Part shown: in pieces, positions 1 through 64,000 of the stretch
How positions within the stretch are numbered: position 1 is the first letter of the stretch
Layout of the letters: each line of letters starts with the position of its first letter
DNA from: Maritimibacter alkaliphilus
Lineage (GTDB): Bacteria > Pseudomonadota > Alphaproteobacteria > Rhodobacterales > Rhodobacteraceae
DNA: 64,000 nucleotides
Reading direction: 5' to 3'
NCBI RefSeq assembly: GCF_019801605.1
Contig: NZ_JAHVIT010000004.1
Location: 1-64,000, forward strand
Program-made: the position numbers and the translations under genes
The notes under the pieces: model-generated
The model's input: only the letters and a program-made list of their open reading frames with translations
Told to the model about the DNA's origin: nothing
Database searches by the model: none

Positions 1-80
1 ATCCCGAACTCGGCCGTTAAGCGCTGTCGCGTCAATGGTACTGCGTCTCAAGACGTGGGAGAGTAGATCGCCGCCAGACC
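1..80 (+). rRNA. rrf: 5S ribosomal RNA, 3' part
   Basis: The first 80 bases read as the 3' two thirds of a bacterial 5S rRNA. The CCCGAACTCGGCCGTTAAG segment, the conserved GGGAGAGTAG helix near the 3' end and the closing CCGCCAGACC tail are all present. The 5' third lies outside the window, so this is the end of an rRNA operon read on the + strand. No tRNA follows before the terminator at 125-158. Confidence 0.93.
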
Positions 81-124
81 TAGTAAAGAGCCACATATCT
101 CTCAATACGTATGACAAAATACAC

Positions 125-158
125 AAAACGCCCGACGCCACAAAGCGTCGGGCGTTTT
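125..158 (+). terminator. Intrinsic terminator of the rRNA operon
   Basis: A perfect 14-bp inverted repeat (AAAACGCCCGACGC, six-base loop, GCGTCGGGCGTTTT) lies 44 bases after the 5S end. The A and T tracts at its two feet let it work on either strand. It is well placed to end the rRNA transcript. Confidence 0.9.
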
Positions 159-358
159 GCGTTACAGAACACTCCAAGAGAAACTAGCGTCGGCACCCCC
201 CGGATATCGCCCCGCCCAACCCTCGGAACCGTGCAGCTCTAACAGCGCGCAGGGACGCTCGAGGGGGTGCGCCGGTAGGGGACGGAGATGCAAGGACCCA
301 GGCGTGGCGCCTTCCCTGAAGGGGCGTTCGGGGCCGATCGAAGGCGGCCCCGGAGGTC
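159..358. other. Intergenic spacer, nothing recognised
   Basis: These 200 GC-rich bases separate the rRNA terminator from the convergent dehydrogenase gene. GC-rich stems can be drawn near 315-350 but none is followed by a T run on either strand. No tRNA or coding sequence with a ribosome-binding site was seen. Confidence 0.6.
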
Positions 359-1285
359 TCAATAGCCCAGTGACCGGTCCACGAGCCCAAGCGGCGGTTC
401 GCCGGTGAGATATCGGCGGATGTTCTGCACGGTGGCCTCCGCGGCGGTATCGGCCCGGGTGTTGCCCGCGATATGCGGTGTGAGCACGATCCGGGGGTGG
501 CTCCACATCGGGTCCGTCTCTGGCAGTGGCTCGGGATCGGCGACGTCGATGAAGGCGCCGCCCATCTGGCCGCTGTCGAGCGCCGCGATCAGGTCGGGCT
601 GGTTCAGGTGACCACCGCGGCCCGCCTGCACGAGGCCGGCGCCGCGGGGCAGCTTGGCGAAGAGATCGGCGTTCAGGATGTGCCGGGTTTCCTCCGTCAG
701 GGGGAGGAGGCAGATCAGGATGTCCGTGCCCTCGAGCATGGCGTCGAGCCCCGCTGCACCGTGGTGGCAGGTGACGCCCTCGATCTCCCGGGGGGAACGA
801 CTCCAACCGGCGAGGGTGAAGCCGAAGGGGCGCAGCGCCTCGAGCGTGGCGCGGCCCATTTCCCCCAGACCCATGACCGAGATCTTGCGCTGATCGGGCC
901 ATGTGAAGCTGCGGGCTTGCCACAGTTTCTCGCGCTGCTGCGCCTGGTAGTCGATGAGCTCGCGGTGCAGGGCCAGGGTGGACATGACGCAATAGTCGCG
1001 CACTAGGGTGGTGACGCCGCTTTCCACCATGCGGACCAGTTTGGCATTTGGGGGCAGGGGGGCGTTGACCACCTGGTCGATCCCCGCACCGGTGGAGAGC
1101 ACCAGTTCGAGGTTCGGGTAGCGGGTTGCGAGGTCTTCGGGGAAGACCCAGCCCATCAGGAAGCGGACCTCGGCCGGATCAACGGCAGAGGCGTCGGTGA
1201 CGAAGGGGACCTCGGGTAGGTCGCGGGCAAAGACCGGCGCGAAGGCGCGGGCGCGCTCTTCGGTGGATTGCAGAAGGAAGGTCAT
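359..1285 (-). CDS. D-isomer-specific 2-hydroxyacid dehydrogenase (GhrA-like)
   Basis: 308 residues, cytoplasmic. It should interconvert a 2-oxoacid (glyoxylate or hydroxypyruvate type) and its D-2-hydroxyacid with NAD(P)H. Visible are the GLGEMG Rossmann motif near residue 138, the catalytic Arg in LVQAGRGG, the acidic residue in DVADPEPLP and the catalytic His in TPHIAGN. These are the Arg-Glu/Asp-His signature and spacing of GhrA/SerA-type enzymes. The ATG at 1285 is chosen because the MTFLLQSTEERA start fits the family. The gene is 8 bases downstream of the FAD oxidoreductase gene, so the two are probably one transcript. The physiological substrate is not evident. Confidence 0.88.
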   Translation of the reverse strand: MTFLLQSTEERARAFAPVFARDLPEVPFVTDASAVDPAEVRFLMGWVFPEDLATRYPNLELVLSTGAGIDQVVNAPLPPNAKLVRMVESGVTTLVRDYCVMSTLALHRELIDYQAQQREKLWQARSFTWPDQRKISVMGLGEMGRATLEALRPFGFTLAGWSRSPREIEGVTCHHGAAGLDAMLEGTDILICLLPLTEETRHILNADLFAKLPRGAGLVQAGRGGHLNQPDLIAALDSGQMGGAFIDVADPEPLPETDPMWSHPRIVLTPHIAGNTRADTAAEATVQNIRRYLTGEPPLGLVDRSLGY

Positions 1286-1293
1286 CGGCTCTC

Positions 1294-2601
1294 TCAGCGG
1301 GTCTGGCGGGCGAAGTCCCGGCGGTCCTGCATCCGGTACATCTGGATGAAGGCGGGCATGAAGTAGGGTTTGCCGGCGTAAAAGGGCACGAAGGTCGGCG
1401 GCCGGAAATCGAAGGCCGACTTGGCCTTGTCGTCGTTGAGCAGCTTGCGCGCGGCCCGGTTGCCGATCCACGTCGCCCAGACCACGCCGGAGCCGCAGAA
1501 GCCGGTGGCATAGGTCAGCCCGTCATGTTCGAAGATACGGGGCAGCATGTCCCGGTGCATGGCGACATTGCCGTACCACGTGTGCGACAGGCCAACGGAT
1601 TTCAGCTCGGGGAAGAGCTCGTCGAGGCCGTCTTTCAGCATGGTGACAGGCCAGTCGGGATCGCCGGCCTGGCTGGCGTCGCGGCCACCGAGCAGGATGC
1701 GGGTATGGTCGGGCGAGGGGCGGTAGTAGAAGCCGAGCTTGCGATGCTCGCCGACCATCATGCGCTTGGGCATCAATTGGTCCATGAGCGCCAGGGGGAT
1801 TTCCTCGGTCGCGATCATCCGCGAGCGGACCGGGACCATGCGGCGGCGCAGGTACTTGTCGGAACCATCGGTGTAGCCATTGGTGCAAACCAGCACCTGG
1901 CGCGCCTTCACGATCCCCTTGGAGGTGGTCACCTTGAAGCCCGAGACGTCCTTCTCGACCTTCAGGACAGCGGTGCCGGAATGGACCGACACGCCGGCGG
2001 CGAGGGCCACGCGCAGCATTTCGGCGTGGAACTTGGCCGGGTGCAGTCCGCCGATGTCCATCCGCACGGCGCCGCCGCGATAATGCTCGCTGCCGAGGTA
2101 GTTCAGCTGTTCCGAACGCGGGACGGCATAGGCCTCGATCCCGAGCTTCTTCTGCAGCGTCTCGGCGTTACGGGCGCCCTTTTCGTATTGCTCCTTGCCG
2201 AGGGCGCCGTTGTAACGGCCCACCGGCTGGAAGTCGCACTCCAGCCCTTCGGTCTTGATGAAATCATAGAGGAAATCACGGGCGACCTTGCCCTCTGCCT
2301 CGATCGCGAGGGCCCGGTCCTCGCCGTGACGCTTTTTCAGCGTGTCGAAGTCGAGCCGGATGTTCCCGCTGGTGATGCCGCCATTGCGCGAAGAGGCGCC
2401 TTCGCCCGGGTTCATCTTGTCGAAGGCCGCGACCGTGCGCCCGGCGCGCACCAGTTCGATCCCCGCCGAGAGGCCAGCATAGCCCGCGCCGACGATCGCG
2501 ACGTCCACCGCCGTGGCGAGCGGCGCGTCGGGGGCGGGGCCTACGGGGGCGGCTTCCCACCAGTAGGGGGTGCGTTTCTGGGCGACGGGGGTCTGGGTCA
2601 T
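1294..2601 (-). CDS. FAD-dependent oxidoreductase, DAO family (PuuB/OrdL-like)
   Basis: 435 residues. The N-terminal dinucleotide-binding motif VAIVGAGYAGLSAGIEL begins near residue 29. The Ser-rich loop EGASSRNGG, where FAD is often attached in this family, and the C-terminal CGSGVVWATWIGNRAA segment mark it as a D-amino-acid-oxidase-fold enzyme of the gamma-glutamylputrescine oxidase/OrdL branch. Such enzymes oxidise an amine to an aldehyde or imine with release of H2O2. The ATG at 2601 gives the usual family N-terminus. The neighbouring XRE-cupin regulator resembles PuuR, which supports a role in amine or amino-acid breakdown, but the substrate is inferred only by family. Confidence 0.88.
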   Translation of the reverse strand: MTQTPVAQKRTPYWWEAAPVGPAPDAPLATAVDVAIVGAGYAGLSAGIELVRAGRTVAAFDKMNPGEGASSRNGGITSGNIRLDFDTLKKRHGEDRALAIEAEGKVARDFLYDFIKTEGLECDFQPVGRYNGALGKEQYEKGARNAETLQKKLGIEAYAVPRSEQLNYLGSEHYRGGAVRMDIGGLHPAKFHAEMLRVALAAGVSVHSGTAVLKVEKDVSGFKVTTSKGIVKARQVLVCTNGYTDGSDKYLRRRMVPVRSRMIATEEIPLALMDQLMPKRMMVGEHRKLGFYYRPSPDHTRILLGGRDASQAGDPDWPVTMLKDGLDELFPELKSVGLSHTWYGNVAMHRDMLPRIFEHDGLTYATGFCGSGVVWATWIGNRAARKLLNDDKAKSAFDFRPPTFVPFYAGKPYFMPAFIQMYRMQDRRDFARQTR

Positions 2602-2674
2602 GGTCCTGTTTCGCTTTGCGGTTTCGCGGCCCTGCGCGTCTCCAGGGTCAGAGGTTGGGGTCAGAAGTGACGAG

Positions 2675-3295
2675 TCAGAGGTGGCGGTCGAACTGCACGG
2701 CCCCGATGATCCACAGGATGCGTGCGGTGACCGAGCCGAGATTGCGGATGCTGTGCGGGCGGGCGCTGTCGAAGACGAAGCTGTCGCCGGTGCGCAGGAG
2801 GGCGTCCTGCTCATCCACGCGCAGCACGGCCTCGCCTTCCAGCACCATGCCGCCCTTTTCGGCGGGGTAGGAGAGGGCGCGGCCACCCGACTCGCCGCCC
2901 GGTTCGATGTTCAGGATCATGATCTGCAGGTTCTGCCGGTCCGTCGTGGTCAGCAGTTCCTTGTGGATCATGCCCAGGTCGATCGTCGGGCGGTTCTCGC
3001 GGCGGCGGACGAAGCCCGGGTCGGGCGAATTCGGCGTGGGCGCGGGGTGATCGGGATCCGATTCCCCGAAGAGTTCCTGCATCGAGATGTTGAGCGCCCG
3101 CCGCAGCGAGGTCAGCAGCTTGATGGACGGATTGGCGAGACCGCGCTCGACCTGGCTGATCATGCCGACGGAGACGCCGGACTCATCCGCCAGCGCCTGA
3201 AGGGACATGCCCTTGGCCTTTCTCAGCCGGCGCAGCGTCGCGCCGACGCTCGCCTCTTCCCCATTCGCGTTCACGGGGCCTCCAGTGTCGTCCAT
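2675..3295 (-). CDS. XRE-family regulator with C-terminal cupin (PuuR-like)
   Basis: 206 residues. The N-terminal helix-turn-helix (LRRLRKAKGMSLQALADESG, then VSVGMISQVERG) spans about residues 22-72. A cupin domain with EPGGESGGRALSYPAEKGG and DSFVFDSARPHSIRN spans about 120-205 and probably senses a small ligand. The ATG at 3295 is preferred because GGAG precedes it by 6 bases; a GTG at 3364 in the same frame is a longer alternative. Regulators of this type usually control the adjacent transport and oxidase genes. The boxes in 3296-3584 are its likely operators and would also autoregulate it. Confidence 0.9.
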   Translation of the reverse strand: MDDTGGPVNANGEEASVGATLRRLRKAKGMSLQALADESGVSVGMISQVERGLANPSIKLLTSLRRALNISMQELFGESDPDHPAPTPNSPDPGFVRRRENRPTIDLGMIHKELLTTTDRQNLQIMILNIEPGGESGGRALSYPAEKGGMVLEGEAVLRVDEQDALLRTGDSFVFDSARPHSIRNLGSVTARILWIIGAVQFDRHL

Positions 3296-3584
3296 CTGGT
3301 CTCCGGGTCGGGGGCCGTGGTGGCCGTGCAGTGTGGTCGACTCGATCTTACGGGCTGTACCCACGTTTTCAATATATACCGAGAGTGAAAACTGCCTTCA
3401 CTGTGAAAAACTCGAGTGCGTAAATTTTCAACGGGAAATAATATACTATAAATCAATGTTTTAAGGTGTTGCACACCCTTTGGGCGCAAGGTTTTTCACT
3501 GAACCTTGCATCACGACGCTTGAGATAATTTTCAATATCTGCCTATTTTTCACTGAAAGTTAAGATTCACTGAAAGGCGCGACG
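3296..3584. promoter_or_regulatory. Divergent promoter region with TTCACTGAA operator boxes
   Basis: This AT-rich stretch lies between the regulator (minus strand) and the ABC transporter (plus strand). The 9-bp palindrome TTCACTGAA occurs at 3495-3503, 3549-3557 and 3566-3574. The related palindrome TTCACTGTGAA lies at 3397-3407 and a partial AGTGAAAA at 3384-3391. The last two TTCACTGAA boxes are 17 bp apart and end 11 bases before the ATP-binding gene, so a bound protein would block initiation there. Assignment to the adjacent XRE-cupin regulator is inference. Confidence 0.72.
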
Positions 3585-5243
3585 TTGACCTCAGCACCGG
3601 CCCAAACTTCCGCGGGACACCAGCAAGCGGCGCTTTCCGTGCGCGGTCTGACCGTTGGTCTGCCGCCGGGGATGGAGCGGGCCCACGCGGTGCAGAACAT
3701 CTCCTTCGACCTGATGCCGGGGCAGATCCTCTGCATCATCGGCGAGTCGGGCTCGGGCAAATCGGTCACGGCGAATGCCGTCATGGGCCTGCTGCCGAGG
3801 ATCATCCGGATCGAGGGTGGCTCCATCGTGATGGACGAGACGGACGTGCTCTCTGCCGCGCCCGAGACCCTGCGCGGCCTGCGGGGCCGGGCCGTCGCGA
3901 TGATCTTCCAGGATCCGCTGTCGGCGCTGAACCCGCTAATGACCGTGGGCGACCAGATCACCGAGGTGATGATGGCCCATGGCGTGGGCACGCCCGCCGA
4001 TCGCAAGCAGCGCGCCATCGACCTGCTGACCGAGGTCGGCCTGCCCGATCCCGAACTGATGTACCACCAGTACCCGTTCCGCCTGTCCGGCGGGCAGCGG
4101 CAGCGGGTGATGATCGCCATGGCCCTGACGCTGGAGCCCTCGATCCTCATCGCGGACGAGCCGACCACAGCACTCGACGTGACGACGCAGGCGCAGATCC
4201 TCGACCTGATCCGCGACATCCAGCGCCGCAAAGGCATGAGCGTGATGTTCATCACCCATGATTTCGGCGTCGTGGCCGAGATCGCCGACAGCGTCGTGGT
4301 GATGGAGAAGGGCCATATCGTCGAGCAGGGCAGTGCCGACAAGGTGCTGAAATCGCCGGAACATCCCTACACGCAGCGGCTGATCGCCGCCGTGCCGCAC
4401 CTGACCGGTGCCGACCGTCATCCGCCGCTGACCGAGACGGTTGCGCCGGTGCTGAAGGTCGAGGGGCTGATGAAGACCTATGCCAGCGGCAGCAAGATCT
4501 TCGGCTCCTACCGCGAGGTGAAGGCGGTGCAAGATGTCTCCTTCGAACTGGCCCCGGGCCGGACGCTGGGCGTCGTAGGCGAAAGCGGCTCCGGCAAGTC
4601 CTCGCTGGGTCGGCTGCTGGTCAAGCTGATGGAGAGCGACGGCGGCAAGATTCTCTTCGAGGGCACCGATATCGCGGCCATGAAGGAGGCGGAGTTCCGC
4701 AGCCTGCGGCCCAAGATCCAGATGATCTTCCAGGATCCCTTCGCCTCGCTGAACCCGCGGGCGACCATCGGGCATATCCTGACCGTGGGCCCCGTCGCCC
4801 ATGGCATGCCCTATGCCGAGGCCCGCGAGGCCGCGAAGGAGCTGCTGACCCATGTCGGCCTCGATGCCGGGGCCTTTGGCCGCTACCCGCACGAATTCTC
4901 GGGCGGTCAACGGCAGCGCGTCGGCATCGCGCGGGCGCTGATGTTCAAGCCCAAGCTGCTGGTGGCGGATGAATCCGTCTCGGCGCTGGACGTGTCGATC
5001 CAGGCCCAGATCCTCAAGCTGCTGGACCAGGTCCAGCAGGAGACCGGCGTCTCCATGATCTTCATCACCCACGATCTGCGCGTCGCCAGCCAGATCTGCG
5101 ACGAGATCGCGGTGATGCAGAAGGGCCGGGTCGTGGAAAGCGGCCCGCCGTCCCGGATCTTCCTCGATCCGCAATCGTCCTACACCCGCGAACTGGTCGC
5201 GGCCATTCCGGGCGAAGAGAGGGGCGCAAAGCCCTCGCACTGA
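3585..5243 (+). CDS. Dipeptide/oligopeptide ABC transporter, fused double ATP-binding protein
   Basis: 552 residues with two complete ABC ATPase domains in one chain, equivalent to DppD plus DppF (GsiA-like layout). Each half has a Walker A (GESGSGKS, near residues 52 and 332), a signature (LSGGQRQRV and FSGGQRQRV) and a Walker B with ADEP or ADES. The second half has Ser where the catalytic-base region usually reads DEP, which is common in DppF-type domains. The start is TTG at 3585, with AAAGG 7 bases upstream; no ATG gives the usual N-terminus. It would power uptake through the two permeases downstream. Confidence 0.92.
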   Translation: MTSAPAQTSAGHQQAALSVRGLTVGLPPGMERAHAVQNISFDLMPGQILCIIGESGSGKSVTANAVMGLLPRIIRIEGGSIVMDETDVLSAAPETLRGLRGRAVAMIFQDPLSALNPLMTVGDQITEVMMAHGVGTPADRKQRAIDLLTEVGLPDPELMYHQYPFRLSGGQRQRVMIAMALTLEPSILIADEPTTALDVTTQAQILDLIRDIQRRKGMSVMFITHDFGVVAEIADSVVVMEKGHIVEQGSADKVLKSPEHPYTQRLIAAVPHLTGADRHPPLTETVAPVLKVEGLMKTYASGSKIFGSYREVKAVQDVSFELAPGRTLGVVGESGSGKSSLGRLLVKLMESDGGKILFEGTDIAAMKEAEFRSLRPKIQMIFQDPFASLNPRATIGHILTVGPVAHGMPYAEAREAAKELLTHVGLDAGAFGRYPHEFSGGQRQRVGIARALMFKPKLLVADESVSALDVSIQAQILKLLDQVQQETGVSMIFITHDLRVASQICDEIAVMQKGRVVESGPPSRIFLDPQSSYTRELVAAIPGEERGAKPSH

Positions 5244-5289
5244 CCAACACACAGAAACGGCAGCGATGCCACCTTCAGGGAGTCACCAG

Positions 5290-6942
5290 ATGACTGACAA
5301 GAAACACGGAATTACGCGCCGCGGGGCGATGCAGATGCTGGGCGCAAGCGCCCTGCTGGCCCCGAACCTGCTGGGCAAGCCCGCCTTCGCCCAGACCCCA
5401 CCGGAAGCCCCCGCCGGCCGGATCATCGTCGGCATGTCGCAGGAAAGCACCGTCTTCAACCCGCTGATGGTGAAGATCGAGGTCGACGACAGCGTGCACT
5501 TCTCGCTCTTCGACGCGCTGTTCCGCGTGACCCCCGAGGGCGAGATCGTCCCGAACCTCGCCACCGAAGTGCCCACGCAGGACAACGGCGGCATCTCGGC
5601 TGACGGTCTGAACTGGACGATCAAGCTGCGCGACGACGTCAAATGGCATGACGGCGAGCCCTTCACCGCCGAAGACGTCAAGTTCACCCTCGAGCTGATC
5701 CTGAACCCCGATTTCCGCAGCTGGCGCACCATCGGGCACAACCTGCTCTCCGATATCGAGGTCGTCTCCCCGACCGAGATCACCTGGAAGATGGCCAAGC
5801 CCTTCGCGCCCTACCTGAACTTCCTGACCGAGACCTTCATCGTGCCCAAGCACGCCTTTGACGGTGTCGAGGATCCGAACGCGGCGCCCTTCAACTCGGC
5901 CCCGATCGGGACCGGCGCCTTCAAGTGGGGCAGCCGCACCGCGGGCGACAACGTGACCGTCGTGGCGAACCCTGGCTACCACGGCGACGGCCCCTACGTC
6001 GAAGAGCTGGTCTTCAAGTACATCCCCGACCTGACGGTGCTCTACACCCAGTTCAAGTCGGGCGACATCGACCTGACCGGCCGCCAGTACATCACCCCCG
6101 ACAACTACGCCGAGGCGCAGACCCTGTCGGACCGCGAGATCGTCCTCGTGCCGGTGTCCTCGGTCGAGTCGATCTACCTCAACCAGGAGAAGCCGCAGTT
6201 CAAGGACCCGGTGGTGCGCAAGGCGCTCTATCACGCGGTGGACAAGGCCTCGATCATCGATGCGCTGTACTACGGTCTGCCTCTGCCCTCCGAGACCTTC
6301 ATGCCGCAGGCGTCCTACTACTATAACGCCGAGCTGCCGGAGCATGTCTTCGACCTCGACGCGGCGAACAAGATGCTGGACGACGCCGGCTGGGCCAAGG
6401 GCGGCGACGGCATCCGCGAGAAGGACGGCGTGCGCCTGAGCTTTGCCAACTCGACCACCTCGGGCAACCACCTGCGCGAGCAGACCCAGCAGTTCCTGCA
6501 GCAGACCTTCAAGGAAATCGGCGTCGAGATGACGATCGAGAACCTGCCGGCTGCCGTGATCTGGGGCGAGTTCTGGGGCCAGTCGCAATTCGACAGCGTG
6601 ATCGTCGGGATCAACTTCCTGATCGGCGCGGACCCGGACGTGACCAACCGCTTCCACTCCGATGCCATTGCGGCACAGGGTGGGCGCGGCTCGAACAACT
6701 CGCAGTACAGCAACCCGCGGGTGGACGAACTGCTGATCGAGGGCGCCGAGACCTTCGATGCGGAACGCCGCCGCGAGATCTATCGCGAGGTGCAGGCCAT
6801 CATCCGCGAGGACCTGCCCTTCCTGCCGCTGTTCCAGAACCGCTCTGTCGTGGGCTGGAAAGAGGGCATCGAGGGCGTGGAGTTCAACGCGAACACCCGC
6901 ACCGAGTCCTGGCACGCGGCCGCCTGGTACTGGGCGCAGTAA
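5290..6942 (+). CDS. ABC transporter substrate-binding protein, family 5
   Basis: 550 residues, periplasmic. The N-terminus has a twin-arginine-type leader (TRRGAMQMLGASALLAPN) ending near PAFAQ, so export through Tat is likely. The mature part has the family-5 pattern (LFRVTPEGEIVPNLA, WHDGEPFTAEDVKFTLE, PIGTGAFKW). It should bind a peptide-like or opine-like ligand for the transporter encoded around it. ATG at 5290 is chosen over one at 5266 because it sits behind a GGGAG motif and gives a compact signal peptide. Confidence 0.92.
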   Translation: MTDKKHGITRRGAMQMLGASALLAPNLLGKPAFAQTPPEAPAGRIIVGMSQESTVFNPLMVKIEVDDSVHFSLFDALFRVTPEGEIVPNLATEVPTQDNGGISADGLNWTIKLRDDVKWHDGEPFTAEDVKFTLELILNPDFRSWRTIGHNLLSDIEVVSPTEITWKMAKPFAPYLNFLTETFIVPKHAFDGVEDPNAAPFNSAPIGTGAFKWGSRTAGDNVTVVANPGYHGDGPYVEELVFKYIPDLTVLYTQFKSGDIDLTGRQYITPDNYAEAQTLSDREIVLVPVSSVESIYLNQEKPQFKDPVVRKALYHAVDKASIIDALYYGLPLPSETFMPQASYYYNAELPEHVFDLDAANKMLDDAGWAKGGDGIREKDGVRLSFANSTTSGNHLREQTQQFLQQTFKEIGVEMTIENLPAAVIWGEFWGQSQFDSVIVGINFLIGADPDVTNRFHSDAIAAQGGRGSNNSQYSNPRVDELLIEGAETFDAERRREIYREVQAIIREDLPFLPLFQNRSVVGWKEGIEGVEFNANTRTESWHAAAWYWAQ

Positions 6943-6979
6943 GCCTCGGGCCGCTCGTGAGACCGGCCCGCCACGACAT

Positions 6980-7005
6980 GCCGCTGCCCCTCCCGGGGCG
7001 GCGGC
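6980..7005 (+). other. Intercistronic GC-rich hairpin after the binding-protein gene
   Basis: A GC-rich inverted repeat (GCCGCTGCCCC, TCCC loop, GGGGCGGCGGC) lies between the binding-protein gene and the first permease gene, without a T run. Such structures often protect the 3' end of the abundant binding-protein mRNA. That role is inferred from position. Confidence 0.5.
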
Positions 7006-7037
7006 TTCCCTGAAGACCCCAACCCGCCGAGGGCCCC

Positions 7038-7988
7038 ATGCCTGCATTCCTCCTCAACCGCCTGTGGCAAAGCCTTGTGCTGCTGGTGATCGTCTCGATC
7101 ATCGGGTTCACGGTGCTGAACCTGATCCCCGGCGGGCCGCTGGCGCAATTCGCGCTCGACCCGGGCATGACGCAGGACGACCTCGACCGGCTCGCCCGGC
7201 AGATGGGTCTCGACCGGCCGCTGCCCGTGCAATATCTCGACTGGGCCGGCAAGATGCTGGTGGGCGACTGGGGCAACAGTTTCCGCGACGGTGCGCCGGT
7301 GCTCGACGTGATCGGGCGGCACATCTTCGCGACCTTCCTGCTGATGGGGTCCTCGACCGCGCTGTCGATCGCCATCGGCACGTGGATCGGTATCCGCGGC
7401 GCGACGCATCGCTATTCCGGCTTTGACTATACCGCGACCATCGGCGCGATGATCGCCCTGTCGATCCCGACCTTCTGGTTCGGCCTTGTCGGCATCTACA
7501 TCTTCTCGCTCAAGCTGGGCTGGCTGCCCGCGGGCAACATGTACACGATCGGTGACGGCTCGGTGCTGAACTACCTGCACCACCTGATCCTGCCCAGCAT
7601 CGTGCTGTCCCTCGTCAACGTGGCGATCTGGTCGCGCTACATGCGCTCGGCCACGCTGGACGTGATCAACCAGGATTTCGTCAAGACGGCCCGCGCCAAG
7701 GGCCTGACCGAGCGCCGGGTGCTGATGAAACACGTGGTGGGCAACGCCCTGCTGCCGATGATCACGCTGGCGGGCATGCAACTGCCCGGCATCCTCGGCG
7801 GCGCGCTGGTGACCGAGACGGTCTTCACCTGGCCGGGGATGGGGCGCCTCTTCCTCGATAGTCTCGGCTACAGCGACTACCCGGTGATCATGGGCCTGCT
7901 GATGTTCTCGGCGATCCTCGTGATCCTCGGCAACCTGCTGGCCGATATCGTCGTCGCCCTCGTCGACCCCCGCATCCGCCTGGGCTGA
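7038..7988 (+). CDS. ABC transporter permease, DppB type
   Basis: 316 residues, inner-membrane. The first membrane segment (LWQSLVLLVIVSIIGFTVLNLIPGG) and the following periplasmic loop with RQMGLDRPLPVQY are typical of DppB/OppB. The cytoplasmic EAA-type loop appears as DFVKTARAKGLTERRVLMKHVVGN near residues 213-236. It forms the translocation pore with the downstream DppC-type subunit. The gene follows the binding-protein gene by 95 bases. Confidence 0.93.
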   Translation: MPAFLLNRLWQSLVLLVIVSIIGFTVLNLIPGGPLAQFALDPGMTQDDLDRLARQMGLDRPLPVQYLDWAGKMLVGDWGNSFRDGAPVLDVIGRHIFATFLLMGSSTALSIAIGTWIGIRGATHRYSGFDYTATIGAMIALSIPTFWFGLVGIYIFSLKLGWLPAGNMYTIGDGSVLNYLHHLILPSIVLSLVNVAIWSRYMRSATLDVINQDFVKTARAKGLTERRVLMKHVVGNALLPMITLAGMQLPGILGGALVTETVFTWPGMGRLFLDSLGYSDYPVIMGLLMFSAILVILGNLLADIVVALVDPRIRLG

Positions 7989-8025
7989 GCCCGCCATCCG
8001 CCGCCGCCCGACCGAGGATCAAGAC

Positions 8026-8907
8026 ATGACCACAGCCGCCGTTCCCTCCGCCAAACCCTACCGCTGGTGGCACAGCCGCGCCGTCCGCCGGTTCTGCCGC
8101 CACAAGCTGGCCCTGACCGGCATGGCGATGATCACGCTGCTGACGCTGGCCTGCATCATCGGGCCGCATGTGCTGCCCTACGACATGCTCTACATCGACC
8201 TGCGCGCGCGGTTCTCGCCGCCGATGACCGGGGATCACTACCTCGGCACGGACCCGCTGGGACGGGACATTGCGGCACGGCTGCTGAACGCCGGGCGGAT
8301 CTCGCTGCTGGTGGGCTTCTCGGCGATGCTGCTCTCGACCCTGATGGGCGCGCTTGTGGGGGTGATTGCGGGCTATCGCGGCGGGCTGGTCGGCGCGGCG
8401 CTGATGCGCTTCACCGATGCCTTCCTCGCCTTCCCCTCGATCTTCCTCGTTCTTGCACTTGCCGCGCTGCTGAAGCCGACGCCCGAGATGATCACCATCA
8501 TCATCGCGCTGACCCACTGGATGGAGGTCGCCCGAATCGTCGAGGCCGAGGTCCGGTCGCTCCGCGAGCGGGAGTTCGTGCAGGCGGGCCGGATGCTGGG
8601 CCTCTCCAGCAGCCACATCATGTTCCGCGAAGTGCTCCCGAACGCCATGGGGCCGATCATCGTCGCGGCCAGCCTGACCGTGGCCCGCGCGATCCTGCTG
8701 GAGGCCTATGTCTCCTTCCTCGGCTACGGCATCCAGCCGCCGCTGCCCAGCTGGGGCAACATGCTCAACGGCGCGCAGCAATACCTCGCGCAGGCGCCCT
8801 GGCTCGCCATCGTGCCGGGGGTGACAATCACGATCGCCGTGACCAGTTTCAACTTCATCGGGGACGGGTTGCGCGACGCGCTGGATGTGCGCAGCGATCA
8901 CATGTGA
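8026..8907 (+). CDS. ABC transporter permease, DppC type
   Basis: 293 residues, inner-membrane. It shows the DppC layout: an N-terminal cytoplasmic stretch and membrane segment (LALTGMAMITLLTLACIIG), the HYLGTDPLGRDIAARLL motif, and the EAA loop REFVQAGRMLGLSSSHIMFREVLPN. The end matches the family (INF-like FNFIGDGLRDALDVR). It is the last gene of the unit and is followed by a terminator. Confidence 0.93.
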   Translation: MTTAAVPSAKPYRWWHSRAVRRFCRHKLALTGMAMITLLTLACIIGPHVLPYDMLYIDLRARFSPPMTGDHYLGTDPLGRDIAARLLNAGRISLLVGFSAMLLSTLMGALVGVIAGYRGGLVGAALMRFTDAFLAFPSIFLVLALAALLKPTPEMITIIIALTHWMEVARIVEAEVRSLREREFVQAGRMLGLSSSHIMFREVLPNAMGPIIVAASLTVARAILLEAYVSFLGYGIQPPLPSWGNMLNGAQQYLAQAPWLAIVPGVTITIAVTSFNFIGDGLRDALDVRSDHM

Positions 8908-8930
8908 TCGCGTCCAGCGCCGAAAATTTC

Positions 8931-8963
8931 GGGGCGGTCCTCGCAGGCCGCCCCGGCGTTTTT
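8931..8963 (+). terminator. Intrinsic terminator of the ABC transporter operon
   Basis: A 7-bp GC stem (GGGGCGG with CCGCCCC) with a ten-base loop is followed within four bases by a T5 run. It lies 23 bases after the last permease gene. Confidence 0.8.
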
Positions 8964-9086
8964 CACCGGCTTCGATCCAGCTGGCTGCATATTAACATAA
9001 TGTGACTTATGGGCGCGTTGCGTTGCGGGCGTTCCCCTTGCGGACCGGACGACAGTGCGCCGCCCGGCCCGGGATCACTCCGCGCG

Positions 9087-10427
9087 TCACATCGACATCG
9101 GCACGATGAGCGAGATCGCCGGGATCGTGATCAGCAGCACCAGTACCACCAGATCGCTGACCAGGAACCGCATGATCCCGGTGAAGATCGTTCCGATGTC
9201 CACCTTGCGCTCTTCCAGCACCCCGGCGAGGACGAAGACGTTCAGCCCGACCGGCGGCGTGATCAGCCCGATCTCCAGCAGCTTCACGATCACCACGCCG
9301 AACCAGATCAGGTTCATGTCGTAGCTTTCCACCATCGGGATCATCAGCGGCAGGGTCAGGACCATGATCCCCACGGGATCGAGGAACATGCCCAGCAGGA
9401 TGTAGATCAGGCAGACCATGACGAGGAAGGTCGTCGGGCTGACCGCATTCGCATCCAGCAGCCCCACGAGCGACCCGGACAGCCCGGTCAGCGCGATCAG
9501 CGCCACGAAGATCTTGGCGCAGGCCGCGATGAAGAAGATCGCCCCCGTGGTCACCATCGTTTCGCGCAGCAGCGGGATCACGTCCATCATGCGGATCTTG
9601 CCCCGCGCCATGCCGAGCAGTGTGGCGAAGAGCAGCGAAAGCGCCGCTGCCTCGGTCGCGGTGAAGATGCCGCCGTAGATGCCGCCGATCACCATGACGA
9701 AGAGCAGCACAGCGGGCCATGTGCCGATGGCGGCCTTCAGCTTCTCCTCGCGGGTGAAGGCCACGGCGGAGGCGGGCGCGATCTCGGGGCGGCGCTTGAC
9801 CCAGACCACCACGACGAGCGCGTAGCCGAGCAGCGAGAGAACCCCCGGCAGGAAGCCTGCAAGGAAGAGCTTGCTGATCGAGGTCTCGGTGAAGATGCCG
9901 TAGATGATGAAGAGCACCGAGGGCGGGATCAGCGATCCCAGCGTGCCCCCCGCCGCGACCGAGGCGGTGGCAAGGCGCGGGTCATAGTTCAGCCGCAGCA
10001 TCTCGGGCGTGCAGATGCGGCCCATGGTCGAGGCGCAGGCGATGGACGACCCCGAGATCGCCGAGAACCCGCCACAGCCGGCGATCGAGGCGATGGCGAC
10101 CCCGCCGGGCAGGCGGGCCAGCCAGACCCGGGCAGCCTCGTAGATCTCGGTCGTGATCCCCGCCTTGTAGGCGATATGGCCGAGCGCGATGAACAGCGGG
10201 ATCATCGACAGGTCATAGCTGTGCACGAGGTCGAAGCTGGACGAGAAGGCCAGCGAGAGGGTGGTCCAGAAGGCGCGCTCCGGCATGAAGGAGCCGGTCC
10301 GGAAGGCGAAGACCACGAAGATTGCACCCACCGCGACGCTGCCGATGGCAAAGGCGATGGGGACGCGGATTGCCAGCAGCAGGAGGACAAGCGCGCAGGC
10401 GACGTAGCCGACAGTAGCCAGATCCAT
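9087..10427 (-). CDS. dctM: TRAP transporter large permease (DctM family)
   Basis: 446 residues with about twelve hydrophobic segments. It has the DctM-type hallmarks: a GGFSAISGSSIACASTMG region near residues 116-133 and an internal repeat ending in GLITPPVGLNVFVLAGV. It drives uptake of an organic acid using the ion gradient, together with DctQ and the binding protein upstream. AAAGGA precedes the ATG. It is the last gene of the dctPQM unit and ends converging on the ABC operon. Confidence 0.94.
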   Translation of the reverse strand: MDLATVGYVACALVLLLLAIRVPIAFAIGSVAVGAIFVVFAFRTGSFMPERAFWTTLSLAFSSSFDLVHSYDLSMIPLFIALGHIAYKAGITTEIYEAARVWLARLPGGVAIASIAGCGGFSAISGSSIACASTMGRICTPEMLRLNYDPRLATASVAAGGTLGSLIPPSVLFIIYGIFTETSISKLFLAGFLPGVLSLLGYALVVVVWVKRRPEIAPASAVAFTREEKLKAAIGTWPAVLLFVMVIGGIYGGIFTATEAAALSLLFATLLGMARGKIRMMDVIPLLRETMVTTGAIFFIAACAKIFVALIALTGLSGSLVGLLDANAVSPTTFLVMVCLIYILLGMFLDPVGIMVLTLPLMIPMVESYDMNLIWFGVVIVKLLEIGLITPPVGLNVFVLAGVLEERKVDIGTIFTGIMRFLVSDLVVLVLLITIPAISLIVPMSM

Positions 10428-10442
10428 GTCAGTCCTTTCCGC

Positions 10443-10934
10443 TCACAGCTTTTCCGGGGCCGGACGGCCGGTGACGGCCGCCTTCAGATCGACCCACAGG
10501 ATGTGGAGCAGGCGAATTTCAAAGAAGAGGATGGCAAGCAGGAAGAGGGCCCGGCCCGGCCATTTCGGAAGGTGATAGGACCCGCCGAAATGCGCCCCCG
10601 AGGTGAAGGTCTTCCAGAACTCGAACCACCCGGCGATCAACAGCACGGTGGCGATGAGAAGCCCAAGAAGCGCCGCCAGCACGGCGATCCAGCGGTTCAG
10701 CCCGTCCGGGAACTGCGCGGCGATGAACTCGATCGCGATATGGGCGCGGGCGGCGGTTGCGGCGCTCAGCGGGAAGAGGATGGCGGGCACCATCAGTTCC
10801 TGCACGAAGACGATGATGTCGGGGATGCCCGAAGCAAAGACCTCGCGGGCGACGATGTTGGCGCTGATCAGGAGACAGAGCAGCAGGATGGCGATCGCGG
10901 CCATCGAATCGAGCAGGTACTCGATACGTTTCAT
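10443..10934 (-). CDS. dctQ: TRAP transporter small permease (DctQ family)
   Basis: 163 residues with four predicted membrane helices. The EYLLDSMAAIAILLLCLLISANIVAREVF start and the second helix pair with QELMVPAILFPLSAATAARAHIAIEFI are typical of DctQ. It pairs with DctM to form the membrane part of the transporter. It lies 15 bases upstream of dctM and 69 bases after dctP, with a hairpin in the latter gap. Confidence 0.92.
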   Translation of the reverse strand: MKRIEYLLDSMAAIAILLLCLLISANIVAREVFASGIPDIIVFVQELMVPAILFPLSAATAARAHIAIEFIAAQFPDGLNRWIAVLAALLGLLIATVLLIAGWFEFWKTFTSGAHFGGSYHLPKWPGRALFLLAILFFEIRLLHILWVDLKAAVTGRPAPEKL

Positions 10935-10964
10935 GACGATTTCCCTGGTGATGGAACGGCAGGC

Positions 10965-10991
10965 GGGGGCCGGGCCGTCAGCACGGCCCCC
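10965..10991 (-). other. Intercistronic hairpin between dctP and dctQ
   Basis: GGGGGCC at 10965-10971 pairs with GGCCCCC at 10985-10991, leaving a 13-base GC-rich loop that can pair further. There is no T run. Its position right after the binding-protein gene suggests mRNA 3'-end protection. Confidence 0.45.
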
Positions 10992-11003
10992 GGCGAAGTC
11001 GTG

Positions 11004-12059
11004 TCAGCGTTCCCAGGGCAGGCCCTCGGTCTCCATGACCGCGGTCCACTTGTCCATCAGGGCATAGAGTTCGGCCAGCAGGGCCTCGCCATCGCCGCCG
11101 TGGTTGGCCACGTCCTGCTCCCACTTCTCGATCAGCGGCCCGGCGGTGGCATGCAGCACCGGGTATTCCTCGGCCGGGAACTCGACGAATTCCACGGCGT
11201 TCTCACCCTCCGCGAGGGCGGCCATCGCCTTGTCGTCGGCCTCCTGCAGGTATTCACCGTAGTAGTCGGTCATGTCCGCGCCGGTGCTCAGGATCGCCTC
11301 CTGCTCTTCCGGCGACAGGCTGTCGAAGGTGAACTTGTTGATGAAGGTGGCAAGGCTGGTCACGGTGCTGAGCTTCAGGTCCACCATCGTGTCGACCTGT
11401 TCGTTCAGGTTGGTCGCGACGGCGAAATAGGCATAGGTCACCGAGCAATCGACGAGCCCGGTCTCCATCCCCTGGAAGACGTCGTAGATCGGCATCTTCA
11501 CCATGTTGCCGCCAAGGGCCGCGAAAATCTCGCCCGAGGCGCCGGTGTGGGCGACCTTGGTGCCCGCGATATCGGCCACGGTGCGGATGCCCTTGCCGCG
11601 ACAGGCGAGGATCCCCGGCGAGAGCGAGAAGGAATTCACGTAGACGAGGTTCATCTCCTCCATACGGCCCTTCACGTACTCGTTGGTGGTGAAGAGCTCG
11701 TACATCGCCTTCATCATCACCCAGGGGTGCGCCGGCTTGAGCAGCAGGCCGCCCATCTGAAGTTCGGGGAATTCCGATTCCGCATAGGCGCCGATGATCA
11801 CGCCCATGTCCGCCACACCGGCGGAGAGGCTGTCGAGCGCGGCATTGGCCTTGAAGAGCGCCCCGCCCCAGTTCTGGTCCACGGTGACGGAGCCGTTGGT
11901 GCGCTCCTTGATCTGTTCCGCGAGGAATTCGAGCGCATGGGCACGGGCGCCCCGGTTCGGTCCCGGCTCGTTGGCGATCAGCACCGTGTCAGCCTGCGCC
12001 TGCAGGGCCGAGACGGTCAGGATACCGGCCGCGGTGGCGGCTTTCAGCAAGTGTTTCAT
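11004..12059 (-). CDS. dctP: TRAP transporter solute-binding protein (DctP family)
   Basis: 351 residues with a Sec signal peptide cut near LQAQA-DT. The periplasmic part follows the DctP fold (QNWGGALFKANAALDSLSAGVADMG; PIYDVFQGMETGLVDC). At the position where most carboxylate-binding members have Lys-Ile-Arg, this protein reads GTKVAHTG, so the usual substrate-clamping Arg appears absent. It delivers an unidentified ligand to DctQM. AGGGAGG precedes the ATG. A MarR-type operator candidate lies 62 bases upstream, which links it to the beta-oxidation genes to its right. Confidence 0.92.
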   Translation of the reverse strand: MKHLLKAATAAGILTVSALQAQADTVLIANEPGPNRGARAHALEFLAEQIKERTNGSVTVDQNWGGALFKANAALDSLSAGVADMGVIIGAYAESEFPELQMGGLLLKPAHPWVMMKAMYELFTTNEYVKGRMEEMNLVYVNSFSLSPGILACRGKGIRTVADIAGTKVAHTGASGEIFAALGGNMVKMPIYDVFQGMETGLVDCSVTYAYFAVATNLNEQVDTMVDLKLSTVTSLATFINKFTFDSLSPEEQEAILSTGADMTDYYGEYLQEADDKAMAALAEGENAVEFVEFPAEEYPVLHATAGPLIEKWEQDVANHGGDGEALLAELYALMDKWTAVMETEGLPWER

Positions 12060-12120
12060 GTTGTCCTCCCTAAGCGGATGTCCCGGTCTCCCGCCGGTGC
12101 ATCCTCCAGAATTTTGGTAG

Positions 12121-12139
12121 CATGATAATAGTTATCAAG
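12121..12139. promoter_or_regulatory. Candidate MarR operator upstream of dctP
   Basis: The 19-bp near-palindrome CATGATAATAGTTATCAAG lies in the AT-rich promoter of dctPQM. Its reverse complement matches the elements at 15972-15990 and 25354-25372 (shared core CTTGAT-ACTAT with a CAAG or CATG end, then GCTA). It is therefore a probable site for the MarR protein encoded at 14473-14922. Confidence 0.6.
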
Positions 12140-12211
12140 CAATCTATTTAACCCATCCGCGGGGCCCGGATCCTCCTTCCGGACGCCGCGGAACGATCGC
12201 TCAGCTTTCGC

Positions 12212-13213
12212 TCAGGCACTTTGCCGCCAGGGCATCGCGCCACGGGCCAGTTGGCCTGCCAGACGGTCCTGCGCGGCGAGGAACTCCCGCTCCATCCGCG
12301 CCACGAGGTCGGCCACGGGCATCACGTCGCGCACCGCGCCGATCCCCTGGCCGGAGCCCCAGATTTCCTTCCAGCTCTTCGGCTTCTCGCGGTTCTCGCC
12401 GAAGTTCATCGCCGAGGGGTCCGACCGCTCCAGCGCGTCGGGGTCCATGCCCGCCGCCGCGATCGAGGGCTTCAGGTAATTGCCCCAGACCCCGGTGAAG
12501 AGGTTGGAGTAGACGATGTCCTCGGCCCCGGCTTCGGTGATCATCTGCTTGTAGCCCGGCACCGCGTTTGCCTCCTCGGTGGCGATGAAGGCCGATCCGG
12601 CATAGCCGCCGTCCGCCCCCATCGCGAGCGCCGCCAGCAGGCTGTCGCCGCGCGCGATGGCCCCCGACAGGAACAGCGGCCCGTCGAACCAGTCGCGGAT
12701 CTCCTGGATCAGGGCCAGCGGCGATTGCGCACCGGCATGGCCCCCGGCCCCGGCCGCCACGGCGATCAGACCGTCGGCGCCCTTCTCGATCGCCTTGCGG
12801 GCAAAGCGGTTGTTGATCACGTCATGGAGGACGACACCGCCGCAGGAATGGGCGGCCTCGTTCACCTCGACTCGCGCGCCGAGCGAGGTGATCCAGAGCG
12901 GCACCTCGTGGCGGGCGCAGATTTCGAGGTCCTGCTCCAGCCGCGTGTTCGAGCGGTGGACGATCTGGTTCACTGCGTAGGGCGCGGCGGGCGTGTCGGG
13001 ATGCGCCTGGTTGTGACGGTCCAGCTCTTCCTTGATCCGGGTCAGCCAGGCGTCGAGGCTCTGGCCGTCCTTCTCGCGCGCGTTGAGCGCGGGAAAGGAG
13101 CCGACGATCCCGGCCTTGCACTGCGCGATGACAAGCTCGGGCGTCGAGACGATGAAGAGCGGGCTGCCGATCAGCGGCAGGCGCAGGGTTTGCAGGATGG
13201 CAGGCAGGGTCAT
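12212..13213 (-). CDS. Nitronate monooxygenase/enoyl reductase-like FMN protein
   Basis: 333 residues, TIM-barrel flavoprotein of the 2-nitropropane dioxygenase family. The start LRLPLIGSPLFIVSTPELVIAQCKAGIVG and the FMN phosphate-binding AVAAGAGGHAG near residues 174-184 are characteristic, as is LSGAIARGDSLLAALAMGADGGYAGSAF. Related proteins oxidise nitroalkanes or reduce enoyl thioesters (FabK). In this cluster either an enoyl-CoA reductase or a detoxifying role is possible. Its ATG overlaps the stop of the racemase gene by 4 bases, so the two are translationally coupled. Confidence 0.87.
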   Translation of the reverse strand: MTLPAILQTLRLPLIGSPLFIVSTPELVIAQCKAGIVGSFPALNAREKDGQSLDAWLTRIKEELDRHNQAHPDTPAAPYAVNQIVHRSNTRLEQDLEICARHEVPLWITSLGARVEVNEAAHSCGGVVLHDVINNRFARKAIEKGADGLIAVAAGAGGHAGAQSPLALIQEIRDWFDGPLFLSGAIARGDSLLAALAMGADGGYAGSAFIATEEANAVPGYKQMITEAGAEDIVYSNLFTGVWGNYLKPSIAAAGMDPDALERSDPSAMNFGENREKPKSWKEIWGSGQGIGAVRDVMPVADLVARMEREFLAAQDRLAGQLARGAMPWRQSA

Positions 13214-14409
13214 GTCGGGTCCTCCTCGGGATGGGCCGGGGCGCAGGCAACCGCCCCCGACCGGATCAGTTCCGCCACCTCCTCCGTGGCGAAACCGGCA
13301 TCTTCCAGCACCGCGCGGCTGTCCTGCCCCGCACGGGGCGGCAGGCCGGGCAACGGTGTCGCGGCATGGGCAAAGCGCGGCGCGGGCATCGGCTGGTCGC
13401 CGCCCCCGGGGGCAAAGGCCCCGCGCGCAATGTTGTGGGGATAGGCCGCGGCCTCGGCCGGGCTGAGAACCGGGGCGAAACAGGCATCCGTCCCCTCCAG
13501 CAGCGCGCACCAGTGATCCCGGTCGGCCGAGAGGAAGACCTCGGTCAGCGTCTTGCGGATCGCGGGCCATGTGCTGCGGTCGGCGCGGTCCCCGATGGTC
13601 GCGGGGTCGAGGTTCAGCAACTCCAGCAGCTTGGCCCAGAACTGCGGCTCCAGCGCGCCGATGCTGATCCAGCGCCCGTCCGAACACTCATAGACGCCGT
13701 ACCACGGCACCCCGCCGTCGAGCGCATTCGCCTGCCGGGCGTCCTGCCAGCGGCCCATGGCGCGCATCGAATGGATCATGGCCATCAGCGCATGGGTGCC
13801 GTCGCAGATCGCCGCGTCGATCACGTCGCCCTGCCCTGTGCGGGCAGCCTTGAGGAAGCCCGCGACCATGCCGTAGGCGAGGAACATGCCGCCGCCGCCG
13901 AAATCCCCGAGCAGGTTCATCGGGAAGGCAGGCGCCCGGTCCGCCGGGCCAGAGGCCCAGAGGGCGCCTGTGATCGCGATGTAATTCAGGTCATGCCCCG
14001 CGGAATGGGACACCGGGCCCGCCTGTCCCCAGCCGGTCATCCGCCCGTAGACGAGACGCGGATTGCGGGCGAGCGCCACCTCAGGCCCCAGGCCAAGGCG
14101 CTCCATCACCCCGGGACGATAGCCTTCGATCAGCCCGTCCGCGCCCTCGATCAGCCGCAGGGCGATCTCCTTCGCCTCAGGCGCTTTCAGGTTCAGCGCC
14201 AGTGAACGCCGTCCGCGGGCGAGGTAATCGAGCGTCGGGTCGGCCGTGCCGACCGTGGGGCTGACCCCGCCGCCCGGGCGGTCGATGCGGATGACCTCGG
14301 CCCCCATGTCCGCCAGCATCATGCCTGCGAAGGGACCGGGCCCCAGCCCGGCGAATTCGAGTATGCGCAGCCCCTCGAGAGGGGGCGCGGCAGAGGGTGT
14401 CTGCGTCAC
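13210..14409 (-). CDS. Alpha-methylacyl-CoA racemase-like class III CoA-transferase family protein
   Basis: 399 residues of the CaiB/BaiF superfamily. The start (LEGLRILEFAGLGPGPFAGMMLADMGAEVIRIDRPGG), the His in SAGHDLNYIAITG and the Asp in GDVIDAAICDG match the catalytic His and Asp of alpha-methylacyl-CoA racemases (AMACR/MCR) rather than plain transferases. AMACR epimerises 2-methyl-branched acyl-CoAs so they can enter beta-oxidation. The start is GTG at 14409 with AAAGGA 8 bases upstream. It overlaps the flavoprotein gene and lies downstream of the MarR gene. Confidence 0.85.
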   Translation of the reverse strand: MTQTPSAAPPLEGLRILEFAGLGPGPFAGMMLADMGAEVIRIDRPGGGVSPTVGTADPTLDYLARGRRSLALNLKAPEAKEIALRLIEGADGLIEGYRPGVMERLGLGPEVALARNPRLVYGRMTGWGQAGPVSHSAGHDLNYIAITGALWASGPADRAPAFPMNLLGDFGGGGMFLAYGMVAGFLKAARTGQGDVIDAAICDGTHALMAMIHSMRAMGRWQDARQANALDGGVPWYGVYECSDGRWISIGALEPQFWAKLLELLNLDPATIGDRADRSTWPAIRKTLTEVFLSADRDHWCALLEGTDACFAPVLSPAEAAAYPHNIARGAFAPGGGDQPMPAPRFAHAATPLPGLPPRAGQDSRAVLEDAGFATEEVAELIRSGAVACAPAHPEEDPT

Positions 14410-14472
14410 GGCGGTGGTCCTTTCGGATGTCGTGGCACGGGATGGCCCGGAAGCCCCCCGCGACGGCCGACC

Positions 14473-14922
14473 TCATCGCTGTGCGAGCGCGTCCTTCAGG
14501 TTGCCCTTCATGCGCTGCAACACGCGCAGGGTGGTTTCCAGATCCTCCTCCGGAATCCCCGCGTTGGCGATTTCATCGACCTCGTAGATGATCTTGGTCA
14601 TCGCCCGGACCACATCCTTCGCCGCCTCGCTCGCATAGACCCGGTTGGACCGGCGGTCCTCCGGGTCGGGACGCCGCTCGACATAGCCGCGGGCCTCAAG
14701 CCGATCGATCAGCTTGGAGGTGGTCACCGTGGCAATATCCATGCGGTCGGCCAGTTCCGACTGCCGCAGACCGTTCTCGCGGACGAGGTGCACCAGCACC
14801 CAGCCCTGCGACATGGTCATGTCGTGCGGCTTCAGCATCGCGTCGAACAGGATCGCCCTGAACCGCGCAATGTCCTGATAGATCGGATTGTTATCTTCGC
14901 TGAGCGAAGACTTCTTGGCCAT
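14473..14922 (-). CDS. MarR-family transcriptional regulator
   Basis: 149 residues. The winged-helix core is clear: LRQSELADRMDIATVTTSKLIDRLEARGYVERRPDPEDRRSNRVYAS, about residues 60-106. The flanking helices form the dimer interface. The ATG at 14922 follows GAGG; an in-frame start at 15024 would add 34 residues of poor quality. The protein probably controls the surrounding acyl-CoA catabolic genes and the TRAP transporter through the 19-bp palindromes found in front of three units, with an acyl-CoA or the free acid as inducer. It follows the SDR gene on the same strand by 102 bases. Confidence 0.92.
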   Translation of the reverse strand: MAKKSSLSEDNNPIYQDIARFRAILFDAMLKPHDMTMSQGWVLVHLVRENGLRQSELADRMDIATVTTSKLIDRLEARGYVERRPDPEDRRSNRVYASEAAKDVVRAMTKIIYEVDEIANAGIPEEDLETTLRVLQRMKGNLKDALAQR

Positions 14923-15024
14923 GTCCGGATCCTCGAGCACTCCCCCGTTATGGGGTCGTGCGGTCTTTACCCCAGCGGCATCCGCCGGGGCAAGCGTGGG
15001 CTTGGATGCGATCGGGCGCGGCAC

Positions 15025-15927
15025 TCAGACCGGGTCCCAGCTGAAGATGTCGCCCGAGCGGTCCAGCGGGTAGAAGTCCGCCTTCATCGCCGGCAGCGCA
15101 TGATCGCGCACCGTTTCCGGGCTCCAGCCTTCCGAGCGGTGGATCGACCGGATCGGGCGGGGCTGACTCATCAGGAAGATCTCGTTGTTGCGGATGCAGA
15201 AGATCTGGCCGCTGGTCTCGCAGGTGGGATCGGCAAGCGCCACGCAGAGCGGGGCGATCTTGGCGGGCGTCATCTCCTTGATGCGCTCGACCCGGGCCTT
15301 CTCGGCCTCGGTGTTCGCGGGGATCGTGCCGATCAGCCGCGACCAGGCAAAGGGCGCGATGCAGTTCGACCGCACGTTGAACCGCGCCATGTCGAGGGCG
15401 AGCGACTTCGACAGGCCGACGATGCCCATCTTGGCTGCCGAATAGTTTGCCTGCCCGAAGTTGCCGATCAGCCCGGAGGTGGAGGTGAAGTTCACGAAGC
15501 AGCCCGAGGCCTGCATCTTGAACTGCGCCGCGACCGCCTGCGCCATGTTGAACGAGCCCTTGAGATGCACGGCGATCACCGAATCCCAGGCCTCTTCCGT
15601 CATCTTGTGGAAGATCATGTCGCGCAGGATGCCCGCGTTGTTCACCACGATGTCGATGCCATCAAAGGTGTCCATGGCCTGTTCGTACATGGCCTTGGCG
15701 TCCTCGGGCTTGGCCACGTTGCCGAAGTTGGCGACGGCCTTGCCGCCCGCGGCGACGATCTCGTCCACGACCTGCTGTGCGGGGGTCTGATCGGCGCCCT
15801 CCCCGGCGCCGGACCCGCCAAGGTCGTTCACCACCACGGCGGCCCCGCGCGAGGCCATCATGAGTGCGATGTCGCGCCCGATGCCCCGGCCCGCGCCGGT
15901 CACGATTGCGGTTTTCCCTTCGAGCAT
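15025..15927 (-). CDS. Short-chain dehydrogenase, MFE-2-type 3-hydroxyacyl-CoA dehydrogenase
   Basis: 300 residues. It has the Rossmann TGAGRGIG near residue 10, VVNDLGG, NNAG and the catalytic Ser-Tyr-Lys set (FTSTSG, then YSAAK). The start EGKTAIVTGAGRGIGRDIALMMASRGAAVVVNDLGGSG and the extra C-terminal stretch of about 50 residues resemble the dehydrogenase part of peroxisomal multifunctional enzyme 2 (HSD17B4). It would oxidise a D-3-hydroxyacyl-CoA made by the MaoC hydratase. A strong AGGAGGAGGGG ribosome-binding site precedes the ATG. It is divergent from the acyl-CoA dehydrogenase gene, with an operator between them. Confidence 0.9.
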   Translation of the reverse strand: MLEGKTAIVTGAGRGIGRDIALMMASRGAAVVVNDLGGSGAGEGADQTPAQQVVDEIVAAGGKAVANFGNVAKPEDAKAMYEQAMDTFDGIDIVVNNAGILRDMIFHKMTEEAWDSVIAVHLKGSFNMAQAVAAQFKMQASGCFVNFTSTSGLIGNFGQANYSAAKMGIVGLSKSLALDMARFNVRSNCIAPFAWSRLIGTIPANTEAEKARVERIKEMTPAKIAPLCVALADPTCETSGQIFCIRNNEIFLMSQPRPIRSIHRSEGWSPETVRDHALPAMKADFYPLDRSGDIFSWDPV

Positions 15928-15971
15928 TGCTGCCCCTCCTCCTCTTCACTGTCCCGGACCAAGTTAATTAT

Positions 15972-15990
15972 CTTGATTACTATTTGCAAG
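15972..15990. promoter_or_regulatory. Candidate MarR operator between SDR and acyl-CoA dehydrogenase genes
   Basis: The sequence CTTGATTACTATTTGCAAG is an imperfect palindrome with CTTG and CAAG ends. Together with its flanks (TTA.. before, CTAATTATA after) it is nearly identical over about 36 bp to the region around 25354-25372. It lies 45 bases upstream of the minus-strand SDR start in the shared divergent promoter. Confidence 0.7.
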
Positions 15991-16075
15991 CTAATTATAA
16001 GCGGCCCCGAGGAGAGAGCCATGCCCGGCCCCCACCGGACCGCGGGGCATGCGCGCAAAAGGGAGGAGACCGCCG

Positions 16076-17227
16076 ATGTTCAGGCGCAGTGTATTCAATG
16101 AAGACCACGAGATGTTCCGCGACCAGGTCCGCCGCTTCGTCGAGGCCGAGATCACCCCGAACCACGCCCAGTGGGAGAAGGACGGCCGCGTCAGCCGCGA
16201 GGCCTGGCTGAAGGCGGGCGAGAACGGGTTGCTCTGCGCCGCCATGCCCGAGGAATACGGCGGGGCGGGGGCGGATTTCCTCTTCTCCATGGTGGTGATG
16301 GAGGAACTGTCGCGCGCAGGTGCCATGGGCCCGGGCTTCTCGCTGCATTCCGACATCGTGGCCCCCTATATCCTGCACTACGGCAGCGAGGCCCAGAAGG
16401 CGGAGTGGCTGCCTAAGATGGCGCGCGGCGAGGCGATCGGCGCCATCGCCATGACCGAACCCGCCGCCGGCTCCGACGTGCAGGGCATCAAGACGACCGC
16501 GGTGCGCGATGGCGATGACTTCGTCATCAACGGCCAGAAGGTCTTCATCACCAACGGCGGCAACTGCGATATCCTCGTGCTGGCCTGCAAGACCGATCCC
16601 AGCCTCGGCGCCAAGGGCACCAGCCTGATCCTCGTGCCCACCGACACCCCCGGCTTCCGCAAGGGGCAGCTGCTGGAAAAGCTCGGCTGGAAGGCGCAGG
16701 ACACGGCGGAACTCTTCTTCGATGACATGCGGGTGCCTGTCTCCAACCTGCTGGGCACCGAGGGGCGCGGCTTCGTCCAGCTGATGGAGCAGCTGCCGCA
16801 GGAACGCCTGCTGCAATGCGTCCGCGCCACCGCGGCGCTGGAATCCGCGCTGGAATGGACCGTCGAACACGTCACGCAGCGCAAGGCCTTCGGCAAGACC
16901 ATCGGCGATTTCCAGAACACCCGCTTCAAGCTGGCCGAGATCAAGGCGCAGGCGGTGCTGCTGCGGGTCTTCACCGACCGCTGCCTCGAAATGCACATGG
17001 CAAAGGAACTCGATTCCGTCGATGCGGCCATCGGCAAGATGCTGACCTCCGAAACCCTGTGCAAATGCCTCGATGACATGCTCCAGATGTTCGGCGGCTA
17101 TGGCTACATGTGGGAATACCCCATCGCCCGGGCCTGGGCCGATGCCCGCGTCGGCCGGATCGCCGGCGGCACCGGCGAGATCATGCGCGAGATCATCGGC
17201 CGCCAGCTGACGGGGGGCCGGGGATGA
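16076..17227 (+). CDS. Acyl-CoA dehydrogenase
   Basis: 383 residues, FAD flavoprotein that introduces the 2,3 double bond into an acyl-CoA. Family features are IGAIAMTEPAAGSDVQGIKTTA (substrate/FAD loop, near residue 120), FITNGGNCDILVLACKT, RKAFGKTIGDFQNTRFKLAE and the C-terminal GGTGEIMREIIGRQL, whose Glu is the catalytic base. The ATG at 16076 follows GGGAGGAG; an upstream ATG at 16049 is less likely. It overlaps the ligase gene by 4 bases. Confidence 0.93.
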   Translation: MFRRSVFNEDHEMFRDQVRRFVEAEITPNHAQWEKDGRVSREAWLKAGENGLLCAAMPEEYGGAGADFLFSMVVMEELSRAGAMGPGFSLHSDIVAPYILHYGSEAQKAEWLPKMARGEAIGAIAMTEPAAGSDVQGIKTTAVRDGDDFVINGQKVFITNGGNCDILVLACKTDPSLGAKGTSLILVPTDTPGFRKGQLLEKLGWKAQDTAELFFDDMRVPVSNLLGTEGRGFVQLMEQLPQERLLQCVRATAALESALEWTVEHVTQRKAFGKTIGDFQNTRFKLAEIKAQAVLLRVFTDRCLEMHMAKELDSVDAAIGKMLTSETLCKCLDDMLQMFGGYGYMWEYPIARAWADARVGRIAGGTGEIMREIIGRQLTGGRG

Positions 17228-18804
17228 TCCGCTTTCCCGACTACATCCGGAAGCATGCCTTCCACCAGCCGGACAAGAAAGCCACCCACTTCGAGGGGCG
17301 TGACTTCACCTGGGCCGAGTTCTCGGCCCGGATTCACGGCATGGGGCAGGCGTTGACCGACCTCGGCGTCGCGCGCGGCGACCGGGTGGCGGTGCTGGGG
17401 AACAACTCCCACTGGATGGTGGAGATGTACTATGTCCCCTGCACCATCGGGGCGATCTGCGTGCCGATCAACTACCGCCTGTCGGAGCAGGAGATGGTCG
17501 AGGTCATCGCCGATTGCACCGCCGAGGTGCTGGTCGTCGACCGCCACCATGCCGACCGCGCCGCCGTTCTGATGGAGCGCTGCCCCTCCCTGCGCCAGCT
17601 GATCTATGCCGACTGGGATGCGCCTGCCGTGCCCCTGCCCGCCGGGACGCTCATCTACGAGGAGATCGTCGCCGGGATCGGCCCGGTGGCCGACACCGCC
17701 TTCGACGCCGTGGCGACCGGCGGCGAGGAGACGATGATCATCTTCTACACCTCCGGCACCACCGGCGTGCCCAAGGGCGTGATGCTGTCCCACAACAACC
17801 TGATGGTGAACGCCACCGGGTCGGGGCATCTCTATGGCTACCGGACCGACGACATCCTGCTGCTCTCGGGCCCGCTCTTCCACCTCGGCACTGGCAGCCG
17901 GGTCTATACCGCCGTCGCCTATGGCACGAGCATGGTGATCCAGTCCCGCTTCGAGGTCGAGGAGACGATGCACATGATCCAGAGCCAGCGGATCAGCACC
18001 ATGACGCTGGTGCCGACGATGCTGCGGATGATCATGGACCACCCGGACTTCACGAAGTTCGATTTCTCCTCGATCCGGGTGCTGACCTATGGCGCGGCGC
18101 CGATGCCGCTGGCGCTGATGGAGCGCGCGATCGAGGCGATCCCCGGCGTGACCTTCTGCCAAGGCTACGGCATGACGGAAACCTCGCCCGTGGTCTCCGT
18201 CCTCGTGCCTGCCGACCATGTGCCGGGCAACCCGATGATCGGCAAGCTGGCCTCGGTCGGCAAGCCGATCCTCTATGCCGATATCCGCATCGTGGACGAG
18301 AACGACGAGCCCGTCGGCCCCGGCGAGCCGGGCGAGATCATCGTGCGCGGCCCGCAGGTGATGAACGGCTACTGGAACCGCCCCGAGGAAACCGCGCAAG
18401 CGATGCGCGGCGGCTTCTACCATACCGGCGATGCGGGCTATCTGGACGAGGACGGCTATCTCTACATCGCCGGGCGCACCAAGGAGATGATCATCTCCGG
18501 CGGTGAAAATGTCTATCCGATCGAGACCGAGAACTGCCTGTCCAAGCACCCCGCCGTGGCGCAGGCCGCCGTGCTGGGGATGCCGCACGAGAAATGGGGC
18601 GAGGCGGTGCACGCGGTCGTGGCCCTGCATCCGGGCAAGTCCGCCTCGCCGGACGAGTTGATCGCCCACTGCCGGGAGTGGATCGCCCACTACAAGGCGC
18701 CGCGCGGCGTGACGATCTGGGACGGCCCGCTGCCGCTGTCGCCAACCAACAAGATCGACAAGGGCGCGCTGAAATCCGAACTGCTGAAAGGAGTGGTGGC
18801 ATGA
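17224..18804 (+). CDS. AMP-dependent acyl-CoA synthetase
   Basis: 526 residues, ANL superfamily ligase that activates a carboxylic acid with ATP and CoA. Motifs are the P-loop IIFYTSGTTGVPKGVMLSH near residue 176, YGMTETSP (A5), TGDAGYLDEDGYLYIAGRTKEMI (A7/A8 hinge) and PTNKIDKGAL with the catalytic Lys. It would load the acid imported by the TRAP system. The ATGA overlap with the preceding gene fixes the start. Confidence 0.93.
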   Translation: MIRFPDYIRKHAFHQPDKKATHFEGRDFTWAEFSARIHGMGQALTDLGVARGDRVAVLGNNSHWMVEMYYVPCTIGAICVPINYRLSEQEMVEVIADCTAEVLVVDRHHADRAAVLMERCPSLRQLIYADWDAPAVPLPAGTLIYEEIVAGIGPVADTAFDAVATGGEETMIIFYTSGTTGVPKGVMLSHNNLMVNATGSGHLYGYRTDDILLLSGPLFHLGTGSRVYTAVAYGTSMVIQSRFEVEETMHMIQSQRISTMTLVPTMLRMIMDHPDFTKFDFSSIRVLTYGAAPMPLALMERAIEAIPGVTFCQGYGMTETSPVVSVLVPADHVPGNPMIGKLASVGKPILYADIRIVDENDEPVGPGEPGEIIVRGPQVMNGYWNRPEETAQAMRGGFYHTGDAGYLDEDGYLYIAGRTKEMIISGGENVYPIETENCLSKHPAVAQAAVLGMPHEKWGEAVHAVVALHPGKSASPDELIAHCREWIAHYKAPRGVTIWDGPLPLSPTNKIDKGALKSELLKGVVA

Positions 18805-19598
18805 GCGAAGGTCTCAAGCTGACCCGCGAGGGCGGCATCGCCCTGATCGAGATGTGCGAACCGTCCTCGCGCAATGCGCTCTCCGACCGGATGCGCGCCG
18901 ACTTCATCCGGGTGATGGAGGAGCTGCACCACGACGAGGACCTGCGCGCCGTGGTCCTCACTGGCAGCGGGGGGGTCTTCTCCGCCGGGGGCGACCTGAA
19001 GGCGATGCTGGCGCGGCACCGCGCGGGCGAAACCTCGGGCGCCGAGGATGTGGTGGGCCGGATGAGCAAGCTGCACGGCTGGATGCGCCGCCTGCGCGAC
19101 CTGCCGGTGCCGGTGATCTGCGCCATCGACGGCCCCGCCTTCGGCGCGGGCTTCGGCATCGCCTGCGCGGGCGACATCCTGATCGCCTCGGACCGGGCCA
19201 GCTTCAACGCCTCCTTCTGCAAGGTGGGCGCGGTGCCGGACGGCAACCTCTTCTATGCCCTGCCCCGGATCGTCGGGCTGCAACGGGCGAAGGAGCTGTT
19301 CTACACCGGCCGCGTCGTGGACGCGGCGGAGGCCCTGCGCATCGGCCTCGTACTGGAGGTCGTCAGCACCGAGGCGCTGTTGCCCCGCGCGATGGAGATG
19401 GCCCGCATGATGTGCGACGCCTCGCCCGTGGCCTTCCGCCTGACCAAGCAGATCGCGGGCAAGGCGCTGGAGCTGGACGACGAGGCGCTCCTCGCGATGG
19501 AGGCGCAGGCACAGGCGATCTGCCTTGCCTCCGGGTACCACCGCGAGGCGCTGCAACGGTTCACCGAGAAGCAGCCGCCGAAGTTCGACTTCCGCTGA
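18801..19598 (+). CDS. Enoyl-CoA hydratase/isomerase family protein
   Basis: 265 residues, crotonase fold. The oxyanion-hole segments VLTGSGGVFSAGGDLKAML and CAIDGPAFGAGFGIACAGDILIAS are clear. The position of the second hydratase Glu lies in VGAVPDGNLFYALPR and reads Pro-Asp, and the first Glu also seems absent. An isomerase, hydrolase or lyase activity is therefore as plausible as hydration. The start overlaps the ligase stop by 4 bases behind AAAGGAG, completing a tightly coupled three-gene operon. Confidence 0.9.
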   Translation: MSEGLKLTREGGIALIEMCEPSSRNALSDRMRADFIRVMEELHHDEDLRAVVLTGSGGVFSAGGDLKAMLARHRAGETSGAEDVVGRMSKLHGWMRRLRDLPVPVICAIDGPAFGAGFGIACAGDILIASDRASFNASFCKVGAVPDGNLFYALPRIVGLQRAKELFYTGRVVDAAEALRIGLVLEVVSTEALLPRAMEMARMMCDASPVAFRLTKQIAGKALELDDEALLAMEAQAQAICLASGYHREALQRFTEKQPPKFDFR

Positions 19599-19616
19599 GA
19601 CGCGAACGGTAACACG

Positions 19617-19650
19617 GAAAAACGGCGGGGCCTGCCCCGCCGTTTCTCGT
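19617..19650. terminator. Bidirectional terminator
   Basis: AACGGCGGGG at 19621-19630 pairs perfectly with CCCCGCCGTT at 19635-19644 over a four-base loop, with A and T tracts at the feet. It separates the convergent hydratase and CoA-transferase genes and can serve both. Confidence 0.85.
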
Positions 19651-19667
19651 TTGCCATGCGGATGCGT

Positions 19668-22109
19668 TCAGTCCAACGCGCCCACGGTCCGCAGCGCGTC
19701 GATCTTGCGGGGCGAATAGCCCAGCACCTCCGCCAGAACCGCCTCGGTATCGCGGCCCAGATGGGGCGCGGAGATCCGCGGCGCGCCGGGCGTCTGGCTC
19801 AGCCGGAACCGGCAGGCCTCGACCACCGAGAGGCTCTGATCCCCGCGCGGCAGTTCGACGAAATGGCCCCAGGCCTCCAGCTGCGGATCGACGGCGAGGT
19901 CCTCGGTATCCGCCACCACCGCGGCGGGCACGCCCAGCCGTTGCAGCAACGCCTCCACCGCCCCGGCTTCCTGCCCGGCGGTCCATGCGGCCAGCGCCGC
20001 GTCGATCTCCGCCTCTGCCGCCTGCCGGTCCGCCAGCCCCGGCCAGTTTTCCGCCGGCAGCCCCACGGCCCCGGCCAGCTGTTTCCAGCTGGCGTCATCG
20101 GGGGCCGAGATCGCGACCCAGGCGGTTTCGCCCTCCGCCGCGGTGCAGGGATAGACATTGTTCGGACAGGCCAGCGGATCGCGATTGGCATGGGCCACCG
20201 GCACCGCACCAGTCGCGCCATAGGTGGCAAAGCTCTCCGCGATGAACTGCATCCCGGCCTCCGCCTGCGAGACATCCAGCCACGCCCCCTGCCCCGTTCC
20301 GCGCCGCCGCTCCAGCGCGGCCAGCAGCACCGGCAAGGCAACGCGGGGGGCCACGAAATCCGTGTACGGCCCGTATGGCCCAACCGGCGGCGCGCCCTCG
20401 CGCCCCGCGAGGATTTGCAGCCCGGACATGGCCGCGCCGATATTGCCGAAGCCCGCCAGCCGGTGCCACGGCCCGCTCTGCCCCATGAGCGAGGTCGAGA
20501 GCATGATCAGCCCCGGGTTCCCCTCCGCGAGCGTCGCGTGGGAGAGCCCCCACCGCGCCATCTGGCCCGGGGCGAAACTCTCCACCAGCACGTCAGCCTG
20601 CGCGGCGAGGTCGCGCAGCACGGCGCGCCCCTCCTCGGTGCCGAGGTCAAGGGTCACGCCCAGCTTGCCCGCGTTGCAGTTCTCGTAGAGCCCGGACTTG
20701 TCGGGGTTCTTCTCGCCGCCCGGATAGGGGCCGGTGACGCGGGCGGTCTCCAGCTTCTTGCGGCTTTCCACCCGGATCACCCGGGCGCCGAAATCGCTGA
20801 GGCAACGGCCGATCATCGGCCCGGCCACGACCCACGACAGGTCCAGCACCGTCAGCCCGGCAAAGGGCGCACCGCTGTCCTTCACATCGGGCGCGAAGGG
20901 CACCGCACCCCGCCCGGCCAGCCACTCGGCCTCCGCTTCCGCCCCGCCTTCCCCCGGCGCGGGCGCGGCACGGGGCACAACGAAGCCACCCGGGAAGCCA
21001 CGCGCCAGATCGCCCGGCAGGCGCAGCCCGTCCACCGCATGGAAGAAGTCGCGCGCCGCCGCATGGGGGCTGGCATCCAGATCGGCGGTGTCCATGATCG
21101 GCGCCAGCATCAGCCGATGCTCCAGCGCCATCTCCACCGCCTCGGCCTTGGTCATGGGCGCAAGGAAGGCCGCCACCTCGGCCCGGGCCTGCTCCAGCTT
21201 CTCCTCGGGGATCTCGTCATTCTCGATCAGCGGTGGAAGCGTGACCCAGTCCCATGCCGCGAATTCCTCCGAACAGGCGCCACGGCGGTGCATCAGCGCG
21301 AAAAGCGCATTGGTGAACCGCCCCGCCGCCGGCCCGAGCGCAAGGTGCATTTCCACCAGCCCGTCGCGCACCGGCCACTTGGAGCGCTGCGTGCGCGAGC
21401 CGGAGCCGCTCAGGTCCAGCTCCCGCTTCTTCTTCGAGCGGATCTCGGGGCGGAAAACGTAATCCGGATGGCCGATCCGCGCCGCGAGGCTGAGGCTGAG
21501 CGTGGACTGCGTGATCGAGGCCTGCGCCGAGGTCACCACCCGCTGCCCCTGTCCGGTACGTCGCCGCGCCTCCAGCGCGACCATGACACCGCAGAGACCA
21601 TCCGCCGCCGCATGGTGCCAGCTCTGCGGCAGGGTGATCCGCGTCGGCACCCCGCCGGCCTGCGCCTCGGTCGGCTTCAGGGCACCGCCCGCAGCCCAGA
21701 GGGTCAGGTCGCTGGAGGCGTGATCGGCCTTGGGCCCGGTCAGCCCGTAGGGCGTGACGATCAGGTGCACGAGACCCGGGTTCGCCTCCTGAAGCGCGAC
21801 GGTATCAAGGAACCCCTCCGACGGCGTGCCCGCCTCGATCACCACGTCGGCCTGCGCGGCAAGCGCGGCCAGACGCCCGGCCTCGGCCCCACGGTCCAGC
21901 AGCAGCGACCGCCGCCCGGTGCCATAGGCACGCCAGTGCAACGATTGCCCCTCCGCGTCGAAGGGCGCCTGCCGCCGCGCCGCGCTGCCGCCGGGTTGTT
22001 CGATGGAGAGCACATCCGCCCCCATCAGCCCCAGCAGCCGCCCCGCCATGATGCCGCGATGATCGCTCAGATCGAGGACCCGCAGCCCCGCCAATGCCCC
22101 CTCAGCCAT
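19668..22109 (-). CDS. Tandem-fused class III CoA-transferase (two CaiB/BaiF domains)
   Basis: 813 residues, about twice the family length. Domain 1 (about 1-380) begins LAGLRVLDLSDHRGIMAGRLLGLMGADVLSIEQPGG. Domain 2 (about 415-800) begins FAGLTVLDLSWVVAGPMIGRCLSDFGARVIRVES. Family members move CoA between acyl groups through an Asp. Domain 2 keeps that Asp (AWLDVSQAEAG), but domain 1 reads QRVVTSAQAS, with Val at the Asp position. The fusion probably mimics the interlocked dimer with one active site. The ATG overlaps the upstream SDR gene by 8 bases. The substrate is unknown; a CoA-recycling or hydrolase role in this cluster is possible. Confidence 0.88.
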   Translation of the reverse strand: MAEGALAGLRVLDLSDHRGIMAGRLLGLMGADVLSIEQPGGSAARRQAPFDAEGQSLHWRAYGTGRRSLLLDRGAEAGRLAALAAQADVVIEAGTPSEGFLDTVALQEANPGLVHLIVTPYGLTGPKADHASSDLTLWAAGGALKPTEAQAGGVPTRITLPQSWHHAAADGLCGVMVALEARRRTGQGQRVVTSAQASITQSTLSLSLAARIGHPDYVFRPEIRSKKKRELDLSGSGSRTQRSKWPVRDGLVEMHLALGPAAGRFTNALFALMHRRGACSEEFAAWDWVTLPPLIENDEIPEEKLEQARAEVAAFLAPMTKAEAVEMALEHRLMLAPIMDTADLDASPHAAARDFFHAVDGLRLPGDLARGFPGGFVVPRAAPAPGEGGAEAEAEWLAGRGAVPFAPDVKDSGAPFAGLTVLDLSWVVAGPMIGRCLSDFGARVIRVESRKKLETARVTGPYPGGEKNPDKSGLYENCNAGKLGVTLDLGTEEGRAVLRDLAAQADVLVESFAPGQMARWGLSHATLAEGNPGLIMLSTSLMGQSGPWHRLAGFGNIGAAMSGLQILAGREGAPPVGPYGPYTDFVAPRVALPVLLAALERRRGTGQGAWLDVSQAEAGMQFIAESFATYGATGAVPVAHANRDPLACPNNVYPCTAAEGETAWVAISAPDDASWKQLAGAVGLPAENWPGLADRQAAEAEIDAALAAWTAGQEAGAVEALLQRLGVPAAVVADTEDLAVDPQLEAWGHFVELPRGDQSLSVVEACRFRLSQTPGAPRISAPHLGRDTEAVLAEVLGYSPRKIDALRTVGALD

Positions 22110-22890
22110 CGATGAAGGCCTCCATCCGCGTGGGCATCGGGTTCAACACCGCGCCGCCATCCACCGGGATCACCGCGCCGGTGATGTAGCTGGCCGCCTC
22201 GGAACAGAGGAAGCCGCAGAGCTGCGCCACGTCCTCGACCCGGCCCATGCGGCGCAGCGGGACAGAGGCGATCTTGGCCGCCAGCGAGGCTTCGTCCGGG
22301 GCGAGGCGCTTCATGCCCTCGGTGTCCCCGATCGGGCCCGGCAGCACGGAATTCACGCGGATGCCCTCGGGGCCCCATTCCAGCGCCAGCGTCCGGGTCA
22401 GCATGTCGACCCCTGCCTTGGCGGCACAGACATGGGCCTGCCCCACCATGGCGACCTGCGCCTGCGCGGCCGAGACGTTGACCACCACCGCCCCCGGCCT
22501 GCGCAGGTGCGGATAGGCCGCGTGCATCACGTGATGGGTGCCAAGCACGTCGATCTCCATGACCGCCCGGAACCCGTTCGAGGAGATGTCGCGCGCCCGC
22601 GCCACGAAGTTGCCCGCCGCGCCCGAGATCAGCACGTCAACGGGGCCGAAGACCTCTGCCGCGCGGCCGACCGCCCCGGCCACCGCCGCGGCGTCGCGCA
22701 CATCGGCCACCGCGCCCTCGGCCTCGGCGCCAAGCGCGCGAAGTTCCTCTACCGCTGCCTCCACCTTCTCGGCGCTGCGCGAGAAGGTGAAGACCTTCGC
22801 CCCCTCGCGCGCGAACATCCGCGCCACGCCGAGGTTGATGCCGCTGGTCCCGCCGGAGACGAGGACATGGCGCCCCGCGAAGCGGCTCAC
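22102..22890 (-). CDS. SDR family protein, 2,4-dienoyl-CoA reductase-like
   Basis: 262 residues. The Rossmann motif VSGGTSGINLGVARMFA lies near residue 10. The usual YxxxK is replaced by HVCAAK, with His at the Tyr position. That replacement and the LALEWGPEGIRVNSVLPGPIGDTEGMKRL stretch are typical of peroxisomal-type 2,4-dienoyl-CoA reductases (DECR2/SPS19). It would remove double bonds that block beta-oxidation. The start is GTG at 22890, sharing GTGA with the thiolase stop. Confidence 0.87.
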   Translation of the reverse strand: MSRFAGRHVLVSGGTSGINLGVARMFAREGAKVFTFSRSAEKVEAAVEELRALGAEAEGAVADVRDAAAVAGAVGRAAEVFGPVDVLISGAAGNFVARARDISSNGFRAVMEIDVLGTHHVMHAAYPHLRRPGAVVVNVSAAQAQVAMVGQAHVCAAKAGVDMLTRTLALEWGPEGIRVNSVLPGPIGDTEGMKRLAPDEASLAAKIASVPLRRMGRVEDVAQLCGFLCSEAASYITGAVIPVDGGAVLNPMPTRMEAFIDG

Positions 22891-24032
22891 CACTGGTCCT
22901 CCGAGGTCAGCACGACGGTGGCCGCGCCCGAGAACATGCCGCCCACGCCATGCACGACCGAGAGCTTCGCGCCCTCGACCTGCGCCGGGGAGAGGCCACG
23001 CATCTGCCGCACGCCTTCCTGCAACGCGTACATCCCGTACATGCCCGAATGCATGTAGCTGAGCCCGCCCCCGTTGGTGTTCAGGGGCAGCCTGCCCCCG
23101 GGCCGGGTGTTGCCCTCGGCGATGAAGGCCCCGCCCTCGCCCTTGGCGACGAAGCCGAGATCCTCCAGCCCGTAGACCGGCAGATGGGCGAAGGCATCGT
23201 AGATCATCAGGTGATCCACGTCCGAATGGCGGATGCCCGCGCTCTCGAACGCCGCCTTGCCAGAGACGCGGAACGCCTTGGAGGAGGTGAAATCCTCCAT
23301 CTGCGAGACCATCGGCCCCTCGCAGCTCTCGCCGCCCATGCCGCGCAGGTAGACCGGCTTGGTCGGGAAATCCTGTGCGCGCTCGGCCGAGGTAAGGATC
23401 AGCGCCCCGCCCCCGTCCGAGACGAGGCAGCACATCAGCTTGGTGAAGGGCCAGGCGATCATCTTGGCCGAGAGCACGTCGTCCACGGTGATCGGATCAT
23501 GGGCCGTGGCGCGCGGATGCCGGGAGGCCCATTCCCGCTGCACCACGGCCACCATGGCCAGCTGTTCCAGCGTGAGCCCGTCGTCTTTCATCTTGCGCAT
23601 CACGGGGAGAGTGAAGCGCGACGGGGGAAACAGCGGGCCATAGATGGCTTCGAATTCCTGCTGCTGCATCGAGGGGAACAGCGGCCGGTGCGCCCGGTTG
23701 TTCGAGCGCCCGCTTTCCCCGTGGGTGATCAGCACCGTCTTGCACAGCCCGGTGGCTATCGCCGCCGCCGCGTGGCGCACGTGCAGGATGAAGGAGCAGC
23801 CCCCGATCGAGGTGCTGTCCTGCCACGTCGGCGTGATGCCGAGGTACTGCGCGATCTCGGCGCTGTCGTGGCCGGCGGTGGCGATCCCGTCGATGTCGGC
23901 GGGCGTCAGGCCGCACTCGGCCATGGCGTTCAGCGCGGCATCGGCATGCAGGCCGGTCTGGCTCAGTTCGGGCACCTTGCCCATGCGGGTCGTCTCGGCG
24001 GCGCCGACGATGGCGATGGAAGCCTTGCTCAT
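22887..24032 (-). CDS. SCPx-type thiolase family protein
   Basis: 381 residues, thiolase fold of the SCPx/Ltp branch. The nucleophile position reads SIGGCSFILHVRHAAAAI, so a Cys sits at the start of the active-site helix (about residue 78). The C-terminal motifs are NTNGGGLSYMHSGMYG and VVHGVGGMFSG. Family relatives partner with a DUF35 protein and cleave 3-oxoacyl-CoA or act as retro-aldolases on branched or steroid side chains. Here the DUF35 gene lies immediately upstream (24029-24442) with a 4-base overlap, so a two-protein complex is likely. Confidence 0.88.
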   Translation of the reverse strand: MSKASIAIVGAAETTRMGKVPELSQTGLHADAALNAMAECGLTPADIDGIATAGHDSAEIAQYLGITPTWQDSTSIGGCSFILHVRHAAAAIATGLCKTVLITHGESGRSNNRAHRPLFPSMQQQEFEAIYGPLFPPSRFTLPVMRKMKDDGLTLEQLAMVAVVQREWASRHPRATAHDPITVDDVLSAKMIAWPFTKLMCCLVSDGGGALILTSAERAQDFPTKPVYLRGMGGESCEGPMVSQMEDFTSSKAFRVSGKAAFESAGIRHSDVDHLMIYDAFAHLPVYGLEDLGFVAKGEGGAFIAEGNTRPGGRLPLNTNGGGLSYMHSGMYGMYALQEGVRQMRGLSPAQVEGAKLSVVHGVGGMFSGAATVVLTSEDQW

Positions 24033-24442
24033 GCCGCACCTCCCTTCGCGGGCCGGAACTGCGGGATCATCAGGTCCCCCCGCGCCTCGAAGGTCACCTC
24101 AAGGGCCATGTCCAGCTCCAGCGCCTCCGGGTCGGCGGGGCAGTCGAGGATATTGCTCATCATCTTCACGCCTTCCTCCAGCATCACCACGGCCACCGTG
24201 AAGGGCGGCTCATACCCGGGGGCGGGCATGTGGCTGATCACGTAGGAATGCAGGGTTCCCTTGCCCGAGGCCTCCTGCACCGTGACATCGCGGCTGCCGC
24301 ATTTCGGGCAGAAGGGGCGCGGCGGGAAATACGCACCGCCGTCACAGGCGGTGCAGGCGTTGAGCAGGAGTTTCCCCGCCTTCGCGCCGTCCCAGTAGAA
24401 CTGCGTCTCAGAGTAGATCGTCGGTTGCATGCGGTCGCTCAT
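24029..24442 (-). CDS. DUF35/Zn-ribbon OB-fold acyl-CoA-binding partner protein
   Basis: 137 residues. The N-terminal rubredoxin-like Zn ribbon has CTACDGG...FCPKCGS, two CxxC pairs near residues 33-54. The OB-fold part follows with GTLHSYVISHMPAPGYEPPF. Proteins of this family stabilise and complete the active site of SCPx-like thiolases or aldolases. The start ATG at 24442 is preferred over the second Met four codons later. It is coupled to the thiolase gene by a 4-base overlap. Confidence 0.92.
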   Translation of the reverse strand: MSDRMQPTIYSETQFYWDGAKAGKLLLNACTACDGGAYFPPRPFCPKCGSRDVTVQEASGKGTLHSYVISHMPAPGYEPPFTVAVVMLEEGVKMMSNILDCPADPEALELDMALEVTFEARGDLMIPQFRPAKGGAA

Positions 24443-24453
24443 CTCGTCCTCCC

Positions 24454-25314
24454 TCAGCCCAGCCGGGCCAGACCGTTGTTCAGCACGATGACGTCGCGCT
24501 CCACCACCCGGGCGCGGAACGAGACCTCGTTCCCGCTGCGCCACATCTCGGTGCGGATCGTCTCGCCGGGATAGACCGGCGCGGAGAAGCGCAGCTGCAG
24601 ATGGGTCAGCGCCTCGGATCGACCCTCCGCCATGGCCTGCGTCACGGACCACGCGGCGATCCCAAGGGTGCAGAGGCCATGCAGGATCGGCTTCTCGAAG
24701 CCCACGCCCTGCGCCACCGCCGGATCCGCGTGCAGCGGGTTCCAGTCGCCGCTCAGGCGATAGATCAGCGCCGCGCCGGGCTGCGTCGGGTGATCGAACG
24801 TCGCGTCCGGATCCGTCTCGGGCAGCTTGTGCACCGGCTTCACCGGCCCGTCCGGCCCGCCGAACCCGCCATCGCCCCGCGCGAAACTGGTGGAGGCGAC
24901 GGTGGCGATCTTCGTGCCGCTGGCCTTGTCGGTCAGCACCCGCTCGGAATAGATCAGCGCGCCCTTGTGGGCGCCCTTGTCCACGATGCCGGTGACCTTC
25001 GTCTCGCCCACCAGCGTGCCCTCGGCGGGCAGCGGGGCGTGGAGCGTCAGGCTCTGCTCGCCGTGGAGGATCTTCTGCCATGTCAGGCCGGTGTCGGGCT
25101 CCATCGCCCAGAACCCGGGATAGGCCAGCACGTTGACCATGGCGGGCAGCGCGCCGAAGCCCTCCGCCCCCTCGTAGGTGGCGCGCAGGTGCGCCGGGTT
25201 CGACGGATCCGCGCCAAGCCCGAGGCCAAGCGCATAGAGGATCGTGTCGCGTTTCGAATAGCTGTGTTCCACCGGCGCAAACGGACGCGCCAGCAGGGCC
25301 TCATACTCAATCAT
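24454..25314 (-). CDS. MaoC-family enoyl-CoA hydratase (hydratase 2, double hot-dog)
   Basis: 286 residues, the length of the double hot-dog hydratases found in peroxisomal MFE-2. The start IEYEALLARPFAPVEHSYSKRDTILYALGLGLGADP is typical. The catalytic dyad motif appears as YRLSGDWNPLHADPAVAQGVGFEKPILHGLCTLG, with Asp and His. It hydrates 2-enoyl-CoA to the D-3-hydroxyacyl-CoA used by an MFE-2-type dehydrogenase. The ATG at 25314 follows GGAGGAG. It is first in the operon that runs to the tandem CoA-transferase, behind the palindrome at 25354-25372. Confidence 0.92.
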   Translation of the reverse strand: MIEYEALLARPFAPVEHSYSKRDTILYALGLGLGADPSNPAHLRATYEGAEGFGALPAMVNVLAYPGFWAMEPDTGLTWQKILHGEQSLTLHAPLPAEGTLVGETKVTGIVDKGAHKGALIYSERVLTDKASGTKIATVASTSFARGDGGFGGPDGPVKPVHKLPETDPDATFDHPTQPGAALIYRLSGDWNPLHADPAVAQGVGFEKPILHGLCTLGIAAWSVTQAMAEGRSEALTHLQLRFSAPVYPGETIRTEMWRSGNEVSFRARVVERDVIVLNNGLARLG

Positions 25315-25353
25315 GAGCCGAACTCCTCCCAAAGTTGGCCCGATGTTAGGTAT

Positions 25354-25372
25354 CTAGATTACTATGTGCAAG
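25354..25372. promoter_or_regulatory. Candidate MarR operator upstream of the MaoC operon
   Basis: CTAGATTACTATGTGCAAG is the third copy of the palindrome seen at 12121-12139 and 15972-15990. It is followed by the same CTAATTATA as the second copy. It lies 40 bases upstream of the MaoC start and just past the stop of the HxlR gene. Confidence 0.7.
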
Positions 25373-25376
25373 CTAA

Positions 25377-26111
25377 TTATATTTGGGGGGCTTTCGGCGG
25401 CAGGGTGAACAGCCCGGTGAAGGCCGCGATCCGTGCCGCCTCGCCGTGGATCGTGACGCCCACCTCTTCCGGTCGGACACCGCCGTAGAAGACCGCGGCC
25501 AGCGATGGCCCGCCCGGCGCGTCGAAGCGCAGATCGGCCGCCCCGGGCAGGCCGCGCTCCACCGGCATCTCGCCGCCCGCCAGCGTGGCGGTGAACTGCG
25601 CCGTCCCGATCGTGAAGGCCACGACCAGCTGCATGTCCCGCGCCGCCCGGTGATCCAGCATCGTGCGCAGCGACAGCATGAAGGAGACCGGCGACAGCGG
25701 CAGCGTGGGATCATGGAAGGGCGACGCCGCGGCCCAGCGACCCAGTTCCTGGATGATCGGCTCGGCGTCGTAGCCCCAGCGGGTCAGCCCGTATAGCTGT
25801 ACCGGCGCGGGCTCGGGCGCGGTTTCACGCAGGAGGACGCCGTTCGCCTCCAACCCTGCAAGGCGTTCGGTCAGCACCTTGGCGCTGATCCCGGGCAGCG
25901 CACTGCGCAGGTCCGAGAAGCGTCGCGGGCCGAACATCAACTCGCGCACGATAAGCAGGGACCAGCGCTCGCCGAGGATCTCGAGCCCGAAGGCCGTGCC
26001 GCAGGCATCTGCGTACCACCGCCCGTGGGGGCCCCTGTCCGCGGGGCGTTCGGAGGAATTCCGCTCGTCAGTTTCTTTTTGTAACTTCATAGTTGCTATT
26101 TGTAACCTCAT
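25377..26111 (-). CDS. HxlR-family regulator with C-terminal SCP2-like domain
   Basis: 244 residues if it starts at 26111; an internal ATG at 26090 would give 237. The winged helix reads ACGTAFGLEILGERWSLLIVRELMFGPRRFSDLRSALPGISAKVLTERLAGLEANGVL, about residues 35-95. The C-terminal 95 residues (VAFTIGTAQFTATLAGGEM ... GVTIHGEAARIAAFTGLFTLP) look like the SCP2/sterol-carrier fold that some HxlR proteins carry, probably for a hydrophobic ligand; this is pattern recognition only. Neither start has a strong ribosome-binding site. A 21-bp direct repeat covers the start region. The divergent VOC gene begins 42 bases away. Confidence 0.85.
   Translation of the reverse strand: MRLQIATMKLQKETDERNSSERPADRGPHGRWYADACGTAFGLEILGERWSLLIVRELMFGPRRFSDLRSALPGISAKVLTERLAGLEANGVLLRETAPEPAPVQLYGLTRWGYDAEPIIQELGRWAAASPFHDPTLPLSPVSFMLSLRTMLDHRAARDMQLVVAFTIGTAQFTATLAGGEMPVERGLPGAADLRFDAPGGPSLAAVFYGGVRPEEVGVTIHGEAARIAAFTGLFTLPPKAPQI
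26070..26110. promoter_or_regulatory. 21-bp-period direct repeat at the HxlR/VOC divergent promoter
   Basis: Two 20-base units, AGTTTCTTTTTGTAACTTCA at 26070 and AGTTGCTATTTGTAACCTCA at 26091, agree at 17 of 20 positions. They are spaced exactly two helical turns apart. Each contains an imperfect GTTNC-N5-GTAAC dyad, a reasonable HxlR dimer site. The repeat overlaps the first codons of the HxlR gene. Confidence 0.55.
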
Positions 26112-26153
26112 GCGCCTAGCCTGTCCACATCGGACAAGCCAAGGGAGGGCACG

Positions 26154-26588
26154 ATGTCCCGGATGATCTTCATCAACCTGCCGGTCGCCGACCTCGACCG
26201 CGCCAAGGCGTTTTACGAGGCCGTCGGCTTCACCAACGTTCCACGGTTCACCAATGAACAAGCCGCCTGCATGCAACTGTCCGAGACAATTTTCGTGATG
26301 CTGCTGACCCATCCCTTCTGGGCGACCTTCACCGACCGACGGCGCGTCGATGCAAAGACCGAGGCGCAGGTGCTGCTCTGCATCAGCCGCGAGGATCGCG
26401 CCGCGGTAGATGCCATCACGCAGGCGGCAGAGGCGGCGGGCGGCATGGCCGATCCCTGCCCGATGCAGGACTATGGCTTCATGTATGGCCGCAGCTTCGC
26501 GGACCTCGACGGCCACATCTGGGAACCGATGTGGATGAGCCCGGACGCCGTCGAGAACGGCCCGGCCGCCATGTCCGCGGCGGACTGA
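26154..26588 (+). CDS. VOC-family (glyoxalase/extradiol-like) protein
   Basis: 144 residues, one vicinal-oxygen-chelate domain made of two beta-alpha-beta3 modules. Typical elements are MIFINLPVADLDRAKAFYEAVGFTNVPRFTNEQAACMQL and the closing metal-site Glu in FADLDGHIWEPMWM. It may be a glyoxalase-like isomerase or dioxygenase; the substrate is unknown. GGGAGGG precedes the ATG. Being divergent from the HxlR gene, it is the likely target of that regulator. Confidence 0.87.
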   Translation: MSRMIFINLPVADLDRAKAFYEAVGFTNVPRFTNEQAACMQLSETIFVMLLTHPFWATFTDRRRVDAKTEAQVLLCISREDRAAVDAITQAAEAAGGMADPCPMQDYGFMYGRSFADLDGHIWEPMWMSPDAVENGPAAMSAAD

Positions 26589-26660
26589 CCCCCGCCTGCC
26601 CGCTAGCCCCATCAGCCCAACGGGCCCCGCGCTTTGCCGGGCCCAGCCAAGGAGAGCCCC

Positions 26661-27452
26661 ATGGCCAACCAGCACGGCGACTTCATCTGGTACGAACTCA
26701 TGAGCCCCGACCCGGACGCGTCGGAGGCCTTCTATCGCGGGCTGATCGGCTGGAGCGTCGAGCCCGGCGACCCCACCGGCCAGGTGGACTACCGCCTGTT
26801 CCGCTCCGACAGCGCCCATGTCGGCGGCCTTCTGGGCCTTACACCGGAGGACTGCGCCGAGGGGGCCCGGCCCACGTGGGTCGGCTACATCGGCGTCGAG
26901 GACGTGGACGCCGCGACCGCCAACCTCGTGGCGCAGGGCGGGCAGGTCGTCATGGCGCCGACGACCATGGAGGGCGTCGGCCGCATGGCGATGCTGCGCG
27001 ACCCGCAGGGCGCGGCGATCTACCTGATGCGCGGCGCCTCGGATGCGCCGAGCGAGGCCTTCGCGCAGGACGCGCCGCGGATGGGCCATTGCGCCTGGAA
27101 CGAGTTGCGGACGCCGGATCCGTCGGCGGCACTTGCCACCTATACCGCCTGCTTCGGCTGGGAGATCGCGGACAGCATGGATATGGGGCCGATGGGCTCC
27201 TACGACATGCTGCGCAACCCGCCGCACGAGACCCTGCTGGGCGCGATGATGCGGCAGCCGGATCCGGAGGCGCGGGCGATGTGGCTGTTCTACTTCCGCG
27301 TCGCGGACATCGACGTGGCGGCGGCCTACATCACCGCGCAGGGCGGCACGGTGCTGATGGGCCCGCAGGAGATCCCGGGCGGGGAGTTCATGATCAACGC
27401 CACGGATCCGCAGGGCGCGCTGCTGGCACTGGTGGGCACGCGCGCGGGCTGA
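26661..27452 (+). CDS. Two-domain VOC-family protein
   Basis: 263 residues with two tandem VOC units. The first begins HGDFIWYELMSPDPDASEAFYRGLIGW. The second begins MGHCAWNELRTPDPSAALATYTACFGW near residue 135. Each ends with MLRDPQGAAIYLM- or NATDPQGALLALV-type strands. Proteins with this layout are often annotated as glyoxalase or bleomycin-resistance-like; no activity can be assigned. The ATG at 26661 follows GGAGAG. It lies 72 bases after the single-domain VOC gene and is probably co-transcribed with it. Confidence 0.88.
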   Translation: MANQHGDFIWYELMSPDPDASEAFYRGLIGWSVEPGDPTGQVDYRLFRSDSAHVGGLLGLTPEDCAEGARPTWVGYIGVEDVDAATANLVAQGGQVVMAPTTMEGVGRMAMLRDPQGAAIYLMRGASDAPSEAFAQDAPRMGHCAWNELRTPDPSAALATYTACFGWEIADSMDMGPMGSYDMLRNPPHETLLGAMMRQPDPEARAMWLFYFRVADIDVAAAYITAQGGTVLMGPQEIPGGEFMINATDPQGALLALVGTRAG

Positions 27453-27510
27453 GCGTCAAGGCAGAACTTCAAAGGGTATGGGGAAGCGGACGTTTCCCCG
27501 GCCCGCCCGG

Positions 27511-28419
27511 TCAGCCGATCGGGAGGAGCCACAGCACCAGCGGCAGGGTGGCGAGCGCGGCCATGGTCTGAAAGGTGACGATTCCGGCCATCAACTCGCC
27601 GTCGCCCTTCAGCTGCTGGGTCAGCACATAGGCCGTGGGCGCCGTCGGCACCGCCGAGAAGACCACCAGCACCATCGCCTCGACCCCGTTCAACCCGAAG
27701 GGCAGGCAGACCAGCGCCGCCAGAGCCGGCATCGCCAGCAGCCGTGCCAGGCTGATCCCCACGAGGCCGGAAAGCCGGTGCCGCAGCGCCGTGACATTCA
27801 GCGCCGCGCCGACGCAGAGCAGGCCGAGCGGCAGGCTCCCCTGCCCCAGAAGCCTGAGGAAACTGCCCGTCCCCAACGGCAGTCCGATCCCGCTGAGTGC
27901 AAGCGCGAGACCGGTAAGGCAGGCGATGATCAGCGGGTTTTTCAGGATCGTCTTCACGAGGTCCAGCGGCCTGCGCGCCGCGCCCTCGCCGCTGAGGGCG
28001 AGGATCGAGAGGACATTCACCAGCGGCACCGCGATGGCGAGGTAGATCGCCGCGCGCGACACGCCCTCGGGCCCGCTCAGCAACGCGAGCAGCGCAAGCG
28101 CGAGGTAGGTGTTGAACCGCACCAGTCCTTGCAGGTGAGGCCCGAACCGCGCCGCCGGCATCGGGCGCAGCCGTCGCAGCAGCGCGAGCCCCGCAGAGGC
28201 GATCAGGATCGTCACCGCCGCCGCCCCGCCGAAGCGCAGCAGCGCGGGATCATGCACCGGCGCAGTGCCGAGGCTCGCCAGCAGCAGCGCGGGGAAGAGC
28301 AGGAAGTAGTTCAGCCGCTCGGCCGCGGACCAGAACTCGACCGAGGGAAAGCCCCGCCGTCTGAGGATGTAGCCCAGACAGATCAGTGCGAAGAGCGGCC
28401 AGATGGTGATCAGAAGCAT
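27511..28419 (-). CDS. AEC-family permease (auxin efflux carrier-like)
   Basis: 302 residues with about ten hydrophobic segments split by a central loop. The start LLITIWPLFALICLGYILRRRGFPSVEFWSAAERLNYFLLFPALLLASL and the second-half start ILKNPLIIACLTGLALALSGIGLPLGTG are standard for AEC transporters. The family includes malonate and other organic-acid carriers. The ATG at 28419 is the only one giving the family N-terminus. Its substrate is unknown. It ends convergent with the two-domain VOC gene and faces away from the Rrf2 gene. Confidence 0.9.
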   Translation of the reverse strand: MLLITIWPLFALICLGYILRRRGFPSVEFWSAAERLNYFLLFPALLLASLGTAPVHDPALLRFGGAAAVTILIASAGLALLRRLRPMPAARFGPHLQGLVRFNTYLALALLALLSGPEGVSRAAIYLAIAVPLVNVLSILALSGEGAARRPLDLVKTILKNPLIIACLTGLALALSGIGLPLGTGSFLRLLGQGSLPLGLLCVGAALNVTALRHRLSGLVGISLARLLAMPALAALVCLPFGLNGVEAMVLVVFSAVPTAPTAYVLTQQLKGDGELMAGIVTFQTMAALATLPLVLWLLPIG

Positions 28420-28769
28420 ATGGTGGAGCGTCCCTGCCAATGCGGTGCCCGCCCTGCACCGGGCCCGTCCCCGCTGTCTAGCCCAGGCCGGCCACGGCAA
28501 CCAGAGCCAGCGGTCCGCCTATCGCGGCCGGCGGCCTGCAGGCGTGAGGGCTGCGGGAAAAGGCGGCAGGCCCCGGCGAGGCAAGGGCGATTCATCGGGA
28601 CCGAACGGGGTATCGCAAAGATCGATTCTCTTCCAAGCTTTGCCGGTAGGGGCCAAGGTCACGCCTGCGGATGCAGAAGGTCATGAGCGCTAGAGCTTTA
28701 TAAGAAATGAGTAAAAAGCCGTGGCGGCAGGGTGAGCTGAGCGTGCCTCACGGCCACGAAGGCCGCCCA
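28420..28769. other. Non-coding region between the AEC and Rrf2 genes
   Basis: About 350 bases carry no gene I can support. The left two thirds are GC-rich with no ribosome-binding site or family match. Around 28690-28740 the sequence becomes AT-rich (GCTTTATAAGAAATGAG), and GTGAG/CTCAC near 28732-28751 can form a small hairpin. No tRNA or known riboswitch is recognised. The palindrome at 28770-28796 closes the region. Confidence 0.6.
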
Positions 28770-28796
28770 TTAAGTTATACTTGACCTATAACTTAA
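28770..28796. promoter_or_regulatory. Rrf2 operator/promoter of the sulfide operon
   Basis: TTAAGTTATA at 28770-28779 and TATAACTTAA at 28787-28796 form a perfect 10-bp inverted repeat with a 7-base spacer. The spacer holds TTGACC (28781-28786), which has a TATTGA element 17 bases downstream at 28804. The repeat thus covers the -35 element, as expected for a repressor site. It probably binds the Rrf2 protein encoded directly downstream. Confidence 0.78.
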
Positions 28797-28816
28797 AAAC
28801 ACATATTGATTTTTGA

Positions 28817-29287
28817 ATGAAACTGACCAGCTATTCCAACTACGCCCTCCGCTCGCTGCAACTGGCCGCGCTGAAAGACCCTCAGCTGGTCCGGGTGGAT
28901 GACGTGGTGAAGGTCCACGGGGTCGCCCGGCCGCATATCGTCAAGATCGTCCACGAGCTTGGCAAGGCGGGGTTCCTCGAGACCGTGCGCGGGCGCGGCG
29001 GCGGCTTCCGCCTTGGCCGTCCCGCGGCGGAGATCGTCGTGGGCGACGTGATCCGGCTCACCGAGGGGCCGATCGAACTGGTCGAGTGTTTCAACGCCGA
29101 GACCAACACCTGCCCCCTGCTGGGCATCTGCCGCCTGTCGGCAGCGATGCAGAAAGCCACCGCGGCCTTCATGGCCGTTCTCGATGACCTGACCCTTGCC
29201 GATATCTCGGCGAACCGGGGCCAGCTTCTCGACCGGATCGCCCCGCTGGAGCAGGGCATCGTCGAACCGAAGCGCGCCCATGGCTAG
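28817..29287 (+). CDS. Rrf2-family transcriptional regulator
   Basis: 156 residues. The winged helix is KLTSYSNYALRSLQLAALKDPQLVRVDDVVKVHGVARPHIVKIVHELGKAGFLETVRGRGGGFRLGRP, about residues 2-69. Three cysteines follow as ECFNAETNTCPLLGIC (C-x7-C-x5-C), a possible Fe-S or persulfide-sensing site like those of NsrR and IscR, although the first spacing is wider. There is no ribosome-binding site, and the predicted transcript start is at or next to the ATG, so the mRNA may be leaderless. It heads the sulfide operon and probably represses it. Confidence 0.92.
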   Translation: MKLTSYSNYALRSLQLAALKDPQLVRVDDVVKVHGVARPHIVKIVHELGKAGFLETVRGRGGGFRLGRPAAEIVVGDVIRLTEGPIELVECFNAETNTCPLLGICRLSAAMQKATAAFMAVLDDLTLADISANRGQLLDRIAPLEQGIVEPKRAHG

Positions 29288-29311
29288 ATCCCCGTTTCTC
29301 GTGGAGGAAAG

Positions 29312-30199
29312 ATGATGACCGACTACCCGATCGACCTGTCCGTGAAGCCCGACGTCACCGCCTACTTCGACCCGGACACCAACACGATCAGCTATATCGT
29401 CAAGGATCCGGGAAGCACCTCCTGCGCGATCGTCGACAGCGTCATGGACATCGACTACGCCGCCGGCCGGATCACCTATGATCACGCCGACCGGATGATC
29501 GCCGACATCGAGGCCCGCGGCCTGACGCTCGAATGGATCATCGAGACCCATGTCCACGCCGATCACCTCTCGGCCGCGCCCTACATCCAGCAGAAGCTGG
29601 GCGGCAAGATCGGCATCGGCGCCAAGATCATGGTGGTGCAGGACACCTTCGGGAAAATCTTCAACGAAGGGACCGAGTTCCAGCGCGACGGCTCGCAGTT
29701 CGACGCGCTCTTCGAGGACGGCGATACCTACCGGATCGGCGGCATGCAGGCCTTTGCCATGTACACGCCCGGCCACACCCCCGCCTGCATGGTGCACGTG
29801 ATGGGCGACGCGGCCTTCGTCGGGGATACGCTCTTCATGCCCGATGGCGGCTCGGCCCGGGCGGACTTCCCCGGCGGCGATGCGGCAACGCTCTACGACT
29901 CGATCCAGAAGGTCCTGTCGCTGCCCGACGAGACCCGGCTCTTCATGTGCCACGACTACGGCCCCAACGGTCGCGACATCCAGTGGGAGACGACGGTGGG
30001 CGACGAGAAGGCGCACAACATCCACGTCGGCGGCGGCAAGACGAAGGAGGACTTCGTCCGCTTCCGCACCGAACGCGACGCGCAACTGGCCATGCCGCGG
30101 CTGATCATCCCCTCGCTGCAGGTGAACATGCGCGCGGGCGAGGTGCCGACCGACAAGGACGGCCGCCCGATGCTCAAGGTTCCGCTGAACGGCCTCTGA
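29312..30199 (+). CDS. Persulfide dioxygenase (ETHE1/Blh-like metallo-beta-lactamase-fold protein)
   Basis: 295 residues. The metal motif THVHADHLSA (HxHxDH) lies near residue 80, followed by YTPGHTPACMVH and FVGDTLFMPDGGSARADFPGGD, the ETHE1 signature. The later CHDY supplies another ligand. The enzyme oxidises glutathione persulfide made during sulfide oxidation to sulfite. GGAGGAAAG precedes the double ATG at 29312; the first is chosen. It lies 24 bases after the regulator gene. Confidence 0.93.
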   Translation: MMTDYPIDLSVKPDVTAYFDPDTNTISYIVKDPGSTSCAIVDSVMDIDYAAGRITYDHADRMIADIEARGLTLEWIIETHVHADHLSAAPYIQQKLGGKIGIGAKIMVVQDTFGKIFNEGTEFQRDGSQFDALFEDGDTYRIGGMQAFAMYTPGHTPACMVHVMGDAAFVGDTLFMPDGGSARADFPGGDAATLYDSIQKVLSLPDETRLFMCHDYGPNGRDIQWETTVGDEKAHNIHVGGGKTKEDFVRFRTERDAQLAMPRLIIPSLQVNMRAGEVPTDKDGRPMLKVPLNGL

Positions 30200-30210
30200 A
30201 GGACAGACCC

Positions 30211-30633
30211 ATGAAACATGTAGTTCTTCTTCTGGCGCTCGCGGCCACCCCTGCCCTCGCGCAGGACAACCAGCCCGGCCAGCACTTCATCGAGGGCTGG
30301 GATGCGGACGGCGACGGCAAGGTGACCCTGGCCGAGCTCGTAACCCGCCGGGCCGATGTCTTCTACATGTTCGACGAGAACGAGGACGGGATGCTCTCGC
30401 CCGGGGAATACGATCTCTTCGACGAGACCCGGGCCGCGGACATGGAGACCAACGTCGGGCACGGAAAGGGCATGGAGACCGCGAACCGCGGGATGGAACG
30501 CGCCTTCAACGATGCCGACGGCGACGGTCAGGTGAGCGAGGCCGAATTCGCCGCCGCCGTGCCGGAATGGCTCAAGATCCTCGACCGGGACGGCGACGGC
30601 GCCGTCACCACCGCGGATTTTGGTCGCCGCTGA
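30211..30633 (+). CDS. Exported four-EF-hand calcium-binding protein
   Basis: 140 residues with a Sec signal peptide (KHVVLLLALAATPALA, cleavage before QDN). Four EF-hand loops are legible: DADGDGKVTLAE, DENEDGMLSPGE, DADGDGQVSEAE and DRDGDGAVTTAD. It is therefore a small periplasmic Ca2+-binding protein. The start ATG at 30211 is 11 bases after the dioxygenase gene, behind AAGGAC. Its place in the middle of a sulfide-oxidation operon is unusual; whether it serves the operon enzymes or transport is unknown. Confidence 0.9.
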   Translation: MKHVVLLLALAATPALAQDNQPGQHFIEGWDADGDGKVTLAELVTRRADVFYMFDENEDGMLSPGEYDLFDETRAADMETNVGHGKGMETANRGMERAFNDADGDGQVSEAEFAAAVPEWLKILDRDGDGAVTTADFGRR

Positions 30634-30695
30634 TACGCCACGCAGGGGACCACGGCCCCCCGCCAGCCATCACCCCGTTCCGGAGGAGGAACACC

Positions 30696-32372
30696 ATGGA
30701 CATCCATACCATCGACAGCGACCTGAGCGTCGGCCCCCAGATCACCCGCGCCGACGTGGCAGAACTGGCCGCCGCCGGTTACCGCTCGATCATCTGCAAC
30801 CGCCCTGACGCCGAGGCCGCGGACCAGCCCGGCCACGAGGAGATCGCACAGGAAGCGGCCGCACACGGTCTGGCGTTCCGCTTCCTCCCCGTGACCCCCG
30901 GCATGGTGACCGACGCGGATGCCGAGGGCTTTGCCGATGCCCTGCGCGCCCTGCCCGGCCCGGTCTTTGCCTACTGCCGCACCGGCACCCGCTCGACCAC
31001 GCTGTGGTCGCTGGCCGAGGCCGGTCGCCGCCCCCTGCCCGAGATCCTCGCCAAGACCCGGGCCGCCGGCTATGACATGAACGGTGTCGCCCGGCGGATC
31101 GCCAACGGCGGCAAGACCCCCACCGACACCGGCGACGCGCATTACAAGGTCGTCGTCGTGGGCGCCGGTGCGGGCGGCATTGCCGTGGCCGCCAGCCTCA
31201 AGGCGCGCAAGCCCGACCTCGAGATCGCGCTGATCGACCCGGCGGGCATCCATTACTACCAGCCCGGCTGGACCATGGTCGGCGGCGGCATCTTCGAGGC
31301 CAGCGAGACCGAGCGCACCATGGGCTCTCTCATCCCGCAGGGGGTGAAATGGATCAAGGCCGCCGTCGCCGCCTTCGAGCCGCAGAACAATGCCGTCATC
31401 CTCGATGGCTGCCGGGTGGTGAAATACGACCGCCTCGTCGTGGCGCCGGGCCTCAAGCTCGACTGGGCCGGGGTCGAGGGGCTGGAGGAGACGCTGGGCC
31501 GCAACGGCGTGACCTCGAACTACCGCTACGACCTCGCGCCCTATACGTGGGAACTGGTGCAGGGGCTGAAACAGGGCCGCGCGCTCTTCACCCAGCCGCC
31601 GATGCCGATCAAATGCGCCGGTGCGCCGCAGAAGGCGATGTATCTCTCCGGCGACGCGTGGAAACGCGCCGGGGTGCTGAAGGACATCGACATCCAGTTC
31701 ATGAACGCTGGTGGCGTGCTCTTCGGGGTCAAGGATTACGTCCCCGCGCTGATGTCCTACATCGAAAAATACGGCACCACGCTGAACTTCTTCCATACGC
31801 TGACCAGGATCGACGGCCCGGCCCGGACCGCCACCTTCAAGGTCGCCAAGCCCGATGAAGCGCCGACCGAGGTCACCACCGAATTCGACATGATCCACGT
31901 CTGCCCGCCGCAGACGGCGCCCGATTTCATCAAGGTCTCGCCGCTGGCGGATGCCGCGGGCTGGGTCGACGTGGACCAGGCCACCCTGCGCCACAAGACC
32001 TACGACAATATCTGGAGCCTCGGCGACGTGATGAACGCGCCCAACGCCAAGACGGCTGCCGCCGCGCGGATGCAGGCCCCCGTCGTGGCCGAGAACATCG
32101 TGGCGGACATCGCCGGGCGCTCTCCCACGGCGCAGTATGACGGCTATGGCTCCTGCCCGCTGACCGTGGAACGCGGCAAGATCGTGCTGGCGGAATTCGG
32201 TTACGGCGGCACGCTCAAGCCCTCCTTCCCCCGCTGGCTGATCGACGGCACCAAGCCGACCCGCGCCGCCTGGCTGCTGAAGGAGAAAATCCTGCCGCCG
32301 GTCTACTGGAAGGCGATGCTGAAGGGGAAGGAGTGGATGGCCAAGCCCACGCCACTCTCTGCCTCTGCCTAG
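30696..32372 (+). CDS. Sulfurtransferase-SQR fusion: DUF442 domain plus sulfide:quinone oxidoreductase-like protein
   Basis: 558 residues. Residues 1-115 form a DUF442/TIGR01244-type domain ending in the rhodanese-like active loop FAYCRTGTRS. Residues from about 150 are a type II SQR-like flavoprotein with VVVVGAGAGGIAVAASL, the motif MPIKCAGAPQKAMYLSG carrying a catalytic Cys, and YDNIWSLGDVMNAPNAKTAAAARMQAPVVAENI near the end. It would oxidise sulfide and hand persulfide sulfur on, upstream of the dioxygenase encoded in the same operon. The ATG at 30696 follows GGAGGAGG. Confidence 0.92.
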   Translation: MDIHTIDSDLSVGPQITRADVAELAAAGYRSIICNRPDAEAADQPGHEEIAQEAAAHGLAFRFLPVTPGMVTDADAEGFADALRALPGPVFAYCRTGTRSTTLWSLAEAGRRPLPEILAKTRAAGYDMNGVARRIANGGKTPTDTGDAHYKVVVVGAGAGGIAVAASLKARKPDLEIALIDPAGIHYYQPGWTMVGGGIFEASETERTMGSLIPQGVKWIKAAVAAFEPQNNAVILDGCRVVKYDRLVVAPGLKLDWAGVEGLEETLGRNGVTSNYRYDLAPYTWELVQGLKQGRALFTQPPMPIKCAGAPQKAMYLSGDAWKRAGVLKDIDIQFMNAGGVLFGVKDYVPALMSYIEKYGTTLNFFHTLTRIDGPARTATFKVAKPDEAPTEVTTEFDMIHVCPPQTAPDFIKVSPLADAAGWVDVDQATLRHKTYDNIWSLGDVMNAPNAKTAAAARMQAPVVAENIVADIAGRSPTAQYDGYGSCPLTVERGKIVLAEFGYGGTLKPSFPRWLIDGTKPTRAAWLLKEKILPPVYWKAMLKGKEWMAKPTPLSASA

Positions 32373-32436
32373 TGACCCACCGCCGGGGCGCCCGCCGCGC
32401 CCCGGCCCTCCTGCCCCTCCCTGACCGAGACACGCC

Positions 32437-34173
32437 ATGCCCGCCCGCCTTCGCCGTTACCTGCCCATCCTCGACTGGGGCCGCCGCTACGACCGCGACG
32501 CCTTCTCGAACGACATGATCGCCGCCGTGATCGTGACGATCATGCTGATCCCGCAATCGCTGGCCTATGCGCTGCTCGCCGGGCTGCCGCCCGAGGCGGG
32601 GATCTATGCCTCGATCGCGCCGATCATCCTCTACGCGATCTTCGGCACCTCCCGGGCGCTTGCCGTGGGGCCGGTGGCCGTGGTCTCGCTGCTGACCGCC
32701 TCCGCCGTGGGGCAGGTCGCCGTTCAGGGCACCGCGGGCTATGCCGTGGCGGCGCTGACACTGGCGCTGCTCTCGGGCCTCTTCCTCATGGCGCTTGGCG
32801 TGTTCCGGCTGGGCTTCCTCGCCAACTTCCTAAGCCACCCGGTGATCGCGGGCTTCATCACCGCCTCGGGCATCCTGATCGCCACCAGCCAGCTCAAGCA
32901 TATCCTCGGCGTCAGCGCCGGCGGGCACACGCTGCCTGAAATGCTCATGAGCCTGCTTGAGCATATCGGCGAGACGAACTGGATCACCGTCGTGATCGGC
33001 CTTGCCGCGACCGGCTTCCTGTTCTGGGTCCGCAAGGGGCTGAAACCGCTGCTGCGCTCCATGGGGCTGGGGCCGAAGATGGCCGATGTGGCCACCAAGG
33101 CCGGCCCCGTCGCCGCCGTCGTGGTCACCACCCTGGCCGCATGGGGCCTTGGCCTTGACGGCCACGGGGTCAAGATCGTGGGCGAAGTGCCCCAGAGCCT
33201 GCCGCCCTTCACCCTGCCCGGCCTTTCGCCCGAGCTCCTGCGCCAGCTTCTCGTCCCGGCCATCGTGATCTCGATCATCGGCTTCGTCGAATCCGTCTCG
33301 GTCGCGCAGACGCTGGCCGCGAAGAAGCGCCAGAAGATCGACCCGGATCAGGAACTCATCGGCCTCGGCGCCGCCAACCTCGGCGCGGCCTTCACCGGTG
33401 GCTTCCCGGTCACCGGGGGCTTCTCCCGCTCGGTCGTGAACTTCGACGCGGGCGCCGAGACCCCGGCCGCGGGCGCCTATACCGCCGTGGGCCTTGCCAT
33501 TGCCGCCGTCGCCCTGACGCCGCTGGTGCACTACCTGCCCAAGGCCACCCTGGCCGCGACGATCATCGTCGCCGTGCTCAGCCTCGTGGATTTCTCGATC
33601 CTCAAGAAGACATGGGCCTACAACCGGGCCGATTTCCTTGCCGTGGCCGCGACCATCCTGCTGACCCTGCTGGTGGGCGTCGAGGCCGGCGTCGGGGCGG
33701 GCGTGGGTCTCTCGATCCTGCTGCATCTCTACAAGACCTCCAAGCCGCATGTGGCCGAGGTGGGCCTCGTGCCGGGGACCGAGCATTTCCGCAACATCCT
33801 GCGCCATGACGTCGAGACCCACCCCGACGTGGTCATGCTGCGGGTGGATGAAAGCCTCTACTTCGCCAACGCCCGCTTCCTCGAGGACCTGTTGCAGGCC
33901 CGCGTGAGCGAAGGCACGGCGGTGCGCAACGTGGTGCTGATGTGCTCGGCCGTGAACGACGTGGACTTCTCGGCGCTGGAAAGCCTCGAGACGATCAACA
34001 CGCGGCTCTGCGACATGGGCGTGGGCCTGCACCTCGCCGAGGTGAAGGGCCCGGTGATGGACAAGCTGCGCACCACCCACCTGCTGGAGCACCTGAACGG
34101 CGAGATCTTCCTGTCGCAGTACCAGGCATGGCGCAAGCTGACCGGCCCGCAGGACCGCGTCGCGGCGCAGTGA
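32437..34173 (+). CDS. SulP-family anion transporter with STAS domain
   Basis: 578 residues. The membrane part begins DMIAAVIVTIMLIPQSLAYALLAGLPPEAGIYASIAPIILYAIFGTSRALAVGPVAVVSLLTA, the SulP signature. It continues through about residue 430 and holds GGFPVTGGFSRSVVNFDAGAETP. A cytoplasmic STAS domain occupies about 440-570 (VVMLRVDESLYFANARFLED). As the last gene of the sulfide operon it probably exports or exchanges the sulfite or sulfate produced. The start has only a weak ribosome-binding site. Confidence 0.93.
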   Translation: MPARLRRYLPILDWGRRYDRDAFSNDMIAAVIVTIMLIPQSLAYALLAGLPPEAGIYASIAPIILYAIFGTSRALAVGPVAVVSLLTASAVGQVAVQGTAGYAVAALTLALLSGLFLMALGVFRLGFLANFLSHPVIAGFITASGILIATSQLKHILGVSAGGHTLPEMLMSLLEHIGETNWITVVIGLAATGFLFWVRKGLKPLLRSMGLGPKMADVATKAGPVAAVVVTTLAAWGLGLDGHGVKIVGEVPQSLPPFTLPGLSPELLRQLLVPAIVISIIGFVESVSVAQTLAAKKRQKIDPDQELIGLGAANLGAAFTGGFPVTGGFSRSVVNFDAGAETPAAGAYTAVGLAIAAVALTPLVHYLPKATLAATIIVAVLSLVDFSILKKTWAYNRADFLAVAATILLTLLVGVEAGVGAGVGLSILLHLYKTSKPHVAEVGLVPGTEHFRNILRHDVETHPDVVMLRVDESLYFANARFLEDLLQARVSEGTAVRNVVLMCSAVNDVDFSALESLETINTRLCDMGVGLHLAEVKGPVMDKLRTTHLLEHLNGEIFLSQYQAWRKLTGPQDRVAAQ

Positions 34174-34202
34174 TCAGGGTCGAAAACTGCCGTTAGAGAC
34201 GA

Positions 34203-34240
34203 AAACGGGCGCGGGTTTCCCCCGCGCCCGTTTGCTTTTG
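34203..34240. terminator. Bidirectional terminator
   Basis: A 13-bp perfect stem (AAACGGGCGCGGG with CCCGCGCCCGTTT, five-base loop) is followed by GCTTTTG. It lies between the convergent SulP and MFS genes and can terminate both transcripts. Confidence 0.9.
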
Positions 34241-34247
34241 ACCCGGA

Positions 34248-35807
34248 TCAATGCCCGCCGCCTGCCCCTGCCGCCCGCGGTGGCTTCATGGCCAGAGCCA
34301 GCACCGCCAGACCGGCGAAGAGCAGCGTCAGCAGGGTGAAGACATCGATGAAGGACATCACCGTCGCCTGCTGGGTCACGCGGCCCGCCATCTGCGACAG
34401 AGCGCCCCTCTCGCCATCGACGCCCTGCGCGGTCAGGTTCGCCGCCATCATGTTCAACTGGCGCAGCGCCTCGGGGTTGGACCAGCTCAACGCCTCCTTC
34501 AGCCGGGCGGCGTGCAGCGCACCGCGATCCGTCAGCAGCGTGTTGATCAGCGCCAGCCCCACGGCCCCGCCGAGGTTCCGCATCAGGTTGTAGAGGCCGG
34601 AGGCGCTCTTCATCTTCTCCGGCGGCAGCGTCCCGAGGGCGAGGTTGTTGATCGGCACCATGCAGATCATCAGCGACATCCCCCGCAGCACCTGCGGCCA
34701 GAGCAATTCGTGGAAATCCCACTCCGCCGTCATGCCGGTGAGCATCCACGACGAGGTGCCAAAGCCCACGAAGCCCAGCAGGAGCATCAACCGCAGGTCC
34801 ATCTTGGACGAGAGGATCCCCGCCAGCGGTGCGGTGAAGAACATGGCAAGGCCGGAGACAAAGACCGTCTGCCCGGTCATCAGGCTGTCGTAGCCCCGGA
34901 TCGAGGAGAGGTAGAGCGGGTAGAGATAGGTCATCCCGTAGAGCCCGATCCCCATGACGAAGCTGAAGATCGAACCAACGGCGAAGTTCATGTTCCCGAA
35001 GGCCGAGAAATCCACCACCGGGTTTTCCCGCGTGAAGGCCCGCCAGAAGGTCGTGATCCCGCCGATCACCATGACGACGAAGAGCACGGCCACCAGCTCG
35101 TCCTGGAACCAGTCGTTGCCCGGCCCCTCCTCCAGCACGTATTCCATCGCGCCGAGGAAACAGGCGAGCGCGCCAAGGCCGATCCAGTCGAAACTGTCGA
35201 AGAGCTTCCACTCCGGCTTGTCGAAATCCACGAGCGCCAGCACGCCGATGGTCACGCCGATCCCGGCCGGCACGTTCACGAGGAAGAGCCAGTGCCAGCT
35301 GATCGCATGGCTGAGATAGCCGCCCACGGTCGGGCCCACGGTCGGCGCCATGGTGGCGACGAGGCCGATCATCGGCGAGACGATCGAGCGTTTCGAGGCC
35401 GGGAAGATGGTGAAGGCGGCGGCGAAGACCGAGGGGATCATGCCGCCGCCGAGGAACCCCTGAAGCGCGCGCCAGAGGATCATTTCGTTGATCGTGGTGG
35501 AGGTGGCGCACATGAAGGAGGCCGCCGTGAACCCCGCCGCCGAGACGGCGAAGAGGTAACGCGTCGACATCATCCGCCCCAGCAGGCCCGAGAGCGGGAT
35601 CATGATGACCTCGGCGATCAGGTAGGAGGTCTGGACCCAGCTGATCTCGTCAGACGACGCCCCGAGACCGGCCTGGATTTCCGGCAGCGAGGCCGAGACG
35701 ATCTGGATGTCGAGGATCGCCATGAACATCCCGAAGACCATGACGACGAACGCCGCGACTCGGCGCGGCGTCAGTTCGGGTTCCTGTTGTTGTGCGGCGG
35801 CGCTCAT
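34248..35807 (-). CDS. MFS drug-efflux permease, DHA2 family (EmrB-like)
   Basis: 519 residues with about 14 membrane helices. The start VAAFVVMVFGMFMAILDIQIVSASLPEIQAGLGASSDEISWVQTSYLIAEVIMIPLSG is the DHA2 motif region, with the conserved Asp in helix 1. It exports hydrophobic toxic compounds with proton antiport and works with the HlyD-type adaptor encoded upstream. Its ATG overlaps the adaptor stop by 4 bases. Confidence 0.94.
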   Translation of the reverse strand: MSAAAQQQEPELTPRRVAAFVVMVFGMFMAILDIQIVSASLPEIQAGLGASSDEISWVQTSYLIAEVIMIPLSGLLGRMMSTRYLFAVSAAGFTAASFMCATSTTINEMILWRALQGFLGGGMIPSVFAAAFTIFPASKRSIVSPMIGLVATMAPTVGPTVGGYLSHAISWHWLFLVNVPAGIGVTIGVLALVDFDKPEWKLFDSFDWIGLGALACFLGAMEYVLEEGPGNDWFQDELVAVLFVVMVIGGITTFWRAFTRENPVVDFSAFGNMNFAVGSIFSFVMGIGLYGMTYLYPLYLSSIRGYDSLMTGQTVFVSGLAMFFTAPLAGILSSKMDLRLMLLLGFVGFGTSSWMLTGMTAEWDFHELLWPQVLRGMSLMICMVPINNLALGTLPPEKMKSASGLYNLMRNLGGAVGLALINTLLTDRGALHAARLKEALSWSNPEALRQLNMMAANLTAQGVDGERGALSQMAGRVTQQATVMSFIDVFTLLTLLFAGLAVLALAMKPPRAAGAGGGH

Positions 35808-36940
35808 TTCAGCGCCTGTGCCACGGCGGTGCCCTGCGGGGCGGTGCGCCGGTCGATCTCGACCTCGACGGAGAGGCCTGCGCGCAGGCCCTCGGTGCCC
35901 GCGGGCAGTTCGATGCGCACCGGCACCCGCTGCACGATCTTGGTGAAGTTGCCGGTGGCATTGTCCGCCGGCAGCAGCGAGAAGACCGAGCCCGTGGCCG
36001 GGGCGATGGAGACCACCTTGCCCTCGATCTCGTGCCCGTCGAAGGCATCGACGCTCAGCCGTGCCGTCTCGCCGGGGGTGATGCCGGCCAGCTGCGTTTC
36101 CTTGAAGTTCGCCTCGACGTAGAGCCCGTGATCCGGAACCACGGCGGCCAGACGGGCACCGACGCTGACCAGCTCGCCTTCCTCGATCGCGATATTCGCC
36201 ACGGTGCCGTCGAAGGGCGCGCGCAGCACGGTATGATCGAGGTCACGCTGCGCCTGATCGATGTCGAGTTGCAGCTCGCGCCGGTTCGACTCGCTCTCGG
36301 CACGTTCGGCTTTCAGCACTTCAACCTGCGCCTCGGCGCCCTTGATCGCGGCCACGGCGGCGGCGCGGTTGGCCTTGGCGGTCTCCAGCGTCTCGTTGGC
36401 GTCATCCAGATCGGCCTGCGAGGTCACCTTGCGCGCGGCCAGCCCCTCGGCCCGTACCTGCGCCGTCTGCGCGGTGCGCAGCGCGGCCTCGGCAGCGGAG
36501 AGTTCGGCCTCGGCCTGGGTCACGCTGGCCTGGGCTGCGACGGTCTGGGCGTCGATCCGGGCCAGCGTCCGCTCCAGCGTGGGCAGCTTGGCCTGCGCCT
36601 GCTCCAGCGCGATGCGATAGTCGCCGTCCTCGATCCGCACCAGAACGTCGCCCTTGGCGACATGCTGGTTCGCCTGCACGGGGATCTCCTCGACATAGCC
36701 CTGCAGCTTGGAGGAGACGAGCGAGAGGTCCGCCTGCACATAGGCGTCATCGGTGCCCACCATGAAGCGACCCTCGGTCCACCAGCCATAGCCGAACCAG
36801 CCCCCGGCCAGCAGCGCGATCAGCGCAACGCCGCCCAGCACCCGTTTCTTGCGGCCCTTGGGCGGCGCGCCTGCCGGCGTGGCGGGCTTGGCGTCGGTGG
36901 CGGGGGTGGCGTCGGGTTGGATGCGGTCTTGGCGGGACAT
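35804..36940 (-). CDS. HlyD-family membrane-fusion adaptor (EmrA-like)
   Basis: 378 residues. An N-terminal cytoplasmic tail and one membrane helix (VLGGVALIALLAGGWFGYGWW, about 32-52) precede a lipoyl/barrel-sandwich domain. A long coiled coil follows (about 115-215, rich in Ala, Glu and Gln), then the second lipoyl half LRAPFDGTVANIAIEEGE. This is the EmrA layout. ATG at 36940 is chosen; upstream codons to 37021 contain the TetR operator. It is coupled to the permease gene. Confidence 0.93.
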   Translation of the reverse strand: MSRQDRIQPDATPATDAKPATPAGAPPKGRKKRVLGGVALIALLAGGWFGYGWWTEGRFMVGTDDAYVQADLSLVSSKLQGYVEEIPVQANQHVAKGDVLVRIEDGDYRIALEQAQAKLPTLERTLARIDAQTVAAQASVTQAEAELSAAEAALRTAQTAQVRAEGLAARKVTSQADLDDANETLETAKANRAAAVAAIKGAEAQVEVLKAERAESESNRRELQLDIDQAQRDLDHTVLRAPFDGTVANIAIEEGELVSVGARLAAVVPDHGLYVEANFKETQLAGITPGETARLSVDAFDGHEIEGKVVSIAPATGSVFSLLPADNATGNFTKIVQRVPVRIELPAGTEGLRAGLSVEVEIDRRTAPQGTAVAQALK

Positions 36941-36983
36941 GGGGGGCGCTTTCGGATCGGCGTTCAGGGAACGCGAGCGGCCG

Positions 36984-37003
36984 ATCGAACCGCTCGGTTC
37001 GAC
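36984..37003. promoter_or_regulatory. TetR operator 1 (efflux promoter)
   Basis: ATCGAACCGCTCGGTTCGAC is an 8-4-8 inverted repeat with one mismatch. It matches the second copy at 37041-37060 in both halves. It lies 43 bases upstream of the adaptor gene. Confidence 0.8.
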
Positions 37004-37040
37004 AGCACATAGAAAGGTCACAGTGCAAAATCAAGTCTTC

Positions 37041-37060
37041 ATCGAACCGGGTGGTTCGAT
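37041..37060. promoter_or_regulatory. TetR operator 2 (regulator promoter)
   Basis: ATCGAACCGGGTGGTTCGAT is a perfect 8-4-8 inverted repeat ending 3 bases before the first possible TetR start codon. With the copy 57 bp away it should allow simultaneous control of the efflux operon and the regulator gene. Confidence 0.82.
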
Positions 37061-37063
37061 TAT

Positions 37064-37735
37064 ATGGCACCTATGACCATGCAGGATCACACAGAGAAGG
37101 CGGAGGCCTGCGCGCTCAAGCGCCGCCACGCCGCGGGCGAAGACCCGGAGAAGCGCCACCAGATCCTGGTGGGCGCCTGGCGTGTCTTCGTGGAACAGGG
37201 CTTTGACGCCGCCTCGATGAACAGCATCTGCAAGGCGGCGGGCGTGTCGAAGGGTACGCTCTACGTTTACTTCGAGAACAAGGAAGACCTCTTTGTCGCC
37301 CTCGTGGAGGAGAAGCGTCAGGATTTCTTCGACGGCATCTTCGAACGGCTCGCCGGGGCGGGCAGCATCGAGGAACGGCTGCTGGCCTATGCCATGGGCC
37401 TGTCGGAACAGCTGAACTCCGAAGAGGTGATCCGGGCGCAGCGCATCGTGATCAGCGTGGTGGAGCGGATGCCCGACCTCGGCCGCCGGTTCTATGACGC
37501 GGGGGCCGCGCATTTCCTCGGCCGGCTGCACGAGTTTCTCAGCGAAGAGATCGCGGCAGGGACGCTCGTGGTGCCGGATATCGAACTGGCGGCCTCGCAG
37601 TTCGTCGAATTGGCCACCACCGGGACATGGCGTGCGCGCATGTTCGGACGGCGCCCGGACGAGCCGACGGCGCAGGAAATAGAATACGCCGCCCGCGAGG
37701 CGGTGGCGATGTTCCTCGCCAAGTACCGCGCGTGA
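37064..37735 (+). CDS. TetR-family transcriptional regulator
   Basis: 223 residues from the ATG at 37064; ATGs at 37073 and 37079 are equally possible and slightly better separated from the operator. The helix-turn-helix reads ILVGAWRVFVEQGFDAASMNSICKAAGVSKGTLYVYFENKEDLF, about residues 35-78. The ligand domain carries a C-terminal AefR-like stretch (FYDAGAAHFLGRLHEFLSEEIAAGTL). It probably represses the divergent EmrAB-like pump and itself through the two palindromes. Confidence 0.92.
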   Translation: MAPMTMQDHTEKAEACALKRRHAAGEDPEKRHQILVGAWRVFVEQGFDAASMNSICKAAGVSKGTLYVYFENKEDLFVALVEEKRQDFFDGIFERLAGAGSIEERLLAYAMGLSEQLNSEEVIRAQRIVISVVERMPDLGRRFYDAGAAHFLGRLHEFLSEEIAAGTLVVPDIELAASQFVELATTGTWRARMFGRRPDEPTAQEIEYAAREAVAMFLAKYRA

Positions 37736-37800
37736 ACGGGGCCTGATCCTGGCCTGATACCCGCCGGATCATGCGCCCGGGAACAGGCCAAAGAGACAGA

Positions 37801-37834
37801 AAGGCCGGACCCCTCGCAGGGCCCGGCCTTTTTT
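37801..37834. terminator. Intrinsic terminator
   Basis: AAGGCCGG pairs with CCGGCCTT around a GC-rich loop that can extend the stem, and a T run follows on the + strand. It ends the TetR transcript and may also serve the convergent channel gene through its A-rich foot. Confidence 0.82.
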
Positions 37835-37856
37835 CGTGTCAGCGCGTGGCACGGGA

Positions 37857-40286
37857 TCAGATGACCTCGCCGCCCCCGGTTTCGCCGCCCCCGGTGTTGC
37901 CGCCATCGTCCTTGCGGATCAGGAAGGGCTGCGTCTTGCCGTCCTTCGCCTCGCCCAGGTAGATCGTCTGGTGCGGGAAGGGGATCTCGATGTTGCGCTC
38001 GTCGAAGATCTCTTTCAGCACGCCGTTGTAGGCGCGGCCCACACCCCACTGGGTGCCTGCAACGCATTTGATCCGGGTCCGGACGACCATGGCACTGTCG
38101 CCGAAGCTGTTGAGCCCGAACCACTCCAGATCGCCCATGATGTTCTTGGCCTGCTCCGGATCGGCGCGCAGCTGCTCGAAGGCATCCACCATGGCCTGTT
38201 TCACCTCGGCGATATTCTCGCGGTAGGCCACGCCCATGTCGCAGACGGAATAGCCGAACTCGCGCACATAGTTCGTTACCATGTCGACCGAGGAGAACGG
38301 GATCACGTGGAACGCGCCGGTCACGTCGCGCAGGCTGACGGAGCGGATCGTCAGACGCTCGACCGAGCCGGTGGTCCCGCCCACGGTCACCACGTCGCCG
38401 ACGTTCATCGCGTTCTCGAACTGAATGAAGATGCCGGTGATGATGTCCTGCACCATCTTCTGGGCACCGAAACCGATGGCCAGACCCAGCACCCCGGCAG
38501 AGGCCAGCAGCGGCGCGATGTCGAGCCCGATCTCGGACAGGACGAACATCGCCGTGATGATGATCAGCGCGATGGTGGCCGCGTTGCGCAGCAGGGTCAG
38601 CAGCGTGCGTTCCCGCGAGGTGGCGACAGAGCCGAACTCGGGGTTCAGGCGGTAATCCACCCAGGAGGTCAGCGCGACCCAGATCGCGAAGGACACCAGC
38701 AGGACAGCGGCCACGGAGAAGACCTTGCTCGTCACCTGAAGGCCGAACTGGCTGGCCATCCACGATTTGAGGTCGATCACGCTGATCGCGTTCAGGGCAA
38801 AGACCACGACCATGACGAAGATCACGAACCGCAGCACGAAGAGCGCCTTGGGCACGAAGGTATTCAGCCGTTTCTCCAGCAGCGGCAGCCGCGCGGTCAC
38901 GTTGTCGGGCAGTTGCACGCCCCGCACCATGACCCGCGTCAGCACACCCGACAGCATCACGCCCAGCAGGGCCACCACCAGCACCTGCGCCGAATTCAGC
39001 ATCGAGCGGAAGGCGGCATCGCCCGGCTGCACCAGAACCACCACCAGCATGCTGACGAGGTAGAGCAGGACCGGCCAGTGCCAGTGCCGCACGAGGAACT
39101 CGAAGGCATTGGCGCGGCGCTTGGGCTTCTCCGGCGTGCCCATGGGGAATTCCTCCCGCATGGTGGTCACCGTCTCGACACCTTCGCGGTCCTCGGCGGG
39201 CTCGGCCACGGCGGCGTCCAGCGCGGCCTCTTCCTGCTCGGCCTTGAGGTGGAACTCCTGCTCCTCGGCGTATTCCGCCTCGGACTGGCCACCGCGTTCA
39301 AGCCAGGCCGCCACGTCGCGGCGGTTGCGCAGCACCATCCAGATGGCGAGCGAGACGACGATCAGCGCGATCAGCGCCGAAACGGCCCGGCCGGCGGCAA
39401 AGGAGGCGTTGGTGTTGATGATCGGCACGATCAGCAACTGGCCATAGCCCACGAGGCCGACCATGAAGTTCAGCCGCCGCGTGAGGTACTTCGCCGCCTC
39501 GTTAGAGATCGGCATCGGCCGCAGGTAGCGCGCGGAGGGCGACAGCACCATGCGCACCGCCACCTTGGCCAGTTCCACCAGCAGGAAGGCGTTCAGGTAC
39601 AGGGTCTGGCGAATGGCGATCTGGCCGAAATTCCCAAGGAACAGGGTCGCAATCAGGTAGCCGACCGCCCAGGCGATGACCACGATCAGCGCGTCGATCA
39701 CCACCGACGCAAGGAAGAGCGCGACGGTCCGCACGATACCGCTGTTCTGCGCCGTGGCGCCCATGCGGCCATAGAGCGATTTGCCCATCCGGCGCAGCCC
39801 GAGGAAGACCACGACGGTCACCACGATGACAAGCGCCAGTTCCTTCAGCGCCTCCAGCAACACGCCCGCCTCGGAGCCGTTCAGCCCGCTGAAGACCTGC
39901 GGTGCCATGGTGATCTGATGCCACGCGCTCTCGAGGCTGGAGGCGGCGTCCTCGGCCACCTCCTGCGTGATCAGCGCGATCCGGCGCCCGAAGGACAGGC
40001 CCTCGGGCGGCACGTCACCTTCCGGGGCCAGCGTCTCGACGATCTTGTCGTCGGCAGGCGTCTCGCTCTCCGTCTGTGCGGCGCGCAACTCGTCGATCAG
40101 CGCGGCGCGGCTGTCGTCGTTCTCGATCACCTGCAACAGCAGGTCGAGGTTGCTGGGGGTCGTCGCTTCGGTTTCGACGGAGGCGGAGGAGGCCTCCTGC
40201 GCCAGGCTGGCGGTCGGACCGACCAGACCAAGGGTCACGGTCAGGAGGATCAGGAGGGAGGTGATCCAGCTCTTTGTTCTTATCAT
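37857..40286 (-). CDS. Large MscS-family mechanosensitive channel
   Basis: 809 residues with a Sec signal peptide (ending SLAQ) and an N-terminal periplasmic region of about 170 residues. Around ten membrane helices follow. The MscS pore and beta domain (GLAIGFGAQKMVQDIITGIFIQFENAMNVGDVVTVGGTTGSVERLTIRSVSLRDVTG, about 600-660) are unmistakable. The soluble C-terminal cage domain ends in a Gly/Asp/Glu-rich tail. It should release osmolytes on hypo-osmotic shock. It appears to be a single-gene unit. Confidence 0.93.
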   Translation of the reverse strand: MIRTKSWITSLLILLTVTLGLVGPTASLAQEASSASVETEATTPSNLDLLLQVIENDDSRAALIDELRAAQTESETPADDKIVETLAPEGDVPPEGLSFGRRIALITQEVAEDAASSLESAWHQITMAPQVFSGLNGSEAGVLLEALKELALVIVVTVVVFLGLRRMGKSLYGRMGATAQNSGIVRTVALFLASVVIDALIVVIAWAVGYLIATLFLGNFGQIAIRQTLYLNAFLLVELAKVAVRMVLSPSARYLRPMPISNEAAKYLTRRLNFMVGLVGYGQLLIVPIINTNASFAAGRAVSALIALIVVSLAIWMVLRNRRDVAAWLERGGQSEAEYAEEQEFHLKAEQEEAALDAAVAEPAEDREGVETVTTMREEFPMGTPEKPKRRANAFEFLVRHWHWPVLLYLVSMLVVVLVQPGDAAFRSMLNSAQVLVVALLGVMLSGVLTRVMVRGVQLPDNVTARLPLLEKRLNTFVPKALFVLRFVIFVMVVVFALNAISVIDLKSWMASQFGLQVTSKVFSVAAVLLVSFAIWVALTSWVDYRLNPEFGSVATSRERTLLTLLRNAATIALIIITAMFVLSEIGLDIAPLLASAGVLGLAIGFGAQKMVQDIITGIFIQFENAMNVGDVVTVGGTTGSVERLTIRSVSLRDVTGAFHVIPFSSVDMVTNYVREFGYSVCDMGVAYRENIAEVKQAMVDAFEQLRADPEQAKNIMGDLEWFGLNSFGDSAMVVRTRIKCVAGTQWGVGRAYNGVLKEIFDERNIEIPFPHQTIYLGEAKDGKTQPFLIRKDDGGNTGGGETGGGEVI

Positions 40287-40442
40287 GTCACCACGTCAGG
40301 TTGTCGCGTCTCAGGGCGCCGCCGCGAGGGGAGAGCCCGCGAAAACGACGTCGATCGCGAAGCGACTTAGCGCAATCCACGGTGGCGGCCATCCCGACCG
40401 CCCTGCAAACCCTGACTTGCGTTGCCGTATCGCCGCGCGACC

Positions 40443-41141
40443 TCAGGCCGGTGCCACCCGCCGTCCGCGCATCCCCCTGATCTGGCGCAGCGCCGTCAGC
40501 GGCCCGATGGTGCGGAAGATGTCGCGCATCATGCCCGCATCGGACCGCAGACCGGCGATGAGGCCGTATTTCTCGTGCTTCATCGGGCTGGCCACGTCGG
40601 GCCAGTGCACCACGGCGATCTCCAGCCCCGCCGCCAGCCAGAGCCGGTTCATGAAGACCTCCAGCCCGAACCGCGGCAACCTGTCCAGCGCCGCGATCTC
40701 CTCCAGCAGCAGCGCCCGCGGCATTACCCGCTCGCCCGAGATGTAGTCGAGCCCCAGCAGGTGCCACGTCCGCGGCGCATTGCCCCGCAGGCTGATCGAG
40801 GCGCCCGCGCGCCCCTCCAGCACCGGCGCGGCGAGCTGCGCCAGATGGGCAGGCGTCAGCCCGGTCAGGTCGCTGTCGAGAAACATCACGTGATGCCCTC
40901 GCGCCGTCCGCAGCCCCTCGGCCACGGCGCGCGTCTTGCCCCCGTTGCAGGCCAGCCGGATCACCCTCAGGCGCGGGTCGTCATGGGCCTCGGCAATCGC
41001 GGCGGTGCCATCGGCGGAGCCATCGTCCACCACGATCACCTCGTCGAGGCCCGGCGTTGCCAGCGTCACCTCCAGTACCCGCCCGATCCGGGGGGCCTCG
41101 TTGTAGGCTGGGATGATGCAGCTGAGGCGCAGATCGTTCAT
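40443..41141 (-). CDS. GT2-family glycosyltransferase
   Basis: 232 residues, soluble GT-A fold. Typical segments are LSCIIPAYNEAPRIGRVLEV, VIVVDDGSADGTAAIAEAH and VMFLDSDLTGLTP (the DxD region). A C-terminal stretch LDYISGERVMPRALLLE resembles dolichyl-phosphate mannose synthase-like proteins. No membrane helix is seen. It is coupled by a 4-base overlap to the DedA gene and ends the operon that begins with plcP, so a lipid sugar acceptor is plausible. Confidence 0.88.
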   Translation of the reverse strand: MNDLRLSCIIPAYNEAPRIGRVLEVTLATPGLDEVIVVDDGSADGTAAIAEAHDDPRLRVIRLACNGGKTRAVAEGLRTARGHHVMFLDSDLTGLTPAHLAQLAAPVLEGRAGASISLRGNAPRTWHLLGLDYISGERVMPRALLLEEIAALDRLPRFGLEVFMNRLWLAAGLEIAVVHWPDVASPMKHEKYGLIAGLRSDAGMMRDIFRTIGPLTALRQIRGMRGRRVAPA

Positions 41142-41710
41142 CGGTGCGTTCTCCGGTAGAAGAGCCAGCAGCCGAGCGCGACCAGCGTCGTCACCAGCAG
41201 GATCAGCGAGACCCGCCCGATCCAGTCGTCGATCCGCGTGTAGGCATGGCCGAAGCCATAGCCGAGCGCGACGAAGAACAGGCTCTTGGGCACGGTGCCC
41301 AGCAGGTTGAACCACAGGAAGGCCGCGATCCGCATCCGCGCCATGCCCGCCGCGACAAGCACCGGAAAGCCCATCGAATGGGTGATCTTGCCGATGATCA
41401 GCGTGCGCCCGCCCTTGTCCGCGAAATGACCGCTCAGATGCCGCAGCCGCGCCCGGCGCAGGCCAAGGCGGCGCAACCAGCTGTCCGGCAGGCGGGTCAG
41501 CCCCCAGCGGCCGATACCGTAGGCGATGACATCCCCGATCAGGTCCGCAAGGATCACCACGCAGATCACCGACCAAAGGTCGAACCGCCCGGTTGAGGCC
41601 AGCCAGGCCGCGATGACGGTGACGATCGGACCTTCTATCACGGCCACGGGCGCGACGAGGGCAAGACCGTATTTCCCGATCAGCAGGGTGACGGTTTCCA
41701 GTCCCATCAT
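41138..41710 (-). CDS. DedA-family membrane protein
   Basis: 190 residues with about five hydrophobic segments. LALVAPVAVIEGPIVTVIAAWLASTGRFDLWSVICVVILADLIGDVIAYGIGRWG carries the conserved Glu-x-Pro and Gly-Asp features of DedA proteins. Later comes GKITHSMGFPVLVAAGMARM, where the usual Arg is replaced. DedA proteins are now seen as lipid scramblases or flippases, which suits a lipid-remodelling operon. The first of two ATGs begins one base after the glycosyltransferase stop. Confidence 0.9.
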   Translation of the reverse strand: MMGLETVTLLIGKYGLALVAPVAVIEGPIVTVIAAWLASTGRFDLWSVICVVILADLIGDVIAYGIGRWGLTRLPDSWLRRLGLRRARLRHLSGHFADKGGRTLIIGKITHSMGFPVLVAAGMARMRIAAFLWFNLLGTVPKSLFFVALGYGFGHAYTRIDDWIGRVSLILLVTTLVALGCWLFYRRTHR

Positions 41711-41711
41711 C

Positions 41712-42827
41712 TCAGCGCACCGGTTCGGCGGCCATCGCGTTGCCGCGCCAGTCGAACCCGCGGCGGAAGAGGCTGGTCCCCCAGAGCGCCGCCAGCATCC
41801 CGTCGCGCAGCAGCATCGCGGCCAGGTCCCGCGGGGCGAAGGGCAGGCCATAGACCCGGGTGAAGAGGATCTCGGCCCCGTACCAGAGCGTCAGGTAGAG
41901 CAGCGGCAGCACCGCGGGCCCGCCGAGCAGCGTCATCAGAAGCAGCGCCAGAAGCCCGGCCACCGGGCCCTGCAGCGCTTCGGCGGCAAAGATCACCGGG
42001 AAACCCTCGCGCCGGATGATGCTCCAGCGCAGCTGCCGGTCCCAGACGGATTTCGCCGTGCGCCGCCCCACGGGATGCAGCGAGAGCCGCCGGGGCAGAC
42101 GCACCCGCAGCCCCTGACCCCGCACCAGCTTGGTGGAGCCGACGTCCTCTGCCGTGTCATGTCCAAGCGCCGTCAGCCCGCCACCCGCGTTCAGGATGCG
42201 GCGGTTCCAGAACAGCGTCTTGCCCTGCGCAAAGCCCAGCCCCAGCACATCCGCGGCCAGCTGCCACCGCGCCTGGTTGGTGTTGAGGAAGGCACATTCC
42301 ACCGCGCCCCAGAAATTCGCGGGCACCGCGCCCAGCGGCGGGCCCGAAACGAGGCCGGTGCCCTCGCCCCAGCTGTCCGCCAGCGTCGCGAGGTAATCAG
42401 GCCCCAGCATCAGGTTCGCATCCGCCATGACGAACCAGTCGCCGCGCGCCGCGTCACAGCCCTTCTCGACATTGTTCAGCTTGGGGTTCGCGCTGATCCG
42501 GCTTTCGCCCACCAGCAACTGTGCGGGCACCTCGGGATGCGCGGCGATCAGCGCCTCGACGAGGCCGCAGGCCGGGTCTTCCGCGTGTTCGACGCAGAAG
42601 ACGATGTCATAGCTCGGGTAGTCCTGCTCGAAGGAGCTGGCCAGCGTGACCCGGTCATAGGGATCGACACCCTTCACGGGGCGGATCAGGGTCACATGGG
42701 GCCGGAAGGTCGTCTCGCTGCCACGTCGGGTCACGAAGAAGGGTCTGAGAATGGCGAGGGCGCTGCTGCCCAGGTGGGCCGTCAGGGAGGCAGCCGCGAT
42801 GCCGCCAAGCAATAGTTCGTCCAACAC
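41712..42827 (-). CDS. agt: GT21-type glycosyltransferase (Agt-like, diacylglycerol glycosyltransferase)
   Basis: 371 residues. An N-terminal membrane anchor precedes the ceramide-glucosyltransferase-type catalytic domain: VTLIRPVKGVDPYD (D1), VMADANLMLGPDYL (D2), GHDTAEDVGSTKLV (D3) and RQLRWSIIRREGFP, the (R/Q)xxRW motif. Two or three membrane segments lie near the C-terminus. Next to plcP in marine alphaproteobacteria such proteins make glycolipids from diacylglycerol when phosphate is scarce. The start lies 3 bases after the plcP stop. The substrate assignment is by context. Confidence 0.85.
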   Translation of the reverse strand: MLDELLLGGIAAASLTAHLGSSALAILRPFFVTRRGSETTFRPHVTLIRPVKGVDPYDRVTLASSFEQDYPSYDIVFCVEHAEDPACGLVEALIAAHPEVPAQLLVGESRISANPKLNNVEKGCDAARGDWFVMADANLMLGPDYLATLADSWGEGTGLVSGPPLGAVPANFWGAVECAFLNTNQARWQLAADVLGLGFAQGKTLFWNRRILNAGGGLTALGHDTAEDVGSTKLVRGQGLRVRLPRRLSLHPVGRRTAKSVWDRQLRWSIIRREGFPVIFAAEALQGPVAGLLALLLMTLLGGPAVLPLLYLTLWYGAEILFTRVYGLPFAPRDLAAMLLRDGMLAALWGTSLFRRGFDWRGNAMAAEPVR

Positions 42828-42830
42828 GTC

Positions 42831-43715
42831 TTATACGTCCTTTGCCAAGGCCCCGAAGGGCAGGGCCGCGCCAGCTGTCGATGCCTGCGGGGCCCACTCG
42901 ACCAAACGCAGCACCCCGTCGAAAGTTTCCGTCAGGGCGGTGAAACTATCGATCCAGTCGCCGCAGTTCGCATAGATCGTGCCATCGATCTCGCGCAGCA
43001 TCGGCTTGTGGGAATGGCCGCAGATCACCCCGTCCGCCTTGCTGGCCCGGGCAAGTGCCACGAGGCGCCCCTCGAAGCGACCGGCCATGACGAAGAGCCC
43101 GTTGAAGGCCCCTATGGCACGTTCGATCCGGCTCGCACGGCCGGGGGTACGGGCGGGCAGGTATCGGCCCAGCCAGGCGTCGATCCCGCGCAGCAGCGCA
43201 TCGGCGCGGCTGCCCAGCCGGGTCATGACATGCCACCGCATCAGGCGGCTGTCGCATTGATCGCCGTGCAGCACGAGGTAGCGCCGCCCGTCACCGGCCC
43301 TGTGGGTGATCGCCTCGCGCAGGGTCCAGCCCTCCGGCAGCGCAGCCCCGGGATAGCGCAGCACCGCGTCATGGTTCCCGGCGAGGTAGACGATGCGGGT
43401 GCCACCGGCGACGCGGCGGCGCAGGTCCTGCATCACCGCCTCGGTCGCCTCTGTCCAATGCACCCGCCCGCCATGCCAGATGTCGAGGATATCGCCGACG
43501 AGATAGATCGTCTGGGCCTCGTAGGCCCGCAGGAAGTCGAGCACCTGCTTCGGCCGCGCGGCGCGGGCGCCAAGGTGCAGATCCGAGAGGAAGAGCGTCC
43601 TGACCCGCAGCGGCGGCCGGGCCGGGCGCGGGGTGTGCGGCGGGCGCTGCTGCGCCGCCGCGGCCAGCGGGTCTGGGACCTTGGTGAACGTGGGGTCGAG
43701 GAGGGGAGAGACCAC
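42831..43715 (-). CDS. plcP: PlcP-type metallophosphoesterase (phospholipase C for lipid remodelling)
   Basis: About 294 residues. The calcineurin-like core is complete: LFLSDLHLGARAA, LVGDILDIWHGG, LAGNHDAVL, VLHGDQCDSRL and ICGHSHKPML. It resembles LpxH, but with a GT21 gene immediately downstream the best call is PlcP, which converts phospholipids to diacylglycerol under phosphate limitation. No ATG is available. I chose GTG at 43715; an upstream GTG at 43832 would add 39 residues with poor coding character. A Pho-box-like element at 43765-43782 would lie just upstream of the chosen start. Confidence 0.83.
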   Translation of the reverse strand: MVSPLLDPTFTKVPDPLAAAAQQRPPHTPRPARPPLRVRTLFLSDLHLGARAARPKQVLDFLRAYEAQTIYLVGDILDIWHGGRVHWTEATEAVMQDLRRRVAGGTRIVYLAGNHDAVLRYPGAALPEGWTLREAITHRAGDGRRYLVLHGDQCDSRLMRWHVMTRLGSRADALLRGIDAWLGRYLPARTPGRASRIERAIGAFNGLFVMAGRFEGRLVALARASKADGVICGHSHKPMLREIDGTIYANCGDWIDSFTALTETFDGVLRLVEWAPQASTAGAALPFGALAKDV

Positions 43716-43764
43716 AGCCTTGGAACCGGTCGTTTGCAGTTGCAGCGACAGATGCCTGCGGGAG

Positions 43765-43782
43765 GTGATGGTTTCGTGACGC
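43765..43782 (-). promoter_or_regulatory. Possible Pho box upstream of plcP
   Basis: On the minus strand the sequence reads GCGTCACGAAACCATCAC. TCAC occurs twice with the 11-bp period of Pho boxes (CTGTCAT-N4-CTGTCAT), but agreement in the outer positions is weak. It ends 50 bases before the chosen plcP start. It would lie inside the coding region if the longer start is used. Confidence 0.35.
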
Positions 43783-43930
43783 CCGGGTATCGGAACAGTG
43801 AAATCTGCGAAATGGGCCGTGGAACGGGCCACTTGCCCGGCGAGGGCATCACCGGATCAGCCCCGCGCGACCGCCCCACGCGCGGCGTGGCACCGCGTCT
43901 TCATGTGTCTCTGATCGGCGGATCAGAGCC

Positions 43931-44782
43931 TCAGGTCAGCTCGAAATCCACCGGCTCGGGCATCTCGGGCAGGTCGGTCTCTCCCAGACCGCGGCGCAGG
44001 GCGATCTCGATATGGGTGGCATAGGCGGTCAGCGGCATGGCGTTCTGGCCCCGGGCAAAGGGCATCTCCAGCTCCTCGGCAAGCGCGTCGAGCCCGAAGA
44101 AGGCATAGGCCACCAGCCCGGCGGCAAAGGGCGCGACCCATCCCAGCGTATCGGCAAAGCCGAAGGGCAGGATCACGCAGTAGATATAGGCGGTGCGGTG
44201 CAGCAGCAGCATGTAGGCGAAGGGCACCGGGGTGCTCGCCAGCCGCTCGCAGCCGAGGTGGGCCGCCGCCATGCGGTTCAGGCTCTCGTGCAGCACCAGC
44301 GTCTCGGGCGCGGTCAGCCGGCCCTCCCGCTCCAGCGTCGAGACGATCCGCCCGGCCTCGGTCAGCGCCGCGTCCGCCGTGGCGGTGCCGCCCTGCCCGC
44401 GCAACTGCGCGCCCGAGCGGCGGGCGTAGTTGATCACCGCCATCAGCAGCGCGCGCCGCGCCTCCGACCCCTCCAGCACGATGGTCTGGCGCAGGATGTC
44501 GCGTGCGGTCTGGATCATCAGGCCCCAGAGCTTGCGCGCCTCCCACCAGCGGTCATAGCAGGCGCCGTTGCGGAAGCTGAGGAAGATCGACAGCGCGATC
44601 CCGATCATGGCGAAAGGCGCCGGATCGACCGAGGGCACGAGGCCCGGCAGGTTGCGATGCGCATAGACCACGCCGATGGAGATCAGCACCACGAAGACCA
44701 CCTGCACCCAGATCTGCTGGATCACGGAGCCGCGCAGCACGAAGAAGAGCGCCAGCATGCTGGGACGTTTGCGGATGATCAT
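43931..44782 (-). CDS. Bestrophin-family anion channel (UPF0187)
   Basis: 283 residues. Bestrophin features are the N-terminal IIRKRPSMLALFFVLRGSVIQQIWVQVVFVVLISIGVVYA, the block FAMIGIALSIFLSFRNGACYDRWWEARKLWGLMIQTARDILRQ, and the late helix pair FGFADTLGWVAPFAAGLVAYAFFGLDALAEELEMPF. Bacterial members form pentameric channels or related transporters. ATG at 44782 fits the family N-terminus; the open frame continues upstream but without similarity. It stands apart from its neighbours and its role is not indicated by context. Confidence 0.92.
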   Translation of the reverse strand: MIIRKRPSMLALFFVLRGSVIQQIWVQVVFVVLISIGVVYAHRNLPGLVPSVDPAPFAMIGIALSIFLSFRNGACYDRWWEARKLWGLMIQTARDILRQTIVLEGSEARRALLMAVINYARRSGAQLRGQGGTATADAALTEAGRIVSTLEREGRLTAPETLVLHESLNRMAAAHLGCERLASTPVPFAYMLLLHRTAYIYCVILPFGFADTLGWVAPFAAGLVAYAFFGLDALAEELEMPFARGQNAMPLTAYATHIEIALRRGLGETDLPEMPEPVDFELT

Positions 44783-44956
44783 GGGGGCATAGCTTTCGGC
44801 AGAGCGGCAACGGCCCTCGCTATCGCTGCCGCCGTCCTCGGGCAAGGCCCGCGGGCGCATGGGTCTCATGGCGGCGCTGCATGGCAGCGCGTCGCACTCG
44901 GCCCCCGTGTGAGGTCCGAAGTCAGGCCACCGCTTCAAACAAGTGTCAGGCCCGCA

Positions 44957-45457
44957 TCAGCCCCGGATCCGCGCCACCCAGTCGAGCACCGCGTCTTCCT
45001 CCGGCGGCAGCGCCTCGCCCATGCCTTCGGCGTACTCCTCGAAGGCCGCGATATTGTCCGGGTTCACCGCCGTCAGCACCGGCACGCCTGCGCCGAGCGC
45101 CTCGTTGATCACCGGGCGGAAGCCGCGCCCGCCGATCTCCTGCTTGCCGTACTTGTTCACGATGACGAGATCCGCACCCTCGGCCAGCGCCGCCTGCACC
45201 AGCCCCACCGCGCGCTCCAGCCCCTCCGGATCCAGCCGGCAGCCCTGTGCCAGCGTGCCGAGATCCTGCGAGATACGCACCACCTCGGTCCCCGAGAGGA
45301 TGTGCAGATCCATCATGCATTTATGCGCCGGGTCGGTCTCGAGGTTCACCTGCACCGCGCCAGCCAGCCGCAGCCCCTGCCCGCGCAGCCGTGCGGCCAC
45401 GGCGCGGATCAGCTCGTCCGCCTCGCCCTGTCCGGCGGCACTGACATATCCCAGCAT
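44957..45457 (-). CDS. DUF2478 protein linked to molybdenum-cofactor genes
   Basis: 166 residues, soluble. It begins MLGYVSAAGQGEADELIRAVAARLRGQ and contains MMDLHILSGTEVVRISQDLG and ADLVIVNKYGKQEIGGRGF, matching DUF2478. The family has a nucleotidase-like fold that lacks a standard P-loop and has no proven function, but it recurs next to molybdenum genes. Here it is divergent from fdhD across 106 bases, so shared regulation is likely. A Cys in HKCMMD and the NKYGKQE segment are its most striking conserved-looking features. Confidence 0.83.
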   Translation of the reverse strand: MLGYVSAAGQGEADELIRAVAARLRGQGLRLAGAVQVNLETDPAHKCMMDLHILSGTEVVRISQDLGTLAQGCRLDPEGLERAVGLVQAALAEGADLVIVNKYGKQEIGGRGFRPVINEALGAGVPVLTAVNPDNIAAFEEYAEGMGEALPPEEDAVLDWVARIRG

Positions 45458-45563
45458 CGGCGGCTCCTCTTGCCTCTCGCCCCATGGGCATACAAGATGT
45501 GCCCTGCGCCGAAAAGAGACGCCGCACGGCGTCCGCGTCCCGAGATTGCGACCCGGAGGCTTC

Positions 45564-46442
45564 ATGCCCGTGCCCCCCCTGCCCCTCTTGCCCGATCCGA
45601 ACGCCCCCGGCCTGACCCGGCGGGTCACCGGCTTCGACCAGACCGGCGCCGAGACCGAGATCGCGGTGGTGGAGGAACGCCCCCTCACCATCTACCTGAA
45701 CCGGCAGGAGGTGGTCACCGCCATGACCATCGGCGACTACCCGGACTACCTCGCCCTCGGCTTCCTGCGGAACCAAGGGATGCTGCTCGCCGATGACGTG
45801 CTGACCGGCGTCGACTACGACGAGGAGATCGAAACCGTGGTGGTGCGGACCGAGCGTCAGACCAGCTACGAGGAGAAGATGCAGAAGAAGACCCGCACCT
45901 CCGGCTGTGCCGTGGGGACGGTCTTCGGCGACATGATGGAGGGGCTGGAGGGGCTGGAACTGCCCGCGACGCAGGTGCGCACCAGCTGGCTCTATGCCCT
46001 TGCCCGGCAGATCAACACCATGCCCTCGCTCTACCTCGAAGCGGGCGCAATCCACGGCACGGTGCTGTGTCAGGAGGATCGCCCGTTGGTCTACATGGAG
46101 GACGTGGGCCGCCACAACGCCGTGGACAAGATCGCGGGTTTCATGTTCCGCCATGATGTGGGCGCGGCGGACAAGATCCTCTACACCACCGGGCGGCTGA
46201 CCTCCGAGATGGTGATCAAGACCGCGATGATGGGCATCCCGGTGCTCGCCTCCCGCTCCGGCTTCACCGCATGGGGGGTCGAGATCGCGCGGCAGGTCGG
46301 GCTGACGCTGATCGGGCGGATGCGCGGCCAGCGGTTCGTCTGCCTCTCGGGCGAAGACCGCCTGATCCGCGACGTGGACCCGGCAACGATCCCCGAAGAC
46401 AGCCGCAAATCGCGCCGCAAGAGCGCCGGAGAAGACGCATGA
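45564..46442 (+). CDS. fdhD: Formate dehydrogenase accessory sulfurtransferase FdhD
   Basis: 292 residues. It transfers sulfur from a desulfurase to the molybdenum cofactor of formate dehydrogenase. Motifs include VTAMTIGDYPDYLALGFLRNQG, the loop RTSGCAVG (one catalytic Cys here rather than the CxxC of E. coli), and MEDVGRHNAVDKIAGF and TTGRLTSEMVIKTAMMGIPVLASRSGFTAWGVEIA. ATG at 45564 follows CGGAGG. No formate dehydrogenase gene lies in the window. It overlaps mobA by 4 bases. Confidence 0.94.
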   Translation: MPVPPLPLLPDPNAPGLTRRVTGFDQTGAETEIAVVEERPLTIYLNRQEVVTAMTIGDYPDYLALGFLRNQGMLLADDVLTGVDYDEEIETVVVRTERQTSYEEKMQKKTRTSGCAVGTVFGDMMEGLEGLELPATQVRTSWLYALARQINTMPSLYLEAGAIHGTVLCQEDRPLVYMEDVGRHNAVDKIAGFMFRHDVGAADKILYTTGRLTSEMVIKTAMMGIPVLASRSGFTAWGVEIARQVGLTLIGRMRGQRFVCLSGEDRLIRDVDPATIPEDSRKSRRKSAGEDA

Positions 46443-47089
46443 AACAACCCCTCGGTGTGATCCTCGCGGGCGGGCTTGCCACGCGCATGGGCGGCGGCGA
46501 CAAGGCCCTGCTGGAAGTGGGCGGCGAGAGCCTGCTGCGCCGGATCGTGGCCCGGCTGGAGCCGCAGGTGGAGGCCATCGCGCTCAACGCCAACGGCGAT
46601 CCCGCGCGGTTCGACGCCCTTGGCCTGCCCGTCGTGGCCGACAGTATCGAGGGCTTTGCCGGCCCGCTGGCCGGGGTCCTCGCCGGGCTCGACTGGGCCG
46701 CGGAACAGGGGGCCGAAAGCATCGTCACCGTGGCCGGTGACACGCCCTTCTTCCCCTGCGATCTTGTCCCCCGCCTCCTGCTCGCCGCAGAGGGCGCGGC
46801 CCATCCGCTGGCCCTTGCCGCCACGCCGCGCTCCGGCGCGGAGGTGCTGAAATCCGGCGGCGGCAAGCGGGTGAACCGGCATCCGACCTTCGGCCTCTGG
46901 CCCGTGGCACTGCGCGATGACCTGCGCGCGGCGCTGCAGGACGGGTTGCGCAAGGTCGTCGTCTGGACCGATACCCATGGCGCGGGCGAGGCGCTCTTCC
47001 CGGCCGAACCCTTCGATCCCTTCTTCAACGTGAACACGCCCGAAGACCTCGCCCATGCCGAAACCCTCGTCCGGGCGGGGGCGGCATGA
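46439..47089 (+). CDS. mobA: Molybdenum cofactor guanylyltransferase MobA
   Basis: 216 residues. The nucleotide-binding start reads LGVILAGGLATRMGGGDKALLEVGGESLLRRIV. TVAGDTPFFPCDLV holds the metal-binding Asp, and HPTFGLWPVALRDDLRAAL and FFNVNTPEDLAHAE are typical. It attaches GMP to molybdopterin to form the bis-MGD cofactor needed by formate dehydrogenases and DMSO-reductase-family enzymes. It shares ATGA overlaps with fdhD and mobB. Confidence 0.95.
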   Translation: MKQPLGVILAGGLATRMGGGDKALLEVGGESLLRRIVARLEPQVEAIALNANGDPARFDALGLPVVADSIEGFAGPLAGVLAGLDWAAEQGAESIVTVAGDTPFFPCDLVPRLLLAAEGAAHPLALAATPRSGAEVLKSGGGKRVNRHPTFGLWPVALRDDLRAALQDGLRKVVVWTDTHGAGEALFPAEPFDPFFNVNTPEDLAHAETLVRAGAA

Positions 47090-47577
47090 AGGTCTACGGC
47101 GTCACCGGCTGGAAGAATGCGGGCAAGACCGGGCTGATGGAGCGGCTGGTGGCCGAGTTCACGGCCCGCGGGCTCTCCGTCTCGACGATCAAGCACGCGC
47201 ATCACACGACGGACGTGGACCAGCCCGGCACCGACAGCCACCGCCACCGACAGGCGGGCGCGCGCGAGGTGCTGCTGGCCTCGCCCCATCGCTGGGCCCT
47301 GATGGCGGAACTGCGCGATGCGCCAGAGCCGCCGCTGGAGGAGCTGCTGACCCGCCTCTCGCCGGTCGATCTGGTGCTGATCGAGGGCTACAAGTCCGCG
47401 CCCCATCCCAAGGTCGAGGCCCACCGCTCCGAGACCGGAAAGACCCTGATGGCGGGCGAAAACCCCAGCATCCGCGCCGTGGCCGCCGACAGCCCCGTGG
47501 CGACCGCCCTGCCCCGCTTCGAGCTGGACGACACTGCGGCAATCGCGGATTTCATCGCACGCGATCTGGGCCTGTGA
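47086..47577 (+). CDS. mobB: Molybdopterin-guanine dinucleotide biosynthesis protein MobB
   Basis: 163 residues. The P-loop GVTGWKNAGKTGLMERLV begins near residue 4, followed by VSTIKHAHHT and LVLIEGYKSAPHPKVEAHR. MobB is a GTP-binding partner of MobA. Its start overlaps the mobA stop, and its own stop overlaps the GTG of the next gene, so the four genes form one coupled operon. Confidence 0.95.
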   Translation: MKVYGVTGWKNAGKTGLMERLVAEFTARGLSVSTIKHAHHTTDVDQPGTDSHRHRQAGAREVLLASPHRWALMAELRDAPEPPLEELLTRLSPVDLVLIEGYKSAPHPKVEAHRSETGKTLMAGENPSIRAVAADSPVATALPRFELDDTAAIADFIARDLGL

Positions 47578-49721
47578 CCGACGCGGGCGCCCCGGGGTTC
47601 GACACGATCGTCATCGTCGACTGGTCCGCCCGGGCCGCCCTCTCGCCCGTGCGGCCCTCGGCCGATGCGATCTGGATCGCCATTGCCCGCGCCGAGGGGA
47701 CCACCTGCCACTACCATCGGGGGCGTGAGGACGCATATCAGGCTCTGCAGCGCCTGTTCGAGACGGAAATCGCCGCCGGGCGGCGGGTGCTGGCGGGGTT
47801 CGATTTCGCCTTTGGCTACCCGCGCGGCTTTGCCGAGGCGCTCACCGGCAGTGCCGATCCCCTCGCCGTCTGGGCCGCTCTGGCCGCGCGGATCGAGGAT
47901 GCGCCCGACAATGCCAACAATCGGTTCGAGGTCGCCGCGGCGCTGAATGCCCGGTTCCCCGGTCTCGGCCCCTTCTGGGGTCGCCCCGCCACGTGCGACC
48001 TGCCCGGCCTGCCGGACAAGGGCACCGCCCGGCACGGGCATGGCATGGCGGAACGGCGCGATTGCGAGGCGCGGGTGCCGGGCGCGCAAAGCGTGTGGAA
48101 GCTCTACACCACCGGCTCCGTCGGCTCGCAGAGCCTGCTTGGCCTGCCCCGCCTGCACAACTTGCGCCAGCACTTCGGCCCCGCCCTCTCCGTCCGGCCC
48201 TTCGAGGACCGCGCCACGCCCCTGACGCTGGTGGAAATCTTCCCCTCCCTCCTTGCCAAGACCATCCGCTTGCTTGCAGAACCGGGGGAGATCAAGGACC
48301 GCGCGCAGGTGCGCCTCCTTGCTGCCGCGCTCCGGGCCCTGCCGCCCGCGCGGCTGGAGGCACTGACCCGCGAGGGCGACCGAGAGGAGGGCTGGATCTT
48401 GGGCCTTGGGCATGAAGAGGACCTGGCCGCTGCCGCCGAACTGGCGCAGGCGAGCACGCTGACCCCGCCGCGCCTGCGCGACGATTGCTTTGCCATGCCG
48501 CAGGGCGTGTCGTGGGTGCCGGTGGACGAGGCGCTGGCGCGGCTGCGTGCCGCGCTGCACCCCGTGACGGTCACCGAGGTCCTGCCGGTCGCGCAGGCCC
48601 GGGGCCGCGTGCTGTCCGCCGACACGATTGCCCGCCGCTCCAATCCGCCGCGCCCGAATTCCGCCGTGGATGGCTATGGCTTTGCCCATGAGGCCACCGG
48701 CGAGGGCGTCCAGCGCCTGCCACTGGTGGCGGGCCGCGCCGCCGCCGGGCAACCCTTCGAGGCCGCCGTGCCCGCGGGCCATGCGATCCGCATCCTGACG
48801 GGGGCGATCCTGCCCGAGGGCGTGGATACCGTGGTGCTGGAGGAGGACTGCGCGACCGATGGCACCGTCGTGGCCTTCGACGGGCCGGTGAAGCCCCGCG
48901 CCAACACCCGCAAGGCCGGCGAGGACGTAACCGAGGGCAGCCCCGCCCTGCCCGCCGGGCATCGCCTGCGCGCGCCGGACCTCGCGCTGCTGTCGGCGCT
49001 TGGAGTGGCCGAGGTGACAGTGCATCGCCCGCTGCGCGTCGGTGTGCTCTCCACCGGGGACGAGATCGTGGGCTCCCCCGCCGATCCCGCCAAGCCGCAC
49101 CAGATCTGGGACGCGAACCGGCCCATGCTGCTGTCGCTGGCGGAGGGCTGGGACTACGAGGCCATCGACCTCGGCCATGCCCGCGACGACGCAGAGGAGA
49201 TCGCCGCCCGCCTCGACCGGGGCGCGCAGGCCTGCGACGTGATCCTGACCTCGGGCGGGGCCTCCGCGGGCGACGAGGACCATGTTTCGGCTCTGTTGCG
49301 GGCGAAAGGCACACTTTCAAGCTGGCGGATCGCGCTGAAACCGGGCCGGCCGCTGGCGCTCGCGCTGTGGCAGGGGACGCCCGTCTTTGGCCTGCCGGGC
49401 AACCCGGTGGCGGCGCTCGTCTGTGCGCTGATCTTCGCCCGGCCCGCCTTTTCGCTGCTCTCGGGCGCGGGCTGGCTGGCGCCGCAGGGCTTCACCGTGC
49501 CCGCCGCCTTTTCCAAGCGCAAGAAACCGGGGCGGCGCGAATACCTGCGCGCACGGCTTGACGCGGAGGGGCGGGCCGAGGTCTTTGCCTCCGAGGGCTC
49601 TGGCCGGATCAGCGGGCTTGCCTGGGCGGAGGGCCTGGTGGAGCTGCCCGACGGCGCGGTGGAGGTCACGCCCGGGACGCCGGTGCGCTTCCTGCCCTAC
49701 AGCGCCCTGGGCCTGCGGTAG
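47574..49721 (+). CDS. moeA: DUF429-like domain fused to molybdopterin molybdotransferase MoeA
   Basis: 715 residues from GTG at 47574, which is fused to the mobB stop as GTGA. Residues 1-305 form an unassigned domain with VIVDWSA, GFDFAFGYP and LVEIFPSLL, a spacing that recalls RNase H-like DUF429 proteins. Residues from about 310 are complete MoeA: PPRPNSAVDGYGF, ILTGAILPEGVDTVVLEED, STGDEIVGS, TSGGASAGDEDHVS and FGLPGNPVAALVCALIF. MoeA inserts molybdate into adenylylated molybdopterin. No stop or start signal separates the halves, so it is a true fusion; the role of the first half is unknown. Confidence 0.9.
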   Translation: MTDAGAPGFDTIVIVDWSARAALSPVRPSADAIWIAIARAEGTTCHYHRGREDAYQALQRLFETEIAAGRRVLAGFDFAFGYPRGFAEALTGSADPLAVWAALAARIEDAPDNANNRFEVAAALNARFPGLGPFWGRPATCDLPGLPDKGTARHGHGMAERRDCEARVPGAQSVWKLYTTGSVGSQSLLGLPRLHNLRQHFGPALSVRPFEDRATPLTLVEIFPSLLAKTIRLLAEPGEIKDRAQVRLLAAALRALPPARLEALTREGDREEGWILGLGHEEDLAAAAELAQASTLTPPRLRDDCFAMPQGVSWVPVDEALARLRAALHPVTVTEVLPVAQARGRVLSADTIARRSNPPRPNSAVDGYGFAHEATGEGVQRLPLVAGRAAAGQPFEAAVPAGHAIRILTGAILPEGVDTVVLEEDCATDGTVVAFDGPVKPRANTRKAGEDVTEGSPALPAGHRLRAPDLALLSALGVAEVTVHRPLRVGVLSTGDEIVGSPADPAKPHQIWDANRPMLLSLAEGWDYEAIDLGHARDDAEEIAARLDRGAQACDVILTSGGASAGDEDHVSALLRAKGTLSSWRIALKPGRPLALALWQGTPVFGLPGNPVAALVCALIFARPAFSLLSGAGWLAPQGFTVPAAFSKRKKPGRREYLRARLDAEGRAEVFASEGSGRISGLAWAEGLVELPDGAVEVTPGTPVRFLPYSALGLR

Positions 49722-49741
49722 ACGCCCGTATCAGAGCCGGA

Positions 49742-49969
49742 TCAGCGGCGGCGGATCAGGTAGGTCTGGACGGGGCCATCCTCGGACATCCCGACCAGCT
49801 CATGACCGCTTTCGTTGCAGAAATGGGGCACGTCGATCACCGCCGCGGGATCATCCGCCAGCATGCGCAGCACCTCGCCCGTCGCCATCTGCGACAGGCG
49901 TTTGCGGGCCTTGAGCACCGGCAGCGGGCAAAGCAGCCCGACCGCGTCGAGTTCGTCTTTCACATCCAT
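49742..49969 (-). CDS. TusA-family sulfurtransferase
   Basis: 75 residues. The active-site motif GLLCPLPVLKARKRL lies near residues 11-25, with Cys as the persulfide carrier. The rest (GEVLRMLADDPAAVIDVPHFCNESGHEL) follows the TusA/SirA fold. It may deliver sulfur for tRNA or cofactor maturation. Its position convergent with the fdhD-mob-moeA operon suggests, but does not prove, a link with FdhD. GTGAAAG precedes the start. Confidence 0.92.
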   Translation of the reverse strand: MDVKDELDAVGLLCPLPVLKARKRLSQMATGEVLRMLADDPAAVIDVPHFCNESGHELVGMSEDGPVQTYLIRRR

Positions 49970-50027
49970 GCCGACTTGCTAGCGCGCCTGTCGGCCGCTG
50001 TCCATTCTCCCCGCAGGGCGCCCCGGC

Positions 50028-51092
50028 TCAGGCGACAGTTTTGGTGCGGGCCTCGGCCAGAACCTTGAGACGCGCGGCAAGGGCCGGCGGCCAGGGACGT
50101 TCGGCAGAGACGCGCTCCGTCGCCGCGCCGATATGGTGGCAGGCCACGCGCGCGGCACCGATCACCGTCTCCTCGGGCCGGGTCGTCTTGCAGACCTCGG
50201 TGGCCAGCGGACACCGCGGATGGAAGGCACAGCCCGAGGGCGGCTTCAGCGCCGAGGGCGTATCACCCTGCGCGGCCCCCTCGCGGCGGGCCAGCCCCGG
50301 CTCCGGCTTGGGCGCGGCCTCCAGCAGCATCCGGGTGTAGGGATGGCGCGGGCGGGCAAAGATCTCGTCCACCGGCGCCTCCTCGACGATCCGGCCAAGG
50401 TACATCACCGCGACCCGGTCCGAGATGTGGCGCACCACGGACAGGTCATGGCTGATGAAGACATAGGCCATGCCGAATTCGCGTTGCAGGTCCTGCAGCA
50501 GGTTGACGATCTGCGCCTGCACCGAGACGTCCAGTGCCGAGACCGCCTCGTCGCAGACGATCAGCTTGGGCCGGGTGGAGAGCGCCCGGGCGATGCAGAT
50601 CCGCTGCCGCTGGCCACCGGAGAATTCGTGCGGGTAGCGATCCGCGTGGTGCGCGGATAGCCCGACGGTGGAGAGCAGCGTCTCGACCCACTTCGAAGCG
50701 CGGTTGCCGCTGGCCACACCGTGCAGCAGGACCGGCTCCAGCAGGGTTTCGCGCACGGTCATGCGCGGGTTGAGTGAGCCGAAGGGGTCCTGAAAGATCA
50801 TCTGCATGTGCCGCCGCGCCGCGCGCAGCTGGCTGGGGGCGAGGCCGGTGATCTCCTCTCCGTTCAGCACAACGCGGCCGGAGGTCGGCTCCAGCAGGCG
50901 CAGGAGGGCGCGCCCGGTGGTGGACTTGCCGCAGCCGGATTCCCCCACGATGGCGAGGGTCTCGCCCGGTTTCAGGGAGAAGGAGACATCCGTCACCGCC
51001 TGCACCGCGCCGGAGGGGCCGCGGAAGAGGCCACCGCCGACGGGGAAATGCTTGGTCAGGGTCTCGACTTCGAGCAGCGGGGGCGTGGTCAT
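50028..51092 (-). CDS. ABC transporter ATP-binding protein, DppF type
   Basis: 354 residues. Walker A (GESGCGKST) lies near residue 54, the signature FSGGQRQRI near 163 and Walker [13 protein letters not shown] near 183. The C-terminal extension [12 protein letters not shown] ... [14 protein letters not shown] is the oligopeptide-transporter type that can carry an Fe-S site. It is the last gene of the nine-gene operon and overlaps the DppD gene by 4 bases. Confidence 0.94.
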
Positions 51093-52084
51093 GCGGCGAT
51101 CTCCTCGATGGGGGCGCGCCAGCAGGCGACGAGGTGGCCGGCCCCCATCTCCTGCAGGGGCGGCTGGCTGGCGCGGCACTGGTCGGTCGCGAGCGGGCAG
51201 CGGGAGGCAAAGCGGCAGCCCTCGGGCATGGCCCAGGGCGGCGGCACGGTGCCGGGGATGGTTTCCAGCCGGTCGGAGCGGGTGTCGATCCGCGGCACGG
51301 CGGCCATGAGGCCGAGGGTATAGGGATGCATCGGCCCGGAGAAGAGCGCCGCCACCGGCGCGCGTTCCACCACCCGGCCCGCATACATGACGACAACGTC
51401 GTCGCAGGTTTCGGCCACGACGCCGAGGTCATGGGTGATCATCACGATGGCCGCCCCGGTGCGGGTGCTGAGGTCGCGCAGCAGGTCGAGGATCTGGGCC
51501 TGGATCGTCACGTCGAGCGCGGTTGTCGGCTCGTCCGCGATCAGCAGGTCCGGCTCGTTGGCAAGCGCAAGGGCGATCATCACCCGCTGCCGCTGCCCGC
51601 CGGAGAGCTGGTGCGGGAAATCATCGACCCGCTCGGCAGGCGAGGGCAGCCGCACGAGGTCCAGCAGTTCGATGGCGCGTTTGCGGGCCTTGGCCTTGTC
51701 GCGCATCCCATGGGCGCGCAGGCTTTCGATGATCTGCTGGCCGATGGTGTAGACCGGGTTGAGCGAGGTCATCGGCTCCTGGAAAATCATGCCCATGCGG
51801 CCACCGCGCAGCGACCGGCGCTCCCGGGCGGGCATGGTCAGCAGGTCGCGGCCCTCGAACTTGATCGAGCCGCCCACGTAGCGGCCGGGCGGCTGCGGGA
51901 TCAGCCCCATGATGCCGAGCGAGGTCACCGACTTGCCGCAGCCGGATTCGCCCACGATGCCGAGGGTCTTGCCGCGCTCCACCGTGAAACTGACACCGTC
52001 GACGGCGCGGAAGGCGCCGCCTTCGGTGCGGAATTCGATCTTGAGGTCCTCGACCTCCAGCAAGGGGCTCTGCTGATCCTGCAT
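51089..52084 (-). CDS. ABC transporter ATP-binding protein, DppD type
   Basis: 331 residues with Walker [18 protein letters not shown] near residue 42, signature [33 protein letters not shown] near 155-187, and the C-terminal [14 protein letters not shown]. It pairs with the DppF subunit encoded next. It starts 12 bases after the amidohydrolase stop, behind AAAGGAG. Confidence 0.94.
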
Positions 52085-52096
52085 CTCGGGCTCCTT

Positions 52097-53545
52097 TCAG
52101 CTGTCGGCGAAGGTGATGGGGGCGGCGTCGCGATCGGTCCGGCCCCGGAAGTCGAGCCCGGCAAAGGCCTCGCGCGCGCGGGCCTGCGCGGCCTCCAGCC
52201 CGTCGAGGGCGGCCTCGAAGTCGAAGGCCAGCGGCTTGCCGTCACGCACCACGGCGCGGCCGTCGACGAAGGTATCGGTCACCGCGCGTTCAGCGGCCAC
52301 ATAGATCAGCGAGGCCAGCGGATCGCGAACCGGGCGCATTGCCGGGTGGCGCAGGTCGGCCATGAAGAGGTCGGCCTTGAGCCCCGGCGCCAGCCGCCCG
52401 ATATCGTCGCGCCCGAGGATCGCGGCGCCGCCGGTGGTGGCCGCGTTGAACACGTCCGATGTGCGCAGGTCATAGACATCGCCGCTCATCAGGCGGGAGT
52501 TGATCAGCGCGTGGCGCATCTCTTCCAGCATGTTGTGCGGGTAGGTATCGGTGCCGATCCCCATGGGAATGCCGCCCCGGATGTAGCGCCCGAGCGAGCG
52601 CATGGCGACGCCGCGGCGCTGGAAGACGGTGGGGCAATGGGCGACGGCCGCGCCGGAGGCAGCCAGAAGGTCGAAATCCTTCGAGCCGGGCCAGCCCGCC
52701 CAGGGATGATCGTTGAGGAAGATGCCGTGGCCGATGATCGTGCCGTCACGCAGCACGCCGAGGTCATGCAGCCATTCGACGGGGGTGCGCCCGTGGCGCG
52801 TGGTGATCTCGTTGAACTCCACCATGCTTTGGGCCGCGTGGATCTGCATCTTCAGCCCGCGCTCCTGCGCGGCGGCGAAGCTGTCGCGGATCAGGTCGGC
52901 GCTGCAGGTGTCGATCTGGGCGGGCGCGACCATGCCGGTCAGCCGGCCGGAGGGGTGTTTTGCAGCCGCATCGACAAGGGCAAGCGCCTCTTCCATCACG
53001 CCCCGGCCATCATCCTCGGCCCATTCATAGTCGACCGAATGGCCGGTCTTGGTGAACCAGCGGGCAGAGCGGTACATGGGGGCGGCCACGGCACGCAGGC
53101 CCGAGGCGCCCAGCAGGTCCAGCCAGCCGTCATGGGGCACGGCCAGATCGACGATCGTGGTGACGCCGGACATGGCCAGCTCACTCAGCGCCACCTGCGT
53201 GGCATAGCGCGGCCCGTCGCCATCGGGGCGGAAGAGCGGCATGAATTCGTAAAGCGAGGACATCCGCAGGCCCGGCGAGCCGAGTTCATCCAGCATGCCC
53301 TTGTTCATCGGCTCCGAGGAGAGATGCGAGTGGATGTCCACGAGGCCCGGGCAGACGATCCGGCCCGCGCCGTCGATCACCTCGTCCGCGGCGCCGGTCC
53401 AGCTGCCGCCCACCTGCACGAGGGTGTCACCGGTAAAGACGACATCGCCGCCTTCGATCAGCCGGTGGCTCTGCCGCTCGGCGTCCCAGCCGAGGATCAT
53501 GGCGCAATTGCGGATCACCGTGGTGCGTGCGGTCTGGTCGGTCAT
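52097..53545 (-). CDS. Amidohydrolase of the ATZ/TRZ-like (chlorohydrolase/deaminase) group
   Basis: 482 residues, metal-dependent hydrolase. Metal ligands are in VDIHSHLSSEP (HxH, about residue 74), LKMQIHAAQSMVEF, IIGHGIFLND and GIGTDTYPHNML. The chain ends with the usual beta-sandwich returning to the N-terminal strands. Relatives deaminate or dechlorinate ring compounds or cleave cyclic amides. It sits inside a Dpp-type transporter operon, so the imported compound is the likely substrate. The N-terminus MTDQTARTTVIRNCAMILGWD is conventional. Confidence 0.88.
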   Translation of the reverse strand: MTDQTARTTVIRNCAMILGWDAERQSHRLIEGGDVVFTGDTLVQVGGSWTGAADEVIDGAGRIVCPGLVDIHSHLSSEPMNKGMLDELGSPGLRMSSLYEFMPLFRPDGDGPRYATQVALSELAMSGVTTIVDLAVPHDGWLDLLGASGLRAVAAPMYRSARWFTKTGHSVDYEWAEDDGRGVMEEALALVDAAAKHPSGRLTGMVAPAQIDTCSADLIRDSFAAAQERGLKMQIHAAQSMVEFNEITTRHGRTPVEWLHDLGVLRDGTIIGHGIFLNDHPWAGWPGSKDFDLLAASGAAVAHCPTVFQRRGVAMRSLGRYIRGGIPMGIGTDTYPHNMLEEMRHALINSRLMSGDVYDLRTSDVFNAATTGGAAILGRDDIGRLAPGLKADLFMADLRHPAMRPVRDPLASLIYVAAERAVTDTFVDGRAVVRDGKPLAFDFEAALDGLEAAQARAREAFAGLDFRGRTDRDAAPITFADS

Positions 53546-53586
53546 GGAAGGCGCGTCCTGCTTGTGTCCGTTGAGAGGCGGTCGAT

Positions 53587-53638
53587 GGGAGGGCGCGTGG
53601 GGGCGCCCTCCCGAAGCGGTCCCGGTAGTCTGGGACCG
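53587..53638 (-). other. Two tandem intercistronic hairpins downstream of the binding-protein gene
   Basis: A 10-bp perfect stem (GGGAGGGCGC with GCGCCCTCCC) at 53587-53612 is followed by a 7-bp stem (CGGTCCC with GGGACCG) at 53617-53638. Neither has a T run. Both lie between the binding-protein gene and the amidohydrolase gene, a typical place for mRNA-stabilising or partial-termination structures. Confidence 0.6.
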
Positions 53639-53653
53639 GGGTGTCCGTCAGGA

Positions 53654-55255
53654 TCAGTCGACGTAGCCGAGCTGCAGGCCCTTGTAGAGACCGGCACCGT
53701 AGATGTTGTGCGCCTCGAAGGGCTTGATCTCGGTCGAGTAGGCGATCTGCATCGGCTTGTGGTAGATCGGCAGCCAGACGGCAGCCTCATGGACCTTCGT
53801 CAGCACCTGGCCGTAGTCCTCGGCGCGCACCGCGGGATCGACAGCCGTGGCGCCGTCATAGAGCAGCTTGTCGGTTTCCGGATCGTTCCAGTTCATCCGG
53901 TTCGGCGAGGGCATGTTGGCCGACAGGAAGTACAGGTTCAGCGCGTCCCCGGCAGAGATATAGGGGAAGCCCATGGTGAACATGTCGAATTCCTGCGTCG
54001 CCGCCTTGCCCCAGTAGACCGTGGCGTCGAAGGGCTGGATCTGCAGGTCGATACCGACCTTCAGCAGGTCCGCCTGCACCGCCTCGACCACCTGCGCCCA
54101 GCTACCGGTGAAGGTATAGGCGAGCGGTTGCAGCAGTTCGCCGTCCTTCTCGCGCTTGCCGTCGGCGTTCAGGGTCCAGCCCGCCTCGTCCAGCAGCGCC
54201 GCCGCCTTCTCGGGGTCGTAGGTCAGCAGCTTGTCGTCGAGGTCCGAATTCCAGTCCAGCGCGCCCGAGGAGATGTAGCTGTAGGCCGGCTCCACCTCGC
54301 CGAAGAACAGGTCTTCAGCCATGGCTTCCTGGTTCACGGCAAGGTTGATCGCCTGGCGCACCAGCGGGTCGTTGACCATGGGCTTGTCGATCTTGAAGCC
54401 GATGTAGTTGGTCCAGAACGCCTCGTCCGAACGGACGACTTCGACGTTGGGGGCCATGCGCAGCTTCTCGATGCCGATGAAGGGCACGTAGGGGCTGACC
54501 TGACCCTGGCCGGTCATCAGCGCCACGGTGCGGGTCGCGGCCTCGGGCACAACCTGCCAGGTGATCTTCTCGACCTGCGCGGGGCCGGCGTTCTCGTAGT
54601 TGGCGGGGCCCCAGTGGTAATCCTCGTGGCGGGTCATGACCATCTGGTCACGGGGGGTCCAGCTGTCCCAGCAGAACGGGCCGGTGCCGTTGAAGCCGGT
54701 GACACCGAAGTCCGCGCCGAGCGCCTCGACCGTCTCCTTGTCCACGACCGAGCCAAAGCTCTGCGCCAGCTGGTACAGCAGTTCCGAATGCGGCGCGTTC
54801 AGCTCGTAGACCAGCGTGGTCGCATCGGGGGCGGTGATCGACTTCACGTCGCCCATACGCCAGCGGACGGGGCTCTTGGTCTCGGGGTCCTGCCAGCGGT
54901 TCAGCGAATAGGCCACGTCCTCGGCGGTCATTGCCTTGCCATCGCAGAAGGTGACGTCATCGCGGATGGTGAACGTATAGGTCAGGCCGTCGTCCGAGAT
55001 CTCCCAGCTGGAGGCCAGCAGCGGCTCGATCGTCTTCATGTCCTCGGCCAGGCCCACCACGGTGTCGGCCAGCATGAACAGCACTTCCGAGCCCGCAAGC
55101 GCAGCGGTGCGCGGCGGATCGTAGTGGTTCGAGTCGATCTCGCGGATGATCGTCAGGTCCTTGGCGAAGGCGGGCATCGCAAGCGCGATGGCCGTGGCCG
55201 CCAGCCCGGTCCGCAGCGCGGCGCGCTTGACGGACATGTGGGAGAGGGTCTTCAT
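53654..55255 (-). CDS. ABC transporter substrate-binding protein, family 5
   Basis: 533 residues with a Sec signal peptide (LRTGLAATAIALAMPAFA, cleavage before KDL). The mature part has the family-5 pattern FTIRDDVTFCDGKAMTAEDVAYSLNRW and GVTGFNGTGPFCWDSW. It binds an unidentified peptide- or amide-like ligand. ATG at 55255 gives a normal signal peptide after AGGAGTGACC. The gene lies between the permease and first amidohydrolase genes. Confidence 0.93.
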   Translation of the reverse strand: MKTLSHMSVKRAALRTGLAATAIALAMPAFAKDLTIIREIDSNHYDPPRTAALAGSEVLFMLADTVVGLAEDMKTIEPLLASSWEISDDGLTYTFTIRDDVTFCDGKAMTAEDVAYSLNRWQDPETKSPVRWRMGDVKSITAPDATTLVYELNAPHSELLYQLAQSFGSVVDKETVEALGADFGVTGFNGTGPFCWDSWTPRDQMVMTRHEDYHWGPANYENAGPAQVEKITWQVVPEAATRTVALMTGQGQVSPYVPFIGIEKLRMAPNVEVVRSDEAFWTNYIGFKIDKPMVNDPLVRQAINLAVNQEAMAEDLFFGEVEPAYSYISSGALDWNSDLDDKLLTYDPEKAAALLDEAGWTLNADGKREKDGELLQPLAYTFTGSWAQVVEAVQADLLKVGIDLQIQPFDATVYWGKAATQEFDMFTMGFPYISAGDALNLYFLSANMPSPNRMNWNDPETDKLLYDGATAVDPAVRAEDYGQVLTKVHEAAVWLPIYHKPMQIAYSTEIKPFEAHNIYGAGLYKGLQLGYVD

Positions 55256-55311
55256 CAGGGTCACTCCTTGTTGGCCTTGTTGGGTCGCTCGATTGTTGTG
55301 GAACCGGACCG

Positions 55312-56235
55312 TCAGGTCTGGAGGCGCGGGTCGAGCACGTCGCGCAGGGCATCCCCCGCCACGTTGGCGGTCAGGACGATAAGGAAGATGAGAACCGAGG
55401 GGATCACCGCGATATGCGGCGCGAAGAGCAGGTACTCGCGTCCCTGCGATGCCATCATGCCCAATTCGGCGGCCGGCGGCTGTGCACCGAGGCCGAGGAA
55501 GGACAGCGTGGCGCCGATCAGGATGATCTGGCCGAAGCGCAGCGACAGGAAGATCATGATCGACGAGATGCAGTTGCGCAGCAGGTAGCGCTGGAACAGC
55601 GTCACATCCGACAGGCCCACGGCGCGGCCCGCCTCGATGAATTCCTGCTTCATCACACCCATGGCGATGCCGCGGGCGATCCGGGCGCAGTCCGGCACCG
55701 AGGAGACGGCGAGCGCGATGATCACCGGCACGATGCCCTGCCCCATCACCGCCACGAGGGCGAGGCCCAGCAGGATCGCCGGGAAGGAGAGCAGGATGTC
55801 GATGCCGCGCATCACCCAGGGGTCGAGCCTTGCATAGAAGGCCGAGAGCAGCCCGATGAAGGAGCCCACCGCGCCCCCCAGCCCCACGGCCACGAGACCG
55901 ATCAGCAGGGTCAGCCGCGACCCGTAGAGCAGCCGCGAGAGGATATCGCGCCCCTGCCCGTCGGTGCCCAGAAGGTGTTCCGGCACGCCACCCTGCATGA
56001 AGGAGGGCGGCTTCATCACCGCGCGGGAGTTCAGCGCGGGATCGTAGGGCGCAAGCCAGGGCGCGAGGACCGCGCCGAGGCAGATCAGCGCCAGCAGCAG
56101 GATCGCGGCGGCGGCCGCCTTGTCGCGCAGCAGGCGGCGCAGCCAGTGCGGGCGCGGCGGCGGGGCCGCAACCTCTCCGCCCTCGTTGGCGGGCGTGGTG
56201 AGGGGGCTGTCGGCGGTGTCGGTTGCCATCGTCAT
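55312..56235 (-). CDS. ABC transporter permease, DppC type
   Basis: 307 residues. A proline-rich cytoplasmic N-terminus precedes the first helix (AAAAAILLLALICLGAVLAPWLAPYDP). HLLGTDGQGRDILSRLLYGSRLTL and the EAA loop QEFIEAGRAVGLSDVTLFQRYLLRN are the DppC motifs. The ATG at 56235 overlaps the DppB stop; an internal ATG two codons later is also possible. Confidence 0.94.
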   Translation of the reverse strand: MTMATDTADSPLTTPANEGGEVAAPPPRPHWLRRLLRDKAAAAAILLLALICLGAVLAPWLAPYDPALNSRAVMKPPSFMQGGVPEHLLGTDGQGRDILSRLLYGSRLTLLIGLVAVGLGGAVGSFIGLLSAFYARLDPWVMRGIDILLSFPAILLGLALVAVMGQGIVPVIIALAVSSVPDCARIARGIAMGVMKQEFIEAGRAVGLSDVTLFQRYLLRNCISSIMIFLSLRFGQIILIGATLSFLGLGAQPPAAELGMMASQGREYLLFAPHIAVIPSVLIFLIVLTANVAGDALRDVLDPRLQT

Positions 56236-57170
56236 TTGCGCACCCTCGGATCAAGCAGGGAGTAGAGGATATCGACGATCAGGTTGATCGTGATGAAGCC
56301 GAGCGCGAAGAGAAGCACCGCCCCCTGCGCCACGGTGAAGTCGGACGACAGGATCGCCCCCACGGCCAGCCGCCCGATGCCGGGCCAGGAGAAGATCGTC
56401 TCGGTCACCACGGCACCGCCGAGGAGATAGCCGGCCTGCAGGCCGATCAGCGTCACGACGGGGATCAGCGCGTTGCGCAGCCCGTGGGCCAGCGTCACCC
56501 GGGTTTCCGAGAGCCCCTTGGCCCGTGCCGTGCGGACATGGTCGAGCGAGAGGACCTCCAGCACCGAGGAGCGGGTCATCCGCGCCACCGGCCCGATCAG
56601 GATCAGCCCCAGGGAGAGCGCGGGCAGGAAGAGCGCCATGAAGCCCTCGGCCGTGTACCAGGGCCCCGGACGGCCGATGAAGGGGAACCAGCGCAGCACC
56701 ACGCCGAGGTACTGGATCAGCAGCAGGCTGACGAAGAAGATCGGCAGCGAGACCCCGGCAACCGAGATCGCCATGATCCCGCGGTCGATCCACGAGCCGC
56801 GCGTCATGGCGGCCAGCGTCCCCATGGCGATGCCCACCGGCACCGACCACAGAAGGCTGGCCAGCATCAGCTCGACCGTGGGGCCGATGGCGGCACCCAG
56901 TTCCTCGGTCACCGCCTTGTTGGAGATCATCGAGCGGCCGAAATCGCCATGGGCCACCCGTTCGAGGTAGGCCCAGAACTGCACCAGCAGCGGCCGGTCC
57001 AGCCCCATGTCACGGCGGATCGCCTCCACCACGTCGGGCGTCGCCGTCGGCCCTGCCATCACCTGAGCCGGGTCCCCGGGGACGAGCTGCAGCAGCAGGA
57101 AGCCGAACAGCAGCACCCCCAGAAGCACCGGCACCGACAGCGCCAGGCGGTCGAGCACGGTCTTCAGCAT
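56232..57170 (-). CDS. ABC transporter permease, DppB type
   Basis: 312 residues. The start LKTVLDRLALSVPVLLGVLLFGFLLLQLVPGDPAQVMAG and RRDMGLDRPLLVQFWAYLERVAHGDFGRSM match DppB/OppB, and DHVRTARAKGLSETRVTLAHGLRNALIPVVT is the ATPase-contacting loop. Its ATG shares one base with the stop of the preceding amidohydrolase gene, so expression is coupled. Confidence 0.94.
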   Translation of the reverse strand: MLKTVLDRLALSVPVLLGVLLFGFLLLQLVPGDPAQVMAGPTATPDVVEAIRRDMGLDRPLLVQFWAYLERVAHGDFGRSMISNKAVTEELGAAIGPTVELMLASLLWSVPVGIAMGTLAAMTRGSWIDRGIMAISVAGVSLPIFFVSLLLIQYLGVVLRWFPFIGRPGPWYTAEGFMALFLPALSLGLILIGPVARMTRSSVLEVLSLDHVRTARAKGLSETRVTLAHGLRNALIPVVTLIGLQAGYLLGGAVVTETIFSWPGIGRLAVGAILSSDFTVAQGAVLLFALGFITINLIVDILYSLLDPRVRK

Positions 57171-58816
57171 CAGGCGAGTTCCTTCGCGACGGTCTGGCCG
57201 GTCTCATAGACGATCTCGCCGCCGAGGATGGTCATCACGCAGGAGGTCTTGAGGATCTCTTCCGGGGCCACTTCGAAGAAGTCGGTGTCGAACACCGCCA
57301 CGTCGGCCAGCTGGCCGGGGATCAGGCGGCCCTTCACGTTTTCCTCGTGGACGCCATAGGCGCTTTCATAGGTGCAGCAGTGCAGCGCCTGCTCCACCGT
57401 CAGTTCCTCGCCCGCGCCCAGCTTCTGGCCGGTGTCCGAGGTCCGGGCGATCAGCCCGTAGAGCACCGGGAAGGGGCTGGCCGAGGTCACCGGGCAATCG
57501 GTGGAGCCGGAGGGATGCAGGCCGCTCTCCAGCCAGGTCTTGAACGGGTAGCAGGTGTGGGGCCGGTCCGGGCCGAGGCACATGAAGTAGCCATCGCCGA
57601 AGAAGTAGAGGAAGGACGGCTGGCCGGCAGGGATCACGCCCATCTCCTTCATCCGCTCCAGCTGATCGGGGCGGTGCCAGCCGCAATGCTCGATCCGGTG
57701 GCGCCGGTCGGGCGCGGGCATCTCGGCATAGGCCTTCTCGTAGGAGTTCAGCACCATCTCGATGGCCGCGTCACCGATGGCATGGGGCGCCATCTGGTAG
57801 CCCATCGAATGCGCCTTCAGCACCAGCTCGTCGCATTGCTCCTGCGTCAGGCAGGGCACGCCGTAGTTCTCGGGGTCGTTGAAATAGGGCTCCGACATCC
57901 ACGCGGTGCCCGCGCCCGCCGAGCCATCGGTGAAGATCTTGACCGGGCCGATGCGGAACATGTCGCAGCCCGCGCCGGTCACCAGACCCTCGGCATGGCA
58001 TTCCTCGATGATGTTCTTCTCGGCGTCGCCCATCAGCGTGCCCGCCACGCGCACCGGCAGCCGGCCGTCGGCGAGCGCCTTCTGGTAGGCGCGCAGCTCG
58101 GTCATGCCGAGGCCCATGATCCCGATGCCAGCTTCCATCACCGAGGTGACGCCATAGGTCAGGTAATCCTTGCCGCCGCGCTCGATCGCATCGACGAGGT
58201 CGTCGAGCGTGGGCTGCGGCATGGCCTGCTGCACCGGCTGGCGGGCGTTCTCGAAGAGCAGCCCGTTCAGGGCACCGTTGCCATGGCGGCCGATCTTGCC
58301 GCCGAAGGGATCGGGCGTGTCCTCGTCGATGCCGCCGGCTTCCAGCGCGAGGCTGTTGGCGATGGCGGTATGGCCACAGGTCCGCACGAGGAAGACGGGA
58401 TTGTCGGGCGCGACGGCGTCCACCTCGGCGCGGGTGGCATGGCGCAGCTCGGTGAACTTGTCGTGGTCATAGCCCCGGCCGATGATCCACGCCCCCTTGG
58501 GCGCGCGGGCGACGGCCTCCTTCACCTTGTCCAGCATGGCCCCGATCGAGGTCACGCCGACGGCGGGGCGCAGGTCGATCTGAAGCAGGTTCAGGCCGTA
58601 GTTGTGCAGGTGCATGTGCCCGTCGTTCAGCCCCGGCGTGGCGAGACGCCCGCCGAGGTCCACCACCTTGCAGCCCGGCGCGGCCATGGCCTCGATCTCG
58701 GCGGTGGTGCCGGTGGCCAGCACGCGGCCCTCCGCCATCGCGATCGCCTCGGCAAAGCCTTCTTCGAGGCCACACCAGATTTTTCCGTTTGTCAGGAGGA
58801 GGGTGGGAGTGCTCAT
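57170..58816 (-). CDS. YtcJ-like amidohydrolase
   Basis: 548 residues, amidohydrolase family 3. The HxH site appears in GLNDGHMHLHNYG near residue 75. Further ligands lie in GYQMAPHAIGDAAIEMVL, RRHRIEHCGWHRPDQL and GSTDCPVTSASPFPVL. Family members hydrolyse N-acyl or cyclic amide bonds; the substrate cannot be read from sequence. The ATG at 58816 follows GAAAGGCG. It lies upstream of the permease genes in the same operon, the second amidohydrolase of this unit. Confidence 0.9.
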   Translation of the reverse strand: MSTPTLLLTNGKIWCGLEEGFAEAIAMAEGRVLATGTTAEIEAMAAPGCKVVDLGGRLATPGLNDGHMHLHNYGLNLLQIDLRPAVGVTSIGAMLDKVKEAVARAPKGAWIIGRGYDHDKFTELRHATRAEVDAVAPDNPVFLVRTCGHTAIANSLALEAGGIDEDTPDPFGGKIGRHGNGALNGLLFENARQPVQQAMPQPTLDDLVDAIERGGKDYLTYGVTSVMEAGIGIMGLGMTELRAYQKALADGRLPVRVAGTLMGDAEKNIIEECHAEGLVTGAGCDMFRIGPVKIFTDGSAGAGTAWMSEPYFNDPENYGVPCLTQEQCDELVLKAHSMGYQMAPHAIGDAAIEMVLNSYEKAYAEMPAPDRRHRIEHCGWHRPDQLERMKEMGVIPAGQPSFLYFFGDGYFMCLGPDRPHTCYPFKTWLESGLHPSGSTDCPVTSASPFPVLYGLIARTSDTGQKLGAGEELTVEQALHCCTYESAYGVHEENVKGRLIPGQLADVAVFDTDFFEVAPEEILKTSCVMTILGGEIVYETGQTVAKELA

Positions 58817-58841
58817 GGGACGCCTTTCGGGGGGATGAGGG

Positions 58842-59801
58842 TTAGTAACCTGCGGCGCGATCCACCGCGCCCGGGGCGGGACGCCCGGCGCGGATCGCTT
58901 CGCAGTTCTCGACAAGCTGGCGGATCGTCTCGGCCTTGGTCGAGACGGAGGCCTTGTGCGGCGTCATGACCACCGCGGGATGGGTCCAGAAGGGATGACC
59001 CTCGGGCAGCGGTTCCTGCCGGAAGACATCGAGCGAGGCGGCAGAGATCTGGCCGCTTTCGAGAGCCGCCAGCAGGTCTTCCTCCACCATGTGCTCACCG
59101 CGCCCGATATGGACCAGTACGGCCCCCTTGGGCATCAGCGCAAAGAGGCGCGCATCGAGGATGTCGCGGGTGCTCTCGGTCAGGGGCAGCACGTTCACGA
59201 GGATGTCGGCCCGGGCCGCGACCCTGTCGACGGCATCGGGCCCGCAAACCTGCTCGATCCCCGGCACTGACGGCCCGTCGCGGTGCCGCGCGGCCACCAC
59301 GGTAAAGCCCGCTGCGGCAATCGCCTCGGCACAGGCACGGCCCATCAGCCCGAAGCCCAGAACCCCAACCGTCACCTCGCGCGGGGGGCGCGGGCTGAAG
59401 CTGCGGTCCCAGAGGCCTGCGGCGTGATTGCGCTGCATGTCGCCCATGCGGCGGTGATGGTGGATCACGTTCCAGACCGCGAAGCCCGCCATCATCTGCG
59501 CCTGATCCTCGTCGCGGACCCGGCCCACCACGGCGCCGTCGGGCAGCGAGGGACAGGCCACGATGGCATCCACGCCCGCGGCGATGGACATGGCCAGTTC
59601 CACGTTCGGGAACCGCGCGAAGGCGTCATCCGCCGGGCACCAGCAGAGCGCATAGCGGATCGCCTCCGGGTCGGTCACGTCCTCGGGGTTGATCAGGTTC
59701 ACGCGGGGCGCGGCATCGGGTCCGAACATGGCGAGCAGATCGAAGGGGACGGAGAGGGCGACGACGTCGAAGGTCTCGCCGCCCGTACTGTCCAGTGTCA
59801 T
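58842..59801 (-). CDS. D-isomer-specific 2-hydroxyacid dehydrogenase
   Basis: 319 residues. VTVGVLGFGLMGRACAEAI (NAD-binding), VLVHIGRGEHMVEEDL (catalytic Arg), SLDVFRQEPLPEGH (acid) and MTPHKASVST (catalytic His) are present. It resembles the dehydrogenase at 359-1285 in the GhrA-like branch. It probably acts on a hydroxyacid released from the imported compound. ATG at 59801 overlaps the aldolase stop by 4 bases. Confidence 0.88.
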   Translation of the reverse strand: MTLDSTGGETFDVVALSVPFDLLAMFGPDAAPRVNLINPEDVTDPEAIRYALCWCPADDAFARFPNVELAMSIAAGVDAIVACPSLPDGAVVGRVRDEDQAQMMAGFAVWNVIHHHRRMGDMQRNHAAGLWDRSFSPRPPREVTVGVLGFGLMGRACAEAIAAAGFTVVAARHRDGPSVPGIEQVCGPDAVDRVAARADILVNVLPLTESTRDILDARLFALMPKGAVLVHIGRGEHMVEEDLLAALESGQISAASLDVFRQEPLPEGHPFWTHPAVVMTPHKASVSTKAETIRQLVENCEAIRAGRPAPGAVDRAAGY

Positions 59802-60577
59802 TGATCGAAGCCCGGCGCGATGCGATGGCACAGGCGCAGGTAGGCCTGCCATTCGGCATCCGGCTTGCCCGCGGCGTCATGCGCCTCGGCCCAGGCCTCC
59901 TCCTGCCCGGCGGTGAACTCGGCAAGGTCGTCGGTCAGGCGCCGGGGCTTGGCCTGCGTCTTCATGATCTCGATCTGCGCCTTGCAGGCCCGCTCGAGGT
60001 CCATCATCCGGCGGAAGGCCTCACCCACGGTCCGGCCGCACGTCAGCAACCCATGGTTGCGCAGGATCATCACGTCGCGATCGCCGAGGTCCGCCACCAG
60101 CCGCTCCCGCTCATCGAGGTTCACGGCGATGCCTTCGTAGTCGTGATAGGCAATCCGGTTGAAGAACGGCGCCGACCACTGGTTGTACGGCTGCAGCCCC
60201 TCGTCGAGCGAGGAGATCGCCACGCCGGCAATCGTATGGGTGTGCAGGACACAGGCCACGTCCGGCCGTGCGCCGTGGATGGCCGAGTGGATGACGAAGC
60301 CTGCCTTGTTGATTCCCGCCTTGCCCGGGTCGTTCAGGATATTGCCGTCGAGGTCCACCGCCACGAGGCCACCCGCATTGACCTCTTCGAATCGATACCC
60401 GTAGGGGTTGATCAGGAAGGCATGGTCACCCTCCTCGGCCGGAGCCTTTGCGGAGATATGCGTGAAGATGCTGTCATCAAGGCCGAAATGGCCGATGAGT
60501 CGGTAGGCCGCGGCCAGTTCCACACGTTCCTTAGGTTGAACGGCCTGCGAGGTCTTGTCGTCGAGCATGGGGTCCAT
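59798..60577 (-). CDS. Class II aldolase/adducin family protein
   Basis: 259 residues from ATG at 60577; an internal ATG at 60568 is nearly as good. The adducin head is complete: RVELAAAYRLIGHFGLDDSIFTHISAKAP, the Zn ligands in CVLHTHTIAGVAIS and the later His in MILRNHGLLTCGRTVGEAF. Members cleave or decarboxylate sugar phosphates or related acids with a divalent metal. It is the first gene of the nine-gene operon, divergent from the GntR gene. Confidence 0.9.
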   Translation of the reverse strand: MDPMLDDKTSQAVQPKERVELAAAYRLIGHFGLDDSIFTHISAKAPAEEGDHAFLINPYGYRFEEVNAGGLVAVDLDGNILNDPGKAGINKAGFVIHSAIHGARPDVACVLHTHTIAGVAISSLDEGLQPYNQWSAPFFNRIAYHDYEGIAVNLDERERLVADLGDRDVMILRNHGLLTCGRTVGEAFRRMMDLERACKAQIEIMKTQAKPRRLTDDLAEFTAGQEEAWAEAHDAAGKPDAEWQAYLRLCHRIAPGFDQ

Positions 60578-60729
60578 CGTCTGTCTGGGTCTTGCCCTCA
60601 GCGTGACCCATTTCGGCAAACCGCTCAACTGTCGACAGTCGATCACCGACAAAAAACTTGTGACGCCCCCGACCGCGCCCCATATTGCCCCAATACTGCT
60701 TAGTATTAGAGCGAGCCCGGGAGAGCGGC
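60578..60729. promoter_or_regulatory. Divergent promoter with two palindromes
   Basis: ACTGTCGACAGT at 60628-60639 is a perfect 12-bp palindrome placed to control the aldolase operon. AATACT-GCTT-AGTATT at 60692-60707 is a 6-4-6 inverted repeat 22 bases before the GntR start. Either could be the operator of the FCD regulator; the second would serve autoregulation. Confidence 0.5.
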
Positions 60730-61464
60730 ATGATCGAACGCGAAGAGACGACGGAAAGCACTGTTTTCACGGCTCTTGTCGCGACCGACCTGACCACCCG
60801 GATTGCCGATCAGGTGCTGGAAGCGATCCAGACCGGGCGGCTGAAACCCGGTGAAAAAATAGCCGAAGCCCGACTTGCCCGCGAATTGGGCACCTCCCGC
60901 GCCCCGGTGCGCGAGGCGCTGCGGCTGGTGGAGAGCCACGGGCTCGTCGTCTCCCATCCGCGGCGCGGGTTCTTCGTCCATGCCTATGATGCCGATGAGC
61001 TCGCGGATGTCTACGATCTGCGCGAATGCCTCGAACTGCACGCGGCACAGGGCGCGGTGGACCGGCTGACCCCCGAGGCGCTCGCCCGGGTGGAGGCGCA
61101 GCTGGCGCTGCTCGTCTCGCTGGCCGAGGAAGGGAAGACCCAGAAGCAGGTCGAGGAAGACTACGCCCTGCACCGGATGTTCCTCGAGATCGCAGGCAAT
61201 CGCAGGGTGCTGCGGACCTTTGACCAGATCGCCATGGAACTGCGCGCGGGCATCGCCCTGACCGGCGTGGTCTACGAGGATCCGAAGGAGTTGGCACGGT
61301 CGCACGAGGTGCTGGTGGAGGCGCTCAGGGCCCGGGACGCGGCGCGGCTGCGGGTCGAACTGGCCGAGCACCTCGAGGATGCGCGCCATCACGTGCTGGC
61401 CCTGTTCCGCGCCGGCCCGGCAGAGGCCGCCGCCCATGCCACCCCGTCGCAACTGCTGCGCTGA
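60730..61464 (+). CDS. GntR-family regulator, FCD subfamily
   Basis: 244 residues. The winged helix spans about residues 15-80 (RIADQVLEAIQTGRLKPGEKIAEARLARELGTSRAPVREALRLVESHGLVVSHPRRGFFV). The FCD ligand domain begins AYDADELADVYDLRECLE and has metal-site His residues in DYALHRMFLEIAGN and AEHLEDARHHVL. Such regulators usually respond to an organic acid. ATG at 60730 follows GGGAGA. It is divergent from, and probably controls, the transporter-amidohydrolase operon. Confidence 0.93.
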   Translation: MIEREETTESTVFTALVATDLTTRIADQVLEAIQTGRLKPGEKIAEARLARELGTSRAPVREALRLVESHGLVVSHPRRGFFVHAYDADELADVYDLRECLELHAAQGAVDRLTPEALARVEAQLALLVSLAEEGKTQKQVEEDYALHRMFLEIAGNRRVLRTFDQIAMELRAGIALTGVVYEDPKELARSHEVLVEALRARDAARLRVELAEHLEDARHHVLALFRAGPAEAAAHATPSQLLR

Positions 61465-61513
61465 CGCCGCAGGGGCCCAGCCAACGCTGCCGTACCTCCC
61501 GGACGACCGCCCC

Positions 61514-61569
61514 TGTCAGAATGGCCCTGTCAGAATGGCCTTGTCAGAACGGCCCAGTCAGAACGGATT
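61514..61569. repeat. 14-bp tandem repeat, four units
   Basis: Units TGTCAGAATGGCCC, TGTCAGAATGGCCT, TGTCAGAACGGCCC and a degenerate AGTCAGAACGGATT lie head to tail. The last unit contains the stop codon of the PIN toxin gene, so the array lies at its 3' end and runs into the gap after the GntR gene. Confidence 0.85.
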
Positions 61570-61962
61570 GACGATCCTTGCGCCGGTCGGCTCGAAGTCC
61601 TGCACATTGCCCGTCACCACCACCGCATCACGGGACAGGGCCTGCGCCGCGATCATCAAATCCGCCCCCGTATGGCCTACCCGCGCCGACAGCGCGCCCC
61701 ATGCGAGGGCATCCTGCGCGGTGAACGCCAGCAGGCGATCCGAGAAGAGCGTGACCGTCCGGTCGAGCCAAGTGCGCAGATCCCGGGCGAAGTCCGGGTT
61801 GCGCCCCTCCTGCAGGCGGATGCCGCGCTCGATCTCACCCAGGGTGATCACGCTGAGGTAGAGGTCCTCTTCCACCTGCCCGGACAGCCAGGCCGCCACC
61901 TGCGGCGCGCGGTCTGCCCGGCGCACGGCGGAAATCACGTTGGTGTCGAGGATGTGGATCAA
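61558..61962 (-). CDS. PIN-domain toxin (VapC/FitB-like)
   Basis: 134 residues. The PIN acidic residues are visible: Asp in IHILDTNVISAVRR, Glu in LSVITLGEIERGI and Asp in GHTGADLMIAAQAL, followed by VVVTGNVQDFEPTGARIVNPF. It is predicted to be a Mg2+-dependent RNase neutralised by the antitoxin encoded just upstream. Its start overlaps the antitoxin stop by 4 bases. Confidence 0.93.
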   Translation of the reverse strand: MIHILDTNVISAVRRADRAPQVAAWLSGQVEEDLYLSVITLGEIERGIRLQEGRNPDFARDLRTWLDRTVTLFSDRLLAFTAQDALAWGALSARVGHTGADLMIAAQALSRDAVVVTGNVQDFEPTGARIVNPF

Positions 61963-62201
61963 AACGCCACGTCTCGCGGCGCGGCCTCGGCCCGTGGCAC
62001 ATCCTCGCCCGGGAAAGCCAGCAAGTGTTCCGCGAAACTGCCGCGATTGCCTTGCGCCGCCGCCACGAGGCGGGCGTATTCCGTCGCGGAGACGACCACC
62101 ACGGCAGGTTTGCCGCGCTTGGTCACCTGCTGCGGGTGCCCCGCGAGCGCGGCCTCGACCACGGCGCTGAACCGGTTCTTGGCATCCTGAAGGCTGAGCA
62201 T
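61959..62201 (-). CDS. Phd/YefM-type antitoxin
   Basis: 80 residues. The N-terminal DNA-binding part MLSLQDAKNRFSAVVEAALAGHPQQVTKRGKPAVVVVSATEYARL is the Phd/YefM fold. The acidic C-terminal tail (HLLAFPGEDVPRAEAAPRD) should wrap the toxin. Pairing of a Phd-type antitoxin with a PIN toxin is a known combination. It probably represses its own promoter through the element at 62217-62238. Confidence 0.92.
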   Translation of the reverse strand: MLSLQDAKNRFSAVVEAALAGHPQQVTKRGKPAVVVVSATEYARLVAAAQGNRGSFAEHLLAFPGEDVPRAEAAPRDVAF

Positions 62202-62216
62202 GGGCCCCTCATCTGG

Positions 62217-62238
62217 CTAGATACCTGTCTAGATAGGT
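62217..62238. promoter_or_regulatory. Toxin-antitoxin operator
   Basis: CTAGATA is repeated 12 bp apart (62217 and 62229), and ACCTGTCTAGATAGGT at 62223-62238 is a 16-bp palindrome with one mismatched pair. It lies 15 bases upstream of the antitoxin start, where a Phd-type autorepressor would bind. Confidence 0.65.
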
Positions 62239-62267
62239 GCGCACGACCGCTGCGTCAAGCGCCGGGC

Positions 62268-63614
<1,347 letters not shown>

Positions 63615-63644
63615 GACACCTCGTTCCCCGGGTCGCGTCCCGGG

Positions 63645-63770
63645 TCAGTCTACCCGGACGTTCGGGCTGGAGAACACATCCTGCGACGAGAAGTCGAGGG
63701 ATTCGAGCGCGTAATGCGCACCGAAGCCGATAATCACGATGGCTGCGAAGCCGCTGAACATGGCTTTCAT
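63645..63770 (-). CDS. 41-residue single-helix membrane protein
   Basis: A small gene with an excellent ribosome-binding site (AAGGAGG, 7 bases before the ATG). The peptide starts MKAMFSGFAAIVIIGFGAHY, one membrane helix at about residues 4-20, and ends in a polar tail LESLDFSSQDVFSSPNVRVD. I do not recognise the family. It lies 30 bases upstream of the response-regulator gene and 81 bases after the gene at the right edge, so it may belong with that upstream gene as a small subunit. Confidence 0.8.
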   Translation of the reverse strand: MKAMFSGFAAIVIIGFGAHYALESLDFSSQDVFSSPNVRVD

Positions 63771-63810
63771 AGGGGACCCTCCTTGAGGGACAGATAGTGT
63801 GAGGGAGAGT

Positions 63811-63834
63811 GCGGCGGGAGTCCTCCCCCGCCGC
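63811..63834 (-). other. Intercistronic hairpin
   Basis: GCGGCGGG and CCCGCCGC form an 8-bp GC stem with an 8-base loop between the gene at the right edge and the small membrane protein gene. It has no T run. It could limit read-through or protect the upstream message. Confidence 0.5.
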
Positions 63835-63851
63835 CGGATCGTGTCAGCGCG

Positions 63852-64000
63852 TCATTCCGCCGGGGTCGCGCCGGACTTGGCGGCCTTCTGGGCCTCCTCC
63901 GCCTTGACCTTGTCGAGCCAGATCGAGTGGTGCTGATGCGCCCAGTTCTCGTCCACCTGGCCGGAACCCATGGCGTCATAGGCGCCTTCCATGCCGAGCG
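63852..64000 (-). CDS. 3' end of an unidentified gene
   Basis: Only the last 49 codons lie in the window. The tail reads GMEGAYDAMGSGQVDENWAHQHHSIWL and then a charged Lys/Glu/Ala-rich stretch ending SGATPAE. Codon usage and the orderly gap to the small membrane gene support a real gene. The His-rich AHQHHS could bind metal, but I cannot name the family from this fragment. Confidence 0.7.
   Translation of the reverse strand, partial: LGMEGAYDAMGSGQVDENWAHQHHSIWLDKVKAEEAQKAAKSGATPAE

Follow-up and report, generated by a model that had tools for sequence, protein, structure and literature searches.

What does a roseobacter degrade with a TRAP importer and a peroxisome-like set of beta-oxidation enzymes encoded side by side? 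In the 64,000-nucleotide stretch of DNA analyzed here (the window), positions 9087 to 25314 contain 15 genes in four transcription units, all from one Pseudooceanicola-like roseobacter genome (4.9 Mb). The genes named in the sequence-only reading of this region were all recovered by Pfam: TRAP subunits DctM, DctQ, and DctP, an AMACR-type racemase, two SDRs, a double hot-dog MaoC protein, a thiolase-fold protein, a DUF35 protein, an AMP-dependent CoA ligase, and an acyl-CoA dehydrogenase. Absent from that reading are a fused 813-aa double class-III CoA-transferase, an NMO/FabK-family protein, a crotonase-family protein, and a MarR regulator. Its limits also hold, with the conserved ATG of the MaoC gene at 25314 and the end of dctM at 9087; at a threshold of E <= 1e-10, none of the fetched cluster loci has a match to the adjoining HxlR gene, and in L009, L010, and L011, the three loci whose left flanks were compared, nothing in the flank matches the window. 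Gene order is identical in ten other fetched loci, one of which (L016) is without the NMO-family gene, and in L018 there is no space for the DECR-like gene where it is usually located. This shared order, together with a common operator found only in the cluster, indicates that the grouping is more than chance. A search of a plasmid collection at 1e-100 gave no match that would point to a plasmid home, and searches of open-licence PMC papers gave nothing direct on such a cluster. Among the NCBIfam matches listed, no model exceeds its cut-off for the racemase, NMO-family protein, SDR1, acyl-CoA dehydrogenase, fused CoA-transferase, crotonase-fold enzyme, or thiolase.

The sequence-only reading described the locus as a regulon, and this is upheld by a shared palindrome, a putative operator, ahead of every unit and by a MarR-family gene inside the cluster (14473..14922, minus strand; PF12802/PF01047), whose product is the likely owner of the operator and which recurs in every one of the ten complete cluster loci. 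The main operator (15969..15994, minus strand) is a dyad, TAATTAGCTTG-N11-CAAG(A/C)TAATTA, within the divergent promoter; a second copy (25351..25376, minus strand) is upstream of the MaoC operon, and a third, weaker copy (12118..12142, plus strand) is upstream of dctP. The operator is at the same three places in all 11 complete clusters, the window included, and at the thresholds used there are no further sites in the rest of the 4.9-Mb host genome. In 12 other cluster-bearing genomes the first operator pattern gives off-cluster matches, but these have mostly three mismatches and a backward control pattern gives 12 matches in total, so most are attributable to chance. We note that two off-cluster matches, in two genomes, lie ahead of the same flavin-reductase-domain gene and may be genuine; the host genome has no match to this gene at 1e-40. 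Binding of the substrate or a product by MarR would probably derepress all of the units.

TRAP systems carry mostly small polar acids, and a single arginine is the reason why the importers are regarded as scavengers of carboxylates. The system here comprises the large membrane subunit DctM (9087..10427, minus strand; PF06808, 288 bits), the small membrane subunit DctQ (10443..10934, minus strand; PF04290, 55 bits), and the binding protein DctP (11004..12059, minus strand; PF03480), in which Ala170 occupies the column of SiaP Arg-147. Eleven of the 12 DctPs from cluster loci have alanine at this column, and arginine is present in 12 of 12 other relatives; the exception is L016, a complete cluster whose DctP keeps Arg. 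According to one report, the Arg-147 equivalent is conserved in 96.8% of the binding-protein family, its commonest replacement is Phe rather than Ala, and one Arg-less TRAP protein binds ethanolamine (PMC4646407); Ala at this position is linked to hydrophobic ligands in two sources (PMC4646407, PMC5812351). As Arg is usual but not universal, the cluster protein stays a DctP of a rare, Arg-less kind, and its PF03480 fold, the dctQM genes alongside, and its fold matches agree. By analogy, loss of the arginine may alternatively signal a non-carboxylate ligand. The predicted DctP model (mean pLDDT, 74) provides fold neighbors and no ligand, and the best-scoring Foldseek matches include TRAP proteins titled as binders of aromatic acids. 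The closest non-cluster TRAP relatives share 36 to 41% identity in DctP and about 60 to 70% in DctM, and one such sister system (DctP, ∼40% identity) adjoins pimelate-like dicarboxylate genes in L064. On isoprenoid-carrying TRAP systems, we found nothing direct in the open-licence PMC literature.

Two candidate routes to a CoA thioester are encoded. An AMP-forming acyl-CoA ligase (17224..18804, plus strand) matches PF00501 at 288 bits and PRK06187 at 505 bits, over the cut-off, and the fused CoA-transferase (19668..22109, minus strand) matches PF02515 twice. CoA-transferases of the BbsEF type have two class-III subunits and one catalytic Asp; the cluster protein has this layout as one fused chain, with the catalytic-Asp column filled in the C-terminal half (Asp584) and not in the N-terminal half, and its best PDB match is a benzylsuccinate CoA-transferase subunit (9fn0_B). 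The proposed alpha-methylacyl-CoA racemase (13210..14409, minus strand; PF02515) stands firm as an AMACR/MCR-type enzyme, scoring 386 bits to MCR (1x74) versus 145 bits to the best solved CoA-transferase. Its His139 (GHDLNY) and Asp169 (GDF), which we take to correspond to the MCR catalytic pair His126/Asp156, are kept in the window and in all ten aligned cluster relatives, and where the racemase has His, Tyr or Phe is found in the five further members of the family that were aligned from the host genome. We infer that it epimerizes a 2-methylacyl-CoA.

The acyl-CoA dehydrogenase (16076..17227, plus strand; PF02771/02770/00441) starts at a conserved ATG. SDR1 (15025..15927, minus strand) is closest to MFE-2 dehydrogenase structures (best PDB matches 2et6, 1gz6, and 1zbq), with a Ser-Tyr-Lys site that is the same in ten aligned loci, as expected of the MFE-2-like (3R)-hydroxyacyl-CoA dehydrogenase that had been proposed. 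The assignment of the MaoC protein (24454..25314, minus strand; PF22622, PF01575) as a double hot-dog hydratase is borne out by its best PDB match, peroxisomal MFE-2 (1s9c), and by the presence of the N-terminal PF22622 domain; it is of the MFE-2 hydratase-2 type. SDR2 (22102..22893, minus strand) was read as DECR2-like and indeed matches peroxisomal 2,4-dienoyl-CoA reductase best (4fc6, 188 bits). In DECR2 the catalytic Tyr of YxxxK is replaced, and here the window and all 11 aligned relatives have HVCAAK at the YxxxK position; SDR2 is a predicted 2,4-dienoyl-CoA reductase. The crotonase-fold enzyme (18801..19598, plus strand; PF00378), aligned to 6sl9, 4jcs, and the other loci, has a PaaG-like layout with Asp in VPD, whose role presumably is that in PaaG, and is probably a delta3,delta2-enoyl-CoA isomerase. 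A hydratase role for it was considered and is disfavored because the layout matches PaaG. The NMO/FabK-family protein (12212..13213, minus strand; PF03060, 70 bits), whose gene overlaps the racemase stop codon, scores 66 bits to the FabK model, far under its cut-off of 453, and its matches among solved structures are of the FabK type; it is probably an FMN enzyme and perhaps catalyzes a C=C redox step.

The cleavage enzyme is less straightforward. The thiolase fold and the DUF35 partner expected from the sequence-only reading are both present, in a PRK06158-like protein (22887..24032, minus strand; PF22691) and a protein with a Cys4-type zinc ribbon and OB fold (24029..24442, minus strand; PF12172, PF01796), but the SCPx type is not supported. 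The motif defining SCP-2 thiolases is HDCF (PMC12329534), and all 13 cluster thiolase-fold proteins have YDAF in its place (Tyr278-Asp-Ala-Phe in the window); nor is this the YDHF or YDCY of Ltp2/Sal, as the Tyr is kept and His/Cys is replaced by Ala. Scores are 386 bits to 4u4e (an uncharacterized thiolase), 159 to Ltp2, and 116 to BbsB, and the nearest solved relatives after 4u4e are the steroid-side-chain aldolases Ltp2 and Sal. With HDCF absent and aldolases next in line, a plain SCPx-type thiolase is unsupported, and from its sequence the enzyme could act either as a thiolase or as an aldolase. One possibility that bears on this step, whichever acid is degraded, is that the protein is a retro-aldolase cleaving a 3-hydroxy-3-alkyl acyl-CoA from a beta-branched acid rather than a 3-oxoacyl-CoA. 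We regard this as unlikely although a serious contender: Tyr278, the YDxF residue that acts as catalytic base in Ltp2 and Sal, does not vary, the HDCF motif is missing, and the closest solved characterized relatives are aldolases, but the cluster clade has a Cys at the thiolase nucleophile column (Cys79; present in all 13 cluster proteins and all three near relatives, but in 0 of 8 relatives at ∼40 to 45% identity), His328 is invariant across 18 aligned proteins, and the gene stands with a 3-hydroxyacyl-CoA dehydrogenase-type SDR that an aldolase would not need. The Cys79 and His328 columns were matched by hand to SCPx and are assumed to be equivalent, and the predicted model is poor at the active site (residues 321 to 330, pLDDT < 50). 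SDR1, thiolase, and DUF35 genes also adjoin in three other genomes (L042 to L044; SDR1, 64% identity; thiolase, 66 to 67%), a grouping that fits dehydrogenation followed by cleavage.

Taken from gene content and order, the cluster-only operator, the enzyme families, and the DctP arginine loss, the explanation that we favor, with a probability of roughly 0.56, is that the locus is a MarR-controlled, island-like roseobacter regulon for import and (3R)-type, peroxisome-like beta-oxidation of an alpha-methyl-branched, unsaturated, fairly hydrophobic acid, for which an isoprenoid-like compound is our best guess. The TRAP system would import the acid, gripping it chiefly through hydrophobic contacts, and the AMP ligase, the fused CoA-transferase, or both would form the CoA thioester. 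AMACR would invert the 2-methyl center to the form accepted by the acyl-CoA dehydrogenase, which would yield the 2-enoyl-CoA. A delta-4 double bond would lead to a 2,4-dienoyl-CoA, which the DECR-like SDR together with the PaaG-like isomerase would convert back to a 2-enoyl-CoA. The MFE-2-type hydratase and dehydrogenase would then produce a 3-oxoacyl-CoA, and the thiolase-DUF35 pair would cleave it, with release of propionyl-CoA or acetyl-CoA. In favor of this reading, the closest solved structures of MaoC, SDR1, and SDR2 are all peroxisomal enzymes, and in rubber-degrading bacteria mcr disruption is reported to leave cells unable to use polyisoprene or related methyl-branched isoprenoids, with a 2,4-dienoyl-CoA reductase assigned to the same route (PMC8538451). 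Against it, every enzyme family here is broad, L016 keeps the DctP Arg, a sister TRAP system is beside pimelate-like genes, and the thiolase active site is mixed. Of the branched, isoprenoid, or steroid-like substrates suggested earlier, alpha-methyl-branched unsaturated chains in general are supported, with the Arg-free DctP as added support, and a steroid is not.

Several other substrates deserve consideration. A medium-chain dicarboxylic acid, possibly methyl-branched, degraded by a pathway derived from a pimelate-type system, is suggested by L064, among the closest non-cluster TRAP relatives, which adjoins genes resembling pimC, pimD, FadJ/B, and thiolase (all under NCBIfam cut-offs except for the general thiolase model). 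CoA-transferases of class III that resemble the fused protein are often active on succinate-like acids, and its closest structure is a benzylsuccinate CoA-transferase. Nonetheless, the filter Arg of those TRAP relatives is gone in 11 of 12 cluster loci and the cluster enzymes are of MFE-2, DECR2, and AMACR types rather than FadB or Pim types, and we consider this explanation quite unlikely. The same transferase match could instead reflect a pathway for an aromatic acid (benzylsuccinate or an arylpropionate) that follows the bbs plan of CoA-transferase, dehydrogenase, hydratase, SDR, and DUF35-thiolase, with AMACR acting on a 2-arylpropionyl-CoA; the aromatic-acid TRAP proteins among the DctP fold matches, the words "2-arylpropionyl" within a deposited name of MCR, and BbsAB, which is itself a thiolase-DUF35 pair (PMC12329534), are consistent with this. 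It is nonetheless improbable, in that the thiolase scores much lower to BbsB than to 4u4e or Ltp2, the MFE-2 hydratase and DECR2-type SDR have no known place in the bbs route, and Pfam recognizes no dioxygenase or ring-reduction genes among the 15 cluster genes.

AMACR also serves sterol side chains, and a steroid or bile-acid side chain could be degraded via an Ltp2/Sal-like aldolase and an IpdC-like flavoenzyme. Ltp2 and Sal are the nearest solved folds after 4u4e, IpdC, which takes part in steroid degradation, is described as a flavoprotein resembling FabK (PMC5380842), and the cluster ligase is the host genome's best match to the steroid-24-oyl-CoA synthetase model. However, that match (297 bits) is far under the 750-bit cut-off, KshA_C is without a match in the host genome (99.72% complete), and the host's best HsaC-family and HsaD-family scores are 57 and 51 bits versus cut-offs of 366 and 462. 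These four family models thus lend the steroid claim no support, although none exceeded its cut-off in 14 control genomes either, which included no steroid degrader and so do not gauge model sensitivity. In addition, the DUF35 zinc site is Cys4, unlike the Cys3His of Shy (PMC12329534), and we judge a steroid substrate very improbable.

Returning to the branched-acid regulon, a bolder form of it is that loss of the filter arginine re-tooled a dicarboxylate-type TRAP importer for a hydrophobic isoprenoid-like acid, and that the importer travels among marine roseobacters in a single regulon that also encodes a nearly complete bacterial counterpart of peroxisomal branched-chain beta-oxidation, which would give access to a class of marine terpenoid carbon; this is tentative, and in full rather unlikely. 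To our knowledge, uptake of such carbon by TRAP systems has no precedent. Should an isoprenoid acid prove to be the substrate, the cluster would mark a little-studied marine carbon pool in genomes and would supply stereoselective enzymes that act on branched acids. Because relatives with and without the Arg are available and tied to one catabolic regulon, the cargo of Arg-less TRAP proteins is directly testable.

Among known systems, Tp0957/TatPT also has Ala at the Arg-147 equivalent (PMC4646407, PMC5812351), but the cluster DctP has close relatives bearing Arg, and none of the 15 cluster genes has a Pfam match that would indicate a TatT-like TPR protein. The Bbs pathway shares a thiolase-DUF35 pair and a related CoA-transferase, although the cluster transferase is one fused chain and AMACR, MFE-2, and DECR2 types are extra. 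Ltp2-ChsH2 and Sal-Shy likewise pair a thiolase fold with a DUF35 partner and have the YDxF Tyr in common, but the cluster protein has the nucleophile-column Cys and YDAF rather than YDHF/YDCY, its partner has a Cys4 site rather than the Cys3His of Sal-Shy, and its host yielded none of the steroid genes searched for. In rubber-degrading actinobacteria (mcr), AMACR, 2,4-dienoyl-CoA reductase, and further beta-oxidation enzymes are likewise assigned to unsaturated methyl-branched acids (PMC8538451); in one of the two strains described there, however, the reductase is given as an Old Yellow Enzyme type and uptake as Mce, and most steps have several candidate genes, whereas the cluster forms a single compact regulon that includes a TRAP importer. 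Eukaryotic peroxisomal branched-chain beta-oxidation (AMACR, MFE-2, DECR2, and SCPx) is matched in three enzyme types whose best structural matches are peroxisomal, with the racemase best matching MCR; in the cluster, however, the MFE-2 functions are split between two genes in different operons, cleavage falls to a PRK06158-like protein with DUF35 rather than SCPx, and a TRAP importer and a CoA-transferase are added.

The gene cluster that the sequence-only reading had placed at 9087-25314 is confirmed by family assignments with Pfam and NCBIfam, which gave 15 genes within this interval of a 4.9-Mb genome. Gene overlaps, gene directions and operator positions suggest a division into four units: MaoC-DUF35-thiolase-SDR2-CoA-transferase (minus strand), ACAD-ligase-crotonase (plus strand, ACAD being an acyl-CoA dehydrogenase), SDR1-MarR-AMACR-NMO (minus strand) and DctPQM (minus strand). 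The dctM end of the cluster is adjoined by dipeptide-type ABC transporter genes on the opposite strand (3585-8907), and an HxlR-family regulator gene (25377-26045) also adjoins the cluster.

The block is present in 12 of the 22 loci from named genomes that encode a relative of the fused CoA-transferase, the closest fetched relative (96% identical) being that of Pseudooceanicola nanhaiensis DP2Y115-3. Gene order and strand are the same in ten of these (L009-L016, L019 and L021), with the fetched DNA stopping inside DctM in nine of the ten, and L016 has the block without NMO. The other two are truncated: L017 ends with its contig, the absent half of the block being recovered from a separate contig (L103) of the same genome, and L018 has no space for SDR2 between thiolase and transferase. 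In the remaining ten loci (L020 and L022-L030) the transferase has other partners or is only a fragment, and in some it is present as two separate pieces. Split CoA-transferase, NMO, SDR, thiolase and crotonase genes are clustered again in a Thermoflexaceae metagenome-assembled genome and in Actinomadura (L027 and L028), the Actinomadura cluster also having a peptide-type ABC transporter. Across a family sample of 198 genomes, about one per genus, two had a match at 1e-180, and these include the genome of the window itself. The HxlR gene has no match at 1e-10 in the 12 cluster loci, with L012 having too little upstream DNA to judge, and the left flanks of the three loci compared (L009, L010 and L011) have no match in the window. 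The block has a patchy distribution and its surroundings differ between genomes, a pattern that would fit a mobile island.

Aligned intergenic DNA revealed a dyad, TAATTAGCTTG-N11-CAAGCTAATTA, in the SDR1/ACAD divergent promoter of several relatives, from which the window differs by one base; comparable sites precede MaoC and, in weaker form, dctP. A pattern based on the SDR1/ACAD and MaoC types of site, with up to three mismatches allowed, has two matches genome-wide, both in the cluster, and no control matches, and a pattern built on all three window sites matches exactly those three in the genome. The same three places rank top in the window and the ten complete loci with a weight matrix built on 23 sites of the SDR1/ACAD and MaoC types, tested with each locus left out but near-identical relatives kept in training. 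In L017 the site before MaoC has a low score (17.5), and in L018 the MaoC site alone is found. A MarR gene lies inside the cluster and is present in all ten complete loci, and we infer that its product binds the dyad. Two cluster-bearing genomes also have an operator-like site away from the cluster, upstream of a gene with a flavin-reductase domain, at about 9920 of L101 (three mismatches) and about 9984 of L102 (two mismatches); the two 218-aa products share 88% identity. One of these genomes has a second copy (67% identical), and the gene has no match at 1e-40 in the window's genome.

The proposed peroxisome-like enzyme types are supported by their best matches. The AMACR scores 386 bits to the solved racemase MCR (1x74) versus 145 bits to the best CoA-transferase; MaoC best matches peroxisomal MFE-2 (1s9c), SDR1 the MFE-2 dehydrogenases, and SDR2 the peroxisomal 2,4-dienoyl-CoA reductase (4fc6). 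The catalytic Tyr of YxxxK is replaced in SDR2, a feature of DECR enzymes. The crotonase aligns with 4jcs and with 6sl9, which we take to be a PaaG, and shares with them the Asp of a VPD motif; it probably acts as an isomerase. The CoA-transferase consists of two fused class-III domains, with the catalytic-Asp column occupied in the C half only, and this half is closest to a benzylsuccinate CoA-transferase subunit. NMO is FabK-like, although weakly so (66 bits); a precedent for action on acyl-CoAs is IpdC, a FabK-like flavoprotein that PMC5380842 places in steroid degradation.

How the thiolase-fold protein cleaves its substrate can be read in two ways. The corresponding motifs are listed in PMC12329534 as HDCF in SCP-2 thiolases, YDCY in Sal and YDHF in Ltp2. 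All 13 cluster proteins (the window's and 12 relatives) combine YDAF with Cys in the nucleophile column, and the Cys recurs in three near relatives encoded in other genomes. Eight relatives at about 40-45% identity have Ser (seven) or Gly (one) in the column, and one further match, the highly divergent L026, combines Ser with YENF; the comparison covered matches of at least 280 residues. His328 is invariant among 18 aligned proteins, and the predicted model, which is poor around His328, has 4u4e, Ltp2 and Sal as its best fold matches. We lean toward thiolysis, with retro-aldol cleavage a serious rival. SDR1, thiolase and DUF35 genes adjoin in L042-L044 without close copies of the remaining cluster genes; these are 7-8-Mb genomes of the same class, with amidase genes near the triad in L042 and L043 and an ABC transporter in L043.

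In an alignment of DctP, the importer's binding protein, with solved TRAP proteins, the five structures listed have Arg where the cluster profile has Ala (Ala170), a column that we take to be that of the carboxylate-filter residue SiaP Arg-147. Ala occupies it in 11 of 12 cluster loci (the window, L009-L015, L019, L021 and L103; L051, whose protein is that of L019, is left out of the count) and Arg in L016. All 12 non-cluster proteins, from L052-L062 and from L042 (a weak match), have Arg. PMC4646407 gives Arg as kept in 5943 of 6142 sequences, and describes Treponema Tp0957, which has Ala at this position and whose pocket is hydrophobic, and an Arg-less TRAP protein that binds ethanolamine; TatPT homologues, believed to import aliphatic substrates, mostly have Ala according to PMC5812351. 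In a fold search DctP is nearest 4n6d, 4nap and TRAP proteins titled as aromatic-acid-specific. Arg-bearing TRAP sister systems are present in L063-L068, and because the neighbors of one of them (L064) resemble pimelate-type genes (pimC/pimD-like dehydrogenases, an enzyme similar to FadJ/B and a thiolase, most of which score under the curated cut-offs), the switch from Arg to Ala may mark a change of substrate.

The interpretation given in the sequence-only reading is partly supported and in part strengthened, with the AMACR, MFE-2 and DECR2 types upheld and a steroid substrate not. Profile searches of the host genome, run without a positive control, disfavor steroid use. The AMACR, the DECR, the peroxisome-type enzymes and a possibly hydrophobic binding site together suggest an unsaturated acid with an alpha-methyl branch as the putative substrate, and in this the system would resemble the degradation of isoprenoid acids by rubber degraders, as outlined in PMC8538451.
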